This document shows positions 1 through 64,000 of a stretch of 64,000 nucleotides of DNA, one piece after another (position 1 is the stretch's first letter; each line of letters begins with the position of its first letter). A program made the translations under genes and the position numbers. Origin of the DNA: Halothece sp. PCC 7418 (GTDB lineage: Bacteria > Cyanobacteriota > Cyanobacteriia > Cyanobacteriales > Rubidibacteraceae); assembly GCF_000317635.1 (NCBI RefSeq), contig NC_019779.1:2976001-3040000 (forward strand), in the 5' to 3' direction. The notes under the pieces are model-generated. The model made no database searches. It had not been told where the DNA came from and saw only the letters and a list, made by a program, of their open reading frames with translations.

Positions 1-285
1 TTTGGGGTGAAAGTTTCTTCCTTTTTGATGGATATTGTGCGCGGACTTCCCCAAGAGATTAGTTTCTTGATTAGTAAAGGGGGCATTACCTCTAATGATG
101 TCTTGAGTGATGGTTTAAACTTACAATCAGCGCGACTTCTAGGACAAATTTTGCCAGGTTGTTCTTTGGTTCGCACCCCAGACAGTCATCCCCAGTTTCC
201 CAGTCTTCCCGTAGTCTTATTCCCTGGCAATGTGGGAGACAATCAAGGGCTAGCTACTGTTTATCGTCGTCTCAATAAACATTAA
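1..285 (+). CDS. Four-carbon acid sugar kinase family protein, C-terminal part (5' end outside window)
   Basis: The reading frame is open from base 1 and stops at 283-285, so only the last 94 or so residues are present. The segment LISKGGITSNDVLSDGL followed by AR-LGQILPG and VVLFPGNVGDNQGL is the nucleotide-binding C-terminal domain of the four-carbon acid sugar kinase family (formerly DUF1537). These enzymes phosphorylate four-carbon sugar acids. The substrate cannot be told from the fragment. DUF4870 follows 10 bases downstream on the same strand. The family call is fairly sure; the specific function is not. Confidence 0.8.
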   Translation, partial: FGVKVSSFLMDIVRGLPQEISFLISKGGITSNDVLSDGLNLQSARLLGQILPGCSLVRTPDSHPQFPSLPVVLFPGNVGDNQGLATVYRRLNKH

Positions 286-295
286 ATTCAAGATC

Positions 296-634
296 ATGGC
301 TGAAGATATCGATAAGCGCAAACTTCTCTCTGCACTTGCCCACGGTTCCATCTTTTTTAGTGCTTTAGTGGTTTCTATTGGCATTCCCATTGTTATTATT
401 CTGATTACGGAAGATGAAATTGCGAAAGAAAACGCAAAAGAAGCTCTGAACTTCCAATTGAATCTATTGATTTATGGAATCATTTTTAGTATTTTAACTT
501 TAGTTTTAATTGGCTGGATACTTTTAGGAATTTTAGGTTTAGTTAATTTGATTATGCCTATTATTGGTATTTTGCAAGTATTGACCAATCCTTATAAGAC
601 TTATAAATACCCTTTTATTTTCCGAATTATCTAG
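296..634 (+). CDS. DUF4870 domain-containing membrane protein
   Basis: A 112-residue hydrophobic protein. It opens with a DIDKRKLLSALAHGS segment, then a first membrane span, a polar link containing NAKEALNFQLN, and two closely spaced spans, ending in a positively charged NPYKTYKYPF tail. This order, with a conserved N-x-Q-before-membrane pattern, is that of DUF4870 (Tic20-like fold suggested for relatives). The function is unknown. It starts 10 bases after the sugar-kinase stop and may be co-transcribed. Confidence 0.8.
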   Translation: MAEDIDKRKLLSALAHGSIFFSALVVSIGIPIVIILITEDEIAKENAKEALNFQLNLLIYGIIFSILTLVLIGWILLGILGLVNLIMPIIGILQVLTNPYKTYKYPFIFRII

Positions 635-660
635 AAAGGAGTTCCCAATTTATACGATGC

Positions 661-687
661 AGTAGGGTGGGCAATGCCCAACCTACT
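661..687. repeat. Near-perfect palindromic hairpin repeat
   Basis: Bases 661-672 pair with 676-687 (AGTAGG-g-TGGGC against GCCCA-a-CCTACT) with one mismatch and a three-base centre. It lies between the DUF4870 and Uma2 genes. A related half-copy (TTGCCCACCCTAC) is at about 4474-4486 before ndk. It is a dispersed intergenic palindrome; with no T-run after it, it is not an obvious terminator. Confidence 0.6.
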
Positions 688-752
688 ACAATGGTATTCG
701 AGATGGAATTATTATTAATAAGAATTAGCACTGCTATAGAAGAGCCGCTCTT

Positions 753-1232
753 ATGAAATGGCAAGAAGTAATTGAACATCCTAGTTTACAAGATTTGCCC
801 TTCAAAATTGAGTTGAATGAATATGGCAAAATTGAAATGAGCCCCGCATCTAATCGTCATGGAAGGCTATGCAATAAGATCAGTTTAATATTCGTTGAGT
901 CTGGGAAAGAGGGAGAGATTTATTTGCGATGTTCAATTGATACCAGAAAAGGGGTAAAAGTTGCAGATGTGGCTTGGAGTTACCCCACTTTTTTTGCAGA
1001 ATATGGAGAAATGACACCGTTACCAGTTGCACCAGAAATTTGTGTGGAAATTCTTTCTCCCTCTGATTCTGAACGAGAAATGGCAGAAAAAATTGATATT
1101 TATTTGGCTAAGGGGGCGCAAGAAGTGTGGCTTTGCGATGATGATGGAAATCTAAGATTTTACGCCCCTCAAGGAAGAATTGAATCATCTTGTATTTTCC
1201 CAAATTTCCCAAGAAATATACTCAAAAACTAA
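753..1232 (+). CDS. Uma2 family endonuclease-like protein
   Basis: A 159-residue member of the Uma2 family (DUF820, PD-(D/E)XK restriction-endonuclease-like fold), which is hugely expanded in cyanobacteria. Visible marks are the conserved VADVAW segment (the metal-binding Asp), then PEICVEILSPSD (the E-I-x-S core), KIDIYLAKGAQEVWL, and a C-terminal phenylalanine-rich FPNFP. It is slightly shorter than the usual 180-200 residues but the core is complete. The biological role of the family is unproven. Confidence 0.85.
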   Translation: MKWQEVIEHPSLQDLPFKIELNEYGKIEMSPASNRHGRLCNKISLIFVESGKEGEIYLRCSIDTRKGVKVADVAWSYPTFFAEYGEMTPLPVAPEICVEILSPSDSEREMAEKIDIYLAKGAQEVWLCDDDGNLRFYAPQGRIESSCIFPNFPRNILKN

Positions 1233-1466
1233 TTTGGCTTATCAATTTGTAGTTGAGGTTACAATTCAGGAATTGGCTAAGTGCTGAACTCAGCGCATAA
1301 CTCACTACGCTAAGATGAAAATAAAGCAGAGTTACTGTAATTCCAGTTTTCCACTGATTAAGCTGTTTTAAAATTGAACATTAAGTTTCTTCAGACTGTA
1401 TTAGCTAAGTTTTGGTAACTGGGATAACGCGAACCTTTAAACTGGAAACCTTGGGAGTGGAAAAAA

Positions 1467-2000
1467 ATGTCTGGTAAAATTGTCCCTCAAAGAAGTTATC
1501 CGACAGCGTATGCGTTGTGGTGTTTTTGTTTCCTGTCCGTGTGTGGGATTCACCGCTTATATGCAAGGCGATACTTTTCGGGGTTTTTCTATTTAATTAC
1601 ATTGGGCTTTTTTGGAATTGGTCAATTTCTTGATTTGTTTTTAATTCCTGGCATGATCGATGAAGAAAATTTGAAAATTAAAGCGCTTTACGGATATCAA
1701 CCGAATGAAGCAAGTTTTTATCAAACACCAGAAAGTATTGTGGTTAATCTACCAAAAAGTAACGCACCGCAAGCGAATCTTGAAAGTAAAGAGAAGAAGC
1801 CCTTAACGGATAAAGATGTCGATCGCGCGATTTTAAGAACTTGCAAAGAAACTCAGGGCGCAACCTTAGCTGAAATCTTTCTCGAAGTAGATGAAGAGTA
1901 CGAAAAAATTGAAAGTCGGGTTCAGTATTTAATGCAAAAGAATCTGCTAACGATCGATAACCGTGCTGATGATGGCGCAGTGATCTACAAGATTAGCTAA
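1467..2000 (+). CDS. TM2 domain-containing protein
   Basis: 177 residues. Residues about 12-70 form a TM2 domain: a first span, then GIHRLYARRYFSGFFYLITLG and a second span ending in QFLDLFLIPGM. The rest is soluble and acidic, with a predicted winged-helix-like segment (ILRTCKETQGATLAEIFLEVDEEYEKIESRVQYLM). TM2 proteins have no assigned enzymatic role. The TM2 call is firm; the DNA-binding-like tail is my inference. A gene-free stretch of 234 bases (1233-1466) before it shows no clear element. Confidence 0.85.
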   Translation: MSGKIVPQRSYPTAYALWCFCFLSVCGIHRLYARRYFSGFFYLITLGFFGIGQFLDLFLIPGMIDEENLKIKALYGYQPNEASFYQTPESIVVNLPKSNAPQANLESKEKKPLTDKDVDRAILRTCKETQGATLAEIFLEVDEEYEKIESRVQYLMQKNLLTIDNRADDGAVIYKIS

Positions 2001-2005
2001 GCTCG

Positions 2006-2040
2006 AAAGTGGTGTCAGATTTGCCAACACCACTTTTTAT
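2006..2040. terminator. Rho-independent terminator between convergent genes
   Basis: A ten-base perfect stem (AAAGTGGTGT 2006-2015 with ACACCACTTT 2027-2036) and an 11-base loop, followed by a T-rich run. It sits between the converging TM2 and hli genes. The T-run serves the plus strand best, and the AAA at the stem base could serve the minus strand. Confidence 0.75.
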
Positions 2041-2059
2041 TAGTTATGTATAGGGTTAA

Positions 2060-2266
2060 CTAAAATTGACCGAAGAGTCCGTGTCCAGTTGCAACTTCTA
2101 AAATTAGTAAAGAAACAAATCCGATCATGGCTAAACGACCGTTAAGGCGTTCTGCATATTCAGTAAAACCAGCGCGGGATTCTTCCTGCACATAAACATC
2201 AGGTTCTACTGCAAAGTTGTTCATTTTGCCTTGATCGTCAACAATAGAGCCTTTTCCTGTAGTCAT
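2060..2266 (-). CDS. hli: High-light-inducible protein (Hlip/Scp, CAB-ELIP-HLIP family)
   Basis: 68 residues, a usual Hlip length. The single membrane helix carries the chlorophyll-binding signature [12 protein letters not shown] (E39, N42, R44) followed by [18 protein letters not shown]. Hlips are thylakoid proteins that bind chlorophyll and carotenoid, quench excess energy and help photosystem II assembly under high light. The soluble N-terminus (about 30 residues) is longer than in HliA-type proteins. It is transcribed toward the TM2 gene with a shared terminator region. Confidence 0.93.
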
Positions 2267-2351
2267 TAATTTAATCCTTTTTCATACAACCTAGAATCCA
2301 CTATAGCTGATAAGTTAAGTTTTGTAAAGAGATTTAACAAAAAATTTACAA

Positions 2352-3434
2352 ATGAAGCTCACTGCTGAACCGTTTACGGTGCAAAAACGCTTTCCCTTGA
2401 CCATTTCTCGGGGAACAACCAGTACAACTACTAATCTCTGGGTAAAAATTGAAGCGGAAGGGATTGAAGGCTGGGGAGAGGCTGTTCCCTTTTCCATTGG
2501 TGGCGGGGTGAGACAAACTACCGCAGATTTACAGCAACAGTTACAGGCTGTGATTCCCCTGTTACAAGAAATGACTCCTCTGGCGCGATCGCGCATTCAA
2601 TCTCAACTCAAAACCGCCAAGATTTCTTCTGCAATTCGCAGCGCGATCGATGTTGCTTGTTACGACTGGCTCGGAAAACGCACTGGACTTCCGGTTTGGC
2701 AAATTTTAGGACTAGCTCCTGATAGTGTTCCCATTTCCGTTACCGTTGGGATTAGTTCCCCGAAAGACGGCAAAAAACGCTTAGAAAACTGGCAAAGCAT
2801 TACGGGCGGGAAACGGATTAAAGTAAAATTGGGCAGTCCAGAAGGCTTAGACGCGGATCAAAGACTCTTCCAAACTCTATATGACAATGCACCTCATGCC
2901 AAATTTACCATTGATGCTAATGGGGGATGGAGGCTAGAGCAAGCGATCACCATGAGTTACTGGTTAGCCAACTATAATGTTGATTATATTGAACAACCGC
3001 TTCCTGTGACTGCTGACGAAAAACTCCCTCTTTTGGCTAAGGAATCTCCCTTACCGATTTTTGCTGATGAAAGTTGTTTCACCAGTGAAGATATTCCCCG
3101 ACTGGCTGAGTTAAAGGTGCAAGGGATTAATATTAAGCTGATGAAAGCGGGTAGCCTCACCGAAGTTTTGAAAATGGTTTACACCGCTCAAGCCTGTGGG
3201 TTACAAGTGATGTATGGTTGTTACTCTGACAGCGCGATCGCGAATACAGCAATGGCACATCTTGGCAGTTTAGCCGATTACCTCGACTTAGACAGTCATC
3301 TCAATCTCAAAGATGATCCCTTTGAGGGTGCAGTTTTAAACAACGGATATTTACAACCCAACACCTCACCTGGACTAGGACTGACGTATCATGCAGCTAA
3401 CACCAGACCATCGAGTGGCGATTTTACTCCATGA
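2352..3434 (+). CDS. Enolase-superfamily dipeptide epimerase / N-acyl-glutamate racemase-like (DgcA-like)
   Basis: 360 residues, the normal length for L-Ala-D/L-Glu epimerases. The catalytic set of the muconate-lactonizing/AEE group is visible: K157-V-K159 (first acid/base), D188 in IDANGG, E214 in YIEQPLP, D239 in FADES for the metal, and K262/K265 in INIKLMKAG (second base). The gene overlaps the DUF1611 gene by 44 bases, so the two are translationally coupled. A homologous pair, DgcA-DgcN, is described as acting on D-glutamate: DgcN acetylates D-Glu and DgcA racemises N-acetyl-D-Glu. Muropeptide L-Ala-D-Glu recycling is the alternative. Family certain; substrate inferred. Confidence 0.85.
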   Translation: MKLTAEPFTVQKRFPLTISRGTTSTTTNLWVKIEAEGIEGWGEAVPFSIGGGVRQTTADLQQQLQAVIPLLQEMTPLARSRIQSQLKTAKISSAIRSAIDVACYDWLGKRTGLPVWQILGLAPDSVPISVTVGISSPKDGKKRLENWQSITGGKRIKVKLGSPEGLDADQRLFQTLYDNAPHAKFTIDANGGWRLEQAITMSYWLANYNVDYIEQPLPVTADEKLPLLAKESPLPIFADESCFTSEDIPRLAELKVQGINIKLMKAGSLTEVLKMVYTAQACGLQVMYGCYSDSAIANTAMAHLGSLADYLDLDSHLNLKDDPFEGAVLNNGYLQPNTSPGLGLTYHAANTRPSSGDFTP

Positions 3435-4440
3435 AGGGATTCGTGGGGAACATGGCAAAACCGGCTTAACTTTCTTAAGATATAGCGAAGCAGCGATCGC
3501 GGCGATTATTGATCAGCAATGTGTGGGGGAATCCTTAGCGGATCTCAGAGGAATCCAACGTGATGTTCCGATTGTAGAAAATGTCAGTGCTGCCCTTACT
3601 TATCATCCAGATGTGTTATTAATTGGAATTGCCCCCTCTGGTGGACAACTCCCCCTTGCTTGGCAAGAAGAGATCAAACAAGCTGTCAAAGCAGGGGTAT
3701 CGTTAGTTAATGGCTTACATACTCCCATCCGTTCTCTATTTACAGAAGAATTAACATTACAATCAGGTCAATGGATATGGGATGTAAGAGAAGAACCCAC
3801 TGGGCTAGGAATTGGCAGTGGTAAAGCAAGATTCTTGTCTTGTCAGAGAATTTTAACCGTGGGGACAGATATGTCTATTGGCAAAATGTCCACCAGTTTA
3901 GAATTAGTGAAACTTGCCCAACAACAAGGCTATCGCACCAAATTTCTCGCCACTGGACAAGGGGGAATGATGCTGAGTGGTGGGGGGATTCCTTTAGATG
4001 CAATCCGCGTTGATTTTGCTGCGGGTGCGGTGGAAAAACTGGTCTTAGATGCAGGAGATACCGATTATGACTGGTTATTTGTGGAAGGACAAGGCTCACT
4101 CCTTCATCCTGGTTCAACTGCCGTCTTACCTTTGTTACGAGGAAGTCAACCGACAGACTTAATTCTAGTCCATCGCGCCAGACAAACTGCAATTAAAAAC
4201 TTTCCAGATATCAAAATTCCTCCTCTCACGGAGATCATCAAACTCTACGAAATGCTAGCGAGTGGTGCAGGTGCATTCGGTAAGGTAAAAGTCAGAGGTA
4301 TTGCTTTAAATACCTTTGAACTGGATGATGAAAGTGCAAAACAAGAAATTGCGAAAGTGTCTGAGGAAACAGGTTTACCTTGTAACGATGTGATTCGTTT
4401 TTCAGGAGAAAACTTATTTTCAGCGTTAGTTTCATATTAA
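3391..4440 (+). CDS. DUF1611 P-loop protein (DgcN-like D-glutamate N-acetyltransferase candidate)
   Basis: 349 residues. An N-terminal Rossmann-like domain (residues about 1-125, with DVLLIGIAPSGGQLP) is followed by a P-loop-type domain with GTDMSIGKMSTSLEL at about 157-171 and VEGQGSLLHPG further on. This is the DUF1611 family. A proteobacterial member, DgcN, has been described as a D-glutamate N-acetyltransferase encoded beside the racemase DgcA. The 44-base overlap with the upstream epimerase strongly supports one shared pathway. The start ATG at 3391 lies inside the epimerase gene and gives a sensible N-terminus (MQLTPDHRVAILLHEG). Confidence 0.8.
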   Translation: MQLTPDHRVAILLHEGIRGEHGKTGLTFLRYSEAAIAAIIDQQCVGESLADLRGIQRDVPIVENVSAALTYHPDVLLIGIAPSGGQLPLAWQEEIKQAVKAGVSLVNGLHTPIRSLFTEELTLQSGQWIWDVREEPTGLGIGSGKARFLSCQRILTVGTDMSIGKMSTSLELVKLAQQQGYRTKFLATGQGGMMLSGGGIPLDAIRVDFAAGAVEKLVLDAGDTDYDWLFVEGQGSLLHPGSTAVLPLLRGSQPTDLILVHRARQTAIKNFPDIKIPPLTEIIKLYEMLASGAGAFGKVKVRGIALNTFELDDESAKQEIAKVSEETGLPCNDVIRFSGENLFSALVSY

Positions 4441-4594
4441 GCGATTATTGTTTATCGTAGATCAGGCTAAGTATTGCCCACCCTACCTTGCGTCTCGTCA
4501 CGATAAAGTTTAACCCTCAAAGCTAACCACAGCACCCCAAAATGATATAACCTGTCTTTGGTGTATCGTTTTGTTAAGAGATAAGGAGATCATC

Positions 4595-5044
4595 TTGGAA
4601 CGCACATTTATCATGATTAAGCCCGATGGCGTGCAACGTGGCTTAACGGGAGAAATTATTCAACGCCTTGAACAAAAAGGGTTTAACCTCGTGGGGATGA
4701 AACTGATGAGCGTCTCTCGGGAACTGGCGGAAAAACACTATGATGTTCATAAAGATAAGCCCTTCTTTACTAACTTAGTTGAGTTTATTATTTCCGCCCC
4801 AGTTGTTGCCATGGTTTGGGAAGGGGAAGGTGTGGTTGCTTCCGCCAGAAAGATTATTGGCGCGACCAACCCCCTCAGTGCTGAACCTGGAACCATTCGT
4901 GGTGATTATGGCATTAGTATCGGACGCAATTTAATTCATGGTTCAGATGCTGTGGAAACCGCACAACGAGAAATTGCACTCTGGTTTGAAGAAACTGAAC
5001 TCACCAGTTGGGAATCCGCTTTAAAAGGCTGGATCTACGAATAA
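4595..5044 (+). CDS. ndk: Nucleoside diphosphate kinase
   Basis: Transfers the gamma phosphate of ATP to nucleoside diphosphates through a phosphohistidine. The protein reads [17 protein letters not shown] at the start and has [16 protein letters not shown] and the active-site RNLIHGSD, with His115 as the phosphorylated residue. A TTG start at 4595 is chosen because AAGGAG (4583-4588) sits six bases upstream and because it gives the standard 149 residues of cyanobacterial Ndk. A TTG at 4571 would add eight unrelated residues. Confidence 0.96.
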
Positions 5045-5062
5045 TTTAAGGTGAGTGTTTGT

Positions 5063-5101
5063 TCCCCCTTCCCCAGTTTTTTAGGAGGAGGGGATTTTTT
5101 T
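5063..5101 (+). terminator. Probable rho-independent terminator of ndk
   Basis: A C-rich arm (5063-5074) pairs imperfectly with a G-rich arm (5083-5094, ending GGGGA) and is followed by seven T. It begins about 20 bases after the ndk stop. Confidence 0.6.
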
Positions 5102-5282
5102 GATCTTATATAGCACTACTCATTCGGGTGTTTGACAGATGAAAATCCACCTCATTGATCGGGAAAAGGGTCAAGGGACAGGGGGAAAGGTGTTTGAATG
5201 GAAAATTAGAGAGCAATGAAAACACAGAATTAACCTTGCCCTTTTCAAGTAGCACTATAAGTCTTGGTCAGCTAAGAAGAAA

Positions 5283-5424
5283 AAGCAAAGCAACGTCTCT
5301 TTAGGAGGGGCTGTGTGCTATAGGTGAAGCCGTGCCAAAGGCTATTCATGTCAGCACGCTGAAAGCTGGGTAGCGTTGCCTAGGGCGACGCTTAGAATCC
5401 TCATCGATTTATCGTGAGGAGAAG
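5283..5424. mobile_element. Possible right-end remnant of an IS200/IS605-type element with its terminal hairpin
   Basis: At 5398-5420 lies a strong hairpin: TCCTCA plus CGAT pairs with ATCG plus TGAGGA around a two-base loop with one bulge. The layout GAATCC-hairpin-GGAG-AAGTCAA resembles the right ends of cyanobacterial IS605/TnpB elements, where GAATC precedes and a GTCAA-like end follows. The structured GC-rich sequence upstream (about 5283-5397, with GGTGAAGCC) could be a decayed omega-RNA-like region. No tnpA or tnpB is present. The rest of the 364-base gene-free stretch 5045-5408 shows nothing else. The hairpin could instead be the terminator of the minus-strand hydrolase, whose stop codon lies in it. 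Confidence 0.4.
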
Positions 5425-7460
5425 TCAACTTTTAGCAATTCTGTTCCCTCCCGTGGCACTTTACGATCCCAGCTTTGAGAATACACTCGTTGATCGCCTT
5501 CATAGGCATCGAGAGTGGCATCAATGTAATAGTAAGACTCATCAGACCTTAAGACAGTGCTGGTTACTGTTTTCACTGACCAACCTTCTCGCTCAAAGGT
5601 ACGCAAACAATAGGTTTCACCGCGAGCCGAGTTGAAATCATTATCCCAGAAGGTGTACCACTCTTTCGTTTGCCAACCCACCTTTAAGTTAATATCTTCA
5701 AGATAATATTTGCCTTCATCTTTAATCACTTCTAAAGTGGACTCATCTTTGGCTAAATCTCGAATCACCGTCCAGCGTAGATCCGCAGGCTCGATCATTG
5801 TCTTGATGATGGGAGGAGCGCCCTCTGCTTCTTCAAAAGGCGGGAGGTGTTGATCGCTTTCACGAGGTTTGCGAGTGGGAAGGATCAATGAGCTATTACC
5901 TGTATAAATGGTTAAGCGGGTTGATTTGGGAGGAATCCAAGCCAGGGGCCAATAAGAAGTGGAAATAGAAATTCGCAAGCGATGCCCTTTCGGGAAACGT
6001 TGTGCAATATCATTCAGTTGCACACGGATGCGATATCGTTTCCCAGGTTCTAAGAGTTCTGGGGTTTCGTTACTATTACGATGAGTTAAGTTCAGTAATC
6101 CATAGGTGACTCGGGTTGCATTATCATCAGGGGCAACATCAGAAAGGCGTACCGCAATCATGGCGACAGGTTGGTTTGAGGATAATTCTAAATCCACCAC
6201 AGGTGCGCCCAAGATTTCTAATGGTTCTTCCAGAAAATCGCTATCAAATACCAAAGATCCGCCATCTTCCTCTCGTTGGTCGTGGGGTAAGTCGGGTGGC
6301 GCACTGTAAGAACACCATTTTCCCGCAAATAAGCCCACACTCAACGGAGATTGAATCGTTAATTCATTCTTCGCAACTTTTTCCCCTGGGGCTGCAATTT
6401 GACACGATCCAAGGGGATAAACTTGCTCTTGAATATAAGAAGAGGGCCATTCAGCTTCGGCAACCCAACGACCAGGACGAATTTTATATTTACTCGTTGG
6501 TGGGACACTTTCTTGCATCCAAACCCGCAACATTGGTTCATCCATAATCTTGGTTTCAATCCCTTTTAGCCATTTATCCCACCAACGGAGAGCTTCCTGC
6601 AAAAATCCGATCGCGGGACCGGGTGTTCCCATGTGCGGATACTTATGACTCCAGGGTCCAATTAAGCCCATCCGTGGTACTTTCAAATTGGCAAGCAACC
6701 GAAAAACCGCATTAGAATAGCCATCCGCCCAACCACTCACTGTCATAATCGGGCATTGAATCGCCTCAAAATCTTCGCAAACCGAGCCATGTTTCCAGTA
6801 ATCATCGCGGTTGGGGTGACTTAACCAGGTTTCGAGCCAGAGACCGCTTCCTTTCAGCCGTTCTAGCCACATTTCCCGCCATTTTTCCCCCACTACCTCT
6901 GGATCTGGCGGACAAGAATTATACGCAAACATCACAGAAGCCCAAGACAGATTATCCCCCAGTAAGCAACCGCCCATGTAATGCACATCATCGGAATAGC
7001 GGTCATCCGTTGAACAGAGGCTAATCACCGCTTTCAGTTGAGGTGGGCGACGCGCTGCAATTTGGAGTCCATTAAAGCCCCCCCAAGAAATCCCAATCAT
7101 TCCCACCGCACCATTACACCACGGTTGTTGTTCTAGCCACTGTAAAATTTCGATGCCATCGTCTTGTTCTTGCTGAAGATACTCATCGGTCAGCACCCCA
7201 TCAGAATCGCCACTTCCGCGAATATCAACGCGAACACAGGCATAACCATGACCCGCAAAATAGGGATGAGTTCGGGCATCTCGCTCGATGGTATGGTCGC
7301 GTTTGCGATAAGGGATATATTCTAAAATAGCAGGAACTGGGTTTTCCTCTGCTCCCTCTGGTAGCCAAACCCGAGCAGCTAAACGACAACCATCGCTCAG
7401 GGGAATCCAAATGTTTTCAATTTCTTTGACCGGATAGGGAAAGGATGTGACAGTCTTCAA
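5409..7460 (-). CDS. CocE/NonD family hydrolase (S15 X-Pro dipeptidyl-peptidase-like)
   Basis: 683 residues. An N-terminal alpha/beta hydrolase domain carries the nucleophile in G-I-S125-W-G-G, a likely Asp246 in SGWADGYSN, and His272 in GPWSHKYPHMG, which together form a Ser-Asp-His triad. A C-terminal jelly-roll domain follows (about 400-560, with LEILGAPVVDLELSSNQPVAMIAVRLSDV). Relatives hydrolyse esters or acyl-prolyl peptides (cocaine esterase, alpha-amino-acid ester hydrolase). No signal peptide is seen, so it is cytoplasmic. The substrate is unknown. The last codons lie inside a hairpin that may be a mobile-element end. Confidence 0.88.
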   Translation of the reverse strand: MKTVTSFPYPVKEIENIWIPLSDGCRLAARVWLPEGAEENPVPAILEYIPYRKRDHTIERDARTHPYFAGHGYACVRVDIRGSGDSDGVLTDEYLQQEQDDGIEILQWLEQQPWCNGAVGMIGISWGGFNGLQIAARRPPQLKAVISLCSTDDRYSDDVHYMGGCLLGDNLSWASVMFAYNSCPPDPEVVGEKWREMWLERLKGSGLWLETWLSHPNRDDYWKHGSVCEDFEAIQCPIMTVSGWADGYSNAVFRLLANLKVPRMGLIGPWSHKYPHMGTPGPAIGFLQEALRWWDKWLKGIETKIMDEPMLRVWMQESVPPTSKYKIRPGRWVAEAEWPSSYIQEQVYPLGSCQIAAPGEKVAKNELTIQSPLSVGLFAGKWCSYSAPPDLPHDQREEDGGSLVFDSDFLEEPLEILGAPVVDLELSSNQPVAMIAVRLSDVAPDDNATRVTYGLLNLTHRNSNETPELLEPGKRYRIRVQLNDIAQRFPKGHRLRISISTSYWPLAWIPPKSTRLTIYTGNSSLILPTRKPRESDQHLPPFEEAEGAPPIIKTMIEPADLRWTVIRDLAKDESTLEVIKDEGKYYLEDINLKVGWQTKEWYTFWDNDFNSARGETYCLRTFEREGWSVKTVTSTVLRSDESYYYIDATLDAYEGDQRVYSQSWDRKVPREGTELLKVDFSSR

Positions 7461-7547
7461 CGGGCAGTCTCCTCCACTAGGCGCGATTCCGATATATTAT
7501 ATAGTGTTTTTTTCTGAGTTGGGGGTGATTGAGAGAGGGAGAACCAA

Positions 7548-7581
7548 CGACCAATGACTAATGACCAATGACTAATAACAA
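7548..7581. repeat. Short tandem repeat of the type GACCAATGACTAAT, left of the FemAB-like gene
   Basis: Contains the units CCAACGACCAATGACTAAT and GACCAATGACTAAT. This is a short, tandemly repeated heptamer-like sequence common between cyanobacterial genes. An inverted copy flanks the other side of the next gene. Confidence 0.6.
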
Positions 7582-7622
7582 AATTGCTACCCTGTGTTTA
7601 AAGATTACCTCAACGCTTGGAC

Positions 7623-8825
7623 ATGATTGGCAACCCTGATCTCACCGCTCAATATACAATTCGTTGGCAAGAACAAATTAAAAATATTCCCCAAGCCCAA
7701 TGGGATGATTTAGCCTTACCCCTGGCAACGCCGTTTTTAGAGTGGGAATGGTTGCATACCCTAGAAAAATCGGGTAGCGTTAGCCCTCGTCGGGGTTGGC
7801 AACCCTGTCATTTAACCATTTGGAAAGCTCGGACATTAGTGGCTGCTGCACCCTTGTATTTGAAAGGGCATAGTTATGGCGAGTTTGTTTTTGATCAACA
7901 ATGGGCAAACCTTGCTTATCGTTTGGGGATTGATTATTATCCGAAACTCATTGGCGTGACACCGTTAACCCCTGCAGTTGGCTATCGGTTTTTAATTTCT
8001 CCTGATGAAGATGAGGCAATGTTGACAGAACTGATGGTTCATGCTATAGATGAATTCTGCGATCGCGAGAAGATTGCGGGTTGTCATTTTCTCTTCGTTG
8101 ATCCCGACTGGAAACCTTTATTAGAAAACTGTGGTTTTCGCGCTTGGCAACATCACAGCTATATATGGGAAAATGGCGGTCTCAGTAATTTTGATGATTA
8201 TTTAAAACTCTTTAATGCCAATCAACGGCGGAATATTAAACGAGAACGCAAGAAAGTTGAAAAAGCAGGTTTAGAAATGAAAGTTCACGCTGGAGAAGAT
8301 ATTCCCCATTGGATGTTTCCCCTCATTTATCAGTTTTATAGCAGGACTTGTGACCAATTTTTTGGCATGAGTAAATATCTCAATCGAAAGTTTTTTGAGC
8401 AACTGTATCCCAATTATGCCCATCGGGTTGTTGTTTTTGCTGCTTATACTGAAGATAATCGTCATCCCGTGGGTTTATCTTTTTGTTTGCGAAAAGGTGA
8501 GAATTTATATGGACGGTATTGGGGATGTTTTGAAGAGTTTGATTGCTTACATTTTGAAGCCTGTTATTATCAACCGATTGAGTGGTCAATTAGCCAGGGA
8601 ATAAAAATGTTTGATCCAGGTGCTGGCGGTCGTCATAAGCGCAGACGGGGGTTTCCCGCCAAAGTTAACTATAGTTTACATCGTTTTTATCATCAACGAA
8701 TGAGCCAAATTTTGAATGCTTATATTGATGAAATTAATGAGATGGAACAAGCAGAAATTGAAGCAATTAATCAAGATTTACCCTTTACGAAAAAAGAGAT
8801 TGAACTGGATCCCAATCGGGTTTGA
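7623..8825 (+). CDS. FemAB/GNAT-like peptidoglycan-related protein (DUF482, COG3146)
   Basis: About 400 residues. It matches the DUF482 family: PFLEWEWLHTLEKSG near the start, then LKGHSYGEFVFDQQWA, FNANQRRNIKRERKKVEKAGL, a central YGRYWGCFEEFDCLHFEACYYQPIEWSI segment and PGAGGRHKRRRGF near the end. The family has a GNAT/FemAB-like double fold and is proposed to act in peptidoglycan or aminoacyl transfer, without biochemical proof. The start may be ATG 7623 or a TTG six bases earlier; neither has a clear ribosome site. Short repeats flank the gene on both sides. Confidence 0.82.
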   Translation: MIGNPDLTAQYTIRWQEQIKNIPQAQWDDLALPLATPFLEWEWLHTLEKSGSVSPRRGWQPCHLTIWKARTLVAAAPLYLKGHSYGEFVFDQQWANLAYRLGIDYYPKLIGVTPLTPAVGYRFLISPDEDEAMLTELMVHAIDEFCDREKIAGCHFLFVDPDWKPLLENCGFRAWQHHSYIWENGGLSNFDDYLKLFNANQRRNIKRERKKVEKAGLEMKVHAGEDIPHWMFPLIYQFYSRTCDQFFGMSKYLNRKFFEQLYPNYAHRVVVFAAYTEDNRHPVGLSFCLRKGENLYGRYWGCFEEFDCLHFEACYYQPIEWSISQGIKMFDPGAGGRHKRRRGFPAKVNYSLHRFYHQRMSQILNAYIDEINEMEQAEIEAINQDLPFTKKEIELDPNRV

Positions 8826-8828
8826 TTT

Positions 8829-8965
8829 AGTCATTAGTCATTGGTCATTCGTCATTGGAATCTTAGACAATTGATAAGGATCAGAGAGAAGGCAGAAATG
8901 ATTTCTTTCCTCCTTTTTTTGGATACACCAACAACAGATGACAAGTGACCAATGACAAGTGACCA
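8829..8965. repeat. Short tandem repeats right of the FemAB-like gene (inverted relative to the left copy)
   Basis: Units TAGTCATTAGTCATTGGTCAT at about 8827-8860 are the reverse complement of the units at 7548-7581. A further cluster, ATGACAAGTGACCAATGACAAG, lies at 8937-8963. No gene lies in 8826-8972. Confidence 0.6.
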
Positions 8966-8972
8966 TAAAGGG

Positions 8973-9176
8973 TTATAACGTCGTATATCCCAGCATTCCT
9001 CGTAAGGTGAAGAAAACAAGGAAAAAGCCACTGACGAGAATGCCAATTAAAGCGGTTGCTGTGACAGGACGATTAAAAAGCGGTTTTAAGCGTTCAAAAA
9101 GGGCAAAGAAAATCCCTAAGCTAAAACTAATCAGATAACGGGGATAGCGAGAAACATTCTGGAAAAACTCTTGCAT
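8973..9176 (-). CDS. ycf33: Ycf33 / DUF751 family protein
   Basis: 67 residues, matching the small Ycf33 (DUF751) family of cyanobacteria and red-algal plastids. MQEFFQNVSRYPRYLISFSLGIFF begins a first hydrophobic span. A loop with LKPLFNRPVTA and a second span ending in LRGMLGYTTL follow. The function is unknown; a photosynthetic-membrane role is assumed from its distribution. Confidence 0.85.
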   Translation of the reverse strand: MQEFFQNVSRYPRYLISFSLGIFFALFERLKPLFNRPVTATALIGILVSGFFLVFFTLRGMLGYTTL

Positions 9177-9283
9177 GACTCAATCAACCAATGAATACTT
9201 TATCCCCTATTTTAATCAGAGCGCAATGAGTACAGACAGACAGCTAAAAGGAGGAACTAGTTTAGCCCTCCCACTCAGGTATC

Positions 9284-10282
9284 TTATTCTTCATTCTCTT
9301 GCTTAATCTTTGCTGCTTTCTTGTGCTTGTAATACCGATAGAGACCATAGGCACCTGCAATCACTATTCCGAAACTGGTTTCTGCTTCAAAGGGAACTCT
9401 TCTATATTCAGAATAGACAATTGTACTAATGCCACCACTAGAACTGAAGGATATATCGACACTATCCAAGAGTTTGTCTTCATTATTCTGATTTGTTAGT
9501 GCATTTGTGATATCTACTGTTGTAAGATCATTCTCGTCAGGAGCATCAAAGGATACTGTTTGGTTAGTTCCATCTCTGAAATTGAATACAAAATCTCCAC
9601 TAGCATCATCAACAAATGTAATGCTACCAATTCTTGCTCGAATGAAATCAGTTTGGGTTGTCTGAAAGTCTAAAGTGAGGGTTCCGCCAGCACCTACATC
9701 ATCAGGCTCTCCATCGCCAACATTTTCTTCGAGAATCAAGAGATTTCCTTGAAGTTCAGTAGTGTAATTAATATTGGGATCTGAATTATTTGGGTCTTCA
9801 GGGCTGCTGCCGGCATCGGGGTTGAAACCTGTGCCAGTGGCTAGATCATTATCTCCATTGCCATTACCATTTTCATTTTCACAGGAAACAGTTGCTGCTG
9901 GGGTATTGTTACTGGAACCGCCGTCAGGAGTACAGTTGGAGTTAAAAAGCCCAACTGTACCAAGACCACCACCGGGAGCAGTTGCTGTAATGGTCAAGCC
10001 AGCTTGTTGATAAATTAAACCAACATTATTGTTTGTCGTTGAAACAGTCTCATTGCCGATAGTACCATCAATATCAAGGCTTTGCCCAGAATCATCGAGA
10101 GTATTTGCATTGAGAGAATTTCCACTTAAGTCTGTCTCAAAATCTAAGATCACTGTTCCATCTGTTTCTTCTGGAAAGAGAGTATCTTGTTTGGGTAGCC
10201 CTTGGGTAGGTAAAACATTGAACCCAAACACAACCAGCGTTGCGCTTGCGATGGGTGCAATAAGCTGTTGGAGATTTTTCAT
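9284..10282 (-). CDS. Secreted protein with PFE-CTERM sorting anchor
   Basis: About 332 residues. The start at 10282 gives MKNLQQLIAPIASATLVVFGFN, a plausible signal peptide; an in-frame ATG at 10309 and a TTG at 10330 are alternatives without a ribosome site. The mature part is acidic and rich in Asn, Asp, Gly and Thr, with beta-strand character (DFETDLSGN, NFRDGTNQTVSFD). The C-terminus has the tripartite anchor VPFE-A, a hydrophobic span and YRYYKHKKAAK, which is the PFE-CTERM pattern recognised by a cyanobacterial exosortase. It is expected at the outer surface or in the extracellular matrix. The molecular role is unknown. Confidence 0.75.
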   Translation of the reverse strand: MKNLQQLIAPIASATLVVFGFNVLPTQGLPKQDTLFPEETDGTVILDFETDLSGNSLNANTLDDSGQSLDIDGTIGNETVSTTNNNVGLIYQQAGLTITATAPGGGLGTVGLFNSNCTPDGGSSNNTPAATVSCENENGNGNGDNDLATGTGFNPDAGSSPEDPNNSDPNINYTTELQGNLLILEENVGDGEPDDVGAGGTLTLDFQTTQTDFIRARIGSITFVDDASGDFVFNFRDGTNQTVSFDAPDENDLTTVDITNALTNQNNEDKLLDSVDISFSSSGGISTIVYSEYRRVPFEAETSFGIVIAGAYGLYRYYKHKKAAKIKQENEE

Positions 10283-10330
10283 AAGAGATAAGGATAGATC
10301 TGACTTCATATTGAGCAAACGCAGGTGCAA

Positions 10331-10804
10331 TCACCTTGCAATCTCAGAAAGAATTTTATTTGTATAAATTAGAAACAGAAGAGTCAAATTGAGGATAGCC
10401 ACTGCTCCTCTGCTGGATTAATAATAAAGGTTTCTCTTGATGTTTTCTATTTGGAGTTACTATAGCTTACGCTGTTGTCTTTAAAAGAGCCTAACTTTTT
10501 CAGAAAAATCAGGAATGCCACTATTTCTACTGAAAAGGGACAGACTCATCATATCTCATTTGTTCCAAAAATGCACGTATTTTATGAGATAAAAATCAGG
10601 CAATTATGCTTTAAATCTTAAACATGAGTGATTGCTTGTCAATAAGAGAGGGTATTTGAATGCTTATCACTTCATGATAGGGAAACCCTACTTGCTAGGG
10701 CTGGTTTTCAACCCGAGATTTTCCGTAGAACTCACTAAGATCGATAAGTAAGTGAGCTATAAGCAGAAAGATTAATCAAACCTTTAATTTGGGAGGTAGA
10801 AGCG
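10331..10804. other. Gene-free region before clpB
   Basis: 474 bases between the divergent PFE-CTERM gene and clpB. It contains a small hairpin CCCTA-cttgc-TAGGG (10686-10700) and must hold both promoters. I see no CIRCE inverted repeat (TTAGCACTC-N9-GAGTGCTAA) and no RNA gene. The ribosome site GGGAGG is at 10791-10796. Confidence 0.5.
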
Positions 10805-13426
10805 ATGCAACCAACAAACCCCAATCAATTTACCGAAAAAACCTGGGAAGCCATTGTTAGGCTGCCAGATTTAGCCAAACAAAACCAACAGCAACAGATT
10901 GAAAGTGAACATTTAATGAAATCGCTGTTGGAACAAGATGGCTTAGCGAGTAGTGTCTTTAGTAAGGCGGATGTTAGTGTCCAACGATTGCGCGATCGCG
11001 CAGATGAATTTATCAATAAACAACCGAAAATTTCTAACACAGGCGGATCAATTTATCTCGGACGCAGTTTAGATTCTCTCTTTGATCGCGCGGAAAATTA
11101 TCGCAAAAAGTTTGAAGATGAGTATATCTCCATTGAACATCTGCTGCTTGCATTTGCCCAAGATGATCGCTTTGGAAAAGCCCTCTATAAAGAATTTGGA
11201 CTGACTGAGGAGAAACTAAAAGCTGTGATTCAAGATATTCGCGGATCGCAAAAAGTCACGGATCAAAACCCAGAAGGAAAATATGAAGCCCTGGAAAAAT
11301 ATGGGCGCGATTTAACCCAATGGGCGCGGGAAGGGAAATTGGATCCGGTCATTGGGCGGGATGACGAGATCCGACGAACCGTACAGATTTTATCACGACG
11401 GACGAAAAATAATCCCGTTCTCATTGGGGAACCCGGTGTCGGAAAAACTGCCATTGTGGAAGGGTTGGCGCAACGGATTGTCAGTCGGGATGTGCCAGAA
11501 TCCTTGCGCGATCGGAAACTCATTGCCCTGGATATGGGCGCGTTAGTCGCTGGGGCAAAATATCGCGGTGAGTTTGAAGAACGCCTAAAAGCGGTGTTAA
11601 AAGAGGTCACCGACGCGGAAGGACAAATCATCATGTTTATTGATGAGATTCACACCGTTGTTGGTGCTGGTGCAACTCAAGGCGCGATGGATGCGGGAAA
11701 CCTACTCAAGCCCATGTTAGCTCGGGGTGAACTGCGCTGTATTGGCGCGACCACGTTAGATGAATACCGTCAACACATCGAGAAAGATGCAGCGTTAGAA
11801 CGTCGTTTCCAAGCGGTTTATGTGGATGAACCGAATGTGACTGATACCATTTCCATTCTGCGGGGTTTGAAAGAACGCTATGAAGTCCACCACGGGGTTA
11901 AAATCTCGGATCGCTGTCTGGTGGCTGCTGCGATGTTGTCGGATCGCTATATCAGCGATCGGTTTTTACCCGATAAAGCCATTGATTTGGTGGATGAATC
12001 CGCAGCGAAGTTAAAAATGGAAATTACCTCGAAACCCGAGGAATTAGACGAAATCGACCGTAAAATCCTGCAATTGGAAATGGAACGGTTATCGCTGCAA
12101 AAAGAAGACGATACCGCCTCTCAAGAACGTTTAGAAACTCTAGAAAAAGAACTGGCGGATCTCAAAGAAGAACAAGATGAACTGAACGCCCAATGGCAAG
12201 CGGAAAAAGAAGTTATTGATCAGATTCGTAGCATCAAAGAAACGATTGATCAGGTTAATCTCGAAATCCAACAAGCGGAACGAGATTATGACCTCAATCG
12301 CGCTGCGGAACTGCGGTATGGTCGCTTAACGGAACTGCAACGGCAACGTCAAGAAGCAGAAAGCAAACTGGAAGAAATGCAAAGCAGCGGACACACTCTA
12401 TTGCGGGAAGAAGTTGCAGAAGCAGACGTTGCGGAAATTATTTCTAAGTGGACGGGGATTCCCATCAGTAAATTGATGTCATCGGAGAAAGAAAAACTCT
12501 TACACCTCGAAGATGAACTCCACGATCGCGTTGTGGGACAAGAAGAAGCGGTGCGGGCTGTTTCCGAAGCCATCCAACGATCGCGCGCTGGTTTATCTGA
12601 TCCCAATCGTCCCACTGCTAGCTTCATTTTCCTCGGTCCCACTGGCGTAGGTAAAACCGAGTTAGCGAAAGCCCTCGCCTCTAACTTGTTTGATACGGAA
12701 ACCGCCTTAGTCCGTGTGGATATGTCGGAATACATGGAAAAACACGCTGTTTCTCGCCTCATAGGTGCGCCTCCAGGTTACGTGGGTTATGAAGAAGGAG
12801 GACAACTCACTGAACCCATCCGCCGTCGTCCTTATTCTGTGATTCTCTTTGATGAAATTGAGAAAGCGCACCCCGATGTGTTTAACATCATGTTGCAAAT
12901 CTTAGATGATGGTCGCCTGACCGATTCTCAAGGGCGTGTGGTGGACTTCAAAAACACCATTATCATCATGACCAGTAACATCGGTTCCGATCTCATTCTC
13001 GATGTTGCTGGCGATGATTCTCGCTATGACGAAATGTATAATCGCGTCATGGGCGCAATGCGAGAAAACTTCCGTCCAGAGTTTCTCAACCGCATTGATG
13101 AGATTATTATCTTCCATGCCTTACAGCGCGATCAATTACGGAATATCGTCAAACTGCAAACGCAATATCTCGAAGATCGTCTCAGCGAACAAAAACTCTC
13201 GCTAAAACTCTCCCAAGAAGCCTTAGATTTCCTTGCCGATATTGGCTACGATCCCGTTTATGGCGCACGTCCCTTAAAACGGGCTGTACAGCGTTATGTG
13301 GAAACGCCGATCGCGAAATCTTTACTCAAAGGCGAATTTAGCGAAGGAGATACTCTTTTTGCTGATGTTGCTGATGAACGCTTGACCTTTAAGCGTTTAC
13401 CGGCGGAAATGTTGACCAATAGTTAA
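10805..13426 (+). CDS. clpB: ATP-dependent chaperone ClpB
   Basis: 873 residues, the full ClpB length. An N-terminal double Clp-N domain (about 1-145) is followed by the first AAA+ domain with Walker A GEPGVGKT at 208-215, a coiled-coil middle domain (about 410-525) that separates ClpB from ClpA/ClpC, and the second AAA+ domain with GPTGVGKT near 610. The hexamer works with DnaK to pull proteins out of aggregates after heat stress. GGGAGG lies nine bases before the ATG. No ClpP-binding loop is expected. Cyanobacteria often carry two clpB genes; this resembles the stress-induced type, but the subtype is not proven. Confidence 0.97.
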
Positions 13427-13442
13427 CTCCACCCAAACACAT

Positions 13443-13472
13443 AGTAGGGGAAAACCAGAGTTCGCCCCTACT
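13443..13472. terminator. Hairpin between convergent clpB and SLH genes
   Basis: AGTAGGGG (13443-13450) pairs perfectly with CCCCTACT (13465-13472) around a 14-base loop. No T-run follows directly, so it may be a factor-independent transcription barrier or a dispersed repeat rather than a classic terminator. Confidence 0.5.
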
Positions 13473-13497
13473 CTAATAATTTTGCGATTGGAAGGGA

Positions 13498-14667
13498 TTA
13501 ATTCTGGCTTAAAGTCTCTGTTCCTTTCACACAATCCAACATTCTCACTGTTGCAGCAGCAGCATAGTTCCGCTTCGCAGCTTGATCTGGGGCAAAATTC
13601 GTTCCCACTTCATTCAACGGAGAGGCAACCCCACAATAAGCAGACATTTCACTTACTAAATTAGCAGCCCAATGGTTACTGGTATCACCGAAATTAAGAG
13701 CAGTTTGTGTATTAGGTAGTTCTCCCATTTGGCCCAATTGATTACGAGCATATTGAGCCACTTTTCGTTCCACAGCAATTAATTCCGCACGAGTTACGGG
13801 CTGTGTCGGACGGAAACTACCATCAGGATATCCACTGACAATATCATTTTCTTTGGCCCATTGAATTTTTCCTGCACTCCAACGTCCTGCAGCCACATCA
13901 GGATAGGGAGAAGTGCTTGCTTGGTCGGAAACCATGATCTCCAGTTCTGGAATTGCTTTTAAGGCCTCAATGGCAATGGAAACAAGCTGTTCTCGGGTCA
14001 ATTCTGCTTCTGGGCGGAAAGTATTATCTTCTTTAAATCCAGAGACAAAACCCAGATTAACTGCAGTGGCAATTTCTTCGCGATAGATATCATTACGAAT
14101 ATCAGCAAAAGGCAAATCAAGAGGTTGTTCACCCGTAGTTTTTGCTAAATAAATATGACCGAGGGTTCGATCTTCATAAGTCCGTTTGGCAAAATTCCAC
14201 TGCGGTTCTAATTGAATTTTCAAATACCCATCAGCGAGACCATTGGTTCGTCCCACAATAATTTCTTCTCCCTGATTATTACGGGGCGTTCCCACTAAGA
14301 GTAGTTCATTATCCCGTTCCACAAGCCGTAAAAGATAATTTAAGCCGTAGTCTTGTCCGTCAACACGGATCGAGTAGCCATTGCTGTCTGTCGCCCGACC
14401 GCAAATGCCAGTAAAATCAAAATTACTTAATAGGGGATCAATGACCACGGGATTAGAACCACTTTCGCTCCAACACGCCCGTTGATCGGATTTCTGTTCG
14501 ATAATGAGGAGATTATAATTATCATCTCCAAAGGGAGCAGCCACTGCGACGTAATCGTTTTGAGGTACTTCTCTCGCGCCAAAGTTCTGAGCTTGACTGG
14601 GTTGAAATGTTAGCAGTGTAATGAGAGCCGTTGCTGTGGTTAAAGCTGTAAATTGTTTGAAACGCAT
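13498..14667 (-). CDS. DUF3747 / S-layer homology (SLH) domain envelope protein
   Basis: 389 residues with a clear signal peptide (MRFKQFTALTTATALITLLTFQPSQAQ). Residues about 30-180 match the cyanobacterial DUF3747 domain (REVPQNDYVAVAAPFG, CWSESGSNPVVIDPLLSNFDFTGICGRATDSNGYSIR). SLH repeats follow: FADIRNDIYREEIATAVNLGFVSGF then TFRPEAELTREQ, and YPDVAAGRWSAGKIQWAKENDIVSGYPDGSFRPTQPVTRAE. SLH domains anchor proteins to pyruvylated cell-wall polymer. It is upstream of, and convergent with, clpB, and is followed on the same strand by the Wza-like gene's downstream end. Confidence 0.9.
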   Translation of the reverse strand: MRFKQFTALTTATALITLLTFQPSQAQNFGAREVPQNDYVAVAAPFGDDNYNLLIIEQKSDQRACWSESGSNPVVIDPLLSNFDFTGICGRATDSNGYSIRVDGQDYGLNYLLRLVERDNELLLVGTPRNNQGEEIIVGRTNGLADGYLKIQLEPQWNFAKRTYEDRTLGHIYLAKTTGEQPLDLPFADIRNDIYREEIATAVNLGFVSGFKEDNTFRPEAELTREQLVSIAIEALKAIPELEIMVSDQASTSPYPDVAAGRWSAGKIQWAKENDIVSGYPDGSFRPTQPVTRAELIAVERKVAQYARNQLGQMGELPNTQTALNFGDTSNHWAANLVSEMSAYCGVASPLNEVGTNFAPDQAAKRNYAAAATVRMLDCVKGTETLSQN

Positions 14668-14807
14668 AGGTGCAAATGTTTAAGATAGCGTGATGAAATT
14701 GCGTGCTGTGAAGTTGATGTGTCCCGCAATTCTCTGATGAGTTTGGGATCGTGCTGATTGTACCTTGTTTTCTTGATCACTGGTTTGAAAACCCCTGATA
14801 ACTGTCA

Positions 14808-16295
14808 TTAATTATTGCCAAAGAAGATATCAAAGAAACGAATCCCCTGGAAGATGGTCGATACGGGCTGTAGGATCGTCCCCACCGTATCGCCAACCGC
14901 AGCTAGGGTGGAACGTTCCACCACAATCACATCATTATTACGCAGCGTCGGATTACTTTCAGCATCAATGCCCGCATTGAGATCAACTTCATATTCCCGA
15001 CGAGTAACCGTCCCATTGGGGTTCAAGCGTACTAGTTCGATTTCTCCTTTATCCGCTCGGTCATTAAAGCCTCCTGCTGCCAAAATCGCTTGATTGAGAG
15101 GCGTATTCGCAGGAAGTTCTAAAGTTCCCGAACGTTTGGTTTCACCGAGAACATTGACGCGAATAGTTTGGGGAGAAAAACTAGCGGATGCGAGGGCTTC
15201 GGCTTCAGTCGGATTAACTTTTGTTGCTTTGGGAACAACAACGGTATCTCCTGGTTGCAGGAGAACATCTTCACTGACCTTTCCCTCTTGCAATAATTCC
15301 CATAAGTTCGCCGAAAGAATTTTGTCGCCTCCATTGCGAGTGCTGCGCTCCACTCTAATATTGCGAATATCCGAGAGATTGGTAATTCCTCCTGCTGCTT
15401 GGATGGCTTGAGTTACAGTTGGTGGTGATCCTGAGTCGCCCCCTGAAACTTGATGAGAGCCAGGACGGGAGACTTCTCCCACAACAGCAACCTCCACTGC
15501 TTGAGAGACTGGCGCGATCGCGCTTTGAGAAAGCAACCGCGTTTCTCGGGGATTGTTGTTGCTCACTGTTGGAATGACAATCCGATCTCCATCTCGCAGC
15601 GTCACGTCTTGGATAATTTGTCCATCTTCTACCAGTTTCCAGAGGTTCACATTGAGCACATAGGGCTCTCCACGATAAACCCGATGCAGTTTCACTTGTC
15701 GAACATTTGCCGATCGCGTAATCCCTCCCGCTTGTTTAATCGCTTCTGTGATGGGAGGAAACTGTTGTCCTCCACCACTACTCAAATCATAAGAGCCAGG
15801 ACGATTGACTTCTCCCGCGATCGCCACCCGTACTGGTCGCGGTTGCGCCAAGCTAAGAGAAACAATGGGACGCTGTAAAATGGGCGTATAGCGCTGGGTA
15901 ATCAACTCATTAGCTTGTGGAATGGTTAACCCCTGAACATCAACACTGCCAACAATGGGTAAGTTAATTCTTCCGTCAACCGAAATACGATACTGCCCAC
16001 TATATTCAGGAATATTAAAAATATTAATGCTAATGCTGTCTCCTGGCCCTAGGGTGTAAGGGGTTTCTTGATAGCGAAAAGGTGCGTCTGAGGTCTCAGC
16101 AGGAATAGGTTCCGACTCAGGAGAAGGTTGTTGTAATTGTAAAGGAATTTGTGCTTGGGCTGGTATTGCTGATCCGACATACCCACTAATCAGTGTGGTC
16201 AAAGCAACCATTAACCAGCGAGAAGAGACTTGAGGCAAGTCAGGGAGTCGAGTGTCCTGTTTCTGTAGAGCCTGATCATTTTGAGTAATAACCAT
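14808..16295 (-). CDS. Polysaccharide biosynthesis/export protein (Wza-like, SLBB domains)
   Basis: 495 residues. After a membrane-leader-like segment (RWLMVALTTLISGYVGSAIPAQAQ) comes the Poly_export domain (YTLGPGDSISINIFNIPEYSGQYRISVDGRINLPIVGSVDVQGLT). Three SLBB-type repeats follow, each with a GEVNRPGSYDL or GEVSRPGSHQV opening and a closing LRDGDRIVIP or LQPGDTVVVP. Such proteins form the outer-membrane exit channel for extracellular polysaccharide. It is the only export-stage component in the window and lies 4 kb before the large glycosyltransferase locus. Confidence 0.9.
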   Translation of the reverse strand: MVITQNDQALQKQDTRLPDLPQVSSRWLMVALTTLISGYVGSAIPAQAQIPLQLQQPSPESEPIPAETSDAPFRYQETPYTLGPGDSISINIFNIPEYSGQYRISVDGRINLPIVGSVDVQGLTIPQANELITQRYTPILQRPIVSLSLAQPRPVRVAIAGEVNRPGSYDLSSGGGQQFPPITEAIKQAGGITRSANVRQVKLHRVYRGEPYVLNVNLWKLVEDGQIIQDVTLRDGDRIVIPTVSNNNPRETRLLSQSAIAPVSQAVEVAVVGEVSRPGSHQVSGGDSGSPPTVTQAIQAAGGITNLSDIRNIRVERSTRNGGDKILSANLWELLQEGKVSEDVLLQPGDTVVVPKATKVNPTEAEALASASFSPQTIRVNVLGETKRSGTLELPANTPLNQAILAAGGFNDRADKGEIELVRLNPNGTVTRREYEVDLNAGIDAESNPTLRNNDVIVVERSTLAAVGDTVGTILQPVSTIFQGIRFFDIFFGNN

Positions 16296-16334
16296 AAAAT
16301 TTTTTCCGATCCGTTGTCAGTGATGGACTTGGGG

Positions 16335-16454
16335 TTAATTTAACTCGTTCGTCTCTGATTCTTCTTCAGAAGCATCACTATTTTTATTGCTTCCGATGAG
16401 AGAGCGTTGATAAAACGCAGAGTTAGGATAATAATAGTTTTGATAATATTCCAT
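16335..16454 (-). CDS. Small 39-residue ORF upstream of the export gene
   Basis: ATG at 16454 and TAA at 16335-16337 give a Tyr/Asn-rich N-terminus (MEYYQNYYYPNSAFYQ) and an acidic tail (ASEEESETNEL). It is on the same strand as the Wza-like gene and ends 39 bases before it. Its ATG and the ATG of the truncated ABC gene share the palindrome CCATTAATGG (16452-16461 region), so the two frames diverge from one point. It may be the N-terminal remnant of a longer exopolysaccharide gene. I do not recognise a family. Confidence 0.3.
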   Translation of the reverse strand: MEYYQNYYYPNSAFYQRSLIGSNKNSDASEEESETNELN

Positions 16455-16456
16455 TA

Positions 16457-17506
16457 ATGGAAAAGCAGGAACGTTTAATAAAGCTAACACAACCCATTAA
16501 TCAGAGCTTGACGATTTCCACAGTGGGACTTTTACTGATTCTCGGCTTTTTAATCTTAAGAAACGAAGAAGCCTTACTTATTCCTGCTCTATTCACCTTT
16601 ATTGCAGCCCTAAACCGTTTATCTGGTCAACTGGGAGGATTTGCACAAGTTTTTAGTGGTTTTGCAAACAATTCTGGTAAAATGAGCCGTCTCAATGAGA
16701 TTCTTGCCAATGAAGATAAGGAATGGACACGACTTGGAGGTAAGCCTTTTCAAGCTTTAGCTGAAAAGATTGAGTTTGACAATGTCAGCTTATGTTATTT
16801 CTCGGATCAAGCTCCAGCTTTACAGCATCTGAACTTTGTTATGCCTAGAGGATCAGTAACCGCTCTAGTCGGGAGCTCAGGTGCAGGTAAATCTTCAATT
16901 GCTGATTTGTTAACTGGCTTATACGAACCCACAGAAGGGCAAATTAAAATTGATGGAACCTCTTTACAGGTTTACAGTTTGGAAAGTTGGCGCAAAAAGT
17001 TAGGAGTGGTCAGTCAAGATACATTTGTTTTTAATGATTCAATTATAGAAAATATTCGTTATGGAAAACCTGAAGCCAGCGAAACAGAAGTGATCTCAGC
17101 AGCAAAAGATGCTCAAGCTCATGACTTCATCTTAGCCTTACCCCAGGGGTATGAAACTGTGGTCGGTGAACGGGGTTATCGCCTTTCTGGGGGACAGCGC
17201 CAACGGCTGGCGTTAGCACGAGCGATTTTGAAGCAACCAGAAGTTTTGATTTTAGATGAAGCAACCAGTGCTTTAGATAGTCAATCGGAACGTCTGGTAC
17301 AACAAGCTCTAGCAATGTTTCAGCGCGATCGGACGGTATTAGTGGTAGCACACCGATTATCAACCATCACCGAAGCCGATCAGATCTTAGTTTTAGAGCA
17401 GGGAGAAATTATTGAACGGGGAACCCATCAAGAGTTATTAAATCAAGGAGAACAGTATAATCATTATTGGCAGTTGCAGGGGCAAGGAGAGGTTACAGTT
17501 AATTAA
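16457..17506 (+). pseudogene. ABC exporter half-transporter, 5'-truncated (MsbA/HepA-like)
   Basis: 349 residues instead of about 600. Only the last two membrane helices of the transmembrane domain remain (TISTVGLLLILGFLILR, LLIPALFTFIAALNRLSG). The ATPase domain is complete: Walker A GSSGAGKSS near 140, Q-loop VVSQDTFVFN, signature LSGGQRQRLALARA near 244, Walker B VLILDEATSALDS and H-loop AHRLST. Upstream, the frame hits a stop within 35 bases and shows no further homology. About 260 residues are lost, so it is unlikely to transport. It was probably a lipid or polysaccharide exporter of this region. Confidence 0.8.
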
Positions 17507-17655
17507 ACCTGTTGCACAGCGCGATCGTGCTCGAATAATGAAAAGGTAAATCTGTCTGATGGCTTGTTGGGTCTTTGCTGACATGAACCTTGATGCTGAA
17601 GGCGAGGTCTTCTCGCTCACGTTATGATAAAGAGAGCCTGACAGGAGATTGGGTT

Positions 17656-18345
17656 ATGATATCTTTTCCTATAACTTCTCAAAAACTTCCAATTCTAGAA
17701 AACGGCGATCGCGTGACCCGTGACGAATTTGAACGTCGGTATCATCAAATGCGGAATGTGAAAAAAGCCGAATTAGTTGAAGGAATGGTTTATATGCCCT
17801 CTCCTGTTAGAGTGACCCGACATGGCAGACCTCACAGTTGGATGATTGGTTGGCTCATCCAATATGAGATTGCTACGCCTAATTTAATGGTTTGTGATAA
17901 CACAACAGTCAGATTAGACTTTGATAATGAACCGCAACCCGATGCCCTGCTACGTCTGGAGGAATCAGTGGTGGGAAACTCTCGGATTAGTGAAGATGAT
18001 TATATTGAAGGCGCACCAGAATTAATTGTAGAAATTGCGAGCAGTAGCGCGTCGTATGATTTATACGATAAGTTACAGGTTTACCGTCGCAATGGGGTAC
18101 GGGAATATTTAGTTTGGTTGATAGAAGACAAAGAATTTCGGTGGAATATTTGGACAGAAGGAACCTATCAGGAACAACAAGCGGATGAGTCGGGCATTTT
18201 GAAAAGTCCCTTTTTTCCAGGGTTGTGGCTGGATGTGTCGGCACTGTTGGCAGGAGAGATGCAACAGGTGCTATCCGTGCTCAACTCAGGAATCAGTTCC
18301 TCAGAACATAAAGCCTTTGTTGATCAGTTGCGTCAAACTGATTAA
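17656..18345 (+). CDS. Uma2 family endonuclease-like protein
   Basis: 229 residues from ATG 17656, chosen because AGGAGA lies eight bases upstream. Core motifs are present: AELVEGMVYMPSPV, QPDALLRL (metal Asp), EGAPELIVEIASSSASYDLYDKLQVYRRNGVREYLVW and KSPFFPGLWLD. It begins a decayed array in which pieces of this gene and of a DUF29 gene alternate up to 19.9 kb. The family role is unproven. Confidence 0.88.
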   Translation: MISFPITSQKLPILENGDRVTRDEFERRYHQMRNVKKAELVEGMVYMPSPVRVTRHGRPHSWMIGWLIQYEIATPNLMVCDNTTVRLDFDNEPQPDALLRLEESVVGNSRISEDDYIEGAPELIVEIASSSASYDLYDKLQVYRRNGVREYLVWLIEDKEFRWNIWTEGTYQEQQADESGILKSPFFPGLWLDVSALLAGEMQQVLSVLNSGISSSEHKAFVDQLRQTD

Positions 18346-18350
18346 TTACG

Positions 18351-18545
18351 AACTTTCGTCAACTGATTCGAGACGAATTGGAAGATAGTCCCAGTTTAAA
18401 ACCTGATCTGGACGAAATTTATCCTCAATGTTACGCCGAAGCCCGACAACTTGCCTCTCAACGCTCTCAGCTTCCCCTAAATACCTGCGCTGAAAGCGCG
18501 ATCGCGCCCTTAGAAAAAGTTTTAGATGAACACTGGTTACCGTAA
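18351..18545 (+). pseudogene. 3' fragment of a DUF29 gene
   Basis: The frame NFRQLIRDELEDSPSLK... ends in SAIAPLEKVLDEHWLP and a stop, matching the C-terminal 60 or so residues of the two intact DUF29 proteins downstream. It starts five bases after the Uma2 stop, with no start codon or N-terminal part. Confidence 0.8.
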
Positions 18546-18566
18546 CTAAAGTAAAGGTCAATAACA

Positions 18567-19028
18567 ATGGTTGCAGAATCTAAACAAAGACAAAAACAAC
18601 TCTATGAATCGGATTACTATCTCTGGGTCGTAGAAACGGTTAAGCAGCTGCAAAATCGAGATTTTGAAGCAATTGACTGGGAGAATCTAATTGATGAGGT
18701 TTTAGATTTGAGTAAACGAGAGAAACGAAAACTAGAAAGTTTACTCATCAAGTTGTTTGAACATTTGCTCATCTTGCAATACTGGCAATCAGAAAAAGAA
18801 AGGAATCGTGGACATTGGGAAAGAGAAATCACCAGCTTTCGACTACAGATTCTGAGACAATTAGAAGATAGTCCGAGCTTGAACAATCATCTGAAAGAAA
18901 AGTGGGAAAAATGCTATCAAGATGGTTGTAAATTAGCTTCTAAACATTCTCAACTTTCCCCAAATACCTTTCCCAAACAACCGATCGCGCCCTTAGAAAA
19001 AGTTTTAGATGAAAACTGGTTACCGTAA
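18567..19028 (+). CDS. DUF29 family protein (copy 1)
   Basis: 153 residues. It begins with LYESDYYLWVVETVKQLQNRDFEAIDWENLIDEVLDL, the DUF29 N-terminal signature, and ends with PIAPLEKVLDENWLP. The protein is helical and charged, with no catalytic motif. DUF29 is abundant in cyanobacteria, often next to Uma2 genes, and its function is unknown. Copy 2 (19347-19808) is clearly similar. Confidence 0.88.
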   Translation: MVAESKQRQKQLYESDYYLWVVETVKQLQNRDFEAIDWENLIDEVLDLSKREKRKLESLLIKLFEHLLILQYWQSEKERNRGHWEREITSFRLQILRQLEDSPSLNNHLKEKWEKCYQDGCKLASKHSQLSPNTFPKQPIAPLEKVLDENWLP

Positions 19029-19053
19029 GTTATGCTAAGCTTATATATTTAAT

Positions 19054-19285
19054 TGGGTTAGTCGAAGATCAGGAATTTCGGTGGCAGATTGGGACAGAAG
19101 AAATCTATCAGCAATTATTTCCAGATGAATCAGGAATTTTGAAAAGTCCCTTTTTCCGTGGGTTATGGTTGAATGTGTCGGCGTTGTTGGCGGGAGAGAT
19201 GCAACAGATGCTATCCGTGCTCAACTCAAGAATCAGTTCTTCGGAACATCAAGCCCTGGTTGAGCAGTTCGGTAAAACTCCTTAA
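19054..19285 (+). pseudogene. 3' fragment of a Uma2 gene
   Basis: The frame VEDQEFRWQIGTEEIYQQ ... GILKSPFFRGLWLNVSALLAGEMQQMLSVLNS matches the last 75 residues of the Uma2 protein encoded at 17656-18345. No start or core motif is left. It is a diverged tandem duplicate. Confidence 0.82.
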
Positions 19286-19346
19286 TTCACAGAAGGAAGT
19301 AAATGCTAGATCAAAACGGGTTACACTCAAGTAAAATTCAAAAATC

Positions 19347-19808
19347 ATGGTTGCACAATCTCAACAAGCACAAAAACAACTCTATGAATCGGATTACTAT
19401 CTCTGGGTGGTAGAAACGGTTAAGCAACTGCAAAATCAGAATTTGGAAGCGATTGATTGGGAGAACTTAATTGAGGAAATATCAGATTTGGGTCGGCGTG
19501 AAAAAAAGAAACTGAAAAGTCTCCTCAGAAATTTATGGGAACATTTGTTGAAATTTAAATACTGGCAGAGTGAATGGGAGAGAAATCAATCTCATTGGAA
19601 AGGTGAAATTCGCAATTTTCGGAAACAGATTCGAGATGAATTAGAAGATAGCCCGAGCCTCAAAAATTATTTGCATGATATTTCAGTACAATGCTACGAA
19701 GATGCTAAAGAAATCGTCAGCGATAAGTCCCAACTTCCGTTAGAGCATTTTCCTGAAAGCGCGATCGCGCCCTTAGAAAAAGTTTTAGATGAAAACTGGT
19801 TACCGTAA
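19347..19808 (+). CDS. DUF29 family protein (copy 2)
   Basis: 153 residues, the same length as copy 1, with the same opening (QLYESDYYLWVVETVKQLQNQNLEAIDWENLIEEISDLGRRE) and end (SAIAPLEKVLDENWLP). The middle is more diverged. The last codons contain HIP1 (GCGATCGC), as in all the DUF29 tails here. Function unknown. Confidence 0.88.
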   Translation: MVAQSQQAQKQLYESDYYLWVVETVKQLQNQNLEAIDWENLIEEISDLGRREKKKLKSLLRNLWEHLLKFKYWQSEWERNQSHWKGEIRNFRKQIRDELEDSPSLKNYLHDISVQCYEDAKEIVSDKSQLPLEHFPESAIAPLEKVLDENWLP

Positions 19809-19823
19809 AGGAAAATTAAAGAT

Positions 19824-19912
19824 ATGGTTGCACAATCTCAAAAAGCACAAAAACAACCACTTCTCACCAACTTCCTATCATAGACAACGGCGATCGCGCT
19901 GATGAAAACGGG
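19824..19912 (+). pseudogene. Fused 5' scraps of DUF29 and Uma2 genes
   Basis: ATG at 19824 reads MVAQSQKAQKQ, the start of DUF29 copy 2, for about 11 codons. From about 19858 the sequence switches to the Uma2 5' region (SHQLPIIDNGDRA in another frame, compare SQKLPILENGDRV). The remainder to 19971 resembles the leader of DUF29 copy 2. It is the end of the array. Confidence 0.65.
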
Positions 19913-19971
19913 TTGTCCTAAAATAAAATCAAAAACAGGGAAAAGTAAATCGTAAAAATTTGGATTGAATC

Positions 19972-20772
19972 ATGGAACACCACTATATCTCGCTCGGTGC
20001 TGGCTGTGATACGGCTATGATTCTAAATAAACTGGGACTACGAAAAAAGGCTTATCCATTTGATTGGTTATGGAATTTAGATGCTGGACTAACTGCTGTC
20101 AATGACATCATTAAATATAATTTTATGAATGTATCTTCTGAGGATGCCTACTGTCGATCTAGTCATTACAGGCTGCCTCACCCAGTGGTGGTCTATAAAA
20201 ACTTCCCTGAAATTATTCATATGCATTCCAATCCCATGGAAGATCGCCAAGAACATGAAAAGTTATTGCGTAGAATAGAGCGGTTTCAAACACTGATTAA
20301 GTCTAATCATAAATTACATTTTATTTACTATAAAAATTATAATGAAGAGCATCAGAAAGATCATTCAGTTACTGTTCAAGATACATTACTCAAAATGCTG
20401 AATCAAGCGGATAAATTCTTAGATATTATCTCCAATTTCCAAAGAAAAAGCACTAGTCAAGTTACTCTATTATTGATTTTACAAACTAATATCGAGGAAA
20501 AAGAGTGTGCAATTCAATTGTTAAATAAGACAAAAATAGAAGATAAGAGGATTAAAGTCGGATTTACTTTATCACGATCTGACAAAGAACCACAACGTTA
20601 TAGGCAGTGGGAAAAGCAATGGTTTCAAAATATTATTCGTCAAACAGAAATGCCGATACATATCATACTACAGTGCTATTGGATAATGGCTTTAAAGTGG
20701 AAAGAAAGGGTGGTACGAGTAATGAAACAAAAAGTCAAAAAAGTCATCGGTAAATATAGCATTTCTCAGTAA
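19972..20772 (+). CDS. DUF1796 family putative cysteine peptidase
   Basis: 266 residues. The opening HHYISLGAGCDTAMILNKLGLRKKAYPFDWLW, with a conserved Cys (C13) and PFDW, is the DUF1796 (papain-like cysteine peptidase) signature. A His in HSNPMEDRQEHEKL and the FIYYKNY segment are also typical. These genes occur in bacterial glycan clusters and resemble eukaryotic plant-type glycan-locus proteins; true peptidase activity is unproven. It is the first gene of the AT-rich polysaccharide locus, 49 bases before a sulfotransferase. Confidence 0.75.
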   Translation: MEHHYISLGAGCDTAMILNKLGLRKKAYPFDWLWNLDAGLTAVNDIIKYNFMNVSSEDAYCRSSHYRLPHPVVVYKNFPEIIHMHSNPMEDRQEHEKLLRRIERFQTLIKSNHKLHFIYYKNYNEEHQKDHSVTVQDTLLKMLNQADKFLDIISNFQRKSTSQVTLLLILQTNIEEKECAIQLLNKTKIEDKRIKVGFTLSRSDKEPQRYRQWEKQWFQNIIRQTEMPIHIILQCYWIMALKWKERVVRVMKQKVKKVIGKYSISQ

Positions 20773-20820
20773 TTGTTTATTTCTGAACTCTATTCAAAAA
20801 AAGGTTCTTTATAGATAGAT

Positions 20821-21729
20821 ATGCAAACACTAAAATCTTATATCCCAACCATCATTAAAAACAAATTGCATAAGGCTGGATTGACAAAGGGGATCTTGAA
20901 GGACAAGGGTGAAGAATATACTGCAGACCAAAAAGTTATTTTAGAAGCTAAACATTCTTTAGAAAAGCCTCCTTCTGTTTTATTTTTTACCACTCATAAA
21001 TGTGCTTCCAGTTTTATCTCTCCTTTATTTAGAGCAATTACTAGAAATAGTAATTATAACTTAAAAGATTATGCAGGAGCAATTTGGCAATTAGGAGATA
21101 ATATTGATCTGGATCAAGAAAAACCAAACTTCTTGGGCAATTTTTTACAAGATACTGGCGACCGTCTATTTTTTAGAAGGGGTGAAATTTATGCCCCTTT
21201 AAGAGTTCCAGTTGATTTTCCGGAAAGACATCACTTCAAGCATATTTTCTTTTTACGAGATCCGAGAGATGTTTTAGTAAGTGCTTATTATTCGTTCGGC
21301 TTTACTCATGCTTGGCCAAAAAACTCTAAGGCAAGGGAAAGATATCGAATTAAAAGAGAAGCCATACAACAACAAACCATAGATGATTATGTAATCAGTG
21401 AAGCGAAGAATTGGCTAACTCGGTATTCAAAATATCAAGAACTACTTGAAACCTCTGATTCATATGTGTATCTTAAGTATGATGATTTTCAAAGTGATAC
21501 CGTTGGCTTCATTCAAACAATAACAAACTATCTGGATATTTCTCTTCCTTCAGAAGAAATAGAGCAGTTAGCATCCAAGGCTTCTCCTATTCAATCCACT
21601 AAGGATGAAACAAAGCATAAACGTTCAGGAAAGAGTAAGCAGTATTTAGAGGAATTAAAACCAGATACTGTAAGAGCTTTGAATGAAAAATTCTCTGATA
21701 TGTTATGTTATTGGAATTTCAGCTGTTAG
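20821..21729 (+). CDS. Sulfotransferase domain protein
   Basis: 302 residues. The 5'-phosphosulfate loop is THKCASSF (58-65) after a beta strand (SVLFF), and the 3'-phosphate site is FFLRDPRDVLVSAYYS near 145-158. It should transfer sulfate from PAPS to a sugar hydroxyl, matching Sulfotransfer_1-type enzymes. It starts 48 bases after the DUF1796 gene and its first residues (MQTLKSYIP) resemble those of the next, frameshifted sulfotransferase, so the two may be diverged duplicates. Confidence 0.85.
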   Translation: MQTLKSYIPTIIKNKLHKAGLTKGILKDKGEEYTADQKVILEAKHSLEKPPSVLFFTTHKCASSFISPLFRAITRNSNYNLKDYAGAIWQLGDNIDLDQEKPNFLGNFLQDTGDRLFFRRGEIYAPLRVPVDFPERHHFKHIFFLRDPRDVLVSAYYSFGFTHAWPKNSKARERYRIKREAIQQQTIDDYVISEAKNWLTRYSKYQELLETSDSYVYLKYDDFQSDTVGFIQTITNYLDISLPSEEIEQLASKASPIQSTKDETKHKRSGKSKQYLEELKPDTVRALNEKFSDMLCYWNFSC

Positions 21730-21741
21730 GATTTTTAACTA

Positions 21742-22571
21742 ATGCAAATAATTAAATCATATATCCCAAAGATTTTAAAAATAAAATCAAATCTGCTTTT
21801 AAGCATCAAAATAAACCACAACAATTTACGATCTATCCTGATGATACTTTCTTGGTATCATATCCAAAATCAGGAAATACTTGGGTTCGTTATCTAATTG
21901 GCAATTATATTAGTAATAACCAATGTAATTTAACAAATCATAATTTGTTAGTTCCTGATATTCATACCCAGAAAAATTGGGATAAAATTAAACGTCCTAG
22001 ATGTATAAAAAGTCATAAACCTTTTACTAACCAATACAAGAAAGTTATTTATTTAGTCAGAGATGGGAGAAGTGTTGCTGTTTCATACTATTTTCATTGT
22101 TTAAAATTCAACCAAATATCTCAAAATATGAGTTTCCAAGAATATTTGGAGAGATTTAATGATGGTAGTCTTGATAGTTACTCTACATGGAGCAATCATG
22201 TATTCTCTTGGCTCGATAATGCTCCCGAAGATTTTTTGCTAGTACGATATGAAGACTTGAAGGCAGATACATCTCAGGAATTTTCCAGAATCCTCAGTTT
22301 TATGAAATTCCCGCTCCAAGAAGAAAAGCTCAAACAAGCGATTGAAGCATCAAGAATGACAAATATGAAAAAAGTTTGGAATCCAGAAAATTATAGTAAC
22401 TTAGCAGAATATAATCCTCATTTAGCAGAGGCTTTATCAAAATCAAGTAAAGATATTTCTTTTGTTCGTCAAGGAAAAGTTAGTGAATGGAAAAAGTTTT
22501 TTGATTCTGCTACTATGGAGCAATTTAAAAAGCTTCATGGAGAAGCACTCAAAAGACTGAACTATATTTAA
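21742..22571 (+). pseudogene. Sulfotransferase (Sulfotransfer_1), frameshifted near its start
   Basis: ATG at 21742 reads MQIIKSYIPKILK, like its upstream neighbour. One base missing in the A-rich run 21775-21785 throws the frame; adding one A gives NKIKSAFKHQNKPQQFTIYPDDTFLVSYPKSG and joins the long downstream frame. That frame has the classic SYPKSGNTWVR loop for the 5'-phosphosulfate and VIYLVRDGRSVAVSYY for the 3'-phosphate. Either a real early frameshift or a homopolymer sequence error. If the read is right, a start inside the frame (21852) would remove the N-terminus just before the loop. Confidence 0.8.
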
Positions 22572-22583
22572 TACGTAAAGCAG

Positions 22584-23591
22584 ATGGATAAAGACAAAAA
22601 TTTTATTGTTTCTTGCGTAGGTGCTTACGCTGATTCTGGAATTGGGACAGGCGGTTTCGTTTGTGTTAAAAATAAGGAAGCTCTCGTTATAGATAAAATG
22701 GATTGTACTGGACTTTACCAGAATTACTCCATGTTGTACCGTTTTGTACGCTCTAAGCAAGCGATAGTTGGGTATAATGATCAAGGCTTGAAATTTTATC
22801 TCAAACTACCTGAAACAGTAGATGTTCACGATATTCTAATCGAAAACAATACCATTGTATGTGTTGCTACTGGAAGTAACGAAGTTTTATGGTTTGATTC
22901 CCATGGTCAATTTTTAAAGAAATGGAAAGCAGAAGGTGAAGGAGATGCTTGGCATCTTAATTGTCTCCTTCCAGTGGAAGGCGATTTGTATCTTTCCGCC
23001 TTTGGAGAATTTCAAAGTCATCGGGGATGGTTAGGTCAATCTAATCAAACAGGTTTTATTATGAACTTGAAATCGGGTCAGAAGGTCATGACTGGACTTT
23101 CTGGGCCACATACTCCTAGATTTATTGATAATCGTTGGGTAATTTGTGATTCCCACAGGAAATCATTAGTAGTTCAAACAGAATGCAACGAAAAAAAGAT
23201 AATTCAACTTCAGGGATTTACTAGAGGCTTAACTTATGATGAGAATTATATCTATGTTGGAGAAAGTGCCAATCGTAAAACCGCTAAGAAAGACGAATAT
23301 TCTTATATAACAGTTATTGATAAAGTGAGTTTGGAAATTGTTGAACGTATTGGAATACCATTTCCCGAAATTTATGACATAGTTTTAATCTCTGACGAAA
23401 TGGCTAAGAATATATTTTCCAATCCAGACAATTTTCTTCTTGAAAAAGAAACAGAGCGAATAAAAATCTTAGAAAATCAAGTCGAACGAGGCATTGAAGA
23501 GAATAGGAAACTCCGAAATAAGCTATCCCAGTTAAGTCTAATTAATCGTTTGAAAAAGAAACTGAAACAAATTTTACTCAAAGAAGCATAA
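22584..23591 (+). CDS. DUF4915 / TIGR03032-like beta-propeller protein
   Basis: 335 residues. It opens with IVSCVGAYADSGIGTGGFVCV and contains repeated strand blocks (VHDILIENNTIVCVATGSNEVLWFDSHG, HLNCLLPVEGDLYLSAFGEF, GLTYDENYIYVGESANRK) typical of the TIGR03032/DUF4915 propeller. The last 55 residues form a coiled coil (KETERIKILENQVERGIEENRKLRNKLSQ). The activity is unknown; family members sit in glycan loci next to glycosyltransferases and sulfotransferases. It starts 12 bases after the sulfotransferase stop. Confidence 0.7.
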   Translation: MDKDKNFIVSCVGAYADSGIGTGGFVCVKNKEALVIDKMDCTGLYQNYSMLYRFVRSKQAIVGYNDQGLKFYLKLPETVDVHDILIENNTIVCVATGSNEVLWFDSHGQFLKKWKAEGEGDAWHLNCLLPVEGDLYLSAFGEFQSHRGWLGQSNQTGFIMNLKSGQKVMTGLSGPHTPRFIDNRWVICDSHRKSLVVQTECNEKKIIQLQGFTRGLTYDENYIYVGESANRKTAKKDEYSYITVIDKVSLEIVERIGIPFPEIYDIVLISDEMAKNIFSNPDNFLLEKETERIKILENQVERGIEENRKLRNKLSQLSLINRLKKKLKQILLKEA

Positions 23592-23627
23592 CAATCAATT
23601 GTATCAAATCATTTAATTTCAAAAAAT

Positions 23628-24470
23628 ATGAAGGATTCTTTACTTAGCTGGGAAGAAGCAGTTACTTGGTTAAAAAATCACCCAGACAAACAACAACTTG
23701 TTAAATTTTGCTATTATGACGATCCGATCGAAGAAGCAGCAGAACGCTTTTACAAAAGCCAAGAATGGGAAGCTCTTCAACAAAAAATTTCTCCGTATTT
23801 ACCCAGTAAAGTTTTAGATTTGGGAGCAGGTCGAGGAATATCTAGCTATGCTTTTGCAAGGATAGGATGTCAAGTTACAGCACTGGAACCTGACCCCAGT
23901 CCAATTGTTGGATATCAAGCAATTGAATCTCTAATTGCGAAAACTGGCTTATCAATTGAACTAGCGACTGAATATGCTGAAACTTTACCTTTTCCAGATA
24001 ATAGCTTTGATATTGTTTATGGTCGGGCTGTTCTCCATCACGCCCAAAACCTCAAAGAATTTTGTCAGGAAGCTGCGAGAGTTCTCAAGCCAGGGGGGAT
24101 ATTTTTTGCAACGCGAGAGCACGTTATATCTAAAAAAGAAGACCTCCAAACATTTCTTGATAATCACCCTCTACATCATCTCTATGGTGGAGAATATGCT
24201 TATTTACTCCAAGAGTATCAAGAGGCAATTAGAGCAGCCAATTTAAAATTAAAAACATCAATTGGCCCATTTGAGAGTGAGATCAACTATTTTCCTAAAA
24301 CTAGAGAACAATTGAAAGATGAAATCGTTTCTATATTAGCTCGTCGTTTTGGAAAAAAACTAGCTATAGTACTCAGTTCTAATTTACAAATTCAAAAATT
24401 AGTTACCCAAAGTTTGTCACGAAAATCTCAAACTCCAGGTCGTCATTATTCTTTTTTAGCATTTAAATGA
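23628..24470 (+). CDS. Class I SAM-dependent methyltransferase
   Basis: 280 residues. Motif I is VLDLGAGRGISSYA near 66, with the acidic end of strand 2 in TALEPDPSP and a Methyltransf_11-like pattern PFPDNSFDIVYGRAVLHHAQNLKEFCQEAARVLKPGG. It probably O-methylates a sugar or modifies a sugar nucleotide. It overlaps the epimerase gene start by four bases (ATGA), so it is in one operon with it. Confidence 0.85.
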   Translation: MKDSLLSWEEAVTWLKNHPDKQQLVKFCYYDDPIEEAAERFYKSQEWEALQQKISPYLPSKVLDLGAGRGISSYAFARIGCQVTALEPDPSPIVGYQAIESLIAKTGLSIELATEYAETLPFPDNSFDIVYGRAVLHHAQNLKEFCQEAARVLKPGGIFFATREHVISKKEDLQTFLDNHPLHHLYGGEYAYLLQEYQEAIRAANLKLKTSIGPFESEINYFPKTREQLKDEIVSILARRFGKKLAIVLSSNLQIQKLVTQSLSRKSQTPGRHYSFLAFK

Positions 24471-25402
24471 TTTCAGAAGAAAGAGCAATCCTCATAACTG
24501 GTGTTGCAGGATTTCTCGGAAGGTACGTCGCCCGATACTTTTCTGAACAAGGGTGGTCAGTGCTGGGAATTGATAATTCCCCGCCAGAAAATGCCCCTAT
24601 TGATAACTTAACTGCTTATCATCGCCTCCAACTGCCAAGCCCTGAATTACTTTCTATTTTGAAAGAGAACCCTCCTCAAGTTTGTATTCATTGTGCTGGA
24701 CGGGCTTCAGTCTCACTTTCAGTCACTGAACCAGCTGCTGACTTCCATGGGAACACAACTTTAACTTTTGAAGTTCTCAACGCCTTACGTCAAATCTCCC
24801 CAGAATGCCGATTTATTTTTCTCTCTAGTGCCGCTGTTTATGGGAATCCAGAATCATTGCCAGTTACAGAAGAACAATCTCCTGCACCCATTTCTCCCTA
24901 TGGCTTTCATAAATGGCATTCCGAACAATTGTGTTTAGAATTTACCAAAATTTATGGCTTGCCTACTGCCAGCGTGCGAATTTTTTCCGCTTATGGTCCA
25001 GGGCTACGCCGTCAAGTTATTTGGGATATTTGTCGGAAAGCCATTACTCAGGACAGTATTAAACTCAAAGGAACAGGAGAAGAAAGCCGAGATTTTATTC
25101 ATGCCTTAGATATTGCCAAAGCCCTCATGACCATTGCGACTGCTGCTCCTACAACAGGAGAAGTATATAATCTCAGCAGTGGTCGAGAAGTCACAATTGC
25201 AGAACTGGCTCAACTTGTGCGAGATGTCTTAGAATGCGATAAGCCAATAGAATTTGATGGAATTGTTCCTATGGGAACACCTTTGAACTGGCAAGCAGAT
25301 ATTGCGAAACTTAAAGCCTTGAATTTTTCCCCTTCTGTTTCCTTAGAAGACGGGATAAAAACATTTGCAACGTGGTGTAAAGCGGAATTAATTGGAGTAT
25401 GA
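24467..25402 (+). CDS. NAD-dependent epimerase/dehydratase (extended SDR)
   Basis: 311 residues. The NAD-binding Rossmann motif is ITGVAGFLGRYVA (G-x-x-G-x-x-G) near 10-22. The catalytic set is SSAAVYG (Ser) and YGFHKWHSE (Tyr-x-x-x-Lys). RIFSAYGPGLRRQ and SRDFIHALDIAKAL complete the sugar-nucleotide epimerase pattern (GalE/RmlB-like). It makes an activated sugar for the locus; which one is not determinable. It overlaps the next gene by four bases. Confidence 0.9.
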   Translation: MISEERAILITGVAGFLGRYVARYFSEQGWSVLGIDNSPPENAPIDNLTAYHRLQLPSPELLSILKENPPQVCIHCAGRASVSLSVTEPAADFHGNTTLTFEVLNALRQISPECRFIFLSSAAVYGNPESLPVTEEQSPAPISPYGFHKWHSEQLCLEFTKIYGLPTASVRIFSAYGPGLRRQVIWDICRKAITQDSIKLKGTGEESRDFIHALDIAKALMTIATAAPTTGEVYNLSSGREVTIAELAQLVRDVLECDKPIEFDGIVPMGTPLNWQADIAKLKALNFSPSVSLEDGIKTFATWCKAELIGV

Positions 25403-26580
25403 CGAGAAAACAACGCCTTGCGATCAATGTGCTTGGAAATCGCAACTGGATTGGGGGAATTCAATATACTAAAAATTTAGTCTTAGCATTGGCTCATTTA
25501 CCGAGCGAAGTCCGTAATCAATATGAAATATTCTTAATTGGAAATAAATCAGAAATCAATACTCTTAAAGAGCTAGAACCTTATGTTGATAAGATTTTCT
25601 TTCGAGAAACTGATTTTAAAGCAGCCACATTACTAAACCGATTATTTTGGAAGATTTTAAAGATTTTTAATAATCAAAATAATCCTCAATTAGATAGTTT
25701 TTTGAATCAACAAGAAATTGATTTTATTTATCCTTATTTTTCTAAAGACACCCAAGGAAAAGCATATAATTCAGCAACTTGGATTTATGACTTTCAACAC
25801 AAATATTTACCTGATTTTTTCAGTAATGCTGAAATTCAGCGACGTGATGAAAATTTTAAAAAGATAGCTGAATATTCAAATAAAGTAGTATTTAGTAGCC
25901 AAACGGCAAAGAAAGATTTTGATAATTTTTTTCCAAATAGTAAAGCCAAAACTGAAGTCTTATCCTTTAAAACTGTCCCTTTCCAAAATTGGTATGAACT
26001 AGAGCCCAAAAAAGTTCAAGAGAAGTATCATCTGCCTCAGAAATTTTTCTTGATTAGTAACCAATTTTGGCAGCACAAAAATCACTTGGTTGTACTAGAG
26101 GCGATGAAGTTTCTAAAACTGCACTCAATAGAACCAATTATTGTTTGTACTGGACACGTCAATGATTATAGAAAGCCTGAATATATTGATCAAATTCTAG
26201 AACTAATTCATTGTTCAGGATTAGCACATCAAGTTTATTTATTAGGTTTAATTCCAAGACTCGATCAAATCCAATTGATGAGGCGATCATTAGCAGTTAT
26301 TCAACCTTCCTTGTTTGAAGGGTGGAGTACTGTGATTGAAGATGCCCGTTGTCTGGGAAAACCTATCATTATGTCTGATTTAGAAGTGAATTTAGAGCAG
26401 AATCCCCCTAATCATAAAGTTTTTGAACGAAATTCTCCAGACAAATTAGCTCCCATTCTTGCTGATTGGTGGGACAAACTCAAACCTGGTCCCGACTATG
26501 AACAGGAAAAGAGAGCCAAAGAAAATAACCTAGTAGAAGTCCAAAATTTTGCTTATCGTTTTTTAGAGATTGCTCAATAA
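25399..26580 (+). CDS. Glycosyltransferase, GT-B fold (GT4-like)
   Basis: 393 residues. An N-terminal acceptor domain (NWIGGIQYTKNLVLALAHLP) is followed by a C-terminal donor domain with QFWQHKNHLVVLEAMKFL, VYLLGLIPRLDQIQLMRRSLAVIQPSLFEGWSTVIEDARCLGKPIIMSD. The last segment is the GT4 nucleotide-sugar site with the two Glu. It is translated in phase with the epimerase (ATGA overlap). Sugar unknown. Confidence 0.88.
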   Translation: MTRKQRLAINVLGNRNWIGGIQYTKNLVLALAHLPSEVRNQYEIFLIGNKSEINTLKELEPYVDKIFFRETDFKAATLLNRLFWKILKIFNNQNNPQLDSFLNQQEIDFIYPYFSKDTQGKAYNSATWIYDFQHKYLPDFFSNAEIQRRDENFKKIAEYSNKVVFSSQTAKKDFDNFFPNSKAKTEVLSFKTVPFQNWYELEPKKVQEKYHLPQKFFLISNQFWQHKNHLVVLEAMKFLKLHSIEPIIVCTGHVNDYRKPEYIDQILELIHCSGLAHQVYLLGLIPRLDQIQLMRRSLAVIQPSLFEGWSTVIEDARCLGKPIIMSDLEVNLEQNPPNHKVFERNSPDKLAPILADWWDKLKPGPDYEQEKRAKENNLVEVQNFAYRFLEIAQ

Positions 26581-26595
26581 GGTTGGTTTATCCTA

Positions 26596-27507
26596 ATGAA
26601 TGGTTTGAAAGAATATCCAAAAATTTCGGTTATTATTCCTTCTTATAACCAAGGAAAATTTCTTGAAAGAACAATTCTATCTGTGATTGGTCAGCACTAT
26701 CCTCAACTCGAATTATTAGTGCTAGATGGTGGCAGCACAGATAATACAATAGAAGTAATCAAGCAGTATTCTCAGTACATTTCTTATTGGCATTCTCAAA
26801 GAGATAAAGGGCAAGCGAACGCAATTAACCAAGGTGTTAAATTGAGTTCTGGTGAAATTATTTGTTGGCTGAATTCTGATGATATGTATTTGCCAGGAAC
26901 ACTGCTTGAGGTGGGAGAGCGATTGAAAAACCGTACTCAAGAAAATGTTTTGATCTATGGCTCTGCTTTAATAATGAAAGAAGATAATGATGGTAAAGCC
27001 ACTAGTGGTAGTTCTTATATTACACATCCCCTCAAAGATTTATCTGAATTAACTTACCGAGATCCGATTATTCAACCCTCTTCATTTTGGACTCGCTGTT
27101 TATGGGATGCCGCTGGTCCATTGAATGAAGAGTATAACTATGTTTTAGACTGGGATTGGTATATCAGAGCTTCTCAACAGGGTTATTTCGAGTGTGTTCC
27201 TAGCTTTTTTTCAATTTATCGTTTCCATCCTGAACATAAAACCAGTAGTGGTGGTAGGAAAAGAAAGGAAGAAATGTTAAAAATTATTCAAAATTATTCC
27301 TCATCTTATTGGCGTGATCTGTGCGATTTTTATCAAAAAGATTATGCAAGCCTTAAAAAGAGAGTGAATTTATATAACACCCTAAAAACCAAACCCATCC
27401 TTAACCGACTTTTTAGGAAAGATTATTTATTAAAACTTTTCTTTCCTCGAATCGCTTCTAAACTAGAAAAGCCGAGTCATTTCTGGAGAATTAATTCCAT
27501 GTTTTAA
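26596..27507 (+). CDS. Glycosyltransferase family 2
   Basis: 303 residues, GT-A fold. KISVIIPSYNQGKFLERTILSVIGQHYP opens the nucleotide-binding half, LLVLDGGSTDNTIEVI holds the D-G-x-S motif, and CWLNSDDMYLPG is the D-D metal site. DWDWYIRASQQGYF fits the catalytic region. It starts 15 bases after the previous gene and extends a polysaccharide chain from a nucleotide sugar. Confidence 0.92.
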   Translation: MNGLKEYPKISVIIPSYNQGKFLERTILSVIGQHYPQLELLVLDGGSTDNTIEVIKQYSQYISYWHSQRDKGQANAINQGVKLSSGEIICWLNSDDMYLPGTLLEVGERLKNRTQENVLIYGSALIMKEDNDGKATSGSSYITHPLKDLSELTYRDPIIQPSSFWTRCLWDAAGPLNEEYNYVLDWDWYIRASQQGYFECVPSFFSIYRFHPEHKTSSGGRKRKEEMLKIIQNYSSSYWRDLCDFYQKDYASLKKRVNLYNTLKTKPILNRLFRKDYLLKLFFPRIASKLEKPSHFWRINSMF

Positions 27508-27651
27508 CTTGGAGTGATTTGAGATGCTAGTAAATTGTGGAAATCACTTTTGTACTGAGATCAGTAATGGGAAAACCTAGTTCTAAATAATTGCTAGTCC
27601 TTCAAAAAACACATAAATTTAAACTGTAAAAATGATTAGTGCCTAAATCCT

Positions 27652-28527
27652 ATGAAGCTCGCTCACATTATTAATCCTGTTAACTTTACCAAAGGTTCAG
27701 AGCATGAAAGAGCTCAGTTAATTACTTTAGAATCTCTATACCGAGCACAAGATTATGCTTCTAAACGGGGTGTAGAAGTACGTCTTTTATCTGCTCAGTT
27801 CCCCGAAGATAGAAAAGTTGTACCAGATTGGATGGAGGCAACAAGAGATTTGAAAACATCTTCTCTTGATTATCCTGAATTTTTAGATAAGCGTAAACTA
27901 CCTTTAATCTCTGATATTATCGAGCGAGGAATTGAATCTATAAAAGATGAAGAAGCTCTAATTTACTCAAATATAGATATTGCGCTGCAACCGTATTTTT
28001 ATGTGCGAGTTGCTGAAAAATTAAAGGAAGGAAATAATGCGCTATCAATTACCCGTCGGACGATCCCTGAAAACTTAACTTCTCTTGAAGAAATGTATGC
28101 TCAAGTCGGATCCAAGCATCCTGGAGACGATTGTTTTGTCTTTGCTTATAACAGTTTTGATAAACTAAATCTCAAACCAGTATTTGTGGGAGCTGCTTGG
28201 TTTGATAGAATTTTGCTTTTGAATTGTGCAGCTTTTTGTCATCCTTTTGAAAAAATTAGAGATGAACAATTAACCTTTCATTTGGGCGATGACCGGAGTT
28301 GGTTTAACGAAAAAACGCGGACTGTCGCCAGCTCTAACAAGGATTATTTGATTGAACTAATCTCAGAAATTGAGGCGGAACAAGGATACTGCCCTAATAA
28401 TTCGACACTATGGCCTCATGTCATGTCAATTTATGACAAACTTGGATTTGTCGTGGAACGCAATCATCAAAGTTTTTTTACTAGAGTCAATCAAAAAATT
28501 AAAAGAACTTTCTCTCGCTCTAAATAG
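27652..28527 (+). CDS. Unrecognised protein of the polysaccharide locus, possible GT-A-like fold
   Basis: 291 residues; I do not recognise a family. Seen in it: MKLAHIINPVNFTKGSEHERAQLITLESL at the start, ALIYSNIDIALQPYFYVRV (an S-N-x-D-I pattern that sits where GT-A enzymes bind metal), ALSITRRTIPENL, and a basic C-terminus (NQKIKRTFSRSK). It lies between a GT2 gene and a sulfotransferase, separated by a 144-base gap with nothing visible. A glycosyltransferase role is only inference. Confidence 0.5.
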   Translation: MKLAHIINPVNFTKGSEHERAQLITLESLYRAQDYASKRGVEVRLLSAQFPEDRKVVPDWMEATRDLKTSSLDYPEFLDKRKLPLISDIIERGIESIKDEEALIYSNIDIALQPYFYVRVAEKLKEGNNALSITRRTIPENLTSLEEMYAQVGSKHPGDDCFVFAYNSFDKLNLKPVFVGAAWFDRILLLNCAAFCHPFEKIRDEQLTFHLGDDRSWFNEKTRTVASSNKDYLIELISEIEAEQGYCPNNSTLWPHVMSIYDKLGFVVERNHQSFFTRVNQKIKRTFSRSK

Positions 28528-28563
28528 TTTTGTAGGCTGTAGAAATTAAATTGGAGTCAGTTA

Positions 28564-29169
28564 ATGAAAATTTTTGGTATTGGGATGTTCAAAACTGGGA
28601 CAACTACTCTAGGTCGGGCTCTCAGTAATTTGGGATTTAGTGTGTTTAATGGTCCTTGGATAACAGAGGGTGAAATTTATAACAATGCTTGGAATCCAAA
28701 TCTTCATCACTTTGAAAAGTATAAAAAATCAATTATAGAAAAAGTCGAAGCATACGATGCTTTTGCTGATTATCCTTTCATGTATATTTATCCCCTACTC
28801 GATCAATGGTTTCCTGGCTCCTTATTTATTTATACTGAGCGAAATCCTTATGAAGTTGCTCATAGTGACCGAGCGATGTGGTTAAGAAATGGAGAACCCC
28901 TTTTCAAGATTCCCCCCACCAGAAGATTTGTTGAGCGCTACAATCAACATCGCCAAGAGGTATTAAGCTATTTTGAAGGACGCGAGGATTTTCTTCGGGT
29001 GAACTGGGGGGCAAGTGATGGGTGGGAAAAACTATGTGGCTTTCTTGACTGTCCTGTTCCCAATACTCCATTTCCTCATAGAAATTCCGGAAGCTATCAG
29101 ATCAAGAATAACTTAAAACTAATGGTAAGTGACATCGTAGTCAGTTTAGATCGATGGAAATCCCCTTAA
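28564..29169 (+). CDS. Sulfotransferase family protein (Sulfotransfer_4-like)
   Basis: 201 residues, short as in the Sulfotransfer_4 group. The PAPS loop is at the very N-terminus: KIFGIGMFKTGTTTLGRAL (K10-T-G-T-T). AYDAFADYPFMYIYPLL is the typical middle segment, LFIYTERNPYEVAHSD the 3'-phosphate region, and FLRVNWGASDGWEKLCGFL the closing one. A distant relative with the same layout lies at 45325-46023. It probably sulfates a sugar of the same polymer. Confidence 0.82.
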   Translation: MKIFGIGMFKTGTTTLGRALSNLGFSVFNGPWITEGEIYNNAWNPNLHHFEKYKKSIIEKVEAYDAFADYPFMYIYPLLDQWFPGSLFIYTERNPYEVAHSDRAMWLRNGEPLFKIPPTRRFVERYNQHRQEVLSYFEGREDFLRVNWGASDGWEKLCGFLDCPVPNTPFPHRNSGSYQIKNNLKLMVSDIVVSLDRWKSP

Positions 29170-29267
29170 ACCTCTTAGACAATACAAACCGATCTAATTT
29201 CTTCTGTTATACTCAAAAACAACCAAGAAGAAACCTTCTTATTTTTTAGGCATCAATCACTTTAGTT

Positions 29268-30119
29268 ATGGCTTTGTATCTTGAACAATTCCAGAAGCAT
29301 CATGATTTCCCAAAACAGGATGCAGTTTGGCAAGACTATATAATTTGCTATACCCCTCGCTCTGGAAGTCATCTTCTCGGACATACTCTAAAACAGACCA
29401 ATGTACTTGGCTTCCCCCTAGAGTATTTTAATCCAGTTAATCTTCCTGAATGGCAAAAAAGATTTGGAACTGAGGGAATTCTTGACACCTATCGAGAGAT
29501 TCAGCGTCATCGAACTAGCCCTAACGGATGCTTTGGGTGTAAGTTAAGCTATCGTCAATTTAAAAAAATTATGCAAAGGCATAAATTTGAAGATTTTTTT
29601 TCTTCAAATTGCAAATTTATTTTTGTACGTCGAAGAGACTTAATTGCTCAAGCTGTTTCTTTAGCGAAAATGTGGACAACTGGTTCAGCTATTTCCTCAG
29701 TTAATCCAACTCAGGAGCCGATTTATAATCGTCAATTAATTGAAAAAGCCTGCGAATTAATTGCTAGAGAAAATGCTTGCTGGGAAATTCTGTTTGCTAG
29801 GAGAAGATGCCAGTATATAGAAGTTTATTATGAAGACTTTGCTAAAGATTTGAATTTAACTGTTTCTGATGTCACATCTTTTTTGAATATTGAAATACCT
29901 AGAGACTTTAAAGTGAGCGCCTCTTCACTTCCTGAAAAACAAAGAGATAAAATTAATCAGATATGGAAAGAAAAATTTTTTAATGAAATTGACAATAGTG
30001 GCTATGAAACAGAAATTAATTGGTTAGAACAAAAAGAATCTGCTCAACGAGAGCCATCACTGAGAGAAATATTAGGCTTTTTGGTCAAAAAAACCAAAAG
30101 AAAACTACCATTTATATAA
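29268..30119 (+). CDS. Stf0-type sulfotransferase
   Basis: 283 residues. DYIICYTPRSGSHLLGHTL (R31-S-G-S) is the phosphosulfate loop and LGFPLEYFNPVNLPEW follows it, both hallmarks of the Stf0 family whose founder sulfates trehalose in mycobacteria. KFIFVRRRDLIAQAVSLAKMWTTG supplies the 3'-phosphate contacts. The acceptor is expected to be a glucose-like or trehalose-like sugar, but this is inference from the family. Confidence 0.85.
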   Translation: MALYLEQFQKHHDFPKQDAVWQDYIICYTPRSGSHLLGHTLKQTNVLGFPLEYFNPVNLPEWQKRFGTEGILDTYREIQRHRTSPNGCFGCKLSYRQFKKIMQRHKFEDFFSSNCKFIFVRRRDLIAQAVSLAKMWTTGSAISSVNPTQEPIYNRQLIEKACELIARENACWEILFARRRCQYIEVYYEDFAKDLNLTVSDVTSFLNIEIPRDFKVSASSLPEKQRDKINQIWKEKFFNEIDNSGYETEINWLEQKESAQREPSLREILGFLVKKTKRKLPFI

Positions 30120-30236
30120 TGATTAATTGACTTTGTTTTGAAGAAAAAGATTGGGAAACGGTTATTACATAAATAAGCCATTGATGGCTTCAAAAAAGAA
30201 AATCTCTTTAGCCCTTGTCAAAAAAAGGATGCTTAG

Positions 30237-31076
30237 ATGAAACTTTTTTATTTTCAGTGTAAAGAACCTAACTTTGGCGATGACTTAAACCCTTGGCTGT
30301 GGTCACAATTGTTTCCACTACCAATTGAGAATTACTTTGATAGCAACACTTTGCTGGTAGGAATTGGCTCTATCTTAAGTTCTAGAGTTCCTGAAGAACC
30401 TAAAAAAGTGGTGTTTGGTAGTGGTTATGCCACGGGATCGCTACCAGTTATTGATGATCGCTGGCGTTTTTTTTGTGTTCGAGGTTTACTGACTGCTAAA
30501 AAATTAGAGTTGTCAGAGGATCTAGCAATTGGAGATAGTGCTACACTCTTACGATTATTATTTGATCCTGCTCCTGAACACCTACATCATGCAGCTTTTA
30601 TGCCTCATCATATAACAATTAGGTATGAAGAAACTTGGAAAGATGTCTGCCAATCAATTTCTATTGAGTTGATTGATCCCCGCTCTGAAATTGAAACTAT
30701 TATTCAGAAAATTCGCAGTAGCCGTGTAGTGATTACAGAGTCTCTTCATGGAGCAATTGTTGCCGATGCTTTTCGGGTTCCTTGGATTCCAGTACGAACT
30801 AGAGCGCATATCAACCACTTTAAATGGCAAGATTGGTCAACTACAGTAGGAATTGAGCATGAATTTGAATGGTTACCGCAAACTCAATATTTTGGAGGAG
30901 GTCGATTAGGTCGATTGAAAAGAACTGTACACCCGATTGTTTTGCAAAATCGTCTGCGCTGGCTTGCTCGTTTTGGTCAAAGGAGATTAAGTACAAATCG
31001 TATATTTCAGGATTCTTTCAAACGATTGACTGATAAGTTTGATGAGTTAATTGAAGCAGGGAGTCAACCTACTTAA
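30237..31076 (+). CDS. Polysaccharide pyruvyl transferase family protein
   Basis: 279 residues. LFYFQCKEPNFGDDLNPWLW at the start (the N-F-G-D-D motif), then GIGSILSS, RGLLTAKKLEL with GDSATLL, and RSSRVVITESLHGAIVADAFRVPWIPV (the E-S-x-H-G active-site segment) identify the family. It adds ketal-linked pyruvate from PEP to a sugar. Pyruvylation adds negative charge and can serve SLH-domain binding, as in the SLH protein at 13.5 kb (that link is inference). Confidence 0.88.
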   Translation: MKLFYFQCKEPNFGDDLNPWLWSQLFPLPIENYFDSNTLLVGIGSILSSRVPEEPKKVVFGSGYATGSLPVIDDRWRFFCVRGLLTAKKLELSEDLAIGDSATLLRLLFDPAPEHLHHAAFMPHHITIRYEETWKDVCQSISIELIDPRSEIETIIQKIRSSRVVITESLHGAIVADAFRVPWIPVRTRAHINHFKWQDWSTTVGIEHEFEWLPQTQYFGGGRLGRLKRTVHPIVLQNRLRWLARFGQRRLSTNRIFQDSFKRLTDKFDELIEAGSQPT

Positions 31077-31136
31077 TAATTACACATTATTCCTTGATTT
31101 TGTAAGATACATTAGCCTGATTTGTACACCTAAGAA

Positions 31137-32276
31137 ATGAATAGAAAAGCATTTGCTCATCAATTTCCAAAAATTTCATTTGGAATAATTATTCTAAATG
31201 GAGAACCATTTACTCGTTACTGTATTCGTGCTCTTTATCCTCATGCCCACGAAATTCTTATTGTTGAAGGATCTGTAGAGAAAGCTAGACCTTTTGCCAC
31301 AGCAAACGGACATTCCACAGATTCTACAAGACAAACCATTGATTTCCTTAAAGCTAATGAAGATCCAGAAAATAAAATCAAAGTGATTTCACAGGAAGGA
31401 TTTTGGCCAGATCAGAATGATATGTGTCAAGCCTATGCTGAAGTGGCTACTGGCGATTACTTATGGCAAGTTGATAGTGATGAATTTTACTTATCGGAGG
31501 ATATCGAAAAAATACGAACTTGGTTAGCAAAGAACCCAACAATTGATGGAGCAAGTTTTCGCTGGCGGATCTTTTGGGGAAATGAAAAATACATCACTGA
31601 TGGCTGGTTCTTGAGACAAGGAGGAGGTGATGTTAATCGTCTTTTTCGCTGGGGAAAAGGCTTTCAATATGATAAGCATCATCAAGGTCCAATAGTAATA
31701 AATTCCGAAGGCAGGATTGTTAATGAAGGTAATTGGCTTTCTGCTGATGCTTTAGCTCGGGAGGGGATTTACCTATATCATCTTTCTCTAGTGTTTCCCA
31801 GTCAAGTCCTCAAGAAAACACAGGGTTATGCTACAGGCATGGTTCCTAATGTAGATAACTCAAAAGCCTATGATTGGGCTCAAAAAAATTGGCTTTTATT
31901 AGAAAATCCATTTAGAACACACAATCGGTATCAATTTATTGCTTGGTTGGAGCGTTATGAAGGTTCGCTTCCGCAAGCAGTGATTGATATGTTCAATGAT
32001 ATTCGATCAGGTAAAGTGGCGTGTGAATTGCGAGAGATGGAAGATGCTATTCGGATTGAACGATCGCGCTATTACCGCCTAAAACGATCGTTTCTACGCT
32101 TTGCTGGAGACTTTATACATCGTCACCCCAACAGTAAGTTAGCTTTTTTATTATTGCAAATCTCTGAAAAATGGGTAAATGAAGGCATTGCTGATGTTAT
32201 GAAAAGTAGTATTGGGAAAATAAAAAACCTTGTCTTTAGATCCCAAGCGCAATCATCGCACTCTCAGAATCACTAA
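31137..32276 (+). CDS. Glycosyltransferase, GT2-like
   Basis: 379 residues, GT-A type. FGIIILNGEPFTRYCIRALYPHAHEILIVEGSVEKARPF opens the domain, YLWQVDSDEFYLSEDI is the D-x-D metal site, and a long variable C-terminus ends in a basic tail. It lies after the pyruvyl transferase with a 60-base gap. Some bacterial glycan-locus proteins of this type add a single sugar. Acceptor unknown. Confidence 0.78.
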   Translation: MNRKAFAHQFPKISFGIIILNGEPFTRYCIRALYPHAHEILIVEGSVEKARPFATANGHSTDSTRQTIDFLKANEDPENKIKVISQEGFWPDQNDMCQAYAEVATGDYLWQVDSDEFYLSEDIEKIRTWLAKNPTIDGASFRWRIFWGNEKYITDGWFLRQGGGDVNRLFRWGKGFQYDKHHQGPIVINSEGRIVNEGNWLSADALAREGIYLYHLSLVFPSQVLKKTQGYATGMVPNVDNSKAYDWAQKNWLLLENPFRTHNRYQFIAWLERYEGSLPQAVIDMFNDIRSGKVACELREMEDAIRIERSRYYRLKRSFLRFAGDFIHRHPNSKLAFLLLQISEKWVNEGIADVMKSSIGKIKNLVFRSQAQSSHSQNH

Positions 32277-32284
32277 AGCCAATT

Positions 32285-32458
32285 AATGGTGTCAGACTAG
32301 GATGGCTAATCGAGCCTAAAGCTCGAAAGGTAGAAGTTTATCGTCAAGGACAAGTAGTGGAGATCCTAGAAAACCCGAAATCGATTAGTGGATGCGATTG
32401 GCTAACAATTTCAAGAACATCAAAGATTTGTGCAACAATTCAACGAGATTGAACGTCT
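32285..32458 (+). pseudogene. 3' part of a Uma2 gene, cut by intron-like sequence
   Basis: The frame NGVRLGWLIEPKARKVEVYRQGQVVEILENPKS matches a Uma2 C-terminal half. It then continues in a shifted frame as FQEHQRFVQQFNEIERL up to 32458, where the group II intron-like start GTGCG begins. Confidence 0.6.
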
Positions 32459-32880
32459 GTGCGTCAGTCCCACCTCGAGCGCGTTAGCGGACTAGGGAAG
32501 GAAAGCACGGTGATGACGACTTGCATCGAGCTTGCGAGATGTATGAGGAATTGCCAAACTCTGCTATGATATTCGTGCGAGGCATAACGTAAAGTACCCG
32601 CTAGTCCGTAGAGATGACTACCCGTAGCATAAAAGCAACTGGGCAACTGGTCGGCAATAGTCTAACCTCAAACGATACAGTTAACGGCAGTATCCGATTA
32701 CCAGAAATCGTAAGATTAAGATAGTAATTTCGAGTTTGCTTAATTATCTGGCTAAATCCAATATATTAGCCACGGTGTTAGGAACTAGCATCGTTAGACG
32801 TGGATGGTAGAACCTCTATCCAGTAGAGCCATCGGACTCGAAAAGGTAAGTTTACCGTGCGAAGCGTCAGAAGCGTTACA
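32459..32880 (+). mobile_element. Group II intron fragment (5' ribozyme part, no IEP, no domain V)
   Basis: Starts with the GTGCG 5' consensus and contains blocks that look like domain I of cyanobacterial group II introns: GGAAAGCACGGTGATGACGA region, GTCTAACCTCAAACGATACAG, GTTAGACGTGGATGG and CCGTGCGAAGCGTCAG near its end. There is no reverse-transcriptase ORF, and I find no domain V hairpin (AGC-GTATGCG-GAAA type) downstream. It is thus a 5' fragment about 420 bases long. This rests on recognition of pattern, not on a folding calculation. Confidence 0.55.
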
Positions 32881-32884
32881 TTCG

Positions 32885-32914
32885 TGAGATTAGTTATTTG
32901 GAAACGCTAATCTC
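32885..32914. repeat. Short perfect hairpin after the intron fragment
   Basis: GAGATTAG pairs with CTAATCTC (eight bases, perfect) around a loop of about 13 bases. It is followed by another GCGGATTAGCG segment before the Uma2 pseudogene start. Confidence 0.45.
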
Positions 32915-32937
32915 AGCAAAGCGGATTAGCGTAGTTC

Positions 32938-33238
32938 ATGATGACTTCAGCATCCCCTCAAAGCCAATGCCTTACCTTTGAGGAATTTGTTCCATGGAAA
33001 CCAGAGACTCGAAAGTATCCCCGAATATTGGATTGTTGATTATCTCGGTTTAGGGGGGAGAAGATTGATTGGTAACACCAAACCGCCCACAATCTCTATC
33101 TATGAACTAATTGACGGAGAATATCAAGTGCGTCAATTCCGAGACGAAGATCTGATTACTTCCTCAACTTTTCCCGAATTCAACCTGAGTGCTAACCAAA
33201 TTTTCCAAGCAGGGGAAACCCAATGGATTTTTTATTGA
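32938..33238 (+). pseudogene. Uma2 gene with internal deletion and frameshift
   Basis: ATG 32938/32941 reads TSASPQSQ then LTFEEFVPWKPETRKY, the Uma2 N-terminus, for about 27 codons. Then a different frame gives PEYWIVDYLGLGGRRLIGNTKPPTISIYELIDGEYQVRQF ... SSTFPEFNLSANQIF, the C-terminal 70 residues. The central 100 or so residues, including the metal-binding core, are missing, and the two halves are out of frame. Non-functional. Confidence 0.8.
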
Positions 33239-33269
33239 ACAGTTGCGAGAGAGAGACATCCCTTAAACT

Positions 33270-34511
33270 ATGAAAATTTTATTGATTAATTCTGCCGATA
33301 TTAAAGGGGGAGCAGCAAAAGTCGGCTATCATTTAGGGCAAGGATTGCGCGATCGCGCTCATGAGGTAACTTATTTAGTCGGAAAGAAATTTTCTGAAGA
33401 AGAATGGATTCAAGCAATTCCTAAGCGCAGTCCAGGGAAGACAAAAAAATTATCACAGCGAGTGATTCATCGTTTGGGAGTTAATAATCTTGGTTTAACC
33501 CATGGGTTTCCTTTTCAACTGACTCAATCTTTCATCGAGCAATTTGATCTAATCCACATTCATGATTTACCCGGTTTTAATTTAGTAGGTTTTCCTTGGT
33601 TAACTCGCCTCAAACCAACCGTTTGGACCCTTCATACTTTGAATCCTTTTACTGGCAACTGCTTATATCCTTATGATTGCGATCGCTGGCAAAGCAGTTG
33701 TGGTCAGTGCCCCCAGTTTGGTCAGTGGCCCCTAACGTGGTTACATCGTGATGCTTCAGGATTAAATTTATTTGCTAAACGCTGGATCTATCGCTTAAGC
33801 GACTTACAAATTATTTGCGTCTCCGAGTGGTTAAGCATTCAGGCAAAACAAAGTATTTTGCAACAAAGTTCGATTCAAACCATCCTGAATCCAGTTGATA
33901 CTAATTTATACCGTCCGCTTCCTGATCAAGCTGAATTACGGAAAAAACTGAAGATTCCCCAACAAGCACATATCCTTCTGTTTTCAGTAGCCAGCAAAAC
34001 TATTGATACTCGCAAAGGGCTAGATATTATTCTGGAGGCTTTACCGAAGCTGGAGACAGCTAATTTGTTTTTAATTCCCCTCGGGATTACCGACCAAAGT
34101 GATGAAATTGAAGCGAAACTTGCGCCCTATAATCACCTTCCGTTTCAATCGGTTGCTGATCCCCATGAACTTAATCAATTGCTTAATGTCGCGGACTTGA
34201 TTTGGCATCCTAGTCGTGCGGATACTTCTTCCTTGGTGATTTTAGAAGCCTTTGCTGCAGCAGTTCCCGCCATTGCGGCTCAAGTGGGGGGAGTTACGGA
34301 AATTGTGACTCATGGTGAAACTGGCTATTTGATTTCCCCTAATGATCCTGACACCTTAGCGCAACAAACTGATGACTTTTTTGCTCTCCCCTTAGAAAAA
34401 AGACTCAAAATGAAAGAAGCAGCGCGCGATCGCGCAGAGACTCGCTTTAGTTTGGAACGATTTCTCGATGAACATGAATCTCTTTATCAGCAAATCTTAT
34501 CTAAGAATTAA
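33270..34511 (+). CDS. Glycosyltransferase family 4
   Basis: 413 residues, GT-B fold. INSADIKGGAAKVGYHLGQGL forms the acceptor-side loop. A cysteine-rich insert (NCLYPYDCDRWQSSCGQCPQF) is typical of a GT4 subgroup. The donor site reads ADLIWHPSRADTSSLVILEAFAAAVPAIAAQVGGVTEIV. HIP1 sites in the gene show cyanobacterial ancestry. It ends 19 bases before a DUF29 scrap. Confidence 0.9.
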   Translation: MKILLINSADIKGGAAKVGYHLGQGLRDRAHEVTYLVGKKFSEEEWIQAIPKRSPGKTKKLSQRVIHRLGVNNLGLTHGFPFQLTQSFIEQFDLIHIHDLPGFNLVGFPWLTRLKPTVWTLHTLNPFTGNCLYPYDCDRWQSSCGQCPQFGQWPLTWLHRDASGLNLFAKRWIYRLSDLQIICVSEWLSIQAKQSILQQSSIQTILNPVDTNLYRPLPDQAELRKKLKIPQQAHILLFSVASKTIDTRKGLDIILEALPKLETANLFLIPLGITDQSDEIEAKLAPYNHLPFQSVADPHELNQLLNVADLIWHPSRADTSSLVILEAFAAAVPAIAAQVGGVTEIVTHGETGYLISPNDPDTLAQQTDDFFALPLEKRLKMKEAARDRAETRFSLERFLDEHESLYQQILSKN

Positions 34512-34530
34512 CTTAACTATAAGTAAACCG

Positions 34531-34581
34531 AGCGCGATCGCGCCCTTGGATCAAATCTTAGATGAAAATTGGCTACCGTAA
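34531..34581 (+). pseudogene. DUF29 C-terminal scrap
   Basis: The frame SAIAPLDQILDENWLP and a stop equals the last 16 residues of the DUF29 proteins at 18-19 kb, HIP1 included. It overlaps, in another frame, the likely start region of the following HAD-type gene, so that gene's leader was built over DUF29 debris. Confidence 0.7.
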
Positions 34582-35615
34582 ATCAAAAACGAGTGGAAAA
34601 ATTACTCAACCCCCTGAGGCTGAATCCTACTGCTATTGTTCCTCCTTGGGAATGGATCAACTGGCAACCCATTTCTTTACAGCGCGATCGCGCCATTTGG
34701 CAAAACTATCTCAATAGCAACAGTTGGCTATCTCAGTTAGAGAATAAAACCTTTCCCAACTGTAAAGTTGTCATTGATCTGGACGAAACACTGCTTCTTA
34801 ATAGTTACAGTTCTCCAGAAATTTGGGAAATCGGTCAAGGCTATCAAGATCCTGAAATTTATCCTGCTTATCAATATTCCCAGATGAGAAAAACCTGGCG
34901 AGGTCGCTTGAAACGACTCCGAGGTCGCACCCACTATGACACAGCCAATCAAAAGGCTTATCCTTTTTTGCAGAATCCTCGTCATATTGTCATGTTTCGA
35001 CCAGGAATGCTTGCAGGGTTAGCATGGCTAGGTGAGCGAGGAATTGACTTAATTTTAGTAACCGCCAGCGCCCGAAAACGAGTGCATTATCTGCTCAAAC
35101 GGTTTCCTCTCTTAACAGAGGTATTTGGCAATCGGATTATTTCGGCTCAGGACATGGTGGAATATTATCTGCATCAGGCTCCCTCAGCAAATCAAATTAA
35201 AGATCATATCTCCCGTGAGGCGTTTGAGAAGCGACCGTTCTCTCTAGCCATAAAAACCCCTGATCTAGTTAACCAAATCTTAGGAAATGGTGGTTATGAT
35301 TGGATTGTTGATGACTCAGCAGTTTTAGCTGAAACAGTAAGGGAGACTCCTTTGCGCGATCGCCTGCTGTGGGTGCGGTCTGATTTACCTGTTAGCAATT
35401 ATGGAATGCAAATTCTTACTACCTTAGTTGCTAAACTCATGAAAGAACAAAAACAGCCGTCTCCAAGCCAAGATTTCAAGCCCTTAGAGCCCAATTCTCA
35501 AGTGAAGGAAATCCTATCCTATGAAGACAACCCATGGGTTCGCTTAGAAGATCCTTATTACTGGCCCCTTTGTCACAGGGGCGATCAACTTTCGGCAGTT
35601 TTAATTGAGCAGTAG
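34569..35615 (+). CDS. HAD-family protein with NIF/FCP1-like DLDET motif
   Basis: 348 residues. VVIDLDETLLL near 75 is HAD motif I (D-x-D-E-T, NIF/FCP1 type). FRPGMLAGLAWLGERGIDLILVTASARKRVHYLL holds motif II (T), KRPFSLAIKTPDL could supply the Lys, and YDWIVDDSAV is the motif III/IV Asp pair. It may be a phosphatase for a sugar phosphate or a protein. The TTG start at 34569 is uncertain, as it lies within DUF29 debris; GTG 34593 is an alternative. It is the only phosphatase-like gene in the locus. Confidence 0.72.
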   Translation: MATVNQKRVEKLLNPLRLNPTAIVPPWEWINWQPISLQRDRAIWQNYLNSNSWLSQLENKTFPNCKVVIDLDETLLLNSYSSPEIWEIGQGYQDPEIYPAYQYSQMRKTWRGRLKRLRGRTHYDTANQKAYPFLQNPRHIVMFRPGMLAGLAWLGERGIDLILVTASARKRVHYLLKRFPLLTEVFGNRIISAQDMVEYYLHQAPSANQIKDHISREAFEKRPFSLAIKTPDLVNQILGNGGYDWIVDDSAVLAETVRETPLRDRLLWVRSDLPVSNYGMQILTTLVAKLMKEQKQPSPSQDFKPLEPNSQVKEILSYEDNPWVRLEDPYYWPLCHRGDQLSAVLIEQ

Positions 35616-35640
35616 TTTCTCATTAGGAGGTTAATCACTC

Positions 35641-36537
35641 ATGGCGGACAGTGTTGCTATTATCGTTATGAATCGCGATCGCCCAGATATCACTGACCAA
35701 GTGGTCGAGCAAGTGCAAAAAATGGGTGAGGGTTTAGAAACATCTTTGTTTGTGGTGGAGGCGGGGAGTTGTCCCGAAAACCGATCGCGCTATGCGACTC
35801 ATTACTTCCGCGATCCCAACTATAAAGGACGATATTATGCCTTCAATCAAGGCTTGAAATTTGCCCATAAAGAAAAGCCAGCTTATGACTACTATTGGTT
35901 TGTAGTCAACGACATTATTTTTCCTGAAGGACAAGACACCTTAAAATTACTTTGGGAAGCAATGCAAGAAGACCCAAACATGGCAGCGATCGGCCCTGGG
36001 GAACCCGAAGCCAAAGACTATAAAGGCTGTCACCCGAAACCAGGAAGACGATGGCATAAAGTTTCTACCATTCACGGACTCGCCATGTTAGTGCGGGGAA
36101 GGGCATATCGTGAGGTAGGTTACTGTAGCCCCAAGTTTCATTATGCCCAAGGGGCAAGTACCGAATTTGCTTACAAAATGTATAAAGCAGGCTGGTTTTT
36201 AGCCTATTCCGATATTGCCCATCTCTATCATGACCAAAGTGGAAGCACTTATGGGGTAGTTACAAAAATTTCCCGTCACGAGTACAACCGTCGCGCCCGT
36301 GATTTTGCCTCTAAGTATTTCCGTAAACATTACGGAGAGAACTGGGATCAATACTTTAGTTCCTTCCTTCCTGAAGATGTAGAAGATAATACCTTTCCTT
36401 GGCAGCGTGAGGTTTGGGAAAAGAAAATGAAGCGCAATTGGAAAGAATTCTATCCTTGGTTCTGGAAAACAGGGAGTCGCATTAAAAACTTGTTACGGGC
36501 AGTTGGCATTCTCAAATCTACTGCAAGTCCTTCATAA
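35641..36537 (+). CDS. Glycosyltransferase, GT2-like
   Basis: 298 residues. VAIIVMNRDRPDITDQVVEQVQ begins the domain and YYWFVVNDIIFPEGQDTL the metal-site region (N-D in place of the usual D-x-D). A conserved HGLAMLVRGRAYREVGYCSPKF and AYSDIAHLYHD follow. AGGAGG lies eight bases before the ATG. The first residues of the next gene overlap this stop region. Confidence 0.75.
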   Translation: MADSVAIIVMNRDRPDITDQVVEQVQKMGEGLETSLFVVEAGSCPENRSRYATHYFRDPNYKGRYYAFNQGLKFAHKEKPAYDYYWFVVNDIIFPEGQDTLKLLWEAMQEDPNMAAIGPGEPEAKDYKGCHPKPGRRWHKVSTIHGLAMLVRGRAYREVGYCSPKFHYAQGASTEFAYKMYKAGWFLAYSDIAHLYHDQSGSTYGVVTKISRHEYNRRARDFASKYFRKHYGENWDQYFSSFLPEDVEDNTFPWQREVWEKKMKRNWKEFYPWFWKTGSRIKNLLRAVGILKSTASPS

Positions 36538-36553
36538 ATTACATGGATTCGTT

Positions 36554-37447
36554 ATGTCTCTTGGTTCTCTCTACTTAAAATTTAAACAGAAATACGGTCA
36601 CGGCTTAGAAGTGGCTCATTATCGCGATCGCGTTCGCCCGAAAATTCTGCAAACCCCCCCCATTACCAACACCACTGACACAACCTGCGAAATTCACGTT
36701 CTAACATCCGCCAATGACTGGCTTAATTTAATCTGGGGGCTTAAGTCTCTTTACTACTATACAGGACGGAATTATGCCCTTTGCATTCATGGCGATACCA
36801 GTTTAACGGAAGAACAGGAAGCGATTTTTAGGGAACATTTTCCCAATGCAAGGGTTATTCCCCGCGCAGAAGCAGACGAAGCAATGTTTGAATTCCTGAA
36901 ACCTTATCCACGGTGTTTAGAGTTTCGGAAAAATAATCATCTCTCTCCCAAAGTGTTTGATTTTACTGCTTACCTCAGCAGCGATCGAATGTTTCTATTT
37001 GATAGCGATATCCTCTTTTTTAGCGAACCGAAAGAATTACTCAATCGTTTAGAAAATCCGAATTATGAGAAAAATTCGGTTAATGCTGATGTGGGAACTG
37101 CTTATACGATTGACCCTGAAGTTGTAAAAGAGAAAATGGGCTTTGAGGTAATCCCTCGCTTTAACTCAGGGTTAGGGGTGATTCATAAAACATCAATGGA
37201 TCTTGACTGGATTGAGGAATTTCTCAGTTTGCCTGATATTGTCGGTCATTTTTGGCGCATTGAACAAACTTTATATGCTTTGTGTAGTTCTCGATTTGGC
37301 GTGGAATTACTCCCCAGTGAATATGATGTTCATTTAGAAGAGGGAATTAATGGTTCACCCTCGCGTCATTATGTCGGGGCAATTCGACATCAACTATATG
37401 GGGAAGGAATTAAGCAATTAGTGAAACAAGGGTTTTTAAAGGCTTGA
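36554..37447 (+). CDS. Glycosyltransferase-like protein, GT-A fold with DSD motif
   Basis: About 297 residues from ATG 36554, 17 residues shorter than the longest frame. It reads MSLGSLYLKFKQKYGHGLEVA. CEIHVLTSANDWLNLIWGLKSLYYYTG and LSSDRMFLFDSDILFFSEP (D-S-D metal site) resemble GT8/GT-A enzymes, and FEVIPRFNSGLGVI fits the donor region. Sugar unknown. Confidence 0.7.
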   Translation: MSLGSLYLKFKQKYGHGLEVAHYRDRVRPKILQTPPITNTTDTTCEIHVLTSANDWLNLIWGLKSLYYYTGRNYALCIHGDTSLTEEQEAIFREHFPNARVIPRAEADEAMFEFLKPYPRCLEFRKNNHLSPKVFDFTAYLSSDRMFLFDSDILFFSEPKELLNRLENPNYEKNSVNADVGTAYTIDPEVVKEKMGFEVIPRFNSGLGVIHKTSMDLDWIEEFLSLPDIVGHFWRIEQTLYALCSSRFGVELLPSEYDVHLEEGINGSPSRHYVGAIRHQLYGEGIKQLVKQGFLKA

Positions 37448-37479
37448 TCGGAATCCAACCATGAAAACAACCATTTCTG

Positions 37480-37602
37480 ATGTTAGGAGGAGCAACCCCT
37501 GATCAATTACAAGCAGTTAGAGAAGTGATTAATCAATATTTACCTACAGCAAAGGAAGATTTAGAGAGCCTAATTACGCTAGGAAAACTCGAAAGAGAGT
37601 AA
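37480..37602 (+). CDS. Short ORF, probable 3' remnant of an unknown gene
   Basis: 40 codons (MLGGATPDQLQAVREVINQYLPTAKEDLES...). An unrelated-looking helical peptide lies in the 180-base gap between two transferase genes. I do not recognise a family, and it may be leftover coding sequence. Confidence 0.25.
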   Translation: MLGGATPDQLQAVREVINQYLPTAKEDLESLITLGKLERE

Positions 37603-37626
37603 AACGCTAAAGACGGTTAAATTGCA

Positions 37627-38697
37627 ATGGTAACTAAACTCGGAATTTGGTCTCCCCAAGTTGAATGTCTTGCCTATACGATCGCGCGATCCTGTGCTGG
37701 AAAAGATTGTCAAGTAACGGTCTTTACCAAGCCAAAACAAGCAGTAGAATATCGCGGTCATGCCTTTTACTATGAGAAGTTACAAAGCCTAGAACAAGTC
37801 AAAATTATTCACACCGTCCATGAAGAAGAAAATATCTTAGACTGGTTATATCTTCTGGGGTTTGATTCTACTGCCTCCAAACAAGACTTAATGGAGTGTG
37901 CTCAAAAGGCTAAACACATTGGTTTATATTCTGGAGTGAGGAAAAGTTCTTATCCAAGAAATATTTGGCATCAAATTAAAGAGTTTATCAAATTATTTCC
38001 TCTCTCTTCACAACTGAATAAAGTTTTCTTAGCCGATGGTTTTTATTCATTTGATTTTTACAGCGCGATCGCGCAAAGAGAATTAGTGGGAATTGATGTT
38101 CATTCTAACTTTTTAGAAAATCAAGAGCTTTACGAAAAATTATTTGCGTTTCAATGGCAACCGCAAAACAAACGAAAATATCAATTCAACTTTATCGGTA
38201 ATCGGAGTCCGAATTGGAGAACCCAAATTATTAATCAGATCAGGGGGAAACTAGAAAAACAGCAATTTTCCCTAACCACTGATCCAGAATTCGCAGACAA
38301 TTCCTCAAATATGCTTTGGATTGAGTATGGCGATGAACCTGGTGAAAAGAGAGGGGTTTCTCCTCAAGAGTATATACAATGTCTCTTAGACTCTGATTTT
38401 ACCCTGTGTCCCCCCGGATACAGCCGTCTTACTCACAGGGTAGTTGAGGCGCTAGTATTAGGAAGTATCCCTGTCTTACATGAAGAGGAACTAGAAATTT
38501 ACGATCTAAGTTTAAAGGATGGATATAATTGTTTAGCAGTGAAAAACCAAAACTGGCTGGCAAGTATTGAAAAAATTATGACCATGAACCAAGTTCAAAT
38601 TGAATCAATGCGGAAAAATATTTTGACGATGAAAGAGTCTTATTTAACCGATAAGGCTTTCTGCAAAAGACTGAAAACAAAAATGGGAGCAAGCTAA
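37627..38697 (+). CDS. Exostosin-family-like glycosyltransferase (GT47-type)
   Basis: 356 residues. FTLCPPGYSRLTHRVVEALVLGSIPVL near 255 is the exostosin signature (C-P-x-G-x, R-x-x-E-A). KRKYQFNFIGNRSPNWR precedes it, as in bacterial GT47 relatives. The N-terminal third (WSPQVECLAYTIARS) does not match anything I know. A glycan-chain transferase is likely; sugar unknown. Confidence 0.72.
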   Translation: MVTKLGIWSPQVECLAYTIARSCAGKDCQVTVFTKPKQAVEYRGHAFYYEKLQSLEQVKIIHTVHEEENILDWLYLLGFDSTASKQDLMECAQKAKHIGLYSGVRKSSYPRNIWHQIKEFIKLFPLSSQLNKVFLADGFYSFDFYSAIAQRELVGIDVHSNFLENQELYEKLFAFQWQPQNKRKYQFNFIGNRSPNWRTQIINQIRGKLEKQQFSLTTDPEFADNSSNMLWIEYGDEPGEKRGVSPQEYIQCLLDSDFTLCPPGYSRLTHRVVEALVLGSIPVLHEEELEIYDLSLKDGYNCLAVKNQNWLASIEKIMTMNQVQIESMRKNILTMKESYLTDKAFCKRLKTKMGAS

Positions 38698-38740
38698 TTT
38701 AAACCAAATAAGGATTCTGATAATTTAAGACTTAGAGAAA

Positions 38741-39027
38741 ATGACAAAATCTTTACTAGAGCGGACAAAAAAAGTATGGGAAGAAAAAAGATTACCCTAT
38801 CGGTTAAAACATCGGTGGGGAGAATTAGGGGTGCTTCCTAATTGTTTAATTGTGGGAGCCCAGAAAGCAGGAACTACTTCACTCTATGAACACTTGATTC
38901 GTCATCCTGATGTGTGGCCCCCTGATTGTAGAGAAATAAACTTTGGTTAAATATCTTTCCAAAAGAGCAAATCAAAATTATTAAATCTGAAGATATATGG
39001 GAAGATGCTAGCAAGTATTTAGAGTGA
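38741..39027 (+). pseudogene. Sulfotransferase gene with large internal deletion
   Basis: The first 69 codons reach VGAQKAGTTSLYEHLIRHPDVWPP, a perfect PAPS loop, and stop at 38950. The following frame (38950-39027) reads IFPKEQIKIIKSEDIWEDASKYLE, a typical later sulfotransferase segment. About 150 residues in between are lost, so it is dead. This is one of three genes in the window that keep both ends but lost the middle. Confidence 0.75.
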
Positions 39028-39081
39028 TCAGTTGTGCGCGATCGCGCTTGCGATAACCTTTCGAATTGTCTCTAATTAGGA

Positions 39082-39324
39082 TTAATGTTGGTTCATATAG
39101 GTGCGTAAAATCTGGTTAATCAAGGTTTGATAGTGGGGAGTTTGATGTTTTAGCCAATCAAGGACATCTTGGTCTAAGGGGATGGTAACGGTTTTTTTCG
39201 AGATAGGTTCAACTTTCCTGGCATTTTGCCAAAATTGTTCGTCTAATTCGGGAATATCTGAAGTGTCGATTTCTGAGTCAGGGAGATTTTGTAGTTGTTT
39301 AAGTCGTTCGGGCGAGATAGTCAT
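39082..39324 (-). CDS. brnA: BrnA-type antitoxin
   Basis: 80 residues from ATG 39324, chosen because GGAGA lies nine bases upstream; the frame is open for a further 26 codons. TISPERLKQLQNLPDSEIDTSDIPELDEQFW is the BrnA N-terminal pattern and VTIPLDQDVLDWLKHQTPHYQTLINQILRTYM a ribbon-helix-helix-like C-terminus that binds DNA and the toxin. It overlaps the toxin gene by 26 bases and probably represses the pair. Confidence 0.85.
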   Translation of the reverse strand: MTISPERLKQLQNLPDSEIDTSDIPELDEQFWQNARKVEPISKKTVTIPLDQDVLDWLKHQTPHYQTLINQILRTYMNQH

Positions 39325-39580
39325 AGTATTGTCTCCTTTCTTTTGGAGTTGCTTTTCGGGCTGAGATAATGCGGATGTTACCGTTTCGTTCTGTATGAAC
39401 AACAGTAATAATTACAACGCCTTGAATTGCTCCAATGCTAATTTCACGGGTTTCTCCGTAATTGTACCGTTCATCAATCGCGGTAAAGACAATCCCATCA
39501 AAAATTTCTACCGCTTCTTCAAAGCTGATCTTATGTTTTTTGAGATTCTGTTGATTTTTGTTTTCATCCCACTCAAACAT
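39299..39580 (-). CDS. brnT: BrnT-type ribonuclease toxin
   Basis: 93 residues. MFEWDENKNQQNLKKHKISFEEAVEIFDG is the BrnT start, ERYNYGETREISIGAIQGVVIITVVHTERNGNIRIISARKATPKERR the catalytic domain of the RelE-like fold (Arg-rich end). It cleaves RNA when not bound by BrnA. It is the first gene of a toxin-antitoxin operon inside the polysaccharide locus. Confidence 0.88.
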   Translation of the reverse strand: MFEWDENKNQQNLKKHKISFEEAVEIFDGIVFTAIDERYNYGETREISIGAIQGVVIITVVHTERNGNIRIISARKATPKERRQYYDYLARTT

Positions 39581-39970
39581 TATGATATTTATATTTTAAA
39601 GCAGAAAAATTTATTTTAGCAGTTTTGCGTTTGGGCTTCGATTTCCTCTATTGTTAGCATTGCCTATAACACTTCCTAATTAGGTGCTGGCAAAACTTTT
39701 AAGAGGCAGCGCGATCGCGCTGCCAATAACCTTTCTATGCAAATCAAGTGAAATGTACGATAATGTCTGTAAATTTTTAGCAGAAACCTTAATTTGAAGC
39801 AATTAGATTATGGGAGCAACCTCCAGAGAGGTTTTTATCTTCCCCAAGATTGTACCCTTGTGCAGTTTTAACTGAACCAGACAAAGCAGAAAAGACGTTA
39901 ATAAGGAATACTCCAATGGTTGCTACATAAGACTGGTTTAAAAATCCCCCCTAGCCCCCCTTAGTAAGGG

Positions 39971-41199
39971 CAGGGCTGTTTCATTCTCGGGGTAAAATTG
40001 TAAATGTAAAGCGCGATCGCGTAACTAAATCCACAGCGCGATTGCGCTCCGCGCACCAAATCGAAGATTTGATCGCGCATTTTTAGAAAAATTTCTAATA
40101 TGTCTAGTTTAATCAGTTTCTTAAAACAAGTCAAGGACTGGCGGGATTCCAGTGGAAAAAGATATCCCCTATGGTGGATACTCCTAATTGTTATTTTAGG
40201 GCTAATGGTAGGTTGTTTAAGTTATAGAGACCTATCTGCTTTTGCTAAGAATCATCATGACTATCTTCTTCGCCTTGCCAAAAATACTCACCTTAAAGTT
40301 CCGTCCTACTCCACCATTAGAAGAATCATGATGGGAATAGAAAATGATAATTTAATTCCAATTTTTAATCAATGGGCAACTCAATTATCTTCAAAAGAAG
40401 AAATTCCAGATTGGATCGCGATCGATGGCAAAAGTATTAAATCAACTTTAACTGATACCTACGGAAATAAACAGAATTTTGCTTCAATTGTCTCTTGGTT
40501 TTCTCAAGAAAATGGATTGGTTTTAGCCTTGGAAAAATTGGAGAATAAAAAGACTTCAGAAATTCACTGTGTTCGAGAAATGGTGGATAATACACCTTTA
40601 TTCAATAAGATTTTGACTCTAGATGCTGTCCACTGTCAAAAGAAACAATTAGAACGATTAATCGCTCTCATAATGATTATGTAATTGCGGTTAAGAAAAA
40701 TCAACCTAAGTTGTACAACAGTTTAGAAGAAATTGCTCACAATCAGATTCCTTTTCAAGAGAATATCTGCACCGACACGAGTCATGGACGACAAATTACT
40801 CGCCAAGTCTCTGTTTTTGAAGTTCCAGAAAAAGTTCCTAAGATTTGGCAAGGAAGTCAGTATTTTATTAAAGTAGAAAGGAAAGGTTATCGAAAAGACA
40901 AGCCTTATCATCAAATCGTTTATTATTTAAGTAGTTGTGATCAAACAGCTAAAAATTTAGTGAAAAAATTCAGGGACATTGGGGAATTGAAAACCAACTA
41001 CATTGGGTCAAAGATGTTATTTTTGCTGAAGATACTTCCCCAATACACCATCTTCAGTCAGCAGTCAACTTTTCAGTTTTAAAGACCATTTGTCTCAATC
41101 TTTTTAGATTATTAGGCTTTTTATCAATTACCGAAGGGCGAAGATGGCTTGGACAGAGGCTTTGGCTACTCCCCATTTTGATAGAATGAAACAGCCCTG
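39971..41199. mobile_element. ISAs1-family insertion sequence
   Basis: About 1.23 kb, bounded by perfect 16-base inverted repeats CAGGGCTGTTTCATTC (39971-39986) and GAATGAAACAGCCCTG (41184-41199). Both sides are flanked by CCTTAGTAAGGG (39959-39970 and 41200-41211). Because the target is itself palindromic, the duplication can be read as 8, 10 or 12 bases, matching the 8-10 usual for ISAs1. It carries one transposase frame with two frameshifts. Confidence 0.85.
40100..41189 (+). pseudogene. ISAs1 transposase, two frameshifts
   Basis: The first frame begins LISFLKQVKDWRDSSGKRYPLWWILLIVILG and contains PDWIAIDGKSIKST and LTLDAVHCQKK, where the DDE Asp residues lie. One A added near 40643 continues into KTIRTINRSHNDYVIAVKKNQPKLYNSLEEIA. 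A second single A added in the run near 40968 continues into IQGHWGIENQLHWVKDVIFAED (the DDE Glu) to the stop at 41187-41189. If both are real, the enzyme is dead; if they are sequence errors it could be intact (about 363 residues). Confidence 0.82.
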
Positions 41200-41511
41200 C
41201 CTTAGTAAGGGGGGTTGGGGGGATCGATATGTAGCAGGCTTTTTTGTATTTCATATAAGAAATGTTGCTCAACAGTTGAACACAACCGAGGAGTTACCCC
41301 AGCGCGATAACCTCAGCGCAGCCACAGGAATTTTAGCGGGGTTAATCTTAAATAAGAACCTAATTCGCCAAGTGTTAAAGAAGGAAATTATGAAAGAGTC
41401 AGTCATTTACCAAGACATTCTTGCTGAAGGTCGTTTCGAGGGAAAACAATGGGAAATCTGTGGTGATAGTTATCTTATTATGAGAGCCATAAATACTAGG
41501 AAAAATTAGTC

Positions 41512-42108
41512 GTGTTTACCGATTTATTGAACCTTCCTCTTGATCGCGATCGCGCGAGTCATGCAGATCAAACCCTTAGTCTCGCTGGTATGACTTGGGA
41601 TGATTACGAACGGTTAACAGCAGAAGAGTTTGGATATCATATCTCTTATTGGAATGGAGTGATCACAATTGTGTCCCCCAGTAGGAACCATGAGAAAATA
41701 GCGGAAGTGATCAATGGTTTAATTAAAACTTACTGTCGCAAGTATAATTTGACTTATTTTCCCATGGGTTCAACCACATTTAAAAATCCCCCCTTAGCAG
41801 GGAAAGAACCCGATCATAGCTTTGCTTTTGAAACGGATAAATCGATTCCCGATCTAGCTGTAGAAGTTACTTATACTAGTGGTACTGTCGCGGATTTAGA
41901 AAAGTACCACTCTTTGGAAGTAAAGGAAGTTTGGTTTTGGAACGACAATAAGATGACTTTTTATCATCTGGCTAATGGGAAATATCAAAAAACGGAGGAA
42001 AGTATTTGTCTGGCTAAACTAACGACTAATTTTTTGGTTACTTTTGTGAATCGGGGATTGAAAGAAACACCACTCACGATTGAGGAAGATTTTTATGATT
42101 CGTTATAG
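41512..42108 (+). CDS. Uma2 family endonuclease-like protein
   Basis: 198 residues from a GTG start. Core marks are YHISYWNGVITIVSPSRNHEKIAEVI, KEPDHSFAFETDKSIPDLAVEVTYTSGTVADLEKYHSLEVKEVWFW. The metal-binding Asp/Glu of the family fall in EPDHSF and AVEV. It is the only complete Uma2 gene in the middle of the window, next to the decayed nuclease gene. Role unproven. Confidence 0.85.
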   Translation: MFTDLLNLPLDRDRASHADQTLSLAGMTWDDYERLTAEEFGYHISYWNGVITIVSPSRNHEKIAEVINGLIKTYCRKYNLTYFPMGSTTFKNPPLAGKEPDHSFAFETDKSIPDLAVEVTYTSGTVADLEKYHSLEVKEVWFWNDNKMTFYHLANGKYQKTEESICLAKLTTNFLVTFVNRGLKETPLTIEEDFYDSL

Positions 42109-42260
42109 CCACAGGAATATTAGAAACTTGGCTTCATTCAAGTTAATCATCAGTTTCTTGAGAGTGCTTATATCATAGAACATTAGCCCGCACCGCTAGG
42201 GAAACTGAGCCAAAGTCATCGCGCTGAAATTGATCATCATTTATTATTAAATCATTTCCT

Positions 42261-43418
42261 ATGAATCAGCAGGCTTCGACTCACGAAAAACATCAAATAC
42301 GAGTTTTAATGATGCCTGACTATCGACAGGATAACCCTTATCAACAGTTACTTGCTAATTCGCTAAAAACAGAGGGAGTCGAAGTGCAATTTCCTCAAGG
42401 TTATCGTCGTGTTTTTCCAATTTTTAGAGCCATTACAACTCAAAACAAACCGATTCATATCCTACACCTCCACTGGCTGAATTTATATCTTAAAGGTAAA
42501 AATTTGCCAAGTAAGTGGCTTTACGCGCTTAAAGTGCTGATTGATGTTTGGTTAACTTGCCAAACTGGAACAAAAATTGTGTGGACTGTTCATAATCTTG
42601 TTCCCCACGATACTAAATTTCCTCGGTTGGAATACTGGACAAGACGCTTATTGGTGAAAATGGCAAGCCGAGTTATTATTCATAATCACGCTTCCTTAGA
42701 ACCTTTACTTCAGGCTTATCAACTCGATTCCGTTAAGGTCAATATTATTCCTCATGGAAATTATCGCCCAGTGTATAAAGAAGCAATTCCGAAAGAAGAA
42801 GCAAGAAAAATCTTAGGGTTTCCACAACAAGGAAAAATCTACCTCAGCTTTGGTATGATACGACCCTATAAAGGGCTAGAATTCCTTCTAGGAGCTTGGG
42901 AAAAATGCCAAAATGATCAAGATTTGCTAGCAATTGTTGGACAAGCTAGAGGTCATGTCGAGTATGGGTCAGCTTTGGTCAAAAAAGCGGAGACAATTAA
43001 GGGTGCAATGGTTCGAGAAGGCTATGTAGATGATGAATTGATTCATATTTACTACAGTGCTGCAGATATTATCGTGCTTCCTTTCCAAAAGATTTTAACC
43101 TCTGGTAGTTTGATTTTAGCGATGTCTTTTAGCAAACCCATTATTGCTCCTTGCTTTCCTTCTATTACTGAAACCTTAGGAACAGCAGATTGGCTACTTT
43201 ATGATCCCGAAACAGAACAAGGTTTATTCAATGCAATTTGCAAAAGCAAAGATATAGACTTAGAAGCCTTGAGTACTTTAGTTAAGCAAGAGTGTCAGCG
43301 ACTGAATTGGGACAATATTGCTCAACAAACGAGCCAACTTTATCTCAGTTTAATCTCTCAAGAAGATAATAAGGATAACTCTGAAGTCGTGGCTGGAGCC
43401 AATGAAACAGACCGTTAG
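42261..43418 (+). CDS. Glycosyltransferase, GT4-like
   Basis: 385 residues, GT-B fold. IHILHLHWLNLYLKGKNLPSKWLYALKVLIDVWLTCQTGTKIVWTVHNLVPHD and RVIIHNHASLEPLL are typical of the acceptor half. The donor half has SFGMIRPYKGLEFLLGAWEK and ADIIVLPFQKILTSGSLILAMSFSKPIIAP. It overlaps the following GT2 gene by 17 bases and so is likely to be translated with it. Confidence 0.85.
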   Translation: MNQQASTHEKHQIRVLMMPDYRQDNPYQQLLANSLKTEGVEVQFPQGYRRVFPIFRAITTQNKPIHILHLHWLNLYLKGKNLPSKWLYALKVLIDVWLTCQTGTKIVWTVHNLVPHDTKFPRLEYWTRRLLVKMASRVIIHNHASLEPLLQAYQLDSVKVNIIPHGNYRPVYKEAIPKEEARKILGFPQQGKIYLSFGMIRPYKGLEFLLGAWEKCQNDQDLLAIVGQARGHVEYGSALVKKAETIKGAMVREGYVDDELIHIYYSAADIIVLPFQKILTSGSLILAMSFSKPIIAPCFPSITETLGTADWLLYDPETEQGLFNAICKSKDIDLEALSTLVKQECQRLNWDNIAQQTSQLYLSLISQEDNKDNSEVVAGANETDR

Positions 43419-44361
43419 TATTCTCATTCCTTGCTACAATGCTGAGCAGTGGATTGCTCAAACCATTCGCAGTGCTCTAGAACAAAGTTATCCCCATACA
43501 GAGGTGATTGTTGTTGATGATGGTTCGACGGATAATTCGGTAGCTGTGATTCAATCTTTTGATGGTCTGATTCAGTGGGAAACGCAATCCAATCAAGGGG
43601 GAAATCCGACTCGGAATCGACTCCTAGAACTGAGTACAGGAGAATGGATACAGTATCTAGACTCTGATGATTACCTCTTACCCGATAAGATTGAGAAACA
43701 GCTTGCCATATTAGCTCAAACTCCCCAAGCAGATGTCATTTATAGTCCTAGTATTTTTGAATATTGGGAACAAAAGCACTCTAGACAGCAAGTTCTTCCA
43801 ATTCCCGAACCTCATGACCCTTGGATATTACTAGCTCGATGGTATCTCCCGCAAACAGGAAGTCCACTTTGGCGCAAAAGCGCGATCGCGCAAGTCGGAG
43901 GATGGAAAACGGATCAACCCTGCTGTCAGGAACATGAACTTTATCTAAGATTACTAATGGCAAGCAAAAATTTTGTATATTGTGACCAGCCAGGCTCGAT
44001 TTATCGCCAATGGAGTGAAGAAACAGTTTGTCGAAAAGATATGCGTCAAACTTACACTCAACGCCTAATCATTGAGGATCACATGGAAAAACATCTCTCA
44101 GTAACTAACCAGTTAACAAAAGAGCGACAGCACGCCATTAATCAAGCTCGTTTTGAATGTGCTCGACAAATTTGGCTTTTTGACCAAAATTGGGCAAAAC
44201 AAATAATTAAACAAATTCAATTATCTGAACCTAACTTCCAACCCTTAGGAAATGCTGCCCCAAAAAGTTATCAATTTACTTATAAATTACTAGGCTTTAA
44301 CCTAGCTGAAGTAATCGCTAAGCAAAAGCGAAATCTTTTTTCTTTAATCTCAAACGCTTAG
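43402..44361 (+). CDS. Glycosyltransferase family 2
   Basis: 319 residues, GT-A fold. VSILIPCYNAEQWIAQTIRSALEQSYPHTEVIVVDDGSTDNSVAVI gives the nucleotide site and QYLDSDDYLLPDKIEKQL the D-S-D-D metal site. PGSIYRQWSEETVC and a helical C-terminus follow. It starts inside the previous gene. Last gene before a HIP1-free block. Confidence 0.92.
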   Translation: MKQTVSILIPCYNAEQWIAQTIRSALEQSYPHTEVIVVDDGSTDNSVAVIQSFDGLIQWETQSNQGGNPTRNRLLELSTGEWIQYLDSDDYLLPDKIEKQLAILAQTPQADVIYSPSIFEYWEQKHSRQQVLPIPEPHDPWILLARWYLPQTGSPLWRKSAIAQVGGWKTDQPCCQEHELYLRLLMASKNFVYCDQPGSIYRQWSEETVCRKDMRQTYTQRLIIEDHMEKHLSVTNQLTKERQHAINQARFECARQIWLFDQNWAKQIIKQIQLSEPNFQPLGNAAPKSYQFTYKLLGFNLAEVIAKQKRNLFSLISNA

Positions 44362-44406
44362 CGGGCATAATTATTAACCTAGAGAAAGAAATACAAATAC
44401 CTAATT

Positions 44407-45267
44407 ATGATCCATCCTTACAATTCGGAAGAAATTATTCAGGTGTGCCGTAATAATATAGACCGATATTTGCCATTTGCCAAAGATTATATTGATCGGG
44501 GGTCGCTGCACAGTGAAAATTTATTAATGTGTGCTTTATCAAAAGCTGTAGAAGCTAGAGTCATTATGGAAAGTGGTCGTTTCAAAGGACAAAGTACCTA
44601 TTGTCTGGGGAAGTTTTTTGAAAGGGAAGCACTACCAATAGAAAGCATAGATTTAGACAGACTAAGAGGTTCTAAAGCCTTGAAAATAAGTCTTGAAGAA
44701 GTAGACTCTATACATCGGTACGCAGAAGAACGTTTAATTACTCTTCCAAATGTTAAGCTCCATTATGGTAATTCCTTCAAAATTATGCCAAGATTACTGC
44801 AAAAATATCATGATCAACGGGTAACGCTATTTATTGATGGCCCTAAAGATATTCCAGCAGTGACTCTTGCCTTTAAATGCTTAGTCAAACATTCCAACAT
44901 TCCTATTATCTTTATACACGATTGTCCCAAAGGCTCTCCAGGGAGAAAAGCAATGGAAGACAACTTTGAATACACTTTTTTTTCAGACAACCTGCATTTT
45001 TTAGAAGCATTTTCTTACCTTGATGAAACTTGTCAAGGTGAACATTGGCAACCTTATCATCAAAAAGGGCAACCAAGTAATAGTTACGGACCAACATTGG
45101 GCATAGCTTTTCCGCAGCAGGAAGATATTAATCGTTATTTAAGACTAAACCCTAATTTTCTAGAAAGAAAGAGTATAACTATGCGATTTAAAGTTGGACT
45201 AAAATCCCTACAAAGTAATGGTGTTCGTGTAGTAATAAGACAAATACTAGAGAATTTACGTCGTTAA
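44407..45267 (+). CDS. Methyltransferase-like protein, class I SAM fold suspected
   Basis: 286 residues. EARVIMESGRFKGQSTYCLGKFF looks like motif I of the class I fold (E-x-G-x-x-x-G-x-S), with SIDLDRLRGSKAL after it and RVTLFIDGPKDIPAVTLAFK (F-I-D-G-P) in the place of motif IV. The pattern recalls cephalosporin-hydroxylase-like or sugar O-methyltransferases. It is not a firm family match. It may methylate a sugar of the polymer. Confidence 0.5.
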   Translation: MIHPYNSEEIIQVCRNNIDRYLPFAKDYIDRGSLHSENLLMCALSKAVEARVIMESGRFKGQSTYCLGKFFEREALPIESIDLDRLRGSKALKISLEEVDSIHRYAEERLITLPNVKLHYGNSFKIMPRLLQKYHDQRVTLFIDGPKDIPAVTLAFKCLVKHSNIPIIFIHDCPKGSPGRKAMEDNFEYTFFSDNLHFLEAFSYLDETCQGEHWQPYHQKGQPSNSYGPTLGIAFPQQEDINRYLRLNPNFLERKSITMRFKVGLKSLQSNGVRVVIRQILENLRR

Positions 45268-45324
45268 TAAGAACTCATTTGAAATTTGAATAGTAGAATT
45301 TATAAAGGAATAGATATTCATATA

Positions 45325-46023
45325 ATGCTCAAAAGAACTCCTATTGGAAAAATCAAATCCTTGATTAATCAAAACTCGAAAAGAGCAAAATATAAAGAAC
45401 AGCAAAGGAAGAAGAAAGAATATTTAACACACAGCATTAATTCTGACAGTCAATCAGCGACAAAAATATTCGGAATCGGTCTTAGCAGAACAGCTACTAG
45501 ATCATTATCGGTAGCATTAAATATGCTAGGTTATCGATCTAGCCACTGGGTTTATGGAGGAAACATTTTATCACTAGACGATTTTTATTACTTTGATGCT
45601 AGCACCGATACTTGTGTTTCTTATATGTTTGAAACATTATATCATCTATTTCCTAATTCAAAATTTATTTATACAACAAGAGACGAATCAAATTGGGTTA
45701 ATTCCGTTAGTAAACACTTTCAATGTGAAACCCCAAAAGATTTAAAAAGCAAATATATTGATAACTTTAAAGCCAATAGAAACAAGTATCCTAATCAATA
45801 TGAATTTAACCTCCATTATATGGCAATTCATGATGGTTTATATGGAAAATTTGATACTTGGTCAGAAGCCTATAGAGCGCACGATCAGAGAGTAAATGCT
45901 TTCTTTCAAGATCATCAGGAAAAATTACTAGTCATGGATATCACTAAAGGTGATGGATGGAACCTCTTATGTAACTTTTTAGGAAAAGAAATTCCTGGAA
46001 AAGCATTTCCTATACGGAAGTAA
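45325..46023 (+). CDS. Sulfotransferase family protein (Sulfotransfer_4-like)
   Basis: 232 residues from ATG 45325; a TTG 39 bases earlier is possible. The first 45 residues are basic. The PAPS loop is KIFGIGLSRTATRSLSVALNMLGY (near 48-70), with S-R-T-A-T-R-S in place of the K-T-G-T-T seen in the relative at 28564. SKFIYTTRDESNWVNSVSKHF is the 3'-phosphate region and VMDITKGDGWNLLCNFLG the end segment. It lies in an AT-rich, HIP1-free block. Confidence 0.78.
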   Translation: MLKRTPIGKIKSLINQNSKRAKYKEQQRKKKEYLTHSINSDSQSATKIFGIGLSRTATRSLSVALNMLGYRSSHWVYGGNILSLDDFYYFDASTDTCVSYMFETLYHLFPNSKFIYTTRDESNWVNSVSKHFQCETPKDLKSKYIDNFKANRNKYPNQYEFNLHYMAIHDGLYGKFDTWSEAYRAHDQRVNAFFQDHQEKLLVMDITKGDGWNLLCNFLGKEIPGKAFPIRK

Positions 46024-46102
46024 GCCAACAATTTAGGTCTAGATTTACTTATGAACACTAAGTAACTGATGTCAATTACTCAAATCTCAAACTAGGAGAC
46101 TT

Positions 46103-47047
46103 ATGAAAAGTTTAGATTCTACTTGTTCCCTATCTATTTTAGTGGCACGAACAGATATTCCCTTTATAATGCACACGATTCCGCATTTAGTGCGGATGTG
46201 CAACTATAATTTTCTAGAAAAATGTTTAATTGTTGATACAGCGCCTCTGTCTGGTAAATTTAAATCTCGTCCTGGTATTGGTAGTCTTTCTGAGTTAAGA
46301 GACTGTTGTGAAAAGCTAGTCCAAAAAGGGATTATTGATCGATTAATTGATATTGACTATTCCAAAGAAACGATAAAAAAACTATACCACAAACATTTTG
46401 GTAGTTTTATAAAACATACCCATAACTATCGTGGATACCCAATTTACGGTAGTATTTTTGCTATCGAAGCAGTAAAAGGAGACTACATCCTTCATTTTGA
46501 CAGCGATATGCTACTGCATCAAAAGACAAGTTTTAATTGGATAGCAGAAGGAATGCAACTCCTTGAGAAAAATGATCAAGTAATGTTTGTTAGCCCTTTA
46601 AGTGGTCCACCTACAGAAGATGGTTCTTTGCAACAGCGAGGTGTTGATTATAAACTAGATAAAGATGGCTTTTATAAGTTTCAAGACTTTACCAGTCGCA
46701 AGTATCTCCTCAAAAAAGAAAAATTTGATTCTTTTTTACCAATGGAACCCGCTTGGATTTCTTGGAAACGTCGTTTAGCTTCTGTGGTAACTGGAAACAG
46801 TCCTTTATGGAATTGGGAGATTATGGTTTCAAAACACCTTCAAAAAACAGGAAAGCTACGAGCCGATTTAGCTTCTCCTCAAGCCTGGACTTTACATACA
46901 CCTGATCATGGTAAAGAGTTTATTGATGCTTTACCCAATTTAATTTGCAAAATTGAAAGTGGACATTATCCCAAGGAGCAAGCTGGAAATTATGATTTAG
47001 ATCTAAAGTTATGGAGATCAACAAGCCTACTCTCTAATAGTAAATAA
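46103..47047 (+). CDS. Glycosyltransferase, GT2-like
   Basis: 314 residues. LSILVARTDIPFIMHTIPHLVRMCNYNFLEKCLIVDTAPL starts the domain, GDYILHFDSDMLLHQKTSFNWIAEGMQLL is the D-S-D metal site, and VTGNSPLWNWEIMVSKHLQKTG follows. AGGAG lies six bases before the ATG. The protein likely adds a sugar but its family is not exactly known to me. Confidence 0.72.
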   Translation: MKSLDSTCSLSILVARTDIPFIMHTIPHLVRMCNYNFLEKCLIVDTAPLSGKFKSRPGIGSLSELRDCCEKLVQKGIIDRLIDIDYSKETIKKLYHKHFGSFIKHTHNYRGYPIYGSIFAIEAVKGDYILHFDSDMLLHQKTSFNWIAEGMQLLEKNDQVMFVSPLSGPPTEDGSLQQRGVDYKLDKDGFYKFQDFTSRKYLLKKEKFDSFLPMEPAWISWKRRLASVVTGNSPLWNWEIMVSKHLQKTGKLRADLASPQAWTLHTPDHGKEFIDALPNLICKIESGHYPKEQAGNYDLDLKLWRSTSLLSNSK

Positions 47048-47054
47048 ACTTAAA

Positions 47055-47828
47055 ATGCTTAATCCGAAAGAATTGACAAAAAAAATCATTATTAATTCCT
47101 ATGACAGCATTTCCCGATTAAGATTCGGAAAACAAAAATACATTTTTTTACATTCTCATATGCGTGCTAGGTCGACTTTATTACAATCAATTTTATGCAG
47201 TTCACGCGAAATTACTGGTGATAATGAATATCATATCTCTTACCAAGATTACTCAGGATTAGATTTGCTGCGTTGGAAACTCCTTCGCATGAATACAAAA
47301 TGGAAACCTTTTCCTAAGTATGCACTCGACAAAATTAACCATTCTATTCACGAAATTAATCCATCTTTATTTTGTGATCACAATATATTCCATATTTTTT
47401 TATTGCGTCAACCTGTTGATTCCATACAAAGCTGTGTTGCTAGATGGGGACACAAACGTTCTCTAAATTATTTTTTAAACTACTATAATCGAAGAGTCAA
47501 AGATTTAGTATCTCTATCAGAGTTAGCATCTCAATCACCAAATGGCTATTCCTACATAGAGTCTGATACATTGATTGGAAAACCCAAGGCAACTTTGCAT
47601 CAATTGACTAAGTATCTTAATCTTTGTTATCCATTATCTCCAATGTACAAAAGAGAAACTTCATTGATCACAAATTCTGCTCCTAACCAAGAAAATTTGT
47701 TATCTAATGGAAAAATAGTTAGTAAGCCAAGGAAGCATGACAATTTAATTTCTGAAGAGGGATTTGAAGAGTTGTGGTTATCATATCAAGCAGCCCATAA
47801 AGAATTAAAAGATAAAAGTCAATTATAA
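47055..47828 (+). CDS. Sulfotransferase family protein
   Basis: 257 residues. KYIFLHSHMRARSTLLQSIL near 28-47 has the R-x-R-S-T pattern of a phosphosulfate loop, and IFHIFLLRQPVDSIQSCVARW (L-R-x-P-x-x-S-x-x-S) the 3'-phosphate site. The loop is unusual (R in place of K-x-G), so the activity is less certain than for its neighbours. It ends 19 bases before the GT8 gene. Confidence 0.7.
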   Translation: MLNPKELTKKIIINSYDSISRLRFGKQKYIFLHSHMRARSTLLQSILCSSREITGDNEYHISYQDYSGLDLLRWKLLRMNTKWKPFPKYALDKINHSIHEINPSLFCDHNIFHIFLLRQPVDSIQSCVARWGHKRSLNYFLNYYNRRVKDLVSLSELASQSPNGYSYIESDTLIGKPKATLHQLTKYLNLCYPLSPMYKRETSLITNSAPNQENLLSNGKIVSKPRKHDNLISEEGFEELWLSYQAAHKELKDKSQL

Positions 47829-47847
47829 AGGATGTTCTGATATCAAT

Positions 47848-48794
47848 ATGATTAAAGCAATTAAGCTCTTGTTTTTAAGAGGACTAATTTCCAAGTTTCC
47901 CTCTTTTAATCTTAAAGTAAATACTTATTTAAGTTTCTTATTTCCATCTAAATTTGAAAATAAAAAAAGTGTTTTTTACTATGTACTACAGGAGAAAATG
48001 AAGAATACTTTGAGCAAGGACTTCTAGTTGCTATTAAAAGCATAAAATTAACTAATCCAAAAATTCCCATTGTAGTTTTTTACAACTCTTTATCAAAAAG
48101 TCAAATCTCTAGATTAGATGGTTGTCATCTGATTGAAATTAATGAAGAAAATTGTAATGCTGAACACAGACCTGATTTAACGGATGCTACCTTTTATCGT
48201 CTTCATTTAGAGAAACTTGAAAATTTCGATAAAATATTATATCTAGATAGTGATGTTGTCGTCTTGGATTCTTTAGATGAAATCTTCCAGTTACCAGGAA
48301 ACCTGATTGCTGTAGGTCAAACAAAAAACTATAGTAATGAATTTCATGATGATCAAAAGATTTTTGAATCTGAGGGAATAAAAAATCCAATTCTTCCTGG
48401 ATTTAATGCTGGGTTTCTCTGTTTTAATCAAAACTATTGGAAGGATAAACTCCTTCGAGAAGTAGTTACCATGGGAAACAAATATGGTTGGGAAAACTTT
48501 AAAAATCTTGATCAAGGCTTATTACATTTGGTTATTTATCGGCAAGGAGGCTTTACAAGTGTTCCACGTTATTATAACTTCACTGCTTGGCAAGGTTGTA
48601 CTGAAGTAAAACAAAATAAAAGAGGCTTTCTCGCGCCTTATGTTGATGGTGAGTTTGTTAAAATTATCCACTTTAGCGGACCCTTTAAACCTTGGCATTA
48701 CCAAGCAAAATACAAATCCTATCCGAGACTCCAAAAATTTATGGATATGTATTTTCCATGCTATGAACAATTTAAAACATTGACAAACAAATGA
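47848..48794 (+). pseudogene. Glycosyltransferase family 8, frameshifted
   Basis: ATG 47848 reads MIKAIKLLFLRGLISKFPSFN and so on to KSVF. A single base missing at the T-run 47972-47977 breaks the frame; adding a T gives VFLLCTTGENEEYFEQGLLVAIKSIKLTNP and joins the rest. DKILYLDSDVVVLDSLDEIF is the GT8 D-x-D site, FNAGFLCFNQ and FKNLDQGLLHLV complete the family pattern. It overlaps GT61 by four bases (ATGA). Either a real or a sequencing frameshift. Confidence 0.8.
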
Positions 48795-49984
48795 GAAAAT
48801 TTTTTTCGTTACAATCTCTCTCTGAAAAAATAGGAAATCAAGTATGGCCTCACGTGAGGGACAAGTTTCGACAAGCCTTTTTAATTGATCATTCACCGAA
48901 GTGGCTTCCATCCCCAGAATACGCTCATAAATTTAATGCTAGATGGCATAAAATTTATGAGCAAATGCCAAATGTGCGTGCTGCTCCGATTAAATATGGG
49001 TCAATTGCACTAGATTTTCAAAACAAACTAGATCCTCAATTTCCAGAAGCGGGAGTTCTTGAATTAGAGAGTGCTCGTTTATACAATGCATTTGGTTGGA
49101 TATTTAGCAAGGAAGGTTACCTTTTACCTGATCATTCGTACTTTGGCAGGCATGTCAGCCAAATGAAGCGTAAGGGAGGAGTACCAAAATTTTTACCAAA
49201 ATGCAGACATTTAGAAGGGGTTTGCTTATTACTTCCGAGTGAACAGGGAGGTAATTACTGCCATTTTTTGTTAGATGGTTTGAGCCGTCTAGAACTTTTC
49301 TATAAAGCGGGATTTAAATTATCCGATGTTGATCATATTTTCTGCCAAGTACCTATTTCCAAGAATGCTAAAGACGTATTTAATCAATTAGGTATTCCTC
49401 GTAGTAAATGTTTCTGGAGTTATCAAAATAAAGGTAGAGTCCTCTACACTGATACTCTTTTAGCACCGACTTTTCCAGGTACATGGCGAAACTATCCCCA
49501 GTGGTTACCTAAATTTCTGCAACGAGAAATTACACCATCGCCTCCTCTCCCTACTCGCCGACTTTATATTTCTCGAACTGGCTATAGACGTAATGTTGTT
49601 AATGAGGAAGCAATTAAGCCTATTCTGATCAAGTATGGTTTTGAGATTTACAATCCTGAAGAACATGAAAATCAGCCTTATGATTTTGCTGAAGCTACAA
49701 TTATTGTGGGACCCCATGGAGCAGGTTTAACGAATCTAGCTTTTTGTCAACCAGGGACAAAGGTTCTTGAACTTATGCCTACTGATCAGGGGGAGCCACA
49801 TTACTACACTTTATCTGAGGCCGCTAATTTAGAATACGGATACCTTGCTGGTCCAAGTGTCAATGAACGTCCCAAAGAGTTTCAAGAGGCTTGGGGAACA
49901 ACGAGTTATTATGATTTTTATGTAAACGAAGATGAATTGGATAATGCTTTAGCTCAAATTACATCTAATACTTTGACTTCATAA
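48791..49984 (+). CDS. Glycosyltransferase family 61
   Basis: 397 residues. GNYCHFLLDGLSRLELFYKAGF, RRLYISRTGYRRNVVNEE and AEATIIVGPHGAGLTNLAFCQPGTKVLELMPTDQG are the GT61 (DUF563) core with the G-P-H-G-A-G motif. Bacterial GT61 enzymes add pentose or other sugars to polysaccharide. It begins inside the stop of the GT8 gene. A 50-base non-coding gap and a GT2 5' fragment follow. Confidence 0.88.
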   Translation: MRKFFSLQSLSEKIGNQVWPHVRDKFRQAFLIDHSPKWLPSPEYAHKFNARWHKIYEQMPNVRAAPIKYGSIALDFQNKLDPQFPEAGVLELESARLYNAFGWIFSKEGYLLPDHSYFGRHVSQMKRKGGVPKFLPKCRHLEGVCLLLPSEQGGNYCHFLLDGLSRLELFYKAGFKLSDVDHIFCQVPISKNAKDVFNQLGIPRSKCFWSYQNKGRVLYTDTLLAPTFPGTWRNYPQWLPKFLQREITPSPPLPTRRLYISRTGYRRNVVNEEAIKPILIKYGFEIYNPEEHENQPYDFAEATIIVGPHGAGLTNLAFCQPGTKVLELMPTDQGEPHYYTLSEAANLEYGYLAGPSVNERPKEFQEAWGTTSYYDFYVNEDELDNALAQITSNTLTS

Positions 49985-50031
49985 GTAGTTATAACTCAGG
50001 TTAAGTTTTGTCCATAGTAATATTCTAAATA

Positions 50032-50124
50032 ATGATAACTGAGTTACTTTACATTTCAGCTTTAGTACCCATGGGCGATCGCGCTGTTGTTTTCCGTCGT
50101 ACTCTCGAAAGTCTTTCCCATTGA
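50032..50124 (+). pseudogene. 5' fragment of a GT2 gene (duplicate of 50668)
   Basis: The 31-codon frame reads TELLYISALVPMGDRAVVFRRTLESLSH and a stop. It matches the first 30 residues of the intact GT2 at 50668 (TELLPISALVPTRDRAVVFRRTLESLSQ) at base level too. The HicBA pair lies between the two copies. Confidence 0.8.
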
Positions 50125-50193
50125 TTCAGATCAAAACAATAATCGTTTAGGCAATTTTAAGACATCAATATAAAACCTGCAAAAGGAGTCAAA

Positions 50194-50406
50194 ATGAATT
50201 CAGTAATTGTTTTTGAAGTCTCTCAAGAAGAAGATGGTGGCTTTGTCGCCGAATGTTTAACTGAGGATATCTTTACTCAGGGCGATAGTTGGAAAGAATT
50301 ACGAGTTAATGTCAATGAAGCGGTTAAAGGATATTATTTTGATCAGCCAAGTTGTCCTAACGTAAAATTACACCTTCTTAAGGAAGAAATGTTAGTGATT
50401 CAATGA
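50194..50406 (+). CDS. hicB: HicB-type antitoxin
   Basis: 70 residues, the short HicB form. SVIVFEVSQEEDGGFVAECLTEDIFTQGDSWKELRVNVNEAVKGYYF is the HicB partial RNase H fold. No C-terminal DNA-binding domain is visible, so repression may be weak. AGGAG lies six bases upstream. It overlaps hicA by four bases (ATGA). Confidence 0.85.
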   Translation: MNSVIVFEVSQEEDGGFVAECLTEDIFTQGDSWKELRVNVNEAVKGYYFDQPSCPNVKLHLLKEEMLVIQ

Positions 50407-50642
50407 AAATTCCTAGAGATCTGAAGGGAAGTGATCTCGCAGATATTCTCTGTCGCCAATGGAATTATAAAGTGGTTCACCAACGGGGAAGTCATATTAT
50501 TTTGGAGACTGACATTCCTAGTCATCAAAGAATAAGCATTCCCAACCATAATCCTTTGCGTTTAGGGACATTGAATAGTATTTTGCGAGCAATTTCTCGA
50601 CATAAAGGAGTAACCAAAGCTGATATTATTAATACCTTGTGA
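50403..50642 (+). CDS. hicA: HicA-type mRNA interferase toxin
   Basis: 79 residues, dsRBD-like fold. IPRDLKGSDLADILCRQWNYKVVHQRGSHIIL holds the catalytic His31 (G-S-H). RISIPNHNPLRLGTLNSILRAISRH is the typical second half. It cleaves mRNA when HicB is lost. The order antitoxin-toxin is the reverse of most hicAB loci but is known. Confidence 0.88.
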   Translation: MKIPRDLKGSDLADILCRQWNYKVVHQRGSHIILETDIPSHQRISIPNHNPLRLGTLNSILRAISRHKGVTKADIINTL

Positions 50643-50667
50643 GCTTACTTAAAGCCCCTTAAAAACT

Positions 50668-51606
50668 ATGACCGAGTTACTTCCCATCTCCGCCCTAGTT
50701 CCCACACGCGATCGCGCTGTTGTTTTCCGTCGTACCCTAGAAAGTCTTTCTCAACAATCAATGCAGCCGTTAGAAATGATTGTGGTGGATGGATCAGATG
50801 GAGAGGAAACGCGATCGCTGTGTGAAGATAAAATTCCCAATTTAGAGACAACTATTTACTATTATCGCGCGACAGAATTGGGTGCAGCCACGCAACGAAA
50901 TCAGGCGATCGCGCACGCAACTCAAGACACGATTTGGCTGTTAGATGATGACATTCTCCTTGAACCCGAATGCTTAGCCAGACTCTGGGAAGCCATACAA
51001 AGCGATCCCCAAATGGGAGGAGTTAACGCCATGATTACCAATCAAAAATATTTACCCCCAGGGCGCATTAGTAGGACATTATTTAGTTTTTTACATGGTA
51101 AATCAGAAGCCAGTTATGCGGGAAAATGTATTGGTCCAGCGTTGAACCTCCTCCCAGAAGATAATCCTAATTTACCTAAAATTGTCCCTGTAGAATGGTT
51201 AAATACTACCTGTGTTCTCTATCGTCGCCAAGCCTTACCCGATCCTTTATTTCCTTCCAATTTTCACGGCTATTCCCTGATGGAAGATGTCACTTTATCC
51301 TTAACCGTGGGTCAATCATGGAAACTCGCGAACGCCCGTACTGCTAGAATTTTTCACGATAGTCAACCTGGGGATCATAAAAATAATGTCGGGGTATTGG
51401 CACAAATGGACTTAGTCAACCGTTATTATGTGATGACAGAGGTATTAGGGAGGAAAAAAGCTCAAGATTACTTTAAATTAGGGGTACTACAACTTTTTGC
51501 GATCGCTGCTTCCTTACAATCTTTTCAAGGCTGGATTGTCTTACCTAGTTTATTATGGGGAAAAGTGAAGGGAACAAAAGAAATTTTCTCAGCAAAATCA
51601 TTTTAA
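50668..51606 (+). CDS. Glycosyltransferase family 2
   Basis: 312 residues. ISALVPTRDRAVVFRRTLESLSQQSMQPLEMIVVDGSDGE gives the nucleotide site and IWLLDDDILLEPECLARLWEA the D-D-D metal site. EWLNTTCVLYRRQALPDPLF and HGYSLMEDVTLSL follow. It starts 25 bases after hicA. A copy of its 5' end lies upstream at 50032. Confidence 0.9.
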   Translation: MTELLPISALVPTRDRAVVFRRTLESLSQQSMQPLEMIVVDGSDGEETRSLCEDKIPNLETTIYYYRATELGAATQRNQAIAHATQDTIWLLDDDILLEPECLARLWEAIQSDPQMGGVNAMITNQKYLPPGRISRTLFSFLHGKSEASYAGKCIGPALNLLPEDNPNLPKIVPVEWLNTTCVLYRRQALPDPLFPSNFHGYSLMEDVTLSLTVGQSWKLANARTARIFHDSQPGDHKNNVGVLAQMDLVNRYYVMTEVLGRKKAQDYFKLGVLQLFAIAASLQSFQGWIVLPSLLWGKVKGTKEIFSAKSF

Positions 51607-51720
51607 TTACAGTAGCGAAATAATTTCTTTCTAAAATTTTGCGGAAATATCCATAATAATTAATACCAAAAATCAAGTTATTCAAATCCGAAAAACTCAT
51701 CAAGAAAAACTTAAAAAACA

Positions 51721-52446
51721 ATGAATGCTAAAGATCGAGCTGTCGAAATACAGCGAAAATATTATGCTCAAACCGCTCAAAACTACGATAACCTTCATCA
51801 GAATGACCCAGAACATCAATTAGCATTGTACTTAATGGCAGCTTATATTAAGTATTATGGTATCAAAAGTGTTCTTGATGTTGGGGCTGGGACAGGAGAT
51901 TCAATTCTCTGGCTAAAGCAACATTTTCCAGAACTAAAAGTTACGGGAATTGAACCTGTGAGTGAATTACGAGAACAAGGTTATAAAAAAGGGTTATCTA
52001 AAAGTGAATTATTAGAAGGAGATGTCTATCAACTTTCTTTTGAGCCAAACTCTTTTGACTTGGTTTGTGAGTTTGCAGTTTTACACCATGTTGAAAATCC
52101 TGACATAGCAGTGCAAGAAATGTCTAAAATTGCTCGTAAAATGATCTGTATCTCTGATTCTAATTTTTTAGGTCAAGGAACTCTACTCAATCGCTGGATC
52201 AAATTGCTGTTATTTGTAAGTGGTCTCTGGTCTTTAGCAAATTGGTTAAAAACAGGAGGAAAAGGCTATTATATTAGCGAAGAAGATGGACTAGCTTATT
52301 CTTATTCTGTCTTTCAAAATTTTCCTTATCTTCAAAAAAAGTGGGAAACTGTAAGATATATGACGACTAAAGGCGAAGATTTAAAGTATTCTAGCCTTTT
52401 AACTGCTGATCACTTAATGCTCATTGGAATCAATAAAAAGCATTGA
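51721..52446 (+). CDS. Class I SAM-dependent methyltransferase (paralogue of 56885)
   Basis: 241 residues. YYAQTAQNYDNLHQNDPEH opens it, motif I is VLDVGAGTGDSILWL, and FEPNSFDLVCEFAVLHHVENPDIAVQEMSKIARK the later pattern. The same opening and order occur in the protein at 56885, so they are paralogues. It ends within the start of the acyltransferase (TTGA overlap). Confidence 0.85.
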   Translation: MNAKDRAVEIQRKYYAQTAQNYDNLHQNDPEHQLALYLMAAYIKYYGIKSVLDVGAGTGDSILWLKQHFPELKVTGIEPVSELREQGYKKGLSKSELLEGDVYQLSFEPNSFDLVCEFAVLHHVENPDIAVQEMSKIARKMICISDSNFLGQGTLLNRWIKLLLFVSGLWSLANWLKTGGKGYYISEEDGLAYSYSVFQNFPYLQKKWETVRYMTTKGEDLKYSSLLTADHLMLIGINKKH

Positions 52447-53033
52447 ATCAAGTCGTGATTTCTAAAAGTTTATTAATTGCTAACCGTATCTGGTCAGCAG
52501 TACAATCTCGCAATCGTAATCTTTACTATCGTCTCCTAGGCGTAAAGTTGCAAGGGTATGTTTGGTTAAAAGACATAGAAATTCCGAGAAATTACCAAGA
52601 TATTGAATTGGAAGCGGGCTGTGCTTTAGATCGAGGAGTCGTTTTATTATCCAGTGGAGATATCTCGACTCAGCCTAAAATTTATATTGGTACTGGAACT
52701 TATATCAATCGCGGAACTTTCCTAGATGCAGCAGAATCGATTACAATTGGTCATAATTGCGCGATCGGTCCTGGATGCTATATTACCGACCATGATCACG
52801 GAATAGATCCCAATCTTCCGCCTTTAGAGCAAGCCCTTATTAGTCAACCGACTCAAATACGCGATCGCGCTTGGATTGGGGCTAATGTTACGATTCTCAA
52901 AGGGGTCACAATAGGAGAGCAAGCTGTAATTGGTGCAGGGAGTGTTGTTACTAAAAATATTCCAGATGGCGCGATCGCGGTTGGTGTTCCAGCAACAGTA
53001 ATTAAAACTCTCCACCAATCAATAATCAACTGA
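52443..53033 (+). CDS. Hexapeptide-repeat acyltransferase (left-handed beta helix)
   Basis: 196 residues from TTG 52443; a GTG at 52455 is an alternative. The C-terminal half is built of hexapeptide turns: AESITIGHNCAIGPGCYITDHDHGID then RDRAWIGANVTILKGVTIGEQAVIGAGSVVTKNIPDGAIAVGVPATVIK. This is the DapH/WcaF-like sugar O-acetyltransferase type with an HDHG motif. It probably acetylates a sugar of the polymer. Confidence 0.88.
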   Translation: MNQVVISKSLLIANRIWSAVQSRNRNLYYRLLGVKLQGYVWLKDIEIPRNYQDIELEAGCALDRGVVLLSSGDISTQPKIYIGTGTYINRGTFLDAAESITIGHNCAIGPGCYITDHDHGIDPNLPPLEQALISQPTQIRDRAWIGANVTILKGVTIGEQAVIGAGSVVTKNIPDGAIAVGVPATVIKTLHQSIIN

Positions 53034-53118
53034 CTATATTAGTAGAAAATTCATATTTATTTACGGAAACGGAAAAAGATACGTTAGCTGTTAAAACCTG
53101 TCAACAAAAATCATAAAT

Positions 53119-53895
53119 ATGGATAAAATTCAGTATCAAAACAATCAATCTAACCTAAATCATCCTCAAGAAAAACAAACTGTCCTCGAAAATTTTAATA
53201 AGGTTGCTAATCAAATCAGTCCGCCCTCTAACTTAATTATTGAGTTAGGAGGTAGTATTCTCAGATGGACTGCAGTTGGGTTAACTCGATTTTTGCAAGA
53301 TGTTGGCTACAACAAACGAAAACTTGCAAGCTATAGAGATCAAAGCATTATGCTCAATATTGGTTCTGGTGAATACAATAAAGAGCAATTTCTAACAACA
53401 GATATTCTTCCAGCTGGAGAAGGTTTTCTAAAACTATTAATAGGAAAACATCAAATTAAAAATGATTTATTTCTTGATGTAACTTATGCTGATAAACATT
53501 TATTTGATTGTGCAGATAGTATTGTTTTATCTCATGTTTTAGAGCATGTTTCGCCTAAATTTGCCCTACAATCTCTTCGTAACTGTTGGCAATATCTTAA
53601 ACCCAATGGCGCAATTCGAGTCACCGTTCCCTACCTTGGTGTATATGAAACATCTGAATGGCCCAAGAAAAAAGATTTAAAGAACCCAATGCTTGGGAAA
53701 AATCTCATGATTTATTGTTCAGGACATCAATTTATGTATGATGCTGAGTTACTGATTCTTCTTCTTCAAGAAGCAGGATTTCAAAAGGTACAACAAGTCA
53801 GTTATCAGGAAGGATTACTTGGCTATATGGATACTCCTGGACGACAAAATGAATCAATTTATGTGACTGGAATTAAACCTAAGACAGGAGTGTAG
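53119..53895 (+). CDS. Class I SAM-dependent methyltransferase
   Basis: 258 residues. IMLNIGSGEYNKEQFLTTDILPAGEGF holds a motif I variant (N-I-G-S-G), and DSIVLSHVLEHVSPKFALQSLRNCWQYLKPNGAIRVTVP is the methyltransferase later half. The first 70 residues (NHPQEKQTVLENFNKV) do not match a known domain. A sugar methyltransferase is likely. It starts 85 bases after the acyltransferase. Confidence 0.8.
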   Translation: MDKIQYQNNQSNLNHPQEKQTVLENFNKVANQISPPSNLIIELGGSILRWTAVGLTRFLQDVGYNKRKLASYRDQSIMLNIGSGEYNKEQFLTTDILPAGEGFLKLLIGKHQIKNDLFLDVTYADKHLFDCADSIVLSHVLEHVSPKFALQSLRNCWQYLKPNGAIRVTVPYLGVYETSEWPKKKDLKNPMLGKNLMIYCSGHQFMYDAELLILLLQEAGFQKVQQVSYQEGLLGYMDTPGRQNESIYVTGIKPKTGV

Positions 53896-53897
53896 AA

Positions 53898-54683
53898 GTG
53901 GTTGCTATTGTCTTCGTTATTCCTTTAATTTCTAAACGAAAATGTTCTAATTGGGAACTGAGAACTAAACTCTTACAGGGGACAATTAATTCTCTTGATA
54001 ATCAGAAAAGCCCTAATTTTAGGGTTATCATTGGTTGTCATGAAATCCCTAATATTTCGATTCAAAACTATCCAGATAATTTTCAGTTCATTCAGTTGCA
54101 CTCAGATCCTCTTAAAAATCCCGAAAAAAATCAACGGGACAAGTTATTAAAAATTTGCAATGCTTTGTTGACTGTAAAAGATTTAGATTTTGATTATTGT
54201 ATGGCACTTGATGCAGATGATAGAGTTAGCTATCAATTGGTAAGTTTCCTAGAAAAACAGCCTAAAACGGATGCTTGGATCATCGATCAAGGGTATCAAG
54301 TAAACTATCAAAATCGAAGGGTATTTTTATGTAATCATCTTAGTCAAATTTGTGGATCAACTACTATTTTATCTAAGGAAGTGGCTGGTATTCCTCAAGC
54401 AGATTCAGTCTCAGAATTTGTTAAGTGTTTTTGGCAACACGAAGGTCATCATACTGCTAAAGCTTATTTTAATACCAAACACATCCAATATCAAACGATT
54501 CCTTTTCCATCCCTACAGTATATTCTTCACCACAGCTTAAATTTAGAAGAATCTAAGTTATCTGTTGCTAGTACCATTCAAAACTTTAAATATATGACAA
54601 AAAAAATAATTAAGTATCAAATCTTAGGAAGACCAATGAAAAAACAAGAACACCAAGCGTTTGGATATACTTTAGAAGCGTAA
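53898..54683 (+). CDS. Glycosyltransferase, GT-A fold, GT2-like
   Basis: 261 residues from a GTG start directly after the previous stop (2 bases). IVFVIPLISKRKCSNWELRTKLLQGTINSLDNQK and RVIIGCHEIP begin it, and LDFDYCMALDADDRVSYQLV is the D-A-D-D metal site. It ends in a basic IIKYQILGRPMKKQE segment. Sugar unknown. Confidence 0.72.
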   Translation: MVAIVFVIPLISKRKCSNWELRTKLLQGTINSLDNQKSPNFRVIIGCHEIPNISIQNYPDNFQFIQLHSDPLKNPEKNQRDKLLKICNALLTVKDLDFDYCMALDADDRVSYQLVSFLEKQPKTDAWIIDQGYQVNYQNRRVFLCNHLSQICGSTTILSKEVAGIPQADSVSEFVKCFWQHEGHHTAKAYFNTKHIQYQTIPFPSLQYILHHSLNLEESKLSVASTIQNFKYMTKKIIKYQILGRPMKKQEHQAFGYTLEA

Positions 54684-54688
54684 GTGAA

Positions 54689-55585
54689 ATGGCTAACAGT
54701 TGCCCAATTACAGTGGGAATTCCTACCTACAAACGTCTAGATAAACTTCCCATCGCGCTGGAAAAAATTTTAGCCTGCAATCCGCAACCCAATGAAATTA
54801 TTGTTCATGTTGACAATAACGATACAACAACCGAAAAATGGCTAATCAATCACTTTCCCTCCATTAAAGTTCTTAAAAGCAAAACTCAAGTTGGACCTGG
54901 TGGCGGTAGAAATAAAATTATCAAAGCAGCGACAAATCCGATTGTTGCAAGTTTTGATGATGATTCTTATCCGCTTGATCCCGACTATTTTACTCGCTTA
55001 AGTGAACTGTTTGAACAATTTCCAGAAGCAGCAGTCATTGCAGCCAGTATTTTCCACCAAGGAGAAATGATTGATCCTGATACTTTAACTGCATTTTGGA
55101 CAGCCGATTTTGTTGGCTGTGGCTGTGCTTATCGGCGAGAGGTTTTTTTAGAGACGAGTGGTTATGTTTCTCTTCCTTTAGCTTACGGGATGGAGGAAAC
55201 CGACTTTTCTTTGAGACTCCATGGGATGGGATGGAAAATTTTAACGAGTTCATGGCTACGGGTGTTTCATGACACGCAATTAAAACATCATGAAGATCCC
55301 CGCATTACTGCTGCTAGTATTGCCAATCAAGCCTTGCTAGCATATCTAAGATACCCCCCCAGTTTATGGGGTTTGGGAATTGCACAATGTATAAGCCGTA
55401 TTGGGTGGCTGATCCGACATCAACGCTATCGAGGAATCTTAAAAGGCATTATTTTAATTCCTAGGTTACTATGGAACAATAAAAAACAGCGTCAAAACTT
55501 GAATTCTAACTCCATTTTTTCCTATTTAAAACTTCGGAAAAATAAGATTGCAGTCCAACTAAACGAAACAACTTCTTTAACTTAG
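54689..55585 (+). CDS. Glycosyltransferase family 2
   Basis: 298 residues. PITVGIPTYKRLDKLPIALEKIL and NEIIVHVDNNDTTTEKWL give the nucleotide site, SFDDDSYPLDPDYF the D-D-D metal site, and GCAYRREVFLETSGYVSLPLAYGMEETDFSLRLHGMGW the catalytic region. It starts 5 bases after the previous gene and is followed after 10 bases by a GT4. Confidence 0.9.
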   Translation: MANSCPITVGIPTYKRLDKLPIALEKILACNPQPNEIIVHVDNNDTTTEKWLINHFPSIKVLKSKTQVGPGGGRNKIIKAATNPIVASFDDDSYPLDPDYFTRLSELFEQFPEAAVIAASIFHQGEMIDPDTLTAFWTADFVGCGCAYRREVFLETSGYVSLPLAYGMEETDFSLRLHGMGWKILTSSWLRVFHDTQLKHHEDPRITAASIANQALLAYLRYPPSLWGLGIAQCISRIGWLIRHQRYRGILKGIILIPRLLWNNKKQRQNLNSNSIFSYLKLRKNKIAVQLNETTSLT

Positions 55586-55595
55586 TCAATGAATT

Positions 55596-56813
55596 ATGGT
55601 GACTGAATCTTTCCCATCAAAAGAGCATTCCTCATGGATTTGTTGCCAAATCGGTGCCAGGGAACACTATGCTATTCCTATATCTTTACACCAAGAGGGA
55701 CAATTAATTCATCTCATTACAGATGCTTGGGTTTCTCCTCACTCCGAACTGAATTATTTACCTCGTGTTTCCGCCAACTTACGAGGGCGTTATCATTCTG
55801 AATTAGCAGATGCAAAAGTTTCTGCTTTTAATTATTCTCTGATTGCCTTTGAGTTAAGTCAACGCCTACGGGGAATTTCGGGATGGCAATGTACCATTGC
55901 GCGGAATAACTGGTTTCAGAAAAAAGCAAAAGCCGTACTGAAGAAAATCGCAAATCAGTTATCTGAACCCCCTGTCATTTTTTCTTACAGCTATGCAGCG
56001 TTAGAAATTTTCCGCTTTGCTAAAGAACAGGGTTGGACAACCGTTTTAGGGCAAATTGATCCAGGAATTCGCGAAGAAGAATTGGTCATTGCAGAACATG
56101 AAAGACACCCTGATTTAGCCCCAGAATGGAAACCCGCCCCTCCTCACTATTGGGATAACTGGCGAGAAGAATGTCAACTTGCCGATCACATTGTTGTTAA
56201 TTCTGAATGGTCGCGTCAGTTATTACAAGAAGCAGGAATTGAAACTGAAAAATGTAAGATCATACCCCTAGTTTATACTCCACCAGCAGAAGCCCTAAAT
56301 TTTGTTCGGACTTATCCTGATACTTTTTCTCCCGAACGTCCCCTGAGAGTGTTATTCTTAGGACAAGTCATTCTTAGAAAAGGTATGGCAGCAGTTTTAG
56401 AAGCCATTCAATCCCTCGAAGGATACCCCATCGAATTTTGGATTGTCGGGTCTTGTCAAATTAATATTCCAGAAGACATCCAAAACCATCCTCAAGTGCA
56501 TTGGATTGGTCGTATTCCTCGCAGCAAAACCGCTTATTATTATCAGCAAGCGGATGTGTTTCTCTTTCCGACGCTATCTGATGGATTTGGTTTAACGCAG
56601 TTAGAAGCACAAGCCTGGCAATTACCGATTATTGCTTCTCAAAATTGTGGCAAAGTGGTAACAGATGGAGAAAATGGCTGGATTTTGTCAGAAGTTACTG
56701 GGGGCGCGATCGCTGCTTGTCTAAAACATTTATTATCTTACCCTTTTCACCTTAGACATTATAGTCAAAACAGTTCATTTTTAGTGAGTAAAGAACAAAA
56801 TTGTTCCAAATAA
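55596..56813 (+). CDS. Glycosyltransferase family 4
   Basis: 405 residues, GT-B fold. SYSYAALEIFRFAKEQGWTTVLGQIDPGIREEELV is the acceptor half. LRVLFLGQVILRKGMAAVLEAIQSL and QQADVFLFPTLSDGFGLTQLEAQAWQLPIIAS (E-x7-E-type region) form the donor half. HIP1 is in the 3' part. Sugar unknown. Confidence 0.9.
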   Translation: MVTESFPSKEHSSWICCQIGAREHYAIPISLHQEGQLIHLITDAWVSPHSELNYLPRVSANLRGRYHSELADAKVSAFNYSLIAFELSQRLRGISGWQCTIARNNWFQKKAKAVLKKIANQLSEPPVIFSYSYAALEIFRFAKEQGWTTVLGQIDPGIREEELVIAEHERHPDLAPEWKPAPPHYWDNWREECQLADHIVVNSEWSRQLLQEAGIETEKCKIIPLVYTPPAEALNFVRTYPDTFSPERPLRVLFLGQVILRKGMAAVLEAIQSLEGYPIEFWIVGSCQINIPEDIQNHPQVHWIGRIPRSKTAYYYQQADVFLFPTLSDGFGLTQLEAQAWQLPIIASQNCGKVVTDGENGWILSEVTGGAIAACLKHLLSYPFHLRHYSQNSSFLVSKEQNCSK

Positions 56814-56884
56814 AATTAGTATTGTTGCTGATTGAATATTTCAATTGAGCCCATAAATAATTAGAAAAATATTATATCTTGACT

Positions 56885-57616
56885 ATGACTAATACAACCG
56901 ATGAATCTCAATTAAAAGACTACTATCGTCAAACGGCTAGTAATTATGATCAAATGCAAGTCCATCAAGACGATGAACATCATAATGCATTGAAAATTCT
57001 CCTTGGGTATGCTCTGGACCAAGAATTGACTTCAATATTAGACGTGGGAACTGGAACAGGACGTGCGCTTCTTTACCTTAAGGAATATATTCCCAACTTA
57101 GACTATCGGGGAATTGAACTCATTCCAGAGTTGCGGGATATAGCTCTTGACAAAGGTCTTGATCCTGCACGAATTGATATAGGTGATGGGAGAAAATTAC
57201 CTTATGCAGATAACTCATTTGAAATAGTGACCGCATTTGGCGTTCTTCATCATTCTAATTGCCCGGAGACTGTTGTTCAAGAAATGTTGAGGGTTGCTTC
57301 TCGGGCTATTTATATTTCTGATCATAATATTTATGGTTGGGGGACAACTTTTACTAAAACAGCTAAACAAATTGTCCGTTCTCTTTTTGGTCTGAAGGGA
57401 ACTCGTTTGATTCTAACAAAATTTAAAGGTTACCACCTGACTGATTATGATGGTGTTTTTTATCCTTTCTCTCTATTTGATATATTGCCACAACTTAAAA
57501 AAAGCTCTCAGATAAAAATGATTATAAGCACTAAAGGGTTAGCTAATCACTTGTATAAAGAAGCGTCTCATATTGCTGTTTTAGGAGAAATTGATGAAAG
57601 GAGTAAACAATTATAG
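56885..57616 (+). CDS. Class I SAM-dependent methyltransferase (paralogue of 51721)
   Basis: About 243 residues from ATG 56885. DYYRQTASNYDQMQVHQDDEHHNALKIL opens it as in the copy at 51721. Motif I is ILDVGTGTGRALLYLKEY and PYADNSFEIVTAFGVLHHSNCPETVVQEMLRVASRAIYISDH the later half. The pair suggests a duplicated gene block in the locus. Confidence 0.85.
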   Translation: MTNTTDESQLKDYYRQTASNYDQMQVHQDDEHHNALKILLGYALDQELTSILDVGTGTGRALLYLKEYIPNLDYRGIELIPELRDIALDKGLDPARIDIGDGRKLPYADNSFEIVTAFGVLHHSNCPETVVQEMLRVASRAIYISDHNIYGWGTTFTKTAKQIVRSLFGLKGTRLILTKFKGYHLTDYDGVFYPFSLFDILPQLKKSSQIKMIISTKGLANHLYKEASHIAVLGEIDERSKQL

Positions 57617-57694
57617 TCATATTGACTTCTTCTCAAATTAATTAGAGGGATATTATTCTTATAAATTAATTGAAATATCATTGAAATTAAATCC

Positions 57695-58625
57695 ATGCTT
57701 AACATGAATTCAAGCCCAGATATTAACCAGACCTTTATTATTTTTTACATATCCAAAAAACGGCTGGTATTACTTTGCAGCGAATGCTCCGCTCTCGTTA
57801 TGGACCTCATTTATTACAGCGAACTAAGAACTTAATCCAAGAGAAATTAAATTCGTCTCCAGATCCAGTATCACTTAAAAAACGTTTATCTTCGATCACG
57901 ATGCAAGATCAGTATTTTATGGGGCATTTTTGTTATGGCATTCACAAGTTTTTACCTTATCCTTATACCTATATTACATTTTTAAGAGAACCTATTAGTC
58001 GTCTCCTCTCTCTTTATAGATATTCTAAGTTGAATAGTTCAGCATATTATCATGGCTTAGCACGTAATGCTTCTCCAAAGGAATTTTTTTTTGAATCTAA
58101 TTTAATGGAATTAGATAATGGAATGTTAAGATTTATTCTTGGTAATCCTCCTGATTATGGCGATCTATTTATTAATCGAACCCCAGTTGGAAAGTGTAAT
58201 GAAGATATGCTAAAACAAGCTAAACAAAACATAGAAAATGAATTTAGCTTTGTTGGTATTGTTGAAAAATTTGACGAATCAGTCCTTTTGCTGAAAAAAC
58301 AGTTAAATTGGAAAAACCCCTATTATTTAAGGCGTAATACTTACAAAAATACAAATCAGAATCAGCCTCTTACATCTAGTAGTTGGGATTTTAGTGACTT
58401 GATGATTGAAAAACTAAAAGAAAAAATAAATATGATATGGCTCTTTATCAATTTGCTTATCATCAATTAGAAAAGCAGTTGGAAAGCTTCGGCGATGAGT
58501 TTTTAAAGGAAATTTATTCTTTCAAGAAAAAGAATTTTGCATATAATAAAGCACTTTTACCAATATATAATAAATATGATACTCTTAAGGCTTTTATCAA
58601 AGGAGAGAATAATCGTCCTATATAA
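57695..58625 (+). pseudogene. Sulfotransferase (Sulfotransfer_2-like), two frameshifts
   Basis: Three frames join into one protein. ATG 57695 or 57704 reads to QTFIIF. Adding one T to the run 57741-57746 continues with LHIQKTAGITLQRMLRSRYGPHLLQRTKN (the PAPS loop, with Gln for the usual Pro). The middle has TYITFLREPISRLLSLYRY. Adding one A near 58420-58430 joins NKYDMALYQFAYHQLEKQL, the typical N-x-x-D-x-x-L-Y end, to the stop at 58623-58625. Either decayed or a sequencing artefact. Confidence 0.78.
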
Positions 58626-58780
58626 ATCTCTAGATTCTAGAATTTACATTAAGTGATAAATTCAGTATTAGTAATACAATATAAAAAACGCAAAAGAAAA
58701 ATACGCTCTCAGCTGATAAAGCTGCCTAGATTGTCATAAAGACCGTTACTAATAATCTGTGAATTTCACAGTAAACAGTG

Positions 58781-59884
58781 ATGAATTTAATTAAAGTTAT
58801 TCTCTACTCTGTTTTACCATCTCCCTATCAACGCGATCTACTTTATGCTCTTTCCCAACATCCGAAAGTAGATCTACAAGTGAATTATCTCGAAGCTGCT
58901 TGTTCAGATTCGCCTTGGCCAGAAAAACCCATCCAAAGCTATGAACGTATTTTACCAGGATTTGATCTATCTTGGGGATTGTCTCGGTTTCACTTTAATT
59001 GGGATTTTCCTAATCTAAAAGAAGTGGATGTTGTTGTGTTTAATGGTTACATGAGTTTGACTGCACAACTGATTTTGAGATGGCAAGCGCAACAAGTTCC
59101 TTGCATGTTTTGGGGAGAAGCCATGGTCGCTTCCTCTAATGGTTTAAAAGGAAAAATTCAACCGTTTTTAGCTCAACCTTTAGAACAGTGTCGAGGGATT
59201 GCTGGTATTGGTTCTCAAGCAGTAGCAGACTATAAGAAACGTTTTCCCAATAAACCAATTTTTAATATCCCTTACTATTGCAACTTATCAGAGTTTCAGA
59301 AGCAAATCCCGCAACGCCCTCGCACGCCACCAACGATTCTGTTTTGTGGTCAAATGATTTCTCGCAAAGGAATTGATCTTCTACTGCAAGCCTTTAATAC
59401 TCTATTACAACAAGGCTTAGAGGCCCGTTTACTGCTCGTGGGACGAGAAGCAGAACTGCCACAGATGCTGCAAAATCTACCAGAAATAACACAGGAAAAA
59501 ATCAAATATGCGGGTTTCCAAGCTCCAGAAAATTTACCTTATTTTTTCCGCCAGGCTGATTTATTTGTGTTACCCAGTCGTTACGATGGTTGGGGAGTTG
59601 TAGTTAACCAAGCCGTGGGTGCAGGATTACCGATCATTTGTTCAGATGCGGTTGGCGCAGCCCGAGATTTAGTTGAACCGAAGCAGAATGGGCTAATTTT
59701 CCCCGCAGGAGATGTGGATGCTTTAACCGAGGCTTTCGCTAATTTCTTACAAAATCCACAAGCGATAGAAAGAGCTAGTATTGCCTCTCAGAAAAAAGCA
59801 GAGAATTGGTCTCCCACGGTAGGAGCGCAAAAGTGGGTGGATGCTTTGGAAGCCGTGATTGATCAGGGAGCACTGAAACAGTGA
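58781..59884 (+). CDS. Glycosyltransferase family 4
   Basis: 367 residues from ATG 58781 (a GTG three bases upstream is also possible). KVILYSVLPSPYQRDLLYALSQHPKVDLQVNYLEA is the acceptor half. TILFCGQMISRKGIDLLLQAF and RQADLFVLPSRYDGWGVVVNQAVGAGLPIICSDAVGAARDLV form the donor half. It overlaps the next gene by four bases (GTGA). The 152-base gap before it shows no feature. Confidence 0.9.
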   Translation: MNLIKVILYSVLPSPYQRDLLYALSQHPKVDLQVNYLEAACSDSPWPEKPIQSYERILPGFDLSWGLSRFHFNWDFPNLKEVDVVVFNGYMSLTAQLILRWQAQQVPCMFWGEAMVASSNGLKGKIQPFLAQPLEQCRGIAGIGSQAVADYKKRFPNKPIFNIPYYCNLSEFQKQIPQRPRTPPTILFCGQMISRKGIDLLLQAFNTLLQQGLEARLLLVGREAELPQMLQNLPEITQEKIKYAGFQAPENLPYFFRQADLFVLPSRYDGWGVVVNQAVGAGLPIICSDAVGAARDLVEPKQNGLIFPAGDVDALTEAFANFLQNPQAIERASIASQKKAENWSPTVGAQKWVDALEAVIDQGALKQ

Positions 59885-61047
59885 GAATTCTTTTTGTAAG
59901 TACCAGTTCTGGTTCTCGGGGGGGAGGTGAACTGTATTTAATTTATTTGGGTCAAGAACTGGCTAAGCGACAGCATAGCGTTGGTTTGTGGTGTTCTGAT
60001 CATCCTCGTATGGATGAACTTGCCAGTAAATTTAAGGAATTTGGGGAAGTGCTGCGATCGCGCTACAGCAACACATATGATCGGAAAATCCGCTCTTTTA
60101 GTCACTTAATTCCGCGAGTCTCTCCTGAAATTAGACAACAGTGGGAAAGTTTTCAACCGCAACTGATTCACCTCAATAAACAAAATTTAGAAGATGGTCT
60201 TGATCTGTTGCAGCTAGCGAACAGCTTACCCTATCCCAGCGTTGCCACCATTCATATTACCCAAACCCAAGGCAGTTTAGGCGCGTTTTTGGGTTGGGGG
60301 CGGGACAAAATCGCCAAGCGTTCCTTAAGGCAATTCCAAGGAGCTTTAGTAGCTATCTCGCAAACTCGGGGAAAAAATTTGTCGGAGTTTATTGAGTCTA
60401 AAACCCCAGTTATAAAAACGATTGAAAATGGAGTTCGGATTCCGACTGAACAAGAAAAGATAACGAAGCGAGAGCAAACCCGTTCGCAATTAGGAGTGAA
60501 AGCGGATCAGTTGCTAGTGGTTGCGATTGGACGCATGGAAGCGCAAAAACGACCCCTTTTATTTTTAGAATGGGCAAACTATCTCAAAGTAATCTTTCCA
60601 GAGGTGCGATTTTTATGGGTGGGAGATGGACGTTCTGCACCCGAATGGGAACAATGGGTTAAAAATAAGCAAGCAGGAGACTATATCCAACGTCTGGGAT
60701 GGCAAACTGATGTCACTCCTTATTTAGCCGCAGCAGATGCCTTCTTTCACCCAGCTGAATTTGAAGGGTTACCCTTTGCCTTATTAGAAGCCATGGCTTG
60801 GTCACTCCCTTGTTTTATTACTCCCTCCTTAGCCAAAGAATTAAGTTTCCCAGAAGGGGTGTGCGCGATCGTTGAGGAACAAGATTATACGACCTTAAAA
60901 TATCTAGCTGACCCAAGGCAACGTTCTACAATCGGAGGAAGAGGTTACGAGTTAGTAGAAGAAACATTTTCTCGATCAAAAATGATCGAACAATACGAAA
61001 CCTTATACCATCATTTCTGCGCTCAATCCAGTTTAAACTATGGCTAA
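59881..61047 (+). CDS. Glycosyltransferase family 4
   Basis: 388 residues from GTG 59881. FVSTSSGSRGGGELYLIYLGQELAKRQHSVGLWCSD has the G-G-G-E-x-x acceptor-side loop. VVAIGRMEAQKRPLLFLEWANYL and AADAFFHPAEFEGLPFALLEAMAWSLPCFIT form the donor half with the E-x7-E motif. It overlaps the polymerase gene by eight bases, so the three genes 58781-62470 form one coupled unit. Confidence 0.92.
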   Translation: MRILFVSTSSGSRGGGELYLIYLGQELAKRQHSVGLWCSDHPRMDELASKFKEFGEVLRSRYSNTYDRKIRSFSHLIPRVSPEIRQQWESFQPQLIHLNKQNLEDGLDLLQLANSLPYPSVATIHITQTQGSLGAFLGWGRDKIAKRSLRQFQGALVAISQTRGKNLSEFIESKTPVIKTIENGVRIPTEQEKITKREQTRSQLGVKADQLLVVAIGRMEAQKRPLLFLEWANYLKVIFPEVRFLWVGDGRSAPEWEQWVKNKQAGDYIQRLGWQTDVTPYLAAADAFFHPAEFEGLPFALLEAMAWSLPCFITPSLAKELSFPEGVCAIVEEQDYTTLKYLADPRQRSTIGGRGYELVEETFSRSKMIEQYETLYHHFCAQSSLNYG

Positions 61048-62470
61048 CTCCTCTCTTGATTATTCTCCATCTCGCATCCAACGAAACAAGGATGTGCCGC
61101 AACCGACATCAGCAGCTAGTGCTAGTTTACTCACGGGTATCTTGCTTGCATTTTTCACAATTAATCCCAATGCCTTTCCCAGTGAAATGGCTCAACAAGC
61201 CTCCATTTTTGTGGGACTAGGCTTTTTTGGAAGCCTCTGCTTTGATAGCACTCGCGGTTGGAGAAATTTATTTCGCACTGATTTAGTTTGTCTTTCAGGG
61301 CTCTATTTTTTTAGTCTCTTTGAATTCTTATTTCCTCAAGAAGGCTTTAATAACTTACTCACCTCTGAGCAAACTGTTGATGCTCTCTATATACTCTTAT
61401 TAGGTTTTGCCGGATTAGTAATTGGTCGGCATTTTACGATTCTCAAGCCCATTCCCAAAAAATGGTTGAACTTTAGCACTATTCCTGATCAATCCCTTTT
61501 CCGTCTTTTCTTAATTTCCAGCTTCTTAGGCTATTTTTATCTATTATCGACAGTTCAGTTTAATGTTATAGAAGCTATGGACGAAATGCTAGGAGCTCGC
61601 TTTAGCCAGCCTTGGTCGCGAGGAGCATATGGTGGATGGAAATCACTGCTTTATGAATTAGCCCTTTTACGCTATGCAATTCCTCCCATTGGGGGGATTT
61701 TGTTGAATCGGCGTCAAAACTTTAAACTATGGCAAATTATTCTTGTGATTCTGATCTTGATTTTCACTTTCTATCAAGGTTTTACTAGTGGCACTCGCAG
61801 TATTTTTGGTGCTTATTTAGCCGGTTTTTTAGGGGGATATCTTCTAACTTTAGAAAAAATCCGACTTTGGAAAATTGTTATTCCCCTTGGAATTGCTGGT
61901 TACGCAATGCTATTTGCAACTCGACATATGCTCCGCTTTAGGAATATTGGACTTAGAAAATATATTGAATGGGGAGTTTATGAAAGCGTTCAAGCTGAAG
62001 AAGGCTTAGCAGTTGATTACAATCTCTGGCCTATTGGTAAAATTGTAGATGCCATGCCGAATACTTATGATTTTCTGGGATGGGAAATGATTCAGGTATT
62101 TGCCACCAAACCAGTTCCCCGAGTATTATGGCCTGGTAAACCAGTAGAGTTAAGCACTTCCATTGAAGACATTGTGGGGGCGACACAAATGACAGTTGCA
62201 ACCACCTATGTTGGTGAGGCTTATATGCTCGGTGGTGTGATTGCTGTCATTGTTGTCTCCTTAATTATTGGAGCAACCAGTAACTGGTGGACTCGGATTA
62301 CAACCCAACAATCATCTGGGTATGCCGTAGCAGTAGGAGCGCTGGGATTTTTTGTGGCTGCGATGACCATGCGCAGTCTGGCTTTTTTTACTACCATGAT
62401 TCTCCCGATTATCGCCTTAATCTTTTTTGCTCAAATTGTTCCTTCTTTGATTGGAGCGAACAAAAGATAG
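61040..62470 (+). CDS. O-antigen/oligosaccharide repeat-unit polymerase-like membrane protein (Wzy-type)
   Basis: 476 residues with about eleven hydrophobic spans, such as SLLTGILLAFFTINP, QIILVILILIFTFYQGF and GALGFFVAAMTMRSLAFFTTMILPIIALIFFAQIV. A large outside loop (residues about 290-370, TRHMLRFRNIGLRKYIEWGVYESV) contains conserved Arg/Glu, as in O-antigen polymerases of the oligosaccharide repeat-unit polymerase type. It would polymerise lipid-linked repeats on the periplasmic side. It is the only polymerase candidate in the window. Confidence 0.78.
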   Translation: MANSSLDYSPSRIQRNKDVPQPTSAASASLLTGILLAFFTINPNAFPSEMAQQASIFVGLGFFGSLCFDSTRGWRNLFRTDLVCLSGLYFFSLFEFLFPQEGFNNLLTSEQTVDALYILLLGFAGLVIGRHFTILKPIPKKWLNFSTIPDQSLFRLFLISSFLGYFYLLSTVQFNVIEAMDEMLGARFSQPWSRGAYGGWKSLLYELALLRYAIPPIGGILLNRRQNFKLWQIILVILILIFTFYQGFTSGTRSIFGAYLAGFLGGYLLTLEKIRLWKIVIPLGIAGYAMLFATRHMLRFRNIGLRKYIEWGVYESVQAEEGLAVDYNLWPIGKIVDAMPNTYDFLGWEMIQVFATKPVPRVLWPGKPVELSTSIEDIVGATQMTVATTYVGEAYMLGGVIAVIVVSLIIGATSNWWTRITTQQSSGYAVAVGALGFFVAAMTMRSLAFFTTMILPIIALIFFAQIVPSLIGANKR

Positions 62471-62622
62471 AGTTCAAACCTTCTTAATTAATGGTGGTGA
62501 TGGGGAAAGTAGGAGACTAGGTGAACAGAATTAACAAAACGACGAATAATGAGGTGACCAGCCATCTATTCCCTATTGTCTTGCGTGTAGCACTATAGTA
62601 CGTAGCCCTATTAATCATATAT

Positions 62623-63801
62623 ATGCGAGTTTTACATGTCATCCCATCTCTGAGTCCTAAGCATGGTGGTCCCACAGAAGTTGCTCTCAACTTAGTTCGA
62701 TCGCTGCAAGATTTAAATATTGATGCCGAGATCCTAACCACCAATGATGATGAACAAGACTTGCTCGATGTCCCACTTCAGCGCCGGGTTGACTATCAAG
62801 GCGTTCCCGTTTGGTTTTTTCCTCGTCTGGCTCGGATGAAAGCGTTTATTCCCTCTCTATCTCTAACCCAGTGGCTAGCACGGCATATTACGGAGTACGA
62901 TCTCCTTGACCATCACTATCTCTTTTGCTACGTTCCCACCGTTTCCGCATGGCTAGCGCGTTGGCACAATGTTCCTTACACCGTCCGTACGATGGGACAA
63001 CTCACTCCTTGGGCTCTAGCACAAGGTCGCCTCAAAAAACAAGTTTATAGCACTCTCTTTGAAAAACAAAATTTAAACCAAGCAGCAGCGGTTCACTGTA
63101 CATCGGCTGGGGAAGCGGAAGATGTTAGCAATTTTGGAGTGCACGCTCCCAAGGTGGTTTTACCTTTAGGCGTTGCGTTACCTCAACCCATTCCGAATGC
63201 TCGTCAGCAGTTACGCCACCGCTACGGGATAGATCCAGAAACGCCCATTGTCTTATTTCTCTCGCGACTACACTATAAAAAACGACCAGAGTTATTAATT
63301 GATTCCGTTGCTGAGTTAGTTGAACAAGGTCAATCGGTTCATTTACTTTTAGCCGGTTCAGGGGAAACCGACTATATTCAAGGGTTACAAGCGCAAGTGA
63401 CCCGTTTAGGGCTTGACCCATACGTAACCTTTACTGGATTTATGACTGGATACGATAAAGATTTAGTGCTACAAGGGTCAGATATTTTTGCTTTACCTTC
63501 CTATTCCGAAAACTTTGGCATTGCGGTTGCGGAAGCCATGGCTGTCCCCTTACCCGTCATTATTACGCCAGGGGTGCAAATTGCCCCAGAAATTGAGAAG
63601 GCAAAAGCAGGGGTTATTATTGAAGGAGAGCAAGAACGTCTCACCCAAGCCCTAGCTGAACTGTTACAACACCCTCAATATCGAAAGGATTTAGGAGAGA
63701 ATGCGCGTCAGTTAGTGCAAGAGCGTTATTCTTGGAGCGCGATCGCGCAACAATTGGCTCAAACTTATCAAGAGATTATCGTCCAACACCGAAAACGCTA
63801 A
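62623..63801 (+). CDS. Glycosyltransferase family 4
   Basis: 392 residues. VIPSLSPKHGGPTEVALNLVRSLQDLNIDAEILTTND is the acceptor half (G-G-P-T-E). LFLSRLHYKKRPELLIDSVAEL and SDIFALPSYSENFGIAVAEAMAVPLPVIITPGVQ form the donor half. A 152-base gene-free gap before it has no clear element. The C-terminal part contains HIP1. Confidence 0.92.
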   Translation: MRVLHVIPSLSPKHGGPTEVALNLVRSLQDLNIDAEILTTNDDEQDLLDVPLQRRVDYQGVPVWFFPRLARMKAFIPSLSLTQWLARHITEYDLLDHHYLFCYVPTVSAWLARWHNVPYTVRTMGQLTPWALAQGRLKKQVYSTLFEKQNLNQAAAVHCTSAGEAEDVSNFGVHAPKVVLPLGVALPQPIPNARQQLRHRYGIDPETPIVLFLSRLHYKKRPELLIDSVAELVEQGQSVHLLLAGSGETDYIQGLQAQVTRLGLDPYVTFTGFMTGYDKDLVLQGSDIFALPSYSENFGIAVAEAMAVPLPVIITPGVQIAPEIEKAKAGVIIEGEQERLTQALAELLQHPQYRKDLGENARQLVQERYSWSAIAQQLAQTYQEIIVQHRKR

Positions 63802-63838
63802 TCCTCAACCCAATCATCAATCATGCTTGGAACTTGCA

Positions 63839-64000
63839 ATGCTCAATCCCCGCCGAAACAATCTCGCCCTTTATCGAAAATGGTTGCTTCAATTGGTTCT
63901 TTTCTTGTTTGTGGCGCGGGTGATGATGATTCCCATCCAAATCGCGATCGCGCAATTCCAATCTCCCCAACCGCAAGCGATTTTCGTTCCTGGTGGCGGT
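63839..64000 (+). CDS. YdcF/DUF218-like membrane protein, N-terminal part (cut by window end)
   Basis: ATG 63839 opens a frame that runs to the last base (54 codons). The start is basic (LNPRRNNLALYRKWLL), a membrane span follows (LVLFLFVARVMMIPIQIAIA), then QAIFVPGGG. This is the beginning of the YdcF/ElyC (DUF218) domain, whose first strand is A-I-x-V-x-G-G-G. HIP1 lies in the codons before it. The call rests on the short fragment. Confidence 0.6.
   Translation, partial: MLNPRRNNLALYRKWLLQLVLFLFVARVMMIPIQIAIAQFQSPQPQAIFVPGGG

Follow-up and report, generated by a model that had tools for sequence, protein, structure and literature searches.

What is assembled by an island in which sulfotransferase genes are crowded among genes for sugar transfer? 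The question is raised by a window of 64,000 nucleotides from Halothece sp. PCC 7418 (NC_019779.1, positions 2,976,001 to 3,040,000), in which eight sulfotransferase genes or remnants lie amid many sugar-transfer genes at window positions 19972-63801 (about 44 kb). The island is AT-rich, with a GC content of 37.3% compared with 43.0-44.0% in the flanks, and all its scanned frames are on the plus strand. In our reading it is probably a lineage-specific, mosaic and partly decayed island that assembles and decorates a sulfated extracellular or cell-surface polysaccharide, with export parts from elsewhere in the genome. It is called partly decayed because five of the eight sulfotransferase genes have intact frames. 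The Pfam scan covered 44 plus-strand frames of the island, which also has three minus-strand ORFs of at least 100 aa, and 10 upstream and 10 downstream frames; several of the scanned frames have no Pfam match. The domains, motifs, gene order and frame states below are direct observations.

14808..16295, minus strand, OPX outer-membrane polysaccharide export protein left of the island (Poly_export 77.1 bits, SLBB)
16457..17506, plus strand, ABC half-transporter of 349 aa, apparently N-terminally truncated (ABC_tran at residues 122-271)
19972..20772, plus strand, DUF1796 (papain-like) protein, the first gene of the island (Pfam 48.7 bits)
20821..21729, plus strand, sulfotransferase 1, intact, Sulfotransfer_1 (Pfam 43.9 bits; motifs TTHKCASSF and LRDPRDVLVSA)
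21742..22571, plus strand, sulfotransferase 2, Sulfotransfer_1 (129.2 bits for frame 21756; SULT relatives in PDB)
22584..23591, plus strand, DUF4915/TIGR03032-like protein (DUF4915 86.3 bits; TIGR03032 73.4 bits, under its cut-off of 251.5)
23628..24470, plus strand, SAM methyltransferase (Methyltransf_11 77.6 bits)
24467..25402, plus strand, NDP-sugar epimerase/dehydratase (Epimerase 166.3 bits)
25399..26580, plus strand, glycosyltransferase group 1 (53.5 bits)
26596..27507, plus strand, glycosyltransferase family 2 (96.1 bits)
28564..29169, plus strand, sulfotransferase 3, intact, Sulfotransfer_4 (101.9 bits; its PDB matches are sulfotransferases)
29268..30119, plus strand, sulfotransferase 4, intact, Stf0 family (81.5 bits; PDB 1tex Stf0 at 1.5e-6)
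30237..31076, plus strand, polysaccharide pyruvyl transferase (38.6 bits, cut-off 25.3)
31137..32276, plus strand, glycosyltransferase family 2, weak (26.6 bits, cut-off 23.3)
33270..34511, plus strand, glycosyltransferase group 1/4 (88.2 bits)
37627..38697, plus strand, exostosin-type glycosyltransferase, GT47 (41.4 bits, cut-off 33.4)
38741..39024, plus strand, sulfotransferase 5, remnant in two pieces in different frames, neither with a Pfam match
40100..42108, plus strand, mobile/accessory insert with a partial DDE transposase, two family-less ORFs and a Uma2 protein (Pfam scan)
42261..44361, plus strand, two glycosyltransferases, group 1/4 and family 2 (Pfam)
45325..46023, plus strand, sulfotransferase 6, intact, Sulfotransfer_4 (112.8 bits for the frame starting at 45286)
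47055..47828, plus strand, sulfotransferase 7, intact, under every Pfam cut-off (Sulfotransfer_3 20.3 bits, cut-off 27)
47964..48794, plus strand, GT8 glycosyltransferase (98.4 bits)
48791..49984, plus strand, GT61 glycosyltransferase (79.3 bits)
50668..51606, plus strand, glycosyltransferase family 2 (74.1 bits)
51721..53895, plus strand, methyltransferase, hexapeptide acyltransferase (52443) and methyltransferase (Pfam)
54689..57616, plus strand, two glycosyltransferases and a methyltransferase (Pfam)
57695..58625, plus strand, sulfotransferase 8, Gal-3-O-sulfotransferase/Sulfotransfer_2 type (40.7 and 31.1 bits for frame 57727)
58778..61047, plus strand, two group 1/4 glycosyltransferases (Pfam)
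61040..62470, plus strand, Wzy-like repeat-unit polymerase (TIGR04370 31.7 bits, E 7.7e-8, under the cut-off of 40)
62623..63801, plus strand, glycosyltransferase group 1/4 (119.3 bits)

All eight genes that the original prediction took for sulfotransferases are sulfotransferase-derived and lie where it placed them. The profile check that it proposed found sulfotransferase domains over the Pfam cut-off in six of the eight; 47055 falls below and the remnant 38741 has no match. The best matches over the cut-off are to Sulfotransfer_1, Sulfotransfer_4, Stf0 and Gal-3-O-sulfotransferase, which bears out the claim of several families, while an NCBIfam scan gave no family name for 20821 or 47055. 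Six genes (20821, 21742, 28564, 29268, 45325, and 57695) had been described as intact or repairable. Four of these frames are intact, but 21742 and 57695 are disrupted: ATG 21742 is out of frame with the body at 21756-22568, and frame changes near both ends of 57695 leave a body at 57727-58467. Together with 47055 this gives five intact genes, two frame-disrupted ones and one remnant. The remnant, described there as a deleted copy, consists of a 69-aa N-terminal piece with GAQKAGTTSL (38741-38947) and a 31-aa piece judged sulfotransferase-like by eye in another frame (38932-39024); with the 69-aa piece as query, phmmer matches a sulfotransferase of the same genome at 3537294 (L006) at 7.9e-7 and, at 1.1e-8, a frame of another genome (L027).

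The 5'-PSB and 3'-PB motif regions, which we take to be the PAPS-binding elements, are both readable by eye in seven of the eight genes, and the remnant retains the first alone. All seven longer proteins match solved sulfotransferases in PDB, five as single sequences and two (45325 and 47055) via alignments. Specifically, the 45325 domain with three relatives as a profile reaches solved sulfotransferases, and 57727 matches heparan sulfate 2-O-sulfotransferase at 4.6e-5. Single-sequence structure predictions were uninformative (mean pLDDT 33 for 47055 and 39 for 57727). The sulfotransferases are very probably PAPS-dependent enzymes acting in glycan synthesis.

The loop of 47055, which the original prediction called unusual, was compared within its own family, which is full-length and also has members in 31 of 242 further genomes from the order (32 of 243 with its own). 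A profile of 47055 and 22 relatives matches the CurM sulfotransferase at 4.8e-6 in PDB, and also TPST. In the alignment of these 23 sequences H35, R37, S40, and L42 are invariant, and L094 carries the close variant SHMRSRSSLL. Five positions of the loop stretch (41, 45, 50, 51, and 57) are nearly invariant in the family, but 47055 differs there. As the invariant residues are kept but these five positions deviate, it is a divergent member, and its loop is no new type.

The island sulfotransferases differ strongly from one another, the best-scoring pair having 26% identity, and they may therefore serve different acceptors. This divergence, together with a DNA self-comparison that reveals no sulfotransferase pair, rules out recent tandem duplication as their source. 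A plasmid search with 21756 returned 85 records, the best at 28% identity and none above 60%. Of the roughly 16 sulfotransferase genes in the genome, seven sit within 38 kb, so that clustering exceeds chance (binomial 5e-11, about 6e-9 scaled by window number). The genome is not unusually rich in such genes, with nine Sulfotransfer_3 matches compared with up to 28 among 60 genomes, gene pieces being counted apart. Nor is local density exceptional, as five or six sulfotransferase frames fall within 11-17 kb at each of two other cyanobacterial loci. L066, from the same genus, has 5-6 in 10.8 kb, one of merely 66 aa, and L070, from the same order, has five in 17.4 kb including one Sulfotransfer_4; both belong to 12 comparison loci (L066-L077) chosen by eye for density among the matches listed, not an unbiased sample, and counted with profiles built from those same data. 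Both denser loci hold fewer families as tested, since Stf0 has no match in either genome, Sulfotransfer_4 none in G005 and Sulfotransfer_2 none in G049. Sulfated cyanobacterial polysaccharides, which bind both water and metals, attract practical interest, but the acceptors are known for few of their sulfotransferases. Five intact enzymes of several families in one compact set offer useful material for working out which positions are sulfated by which enzyme.

Around the sulfotransferases, 15 of the 44 scanned island frames are glycosyltransferases over the Pfam cut-off. About twenty had been predicted. Two further frames are weaker matches (35641 and 46103), and 27652, 36503, and 53898 look in our judgement like glycosyltransferases though Pfam does not match them. 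The GT8 gene has its probable start ATG upstream in another frame, with an A7 run at 47962. The pyruvyl transferase (30237), the acyltransferase (52443) and several methyltransferases are present as predicted; four methyltransferases pass the cut-off (23628, 51721, 56879, and, barely, 53119 with 27.9 against 27), and 44407 is a weak match. The region also bears signs of mosaic construction, namely a transposase, Uma2, HicA and the apparently truncated ABC gene. A second insert lies at about 50160-50640. The island points to mosaic growth and in-place decay as the way in which such loci change.

Taken together, the repeat unit would be lipid-linked and made in the cytosol by the glycosyltransferases, and it would be decorated by PAPS-dependent sulfotransferases, methyltransferases, the pyruvyl transferase and the acyltransferase. 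The Wzy-like protein 61040 would polymerise the unit, and the OPX protein beside the island may let the polymer exit. A flippase and a Wzc-type co-polymerase would be supplied from elsewhere in the genome, where the sole Wzz match lies at 2075085 (2.075 Mb), 0.9 Mb from the island. We infer that the acceptor is the polymer of this locus, that sulfation affects more than one position, and that the export parts are used in trans. Among the 44 island and 20 flanking frames, Pfam names no flippase, co-polymerase, priming sugar transferase or PAPS-synthesis gene; a genome-wide search with one flippase family, Polysacc_synt (PF01943), gave no match. No complete ABC exporter was recognised in the island, where the scan names no ABC protein besides the nearby 16457. 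We reject export via this neighbouring ATPase, as it looks like a truncated half-transporter of 349 aa compared with 611 aa in its relative (L063:11291-13123), of which Pfam names the ATPase domain alone; the two were aligned at 34% identity over 343 aa (L063:12325-11300, in the other sulfotransferase cluster of the genome).

The island represents, in a large and partly broken form, a cluster type already described in cyanobacteria, for instance as the xss cluster on plasmid pSYSM of Synechocystis sp. PCC 6803, whose product is synechan (PMC8205485). As in xss, sulfotransferases stand amid glycosyltransferases and a Wzy-type polymerase, in the island a candidate under its cut-off, with OPX outside the cluster proper. 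xss is described there as having two sulfotransferases, hence fewer as predicted (also L012), eight glycosyltransferases and its own Wzx, PCP, priming transferase and XssQRS regulators. In contrast, the island has five intact and three broken sulfotransferases and at least 15 glycosyltransferases, and Wzx, PCP, priming transferase and XssQRS were not recognised in the scanned frames (XssQ/R/S by family scan). The proposed comparison with xss succeeds at the profile level only, where xssA and xssE group with the island sulfotransferases. By blastp at 1e-6 just two frames of the xss locus (L012) match the island, both to a glycosyltransferase, which rules out orthology. Other cyanobacterial clusters, of the Wzx/Wzy or the ABC type, also carry sulfotransferases: Maeda et al. 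(2021) describe many such genes, mostly within partial polysaccharide clusters (PMC8205485). The sulfated capsule cluster of Vibrio sp. KMM 8419 likewise has sulfotransferases inside a surface-polysaccharide locus, but is described as ABC-exported, with PAPS-synthesis genes and three sulfotransferase genes (PMC11641403).

Distribution separates the island from its neighbour. OPX is a conserved protein of the genus and has matches in all nine family genomes including its own, at 67-72% identity in three congeners and lower elsewhere, whereas the Wzy-like polymerase occurs in one of the nine, its own. Neither Wzy nor Sulfotransfer_4 nor Stf0 has a match in the eight other family genomes examined, so a conserved genus locus is ruled out. 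Sulfotransferase genes also lie 14-19 kb from an OPX relative in two other family genomes (G005 and G007).

A sulfated-polysaccharide locus, as originally predicted, is the best reading, yet the locus may make more than one glycan, for instance an O-antigen or cell-bound sheath glycan besides a released polymer, and the sulfotransferases would then not share a single repeat unit as their substrate. We consider this a real possibility, though not the favoured one: a count of 15 to 20 glycosyltransferases is high for a single repeat unit compared with the eight described for xss (PMC8205485), the build is mosaic with inserts at 40100-42108 and about 50160-50640, and a Bradyrhizobium plasmid (L065) pairs two sulfotransferase genes with an ABC transporter in an apparent surface-glycan cluster, but a single Wzy-like gene was recognised and all scanned island frames run one way. 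That some sulfotransferases act on lipids or small molecules is unlikely. Stf0 is a glycolipid (trehalose) sulfotransferase of mycobacteria, matched here by 29268 (1tex), and among the solved relatives of Sulfotransfer_4 and the 47055 family are enzymes whose names refer to drug resistance, polyketide synthesis or protein tyrosine sulfation. Every island sulfotransferase, however, is embedded amid glycosyltransferases, and the scans named no lipid or polyketide gene.

Decay could also have gone so far that the island is mostly silent and its remaining frames no longer give a complete polymer. This fits the disrupted frames 21742, 47964, and 57695, the remnant 38741, the apparently truncated ABC gene, the transposase and Uma2 debris, the lack of a complete export set seen locally, and the lack of Wzy, Sulfotransfer_4 and Stf0 matches in the eight family genomes. 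We give it little weight, as in five sulfotransferase genes and in 14 of the 15 over-cut-off glycosyltransferase genes a standard start leads into an open frame, a state that would not outlast long silence. For the account as a whole, the points against are the Wzy match under its curated cut-off, the truncated-looking ABC gene, and three sulfotransferases and one GT8 that are disrupted or remnant. The assembly of a sulfated polysaccharide, our preferred reading, does not extend to the heavily and diversely sulfated polymer of the original prediction, with two genes frame-disrupted, one a remnant, sulfation position unreadable from sequence, and the scanned frames yielding no recognisable flippase, co-polymerase or priming transferase. 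It is very improbable that at least five sulfotransferases of different families each modify their own sugar and position of one polysaccharide, with frame changes in A/T runs switching some of them and varying the pattern from cell to cell.

Reports on related organisms touch on the product. A sulfated EPS is reported for Aphanothece halophytica, a name related to Halothece sp. PCC 7418 (PMC9227104), and EPS enzymes of Euhalothece are said to be up-regulated (PMC6971039). Sulfotransferase is among the repressed gene classes reported for salt-acclimated Halothece PCC7418 cells (PMC9374696), which speaks against a simple salt-protection role.

The genome of Halothece sp. PCC 7418, a unicellular, halotolerant cyanobacterium, is a single contig of 4,179,170 bases, in which the window occupies positions 2,976,001–3,040,000. 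The large multi-family sulfotransferase locus proposed to lie among glycosyltransferases at 19972–63801 (the island) is real, as judged by Pfam matches over the island. A family search of the proposed sulfotransferases matched Sulfotransfer_1, Sulfotransfer_4, Stf0, and Gal-3-O-sulfotransferase, bearing out the several families.

Pfam matches of the island sulfotransferases, named by start position
20821: Sulfotransfer_1, 43.9 bits
21756 (body of the gene at 21742): Sulfotransfer_1, 129.2 bits
28564: Sulfotransfer_4, 101.9 bits
29268: Stf0, 81.5 bits
45325 (frame scanned from 45286): Sulfotransfer_4, 112.8 bits
57727 (body of the gene at 57695): Gal-3-O-sulfotransferase, 40.7 bits, and Sulfotransfer_2, 31.1 bits

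The families overlap, as 21756, 28564, and 29268 also exceed the Pfam cut-off of Sulfotransfer_3 besides matching their own family. Among solved structures in the PDB, 21756 and, weakly, 20821 are related to SULT enzymes, 29268 to Stf0, and 57727 to heparan sulfate 2-O-sulfotransferase (4.6e-5). The Sulfotransfer_4 pair of 28564 and 45325, the latter compared via an alignment of its domain with three relatives, is related to bacterial and oxamniquine-resistance sulfotransferases. Two motif regions signify binding of the sulfate donor PAPS in sulfotransferases, and both are readable in seven of the eight island genes or remnants. The sulfotransferases are far apart from each other, with 26% identity in the best-scoring pair.

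The protein at 47055 scores 20.3 bits against Sulfotransfer_3, under the Pfam cut-off of 27. Counting this genome, 32 of 243 in the order encode relatives of it. The profile of its alignment with 22 of the 29 extracted relatives finds the CurM sulfotransferase (4.8e-6) in the PDB, and also tyrosylprotein sulfotransferase. The loop called unusual in the original prediction marks a divergent family member instead of a novel type of loop: in this alignment 47055 deviates at the nearly invariant positions 41, 45, 50, 51, and 57, while H35, R37, S40, and L42 of the loop are invariant columns.

Frames are intact in five sulfotransferases (20821, 28564, 29268, 45325, and 47055). Of the six described as intact or repairable, four have intact frames, but in 21742 and 57695 the ATG is out of frame with the bodies at 21756–22568 and 57727–58467. 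The first listed in-frame start of the 21742 gene is TTG 21852, immediately ahead of the first motif. A further frame of the 57695 gene, 58410–58622, encodes a C-terminal piece that is sulfotransferase-like by eye and has no Pfam match. The supposed deleted copy proved to be a remnant of 69 residues (38741–38947). It retains the first motif, and a phmmer search with it finds other sulfotransferases. By eye, a stretch of 31 residues in a different frame, 38932–39024, resembles a later part of the same fold. A similar break occurs in the GT8 gene 47964 (47795–48794), whose ATG-bearing upstream frame differs from the main frame at an A7 run. Since the 43.8-kb island contains 30 A or T runs of at least seven, a run at a frame break is weak evidence for slippage, and the breaks in 21742, 57695, and 47964 may reflect decay, phase variation, or assembly error.

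We scanned 44 main frames within 19972–63801 and seven small pieces against Pfam, leaving out three minus-strand ORFs. Twenty or so glycosyltransferases were predicted; 15 of the 44 frames are glycosyltransferases over a Pfam cut-off, and 35641 and 46103 match below it. The expected pyruvyl transferase (one), hexapeptide acyltransferase (one), and several methyltransferases (four over the cut-off, and 44407 below) were all matched, along with one NDP-sugar epimerase. DUF1796 (19972–20772) and DUF4915/TIGR03032-like (22584–23591) genes alternate with the first two sulfotransferases.

The Wzy-like protein at 61040 reaches 31.7 bits against the repeat-unit polymerase model TIGR04370, whose cut-off is 40. 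The outer-membrane export protein OPX (14808–16295) is divergently oriented, and beside it lies an apparently truncated ABC half-transporter (16457–17506). Downstream of the island are a DUF218 protein, a second hexapeptide protein, a permease, and a C39-type ABC and HlyD secretion pair. Among the scanned island and flanking frames, none was identified as a flippase, co-polymerase, priming sugar transferase, or gene for PAPS synthesis, and the Polysacc_synt profile found no flippase genome-wide. The sole genomic match to the co-polymerase Wzz, at 2,075,085, is about 14–18 kb from two further Sulfotransfer_1 genes (2,056,428 and 2,060,190), which are surrounded by glycosyltransferases, a pyruvyl transferase, an acyltransferase, and a 611-residue ABC protein related to the half-transporter. 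The island is best read as a sulfated-polysaccharide locus that is partly decayed and would draw on export parts elsewhere in the genome. The genome's second cluster (L063:2847–15053 and L064:7342–9492) comprises the two Sulfotransfer_1 genes near the Wzz match, an NKWYS protein, an acyltransferase, a pectate-lyase-like protein, and that match.

Family searches and one protein search give 16 sulfotransferase genes in the genome, counting 47055 and 3255157, both below cut-off, and leaving out the remnant 38741 and 2059564 (below cut-off, matching NKWYS). Seven of the 16 lie within 38 kb (binomial probability scaled by windows, ~6e-9). Sulfotransfer_3 has 9 matches in this genome; the highest counts among the 60 genomes compared are 28, 26, and 20. 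Twelve loci of other genomes were compared, chosen for density among the matches listed; a congener (L066) has five or six sulfotransferase frames within 10.8 kb, and a locus of the same order (L070) has five within 17.4 kb. Among the loci seen, within the matches listed and the limits of contig ends, the island ranks top in both sulfotransferase total and number of families. On a Bradyrhizobium plasmid (L065:7691–11583), two adjoining sulfotransferase genes directly follow an ABC permease and ATPase among glycosyltransferases.

According to PMC8205485, the Synechocystis xss cluster has eight glycosyltransferases and two sulfotransferases, in line with the predicted lower number there against eight genes or remnants here; many cyanobacteria carry sulfotransferases mostly within partial Wzx/Wzy- or ABC-type clusters. 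Other sources report sulfotransferase-bearing polysaccharide clusters predicted in large number (PMC13125312) and sulfated polymers from other bacteria (PMC11641403, PMC7356697). The type is already known, and the island is a further, large, multi-family example. The gene classes reported to be repressed when Halothece sp. PCC7418 is acclimated to salt include sulfotransferase (PMC9374696). In Euhalothece, EPS enzymes are reported as up-regulated, with no sulfotransferase named in the passages on them (PMC6971039), and the EPS of Aphanothece halophytica is described as sulfated (PMC9227104). No published description of the island was found in the literature on Halothece, Aphanothece, and cyanobacterial sulfated polysaccharides and sulfotransferases, judged mostly by title.

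GC content is 37.3% in 19972–61039, compared with 43.0% in the left flank and 44.0% in the right. OPX is matched in all nine family genomes compared, with 67–72% identity in three congeners and lower in the others; the Wzy-like protein is found in this genome alone of the nine. In the three congeners, none of the genes next past OPX, over up to 16 kb per genome, matches the region studied here by blastp. Farther from OPX in one congener (G005), three frames weakly match island acyl- and glycosyltransferases (25–33%). Both G005 and another genome of the family (G007) carry sulfotransferase genes 14–19 kb from their OPX relative, so sulfotransferase clusters may regularly occupy the vicinity of this OPX. 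Sulfotransfer_4 occurs in 20 and Stf0 in eight of 60 comparison genomes (this one counted), and neither is matched in the eight other family genomes. Insertion marks comprise transposase, Uma2, and HicA genes and one duplicated gene start. Given the low GC, the patchy Wzy, Sulfotransfer_4, and Stf0, the divergent sulfotransferases, and these marks, the island looks assembled piece by piece.

The HicA module (50035–50753) is inserted with duplication of the start of a GT2 gene: it is flanked by this gene and a partial copy of its start (86 bp, 82.6% identity). Its toxin gene (50382–50639) follows a small ORF, 50161–50403, which is HicB-like by eye and has no Pfam match. The island also contains a Uma2 remnant below cut-off (32945–33235) and, at 40100–42108, a partial DDE transposase and a Uma2 gene. 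Two DUF29 genes at 18105–19857 have repeated flanks, and a 47–58-bp piece of this repeat recurs within the island at 34531–34588.
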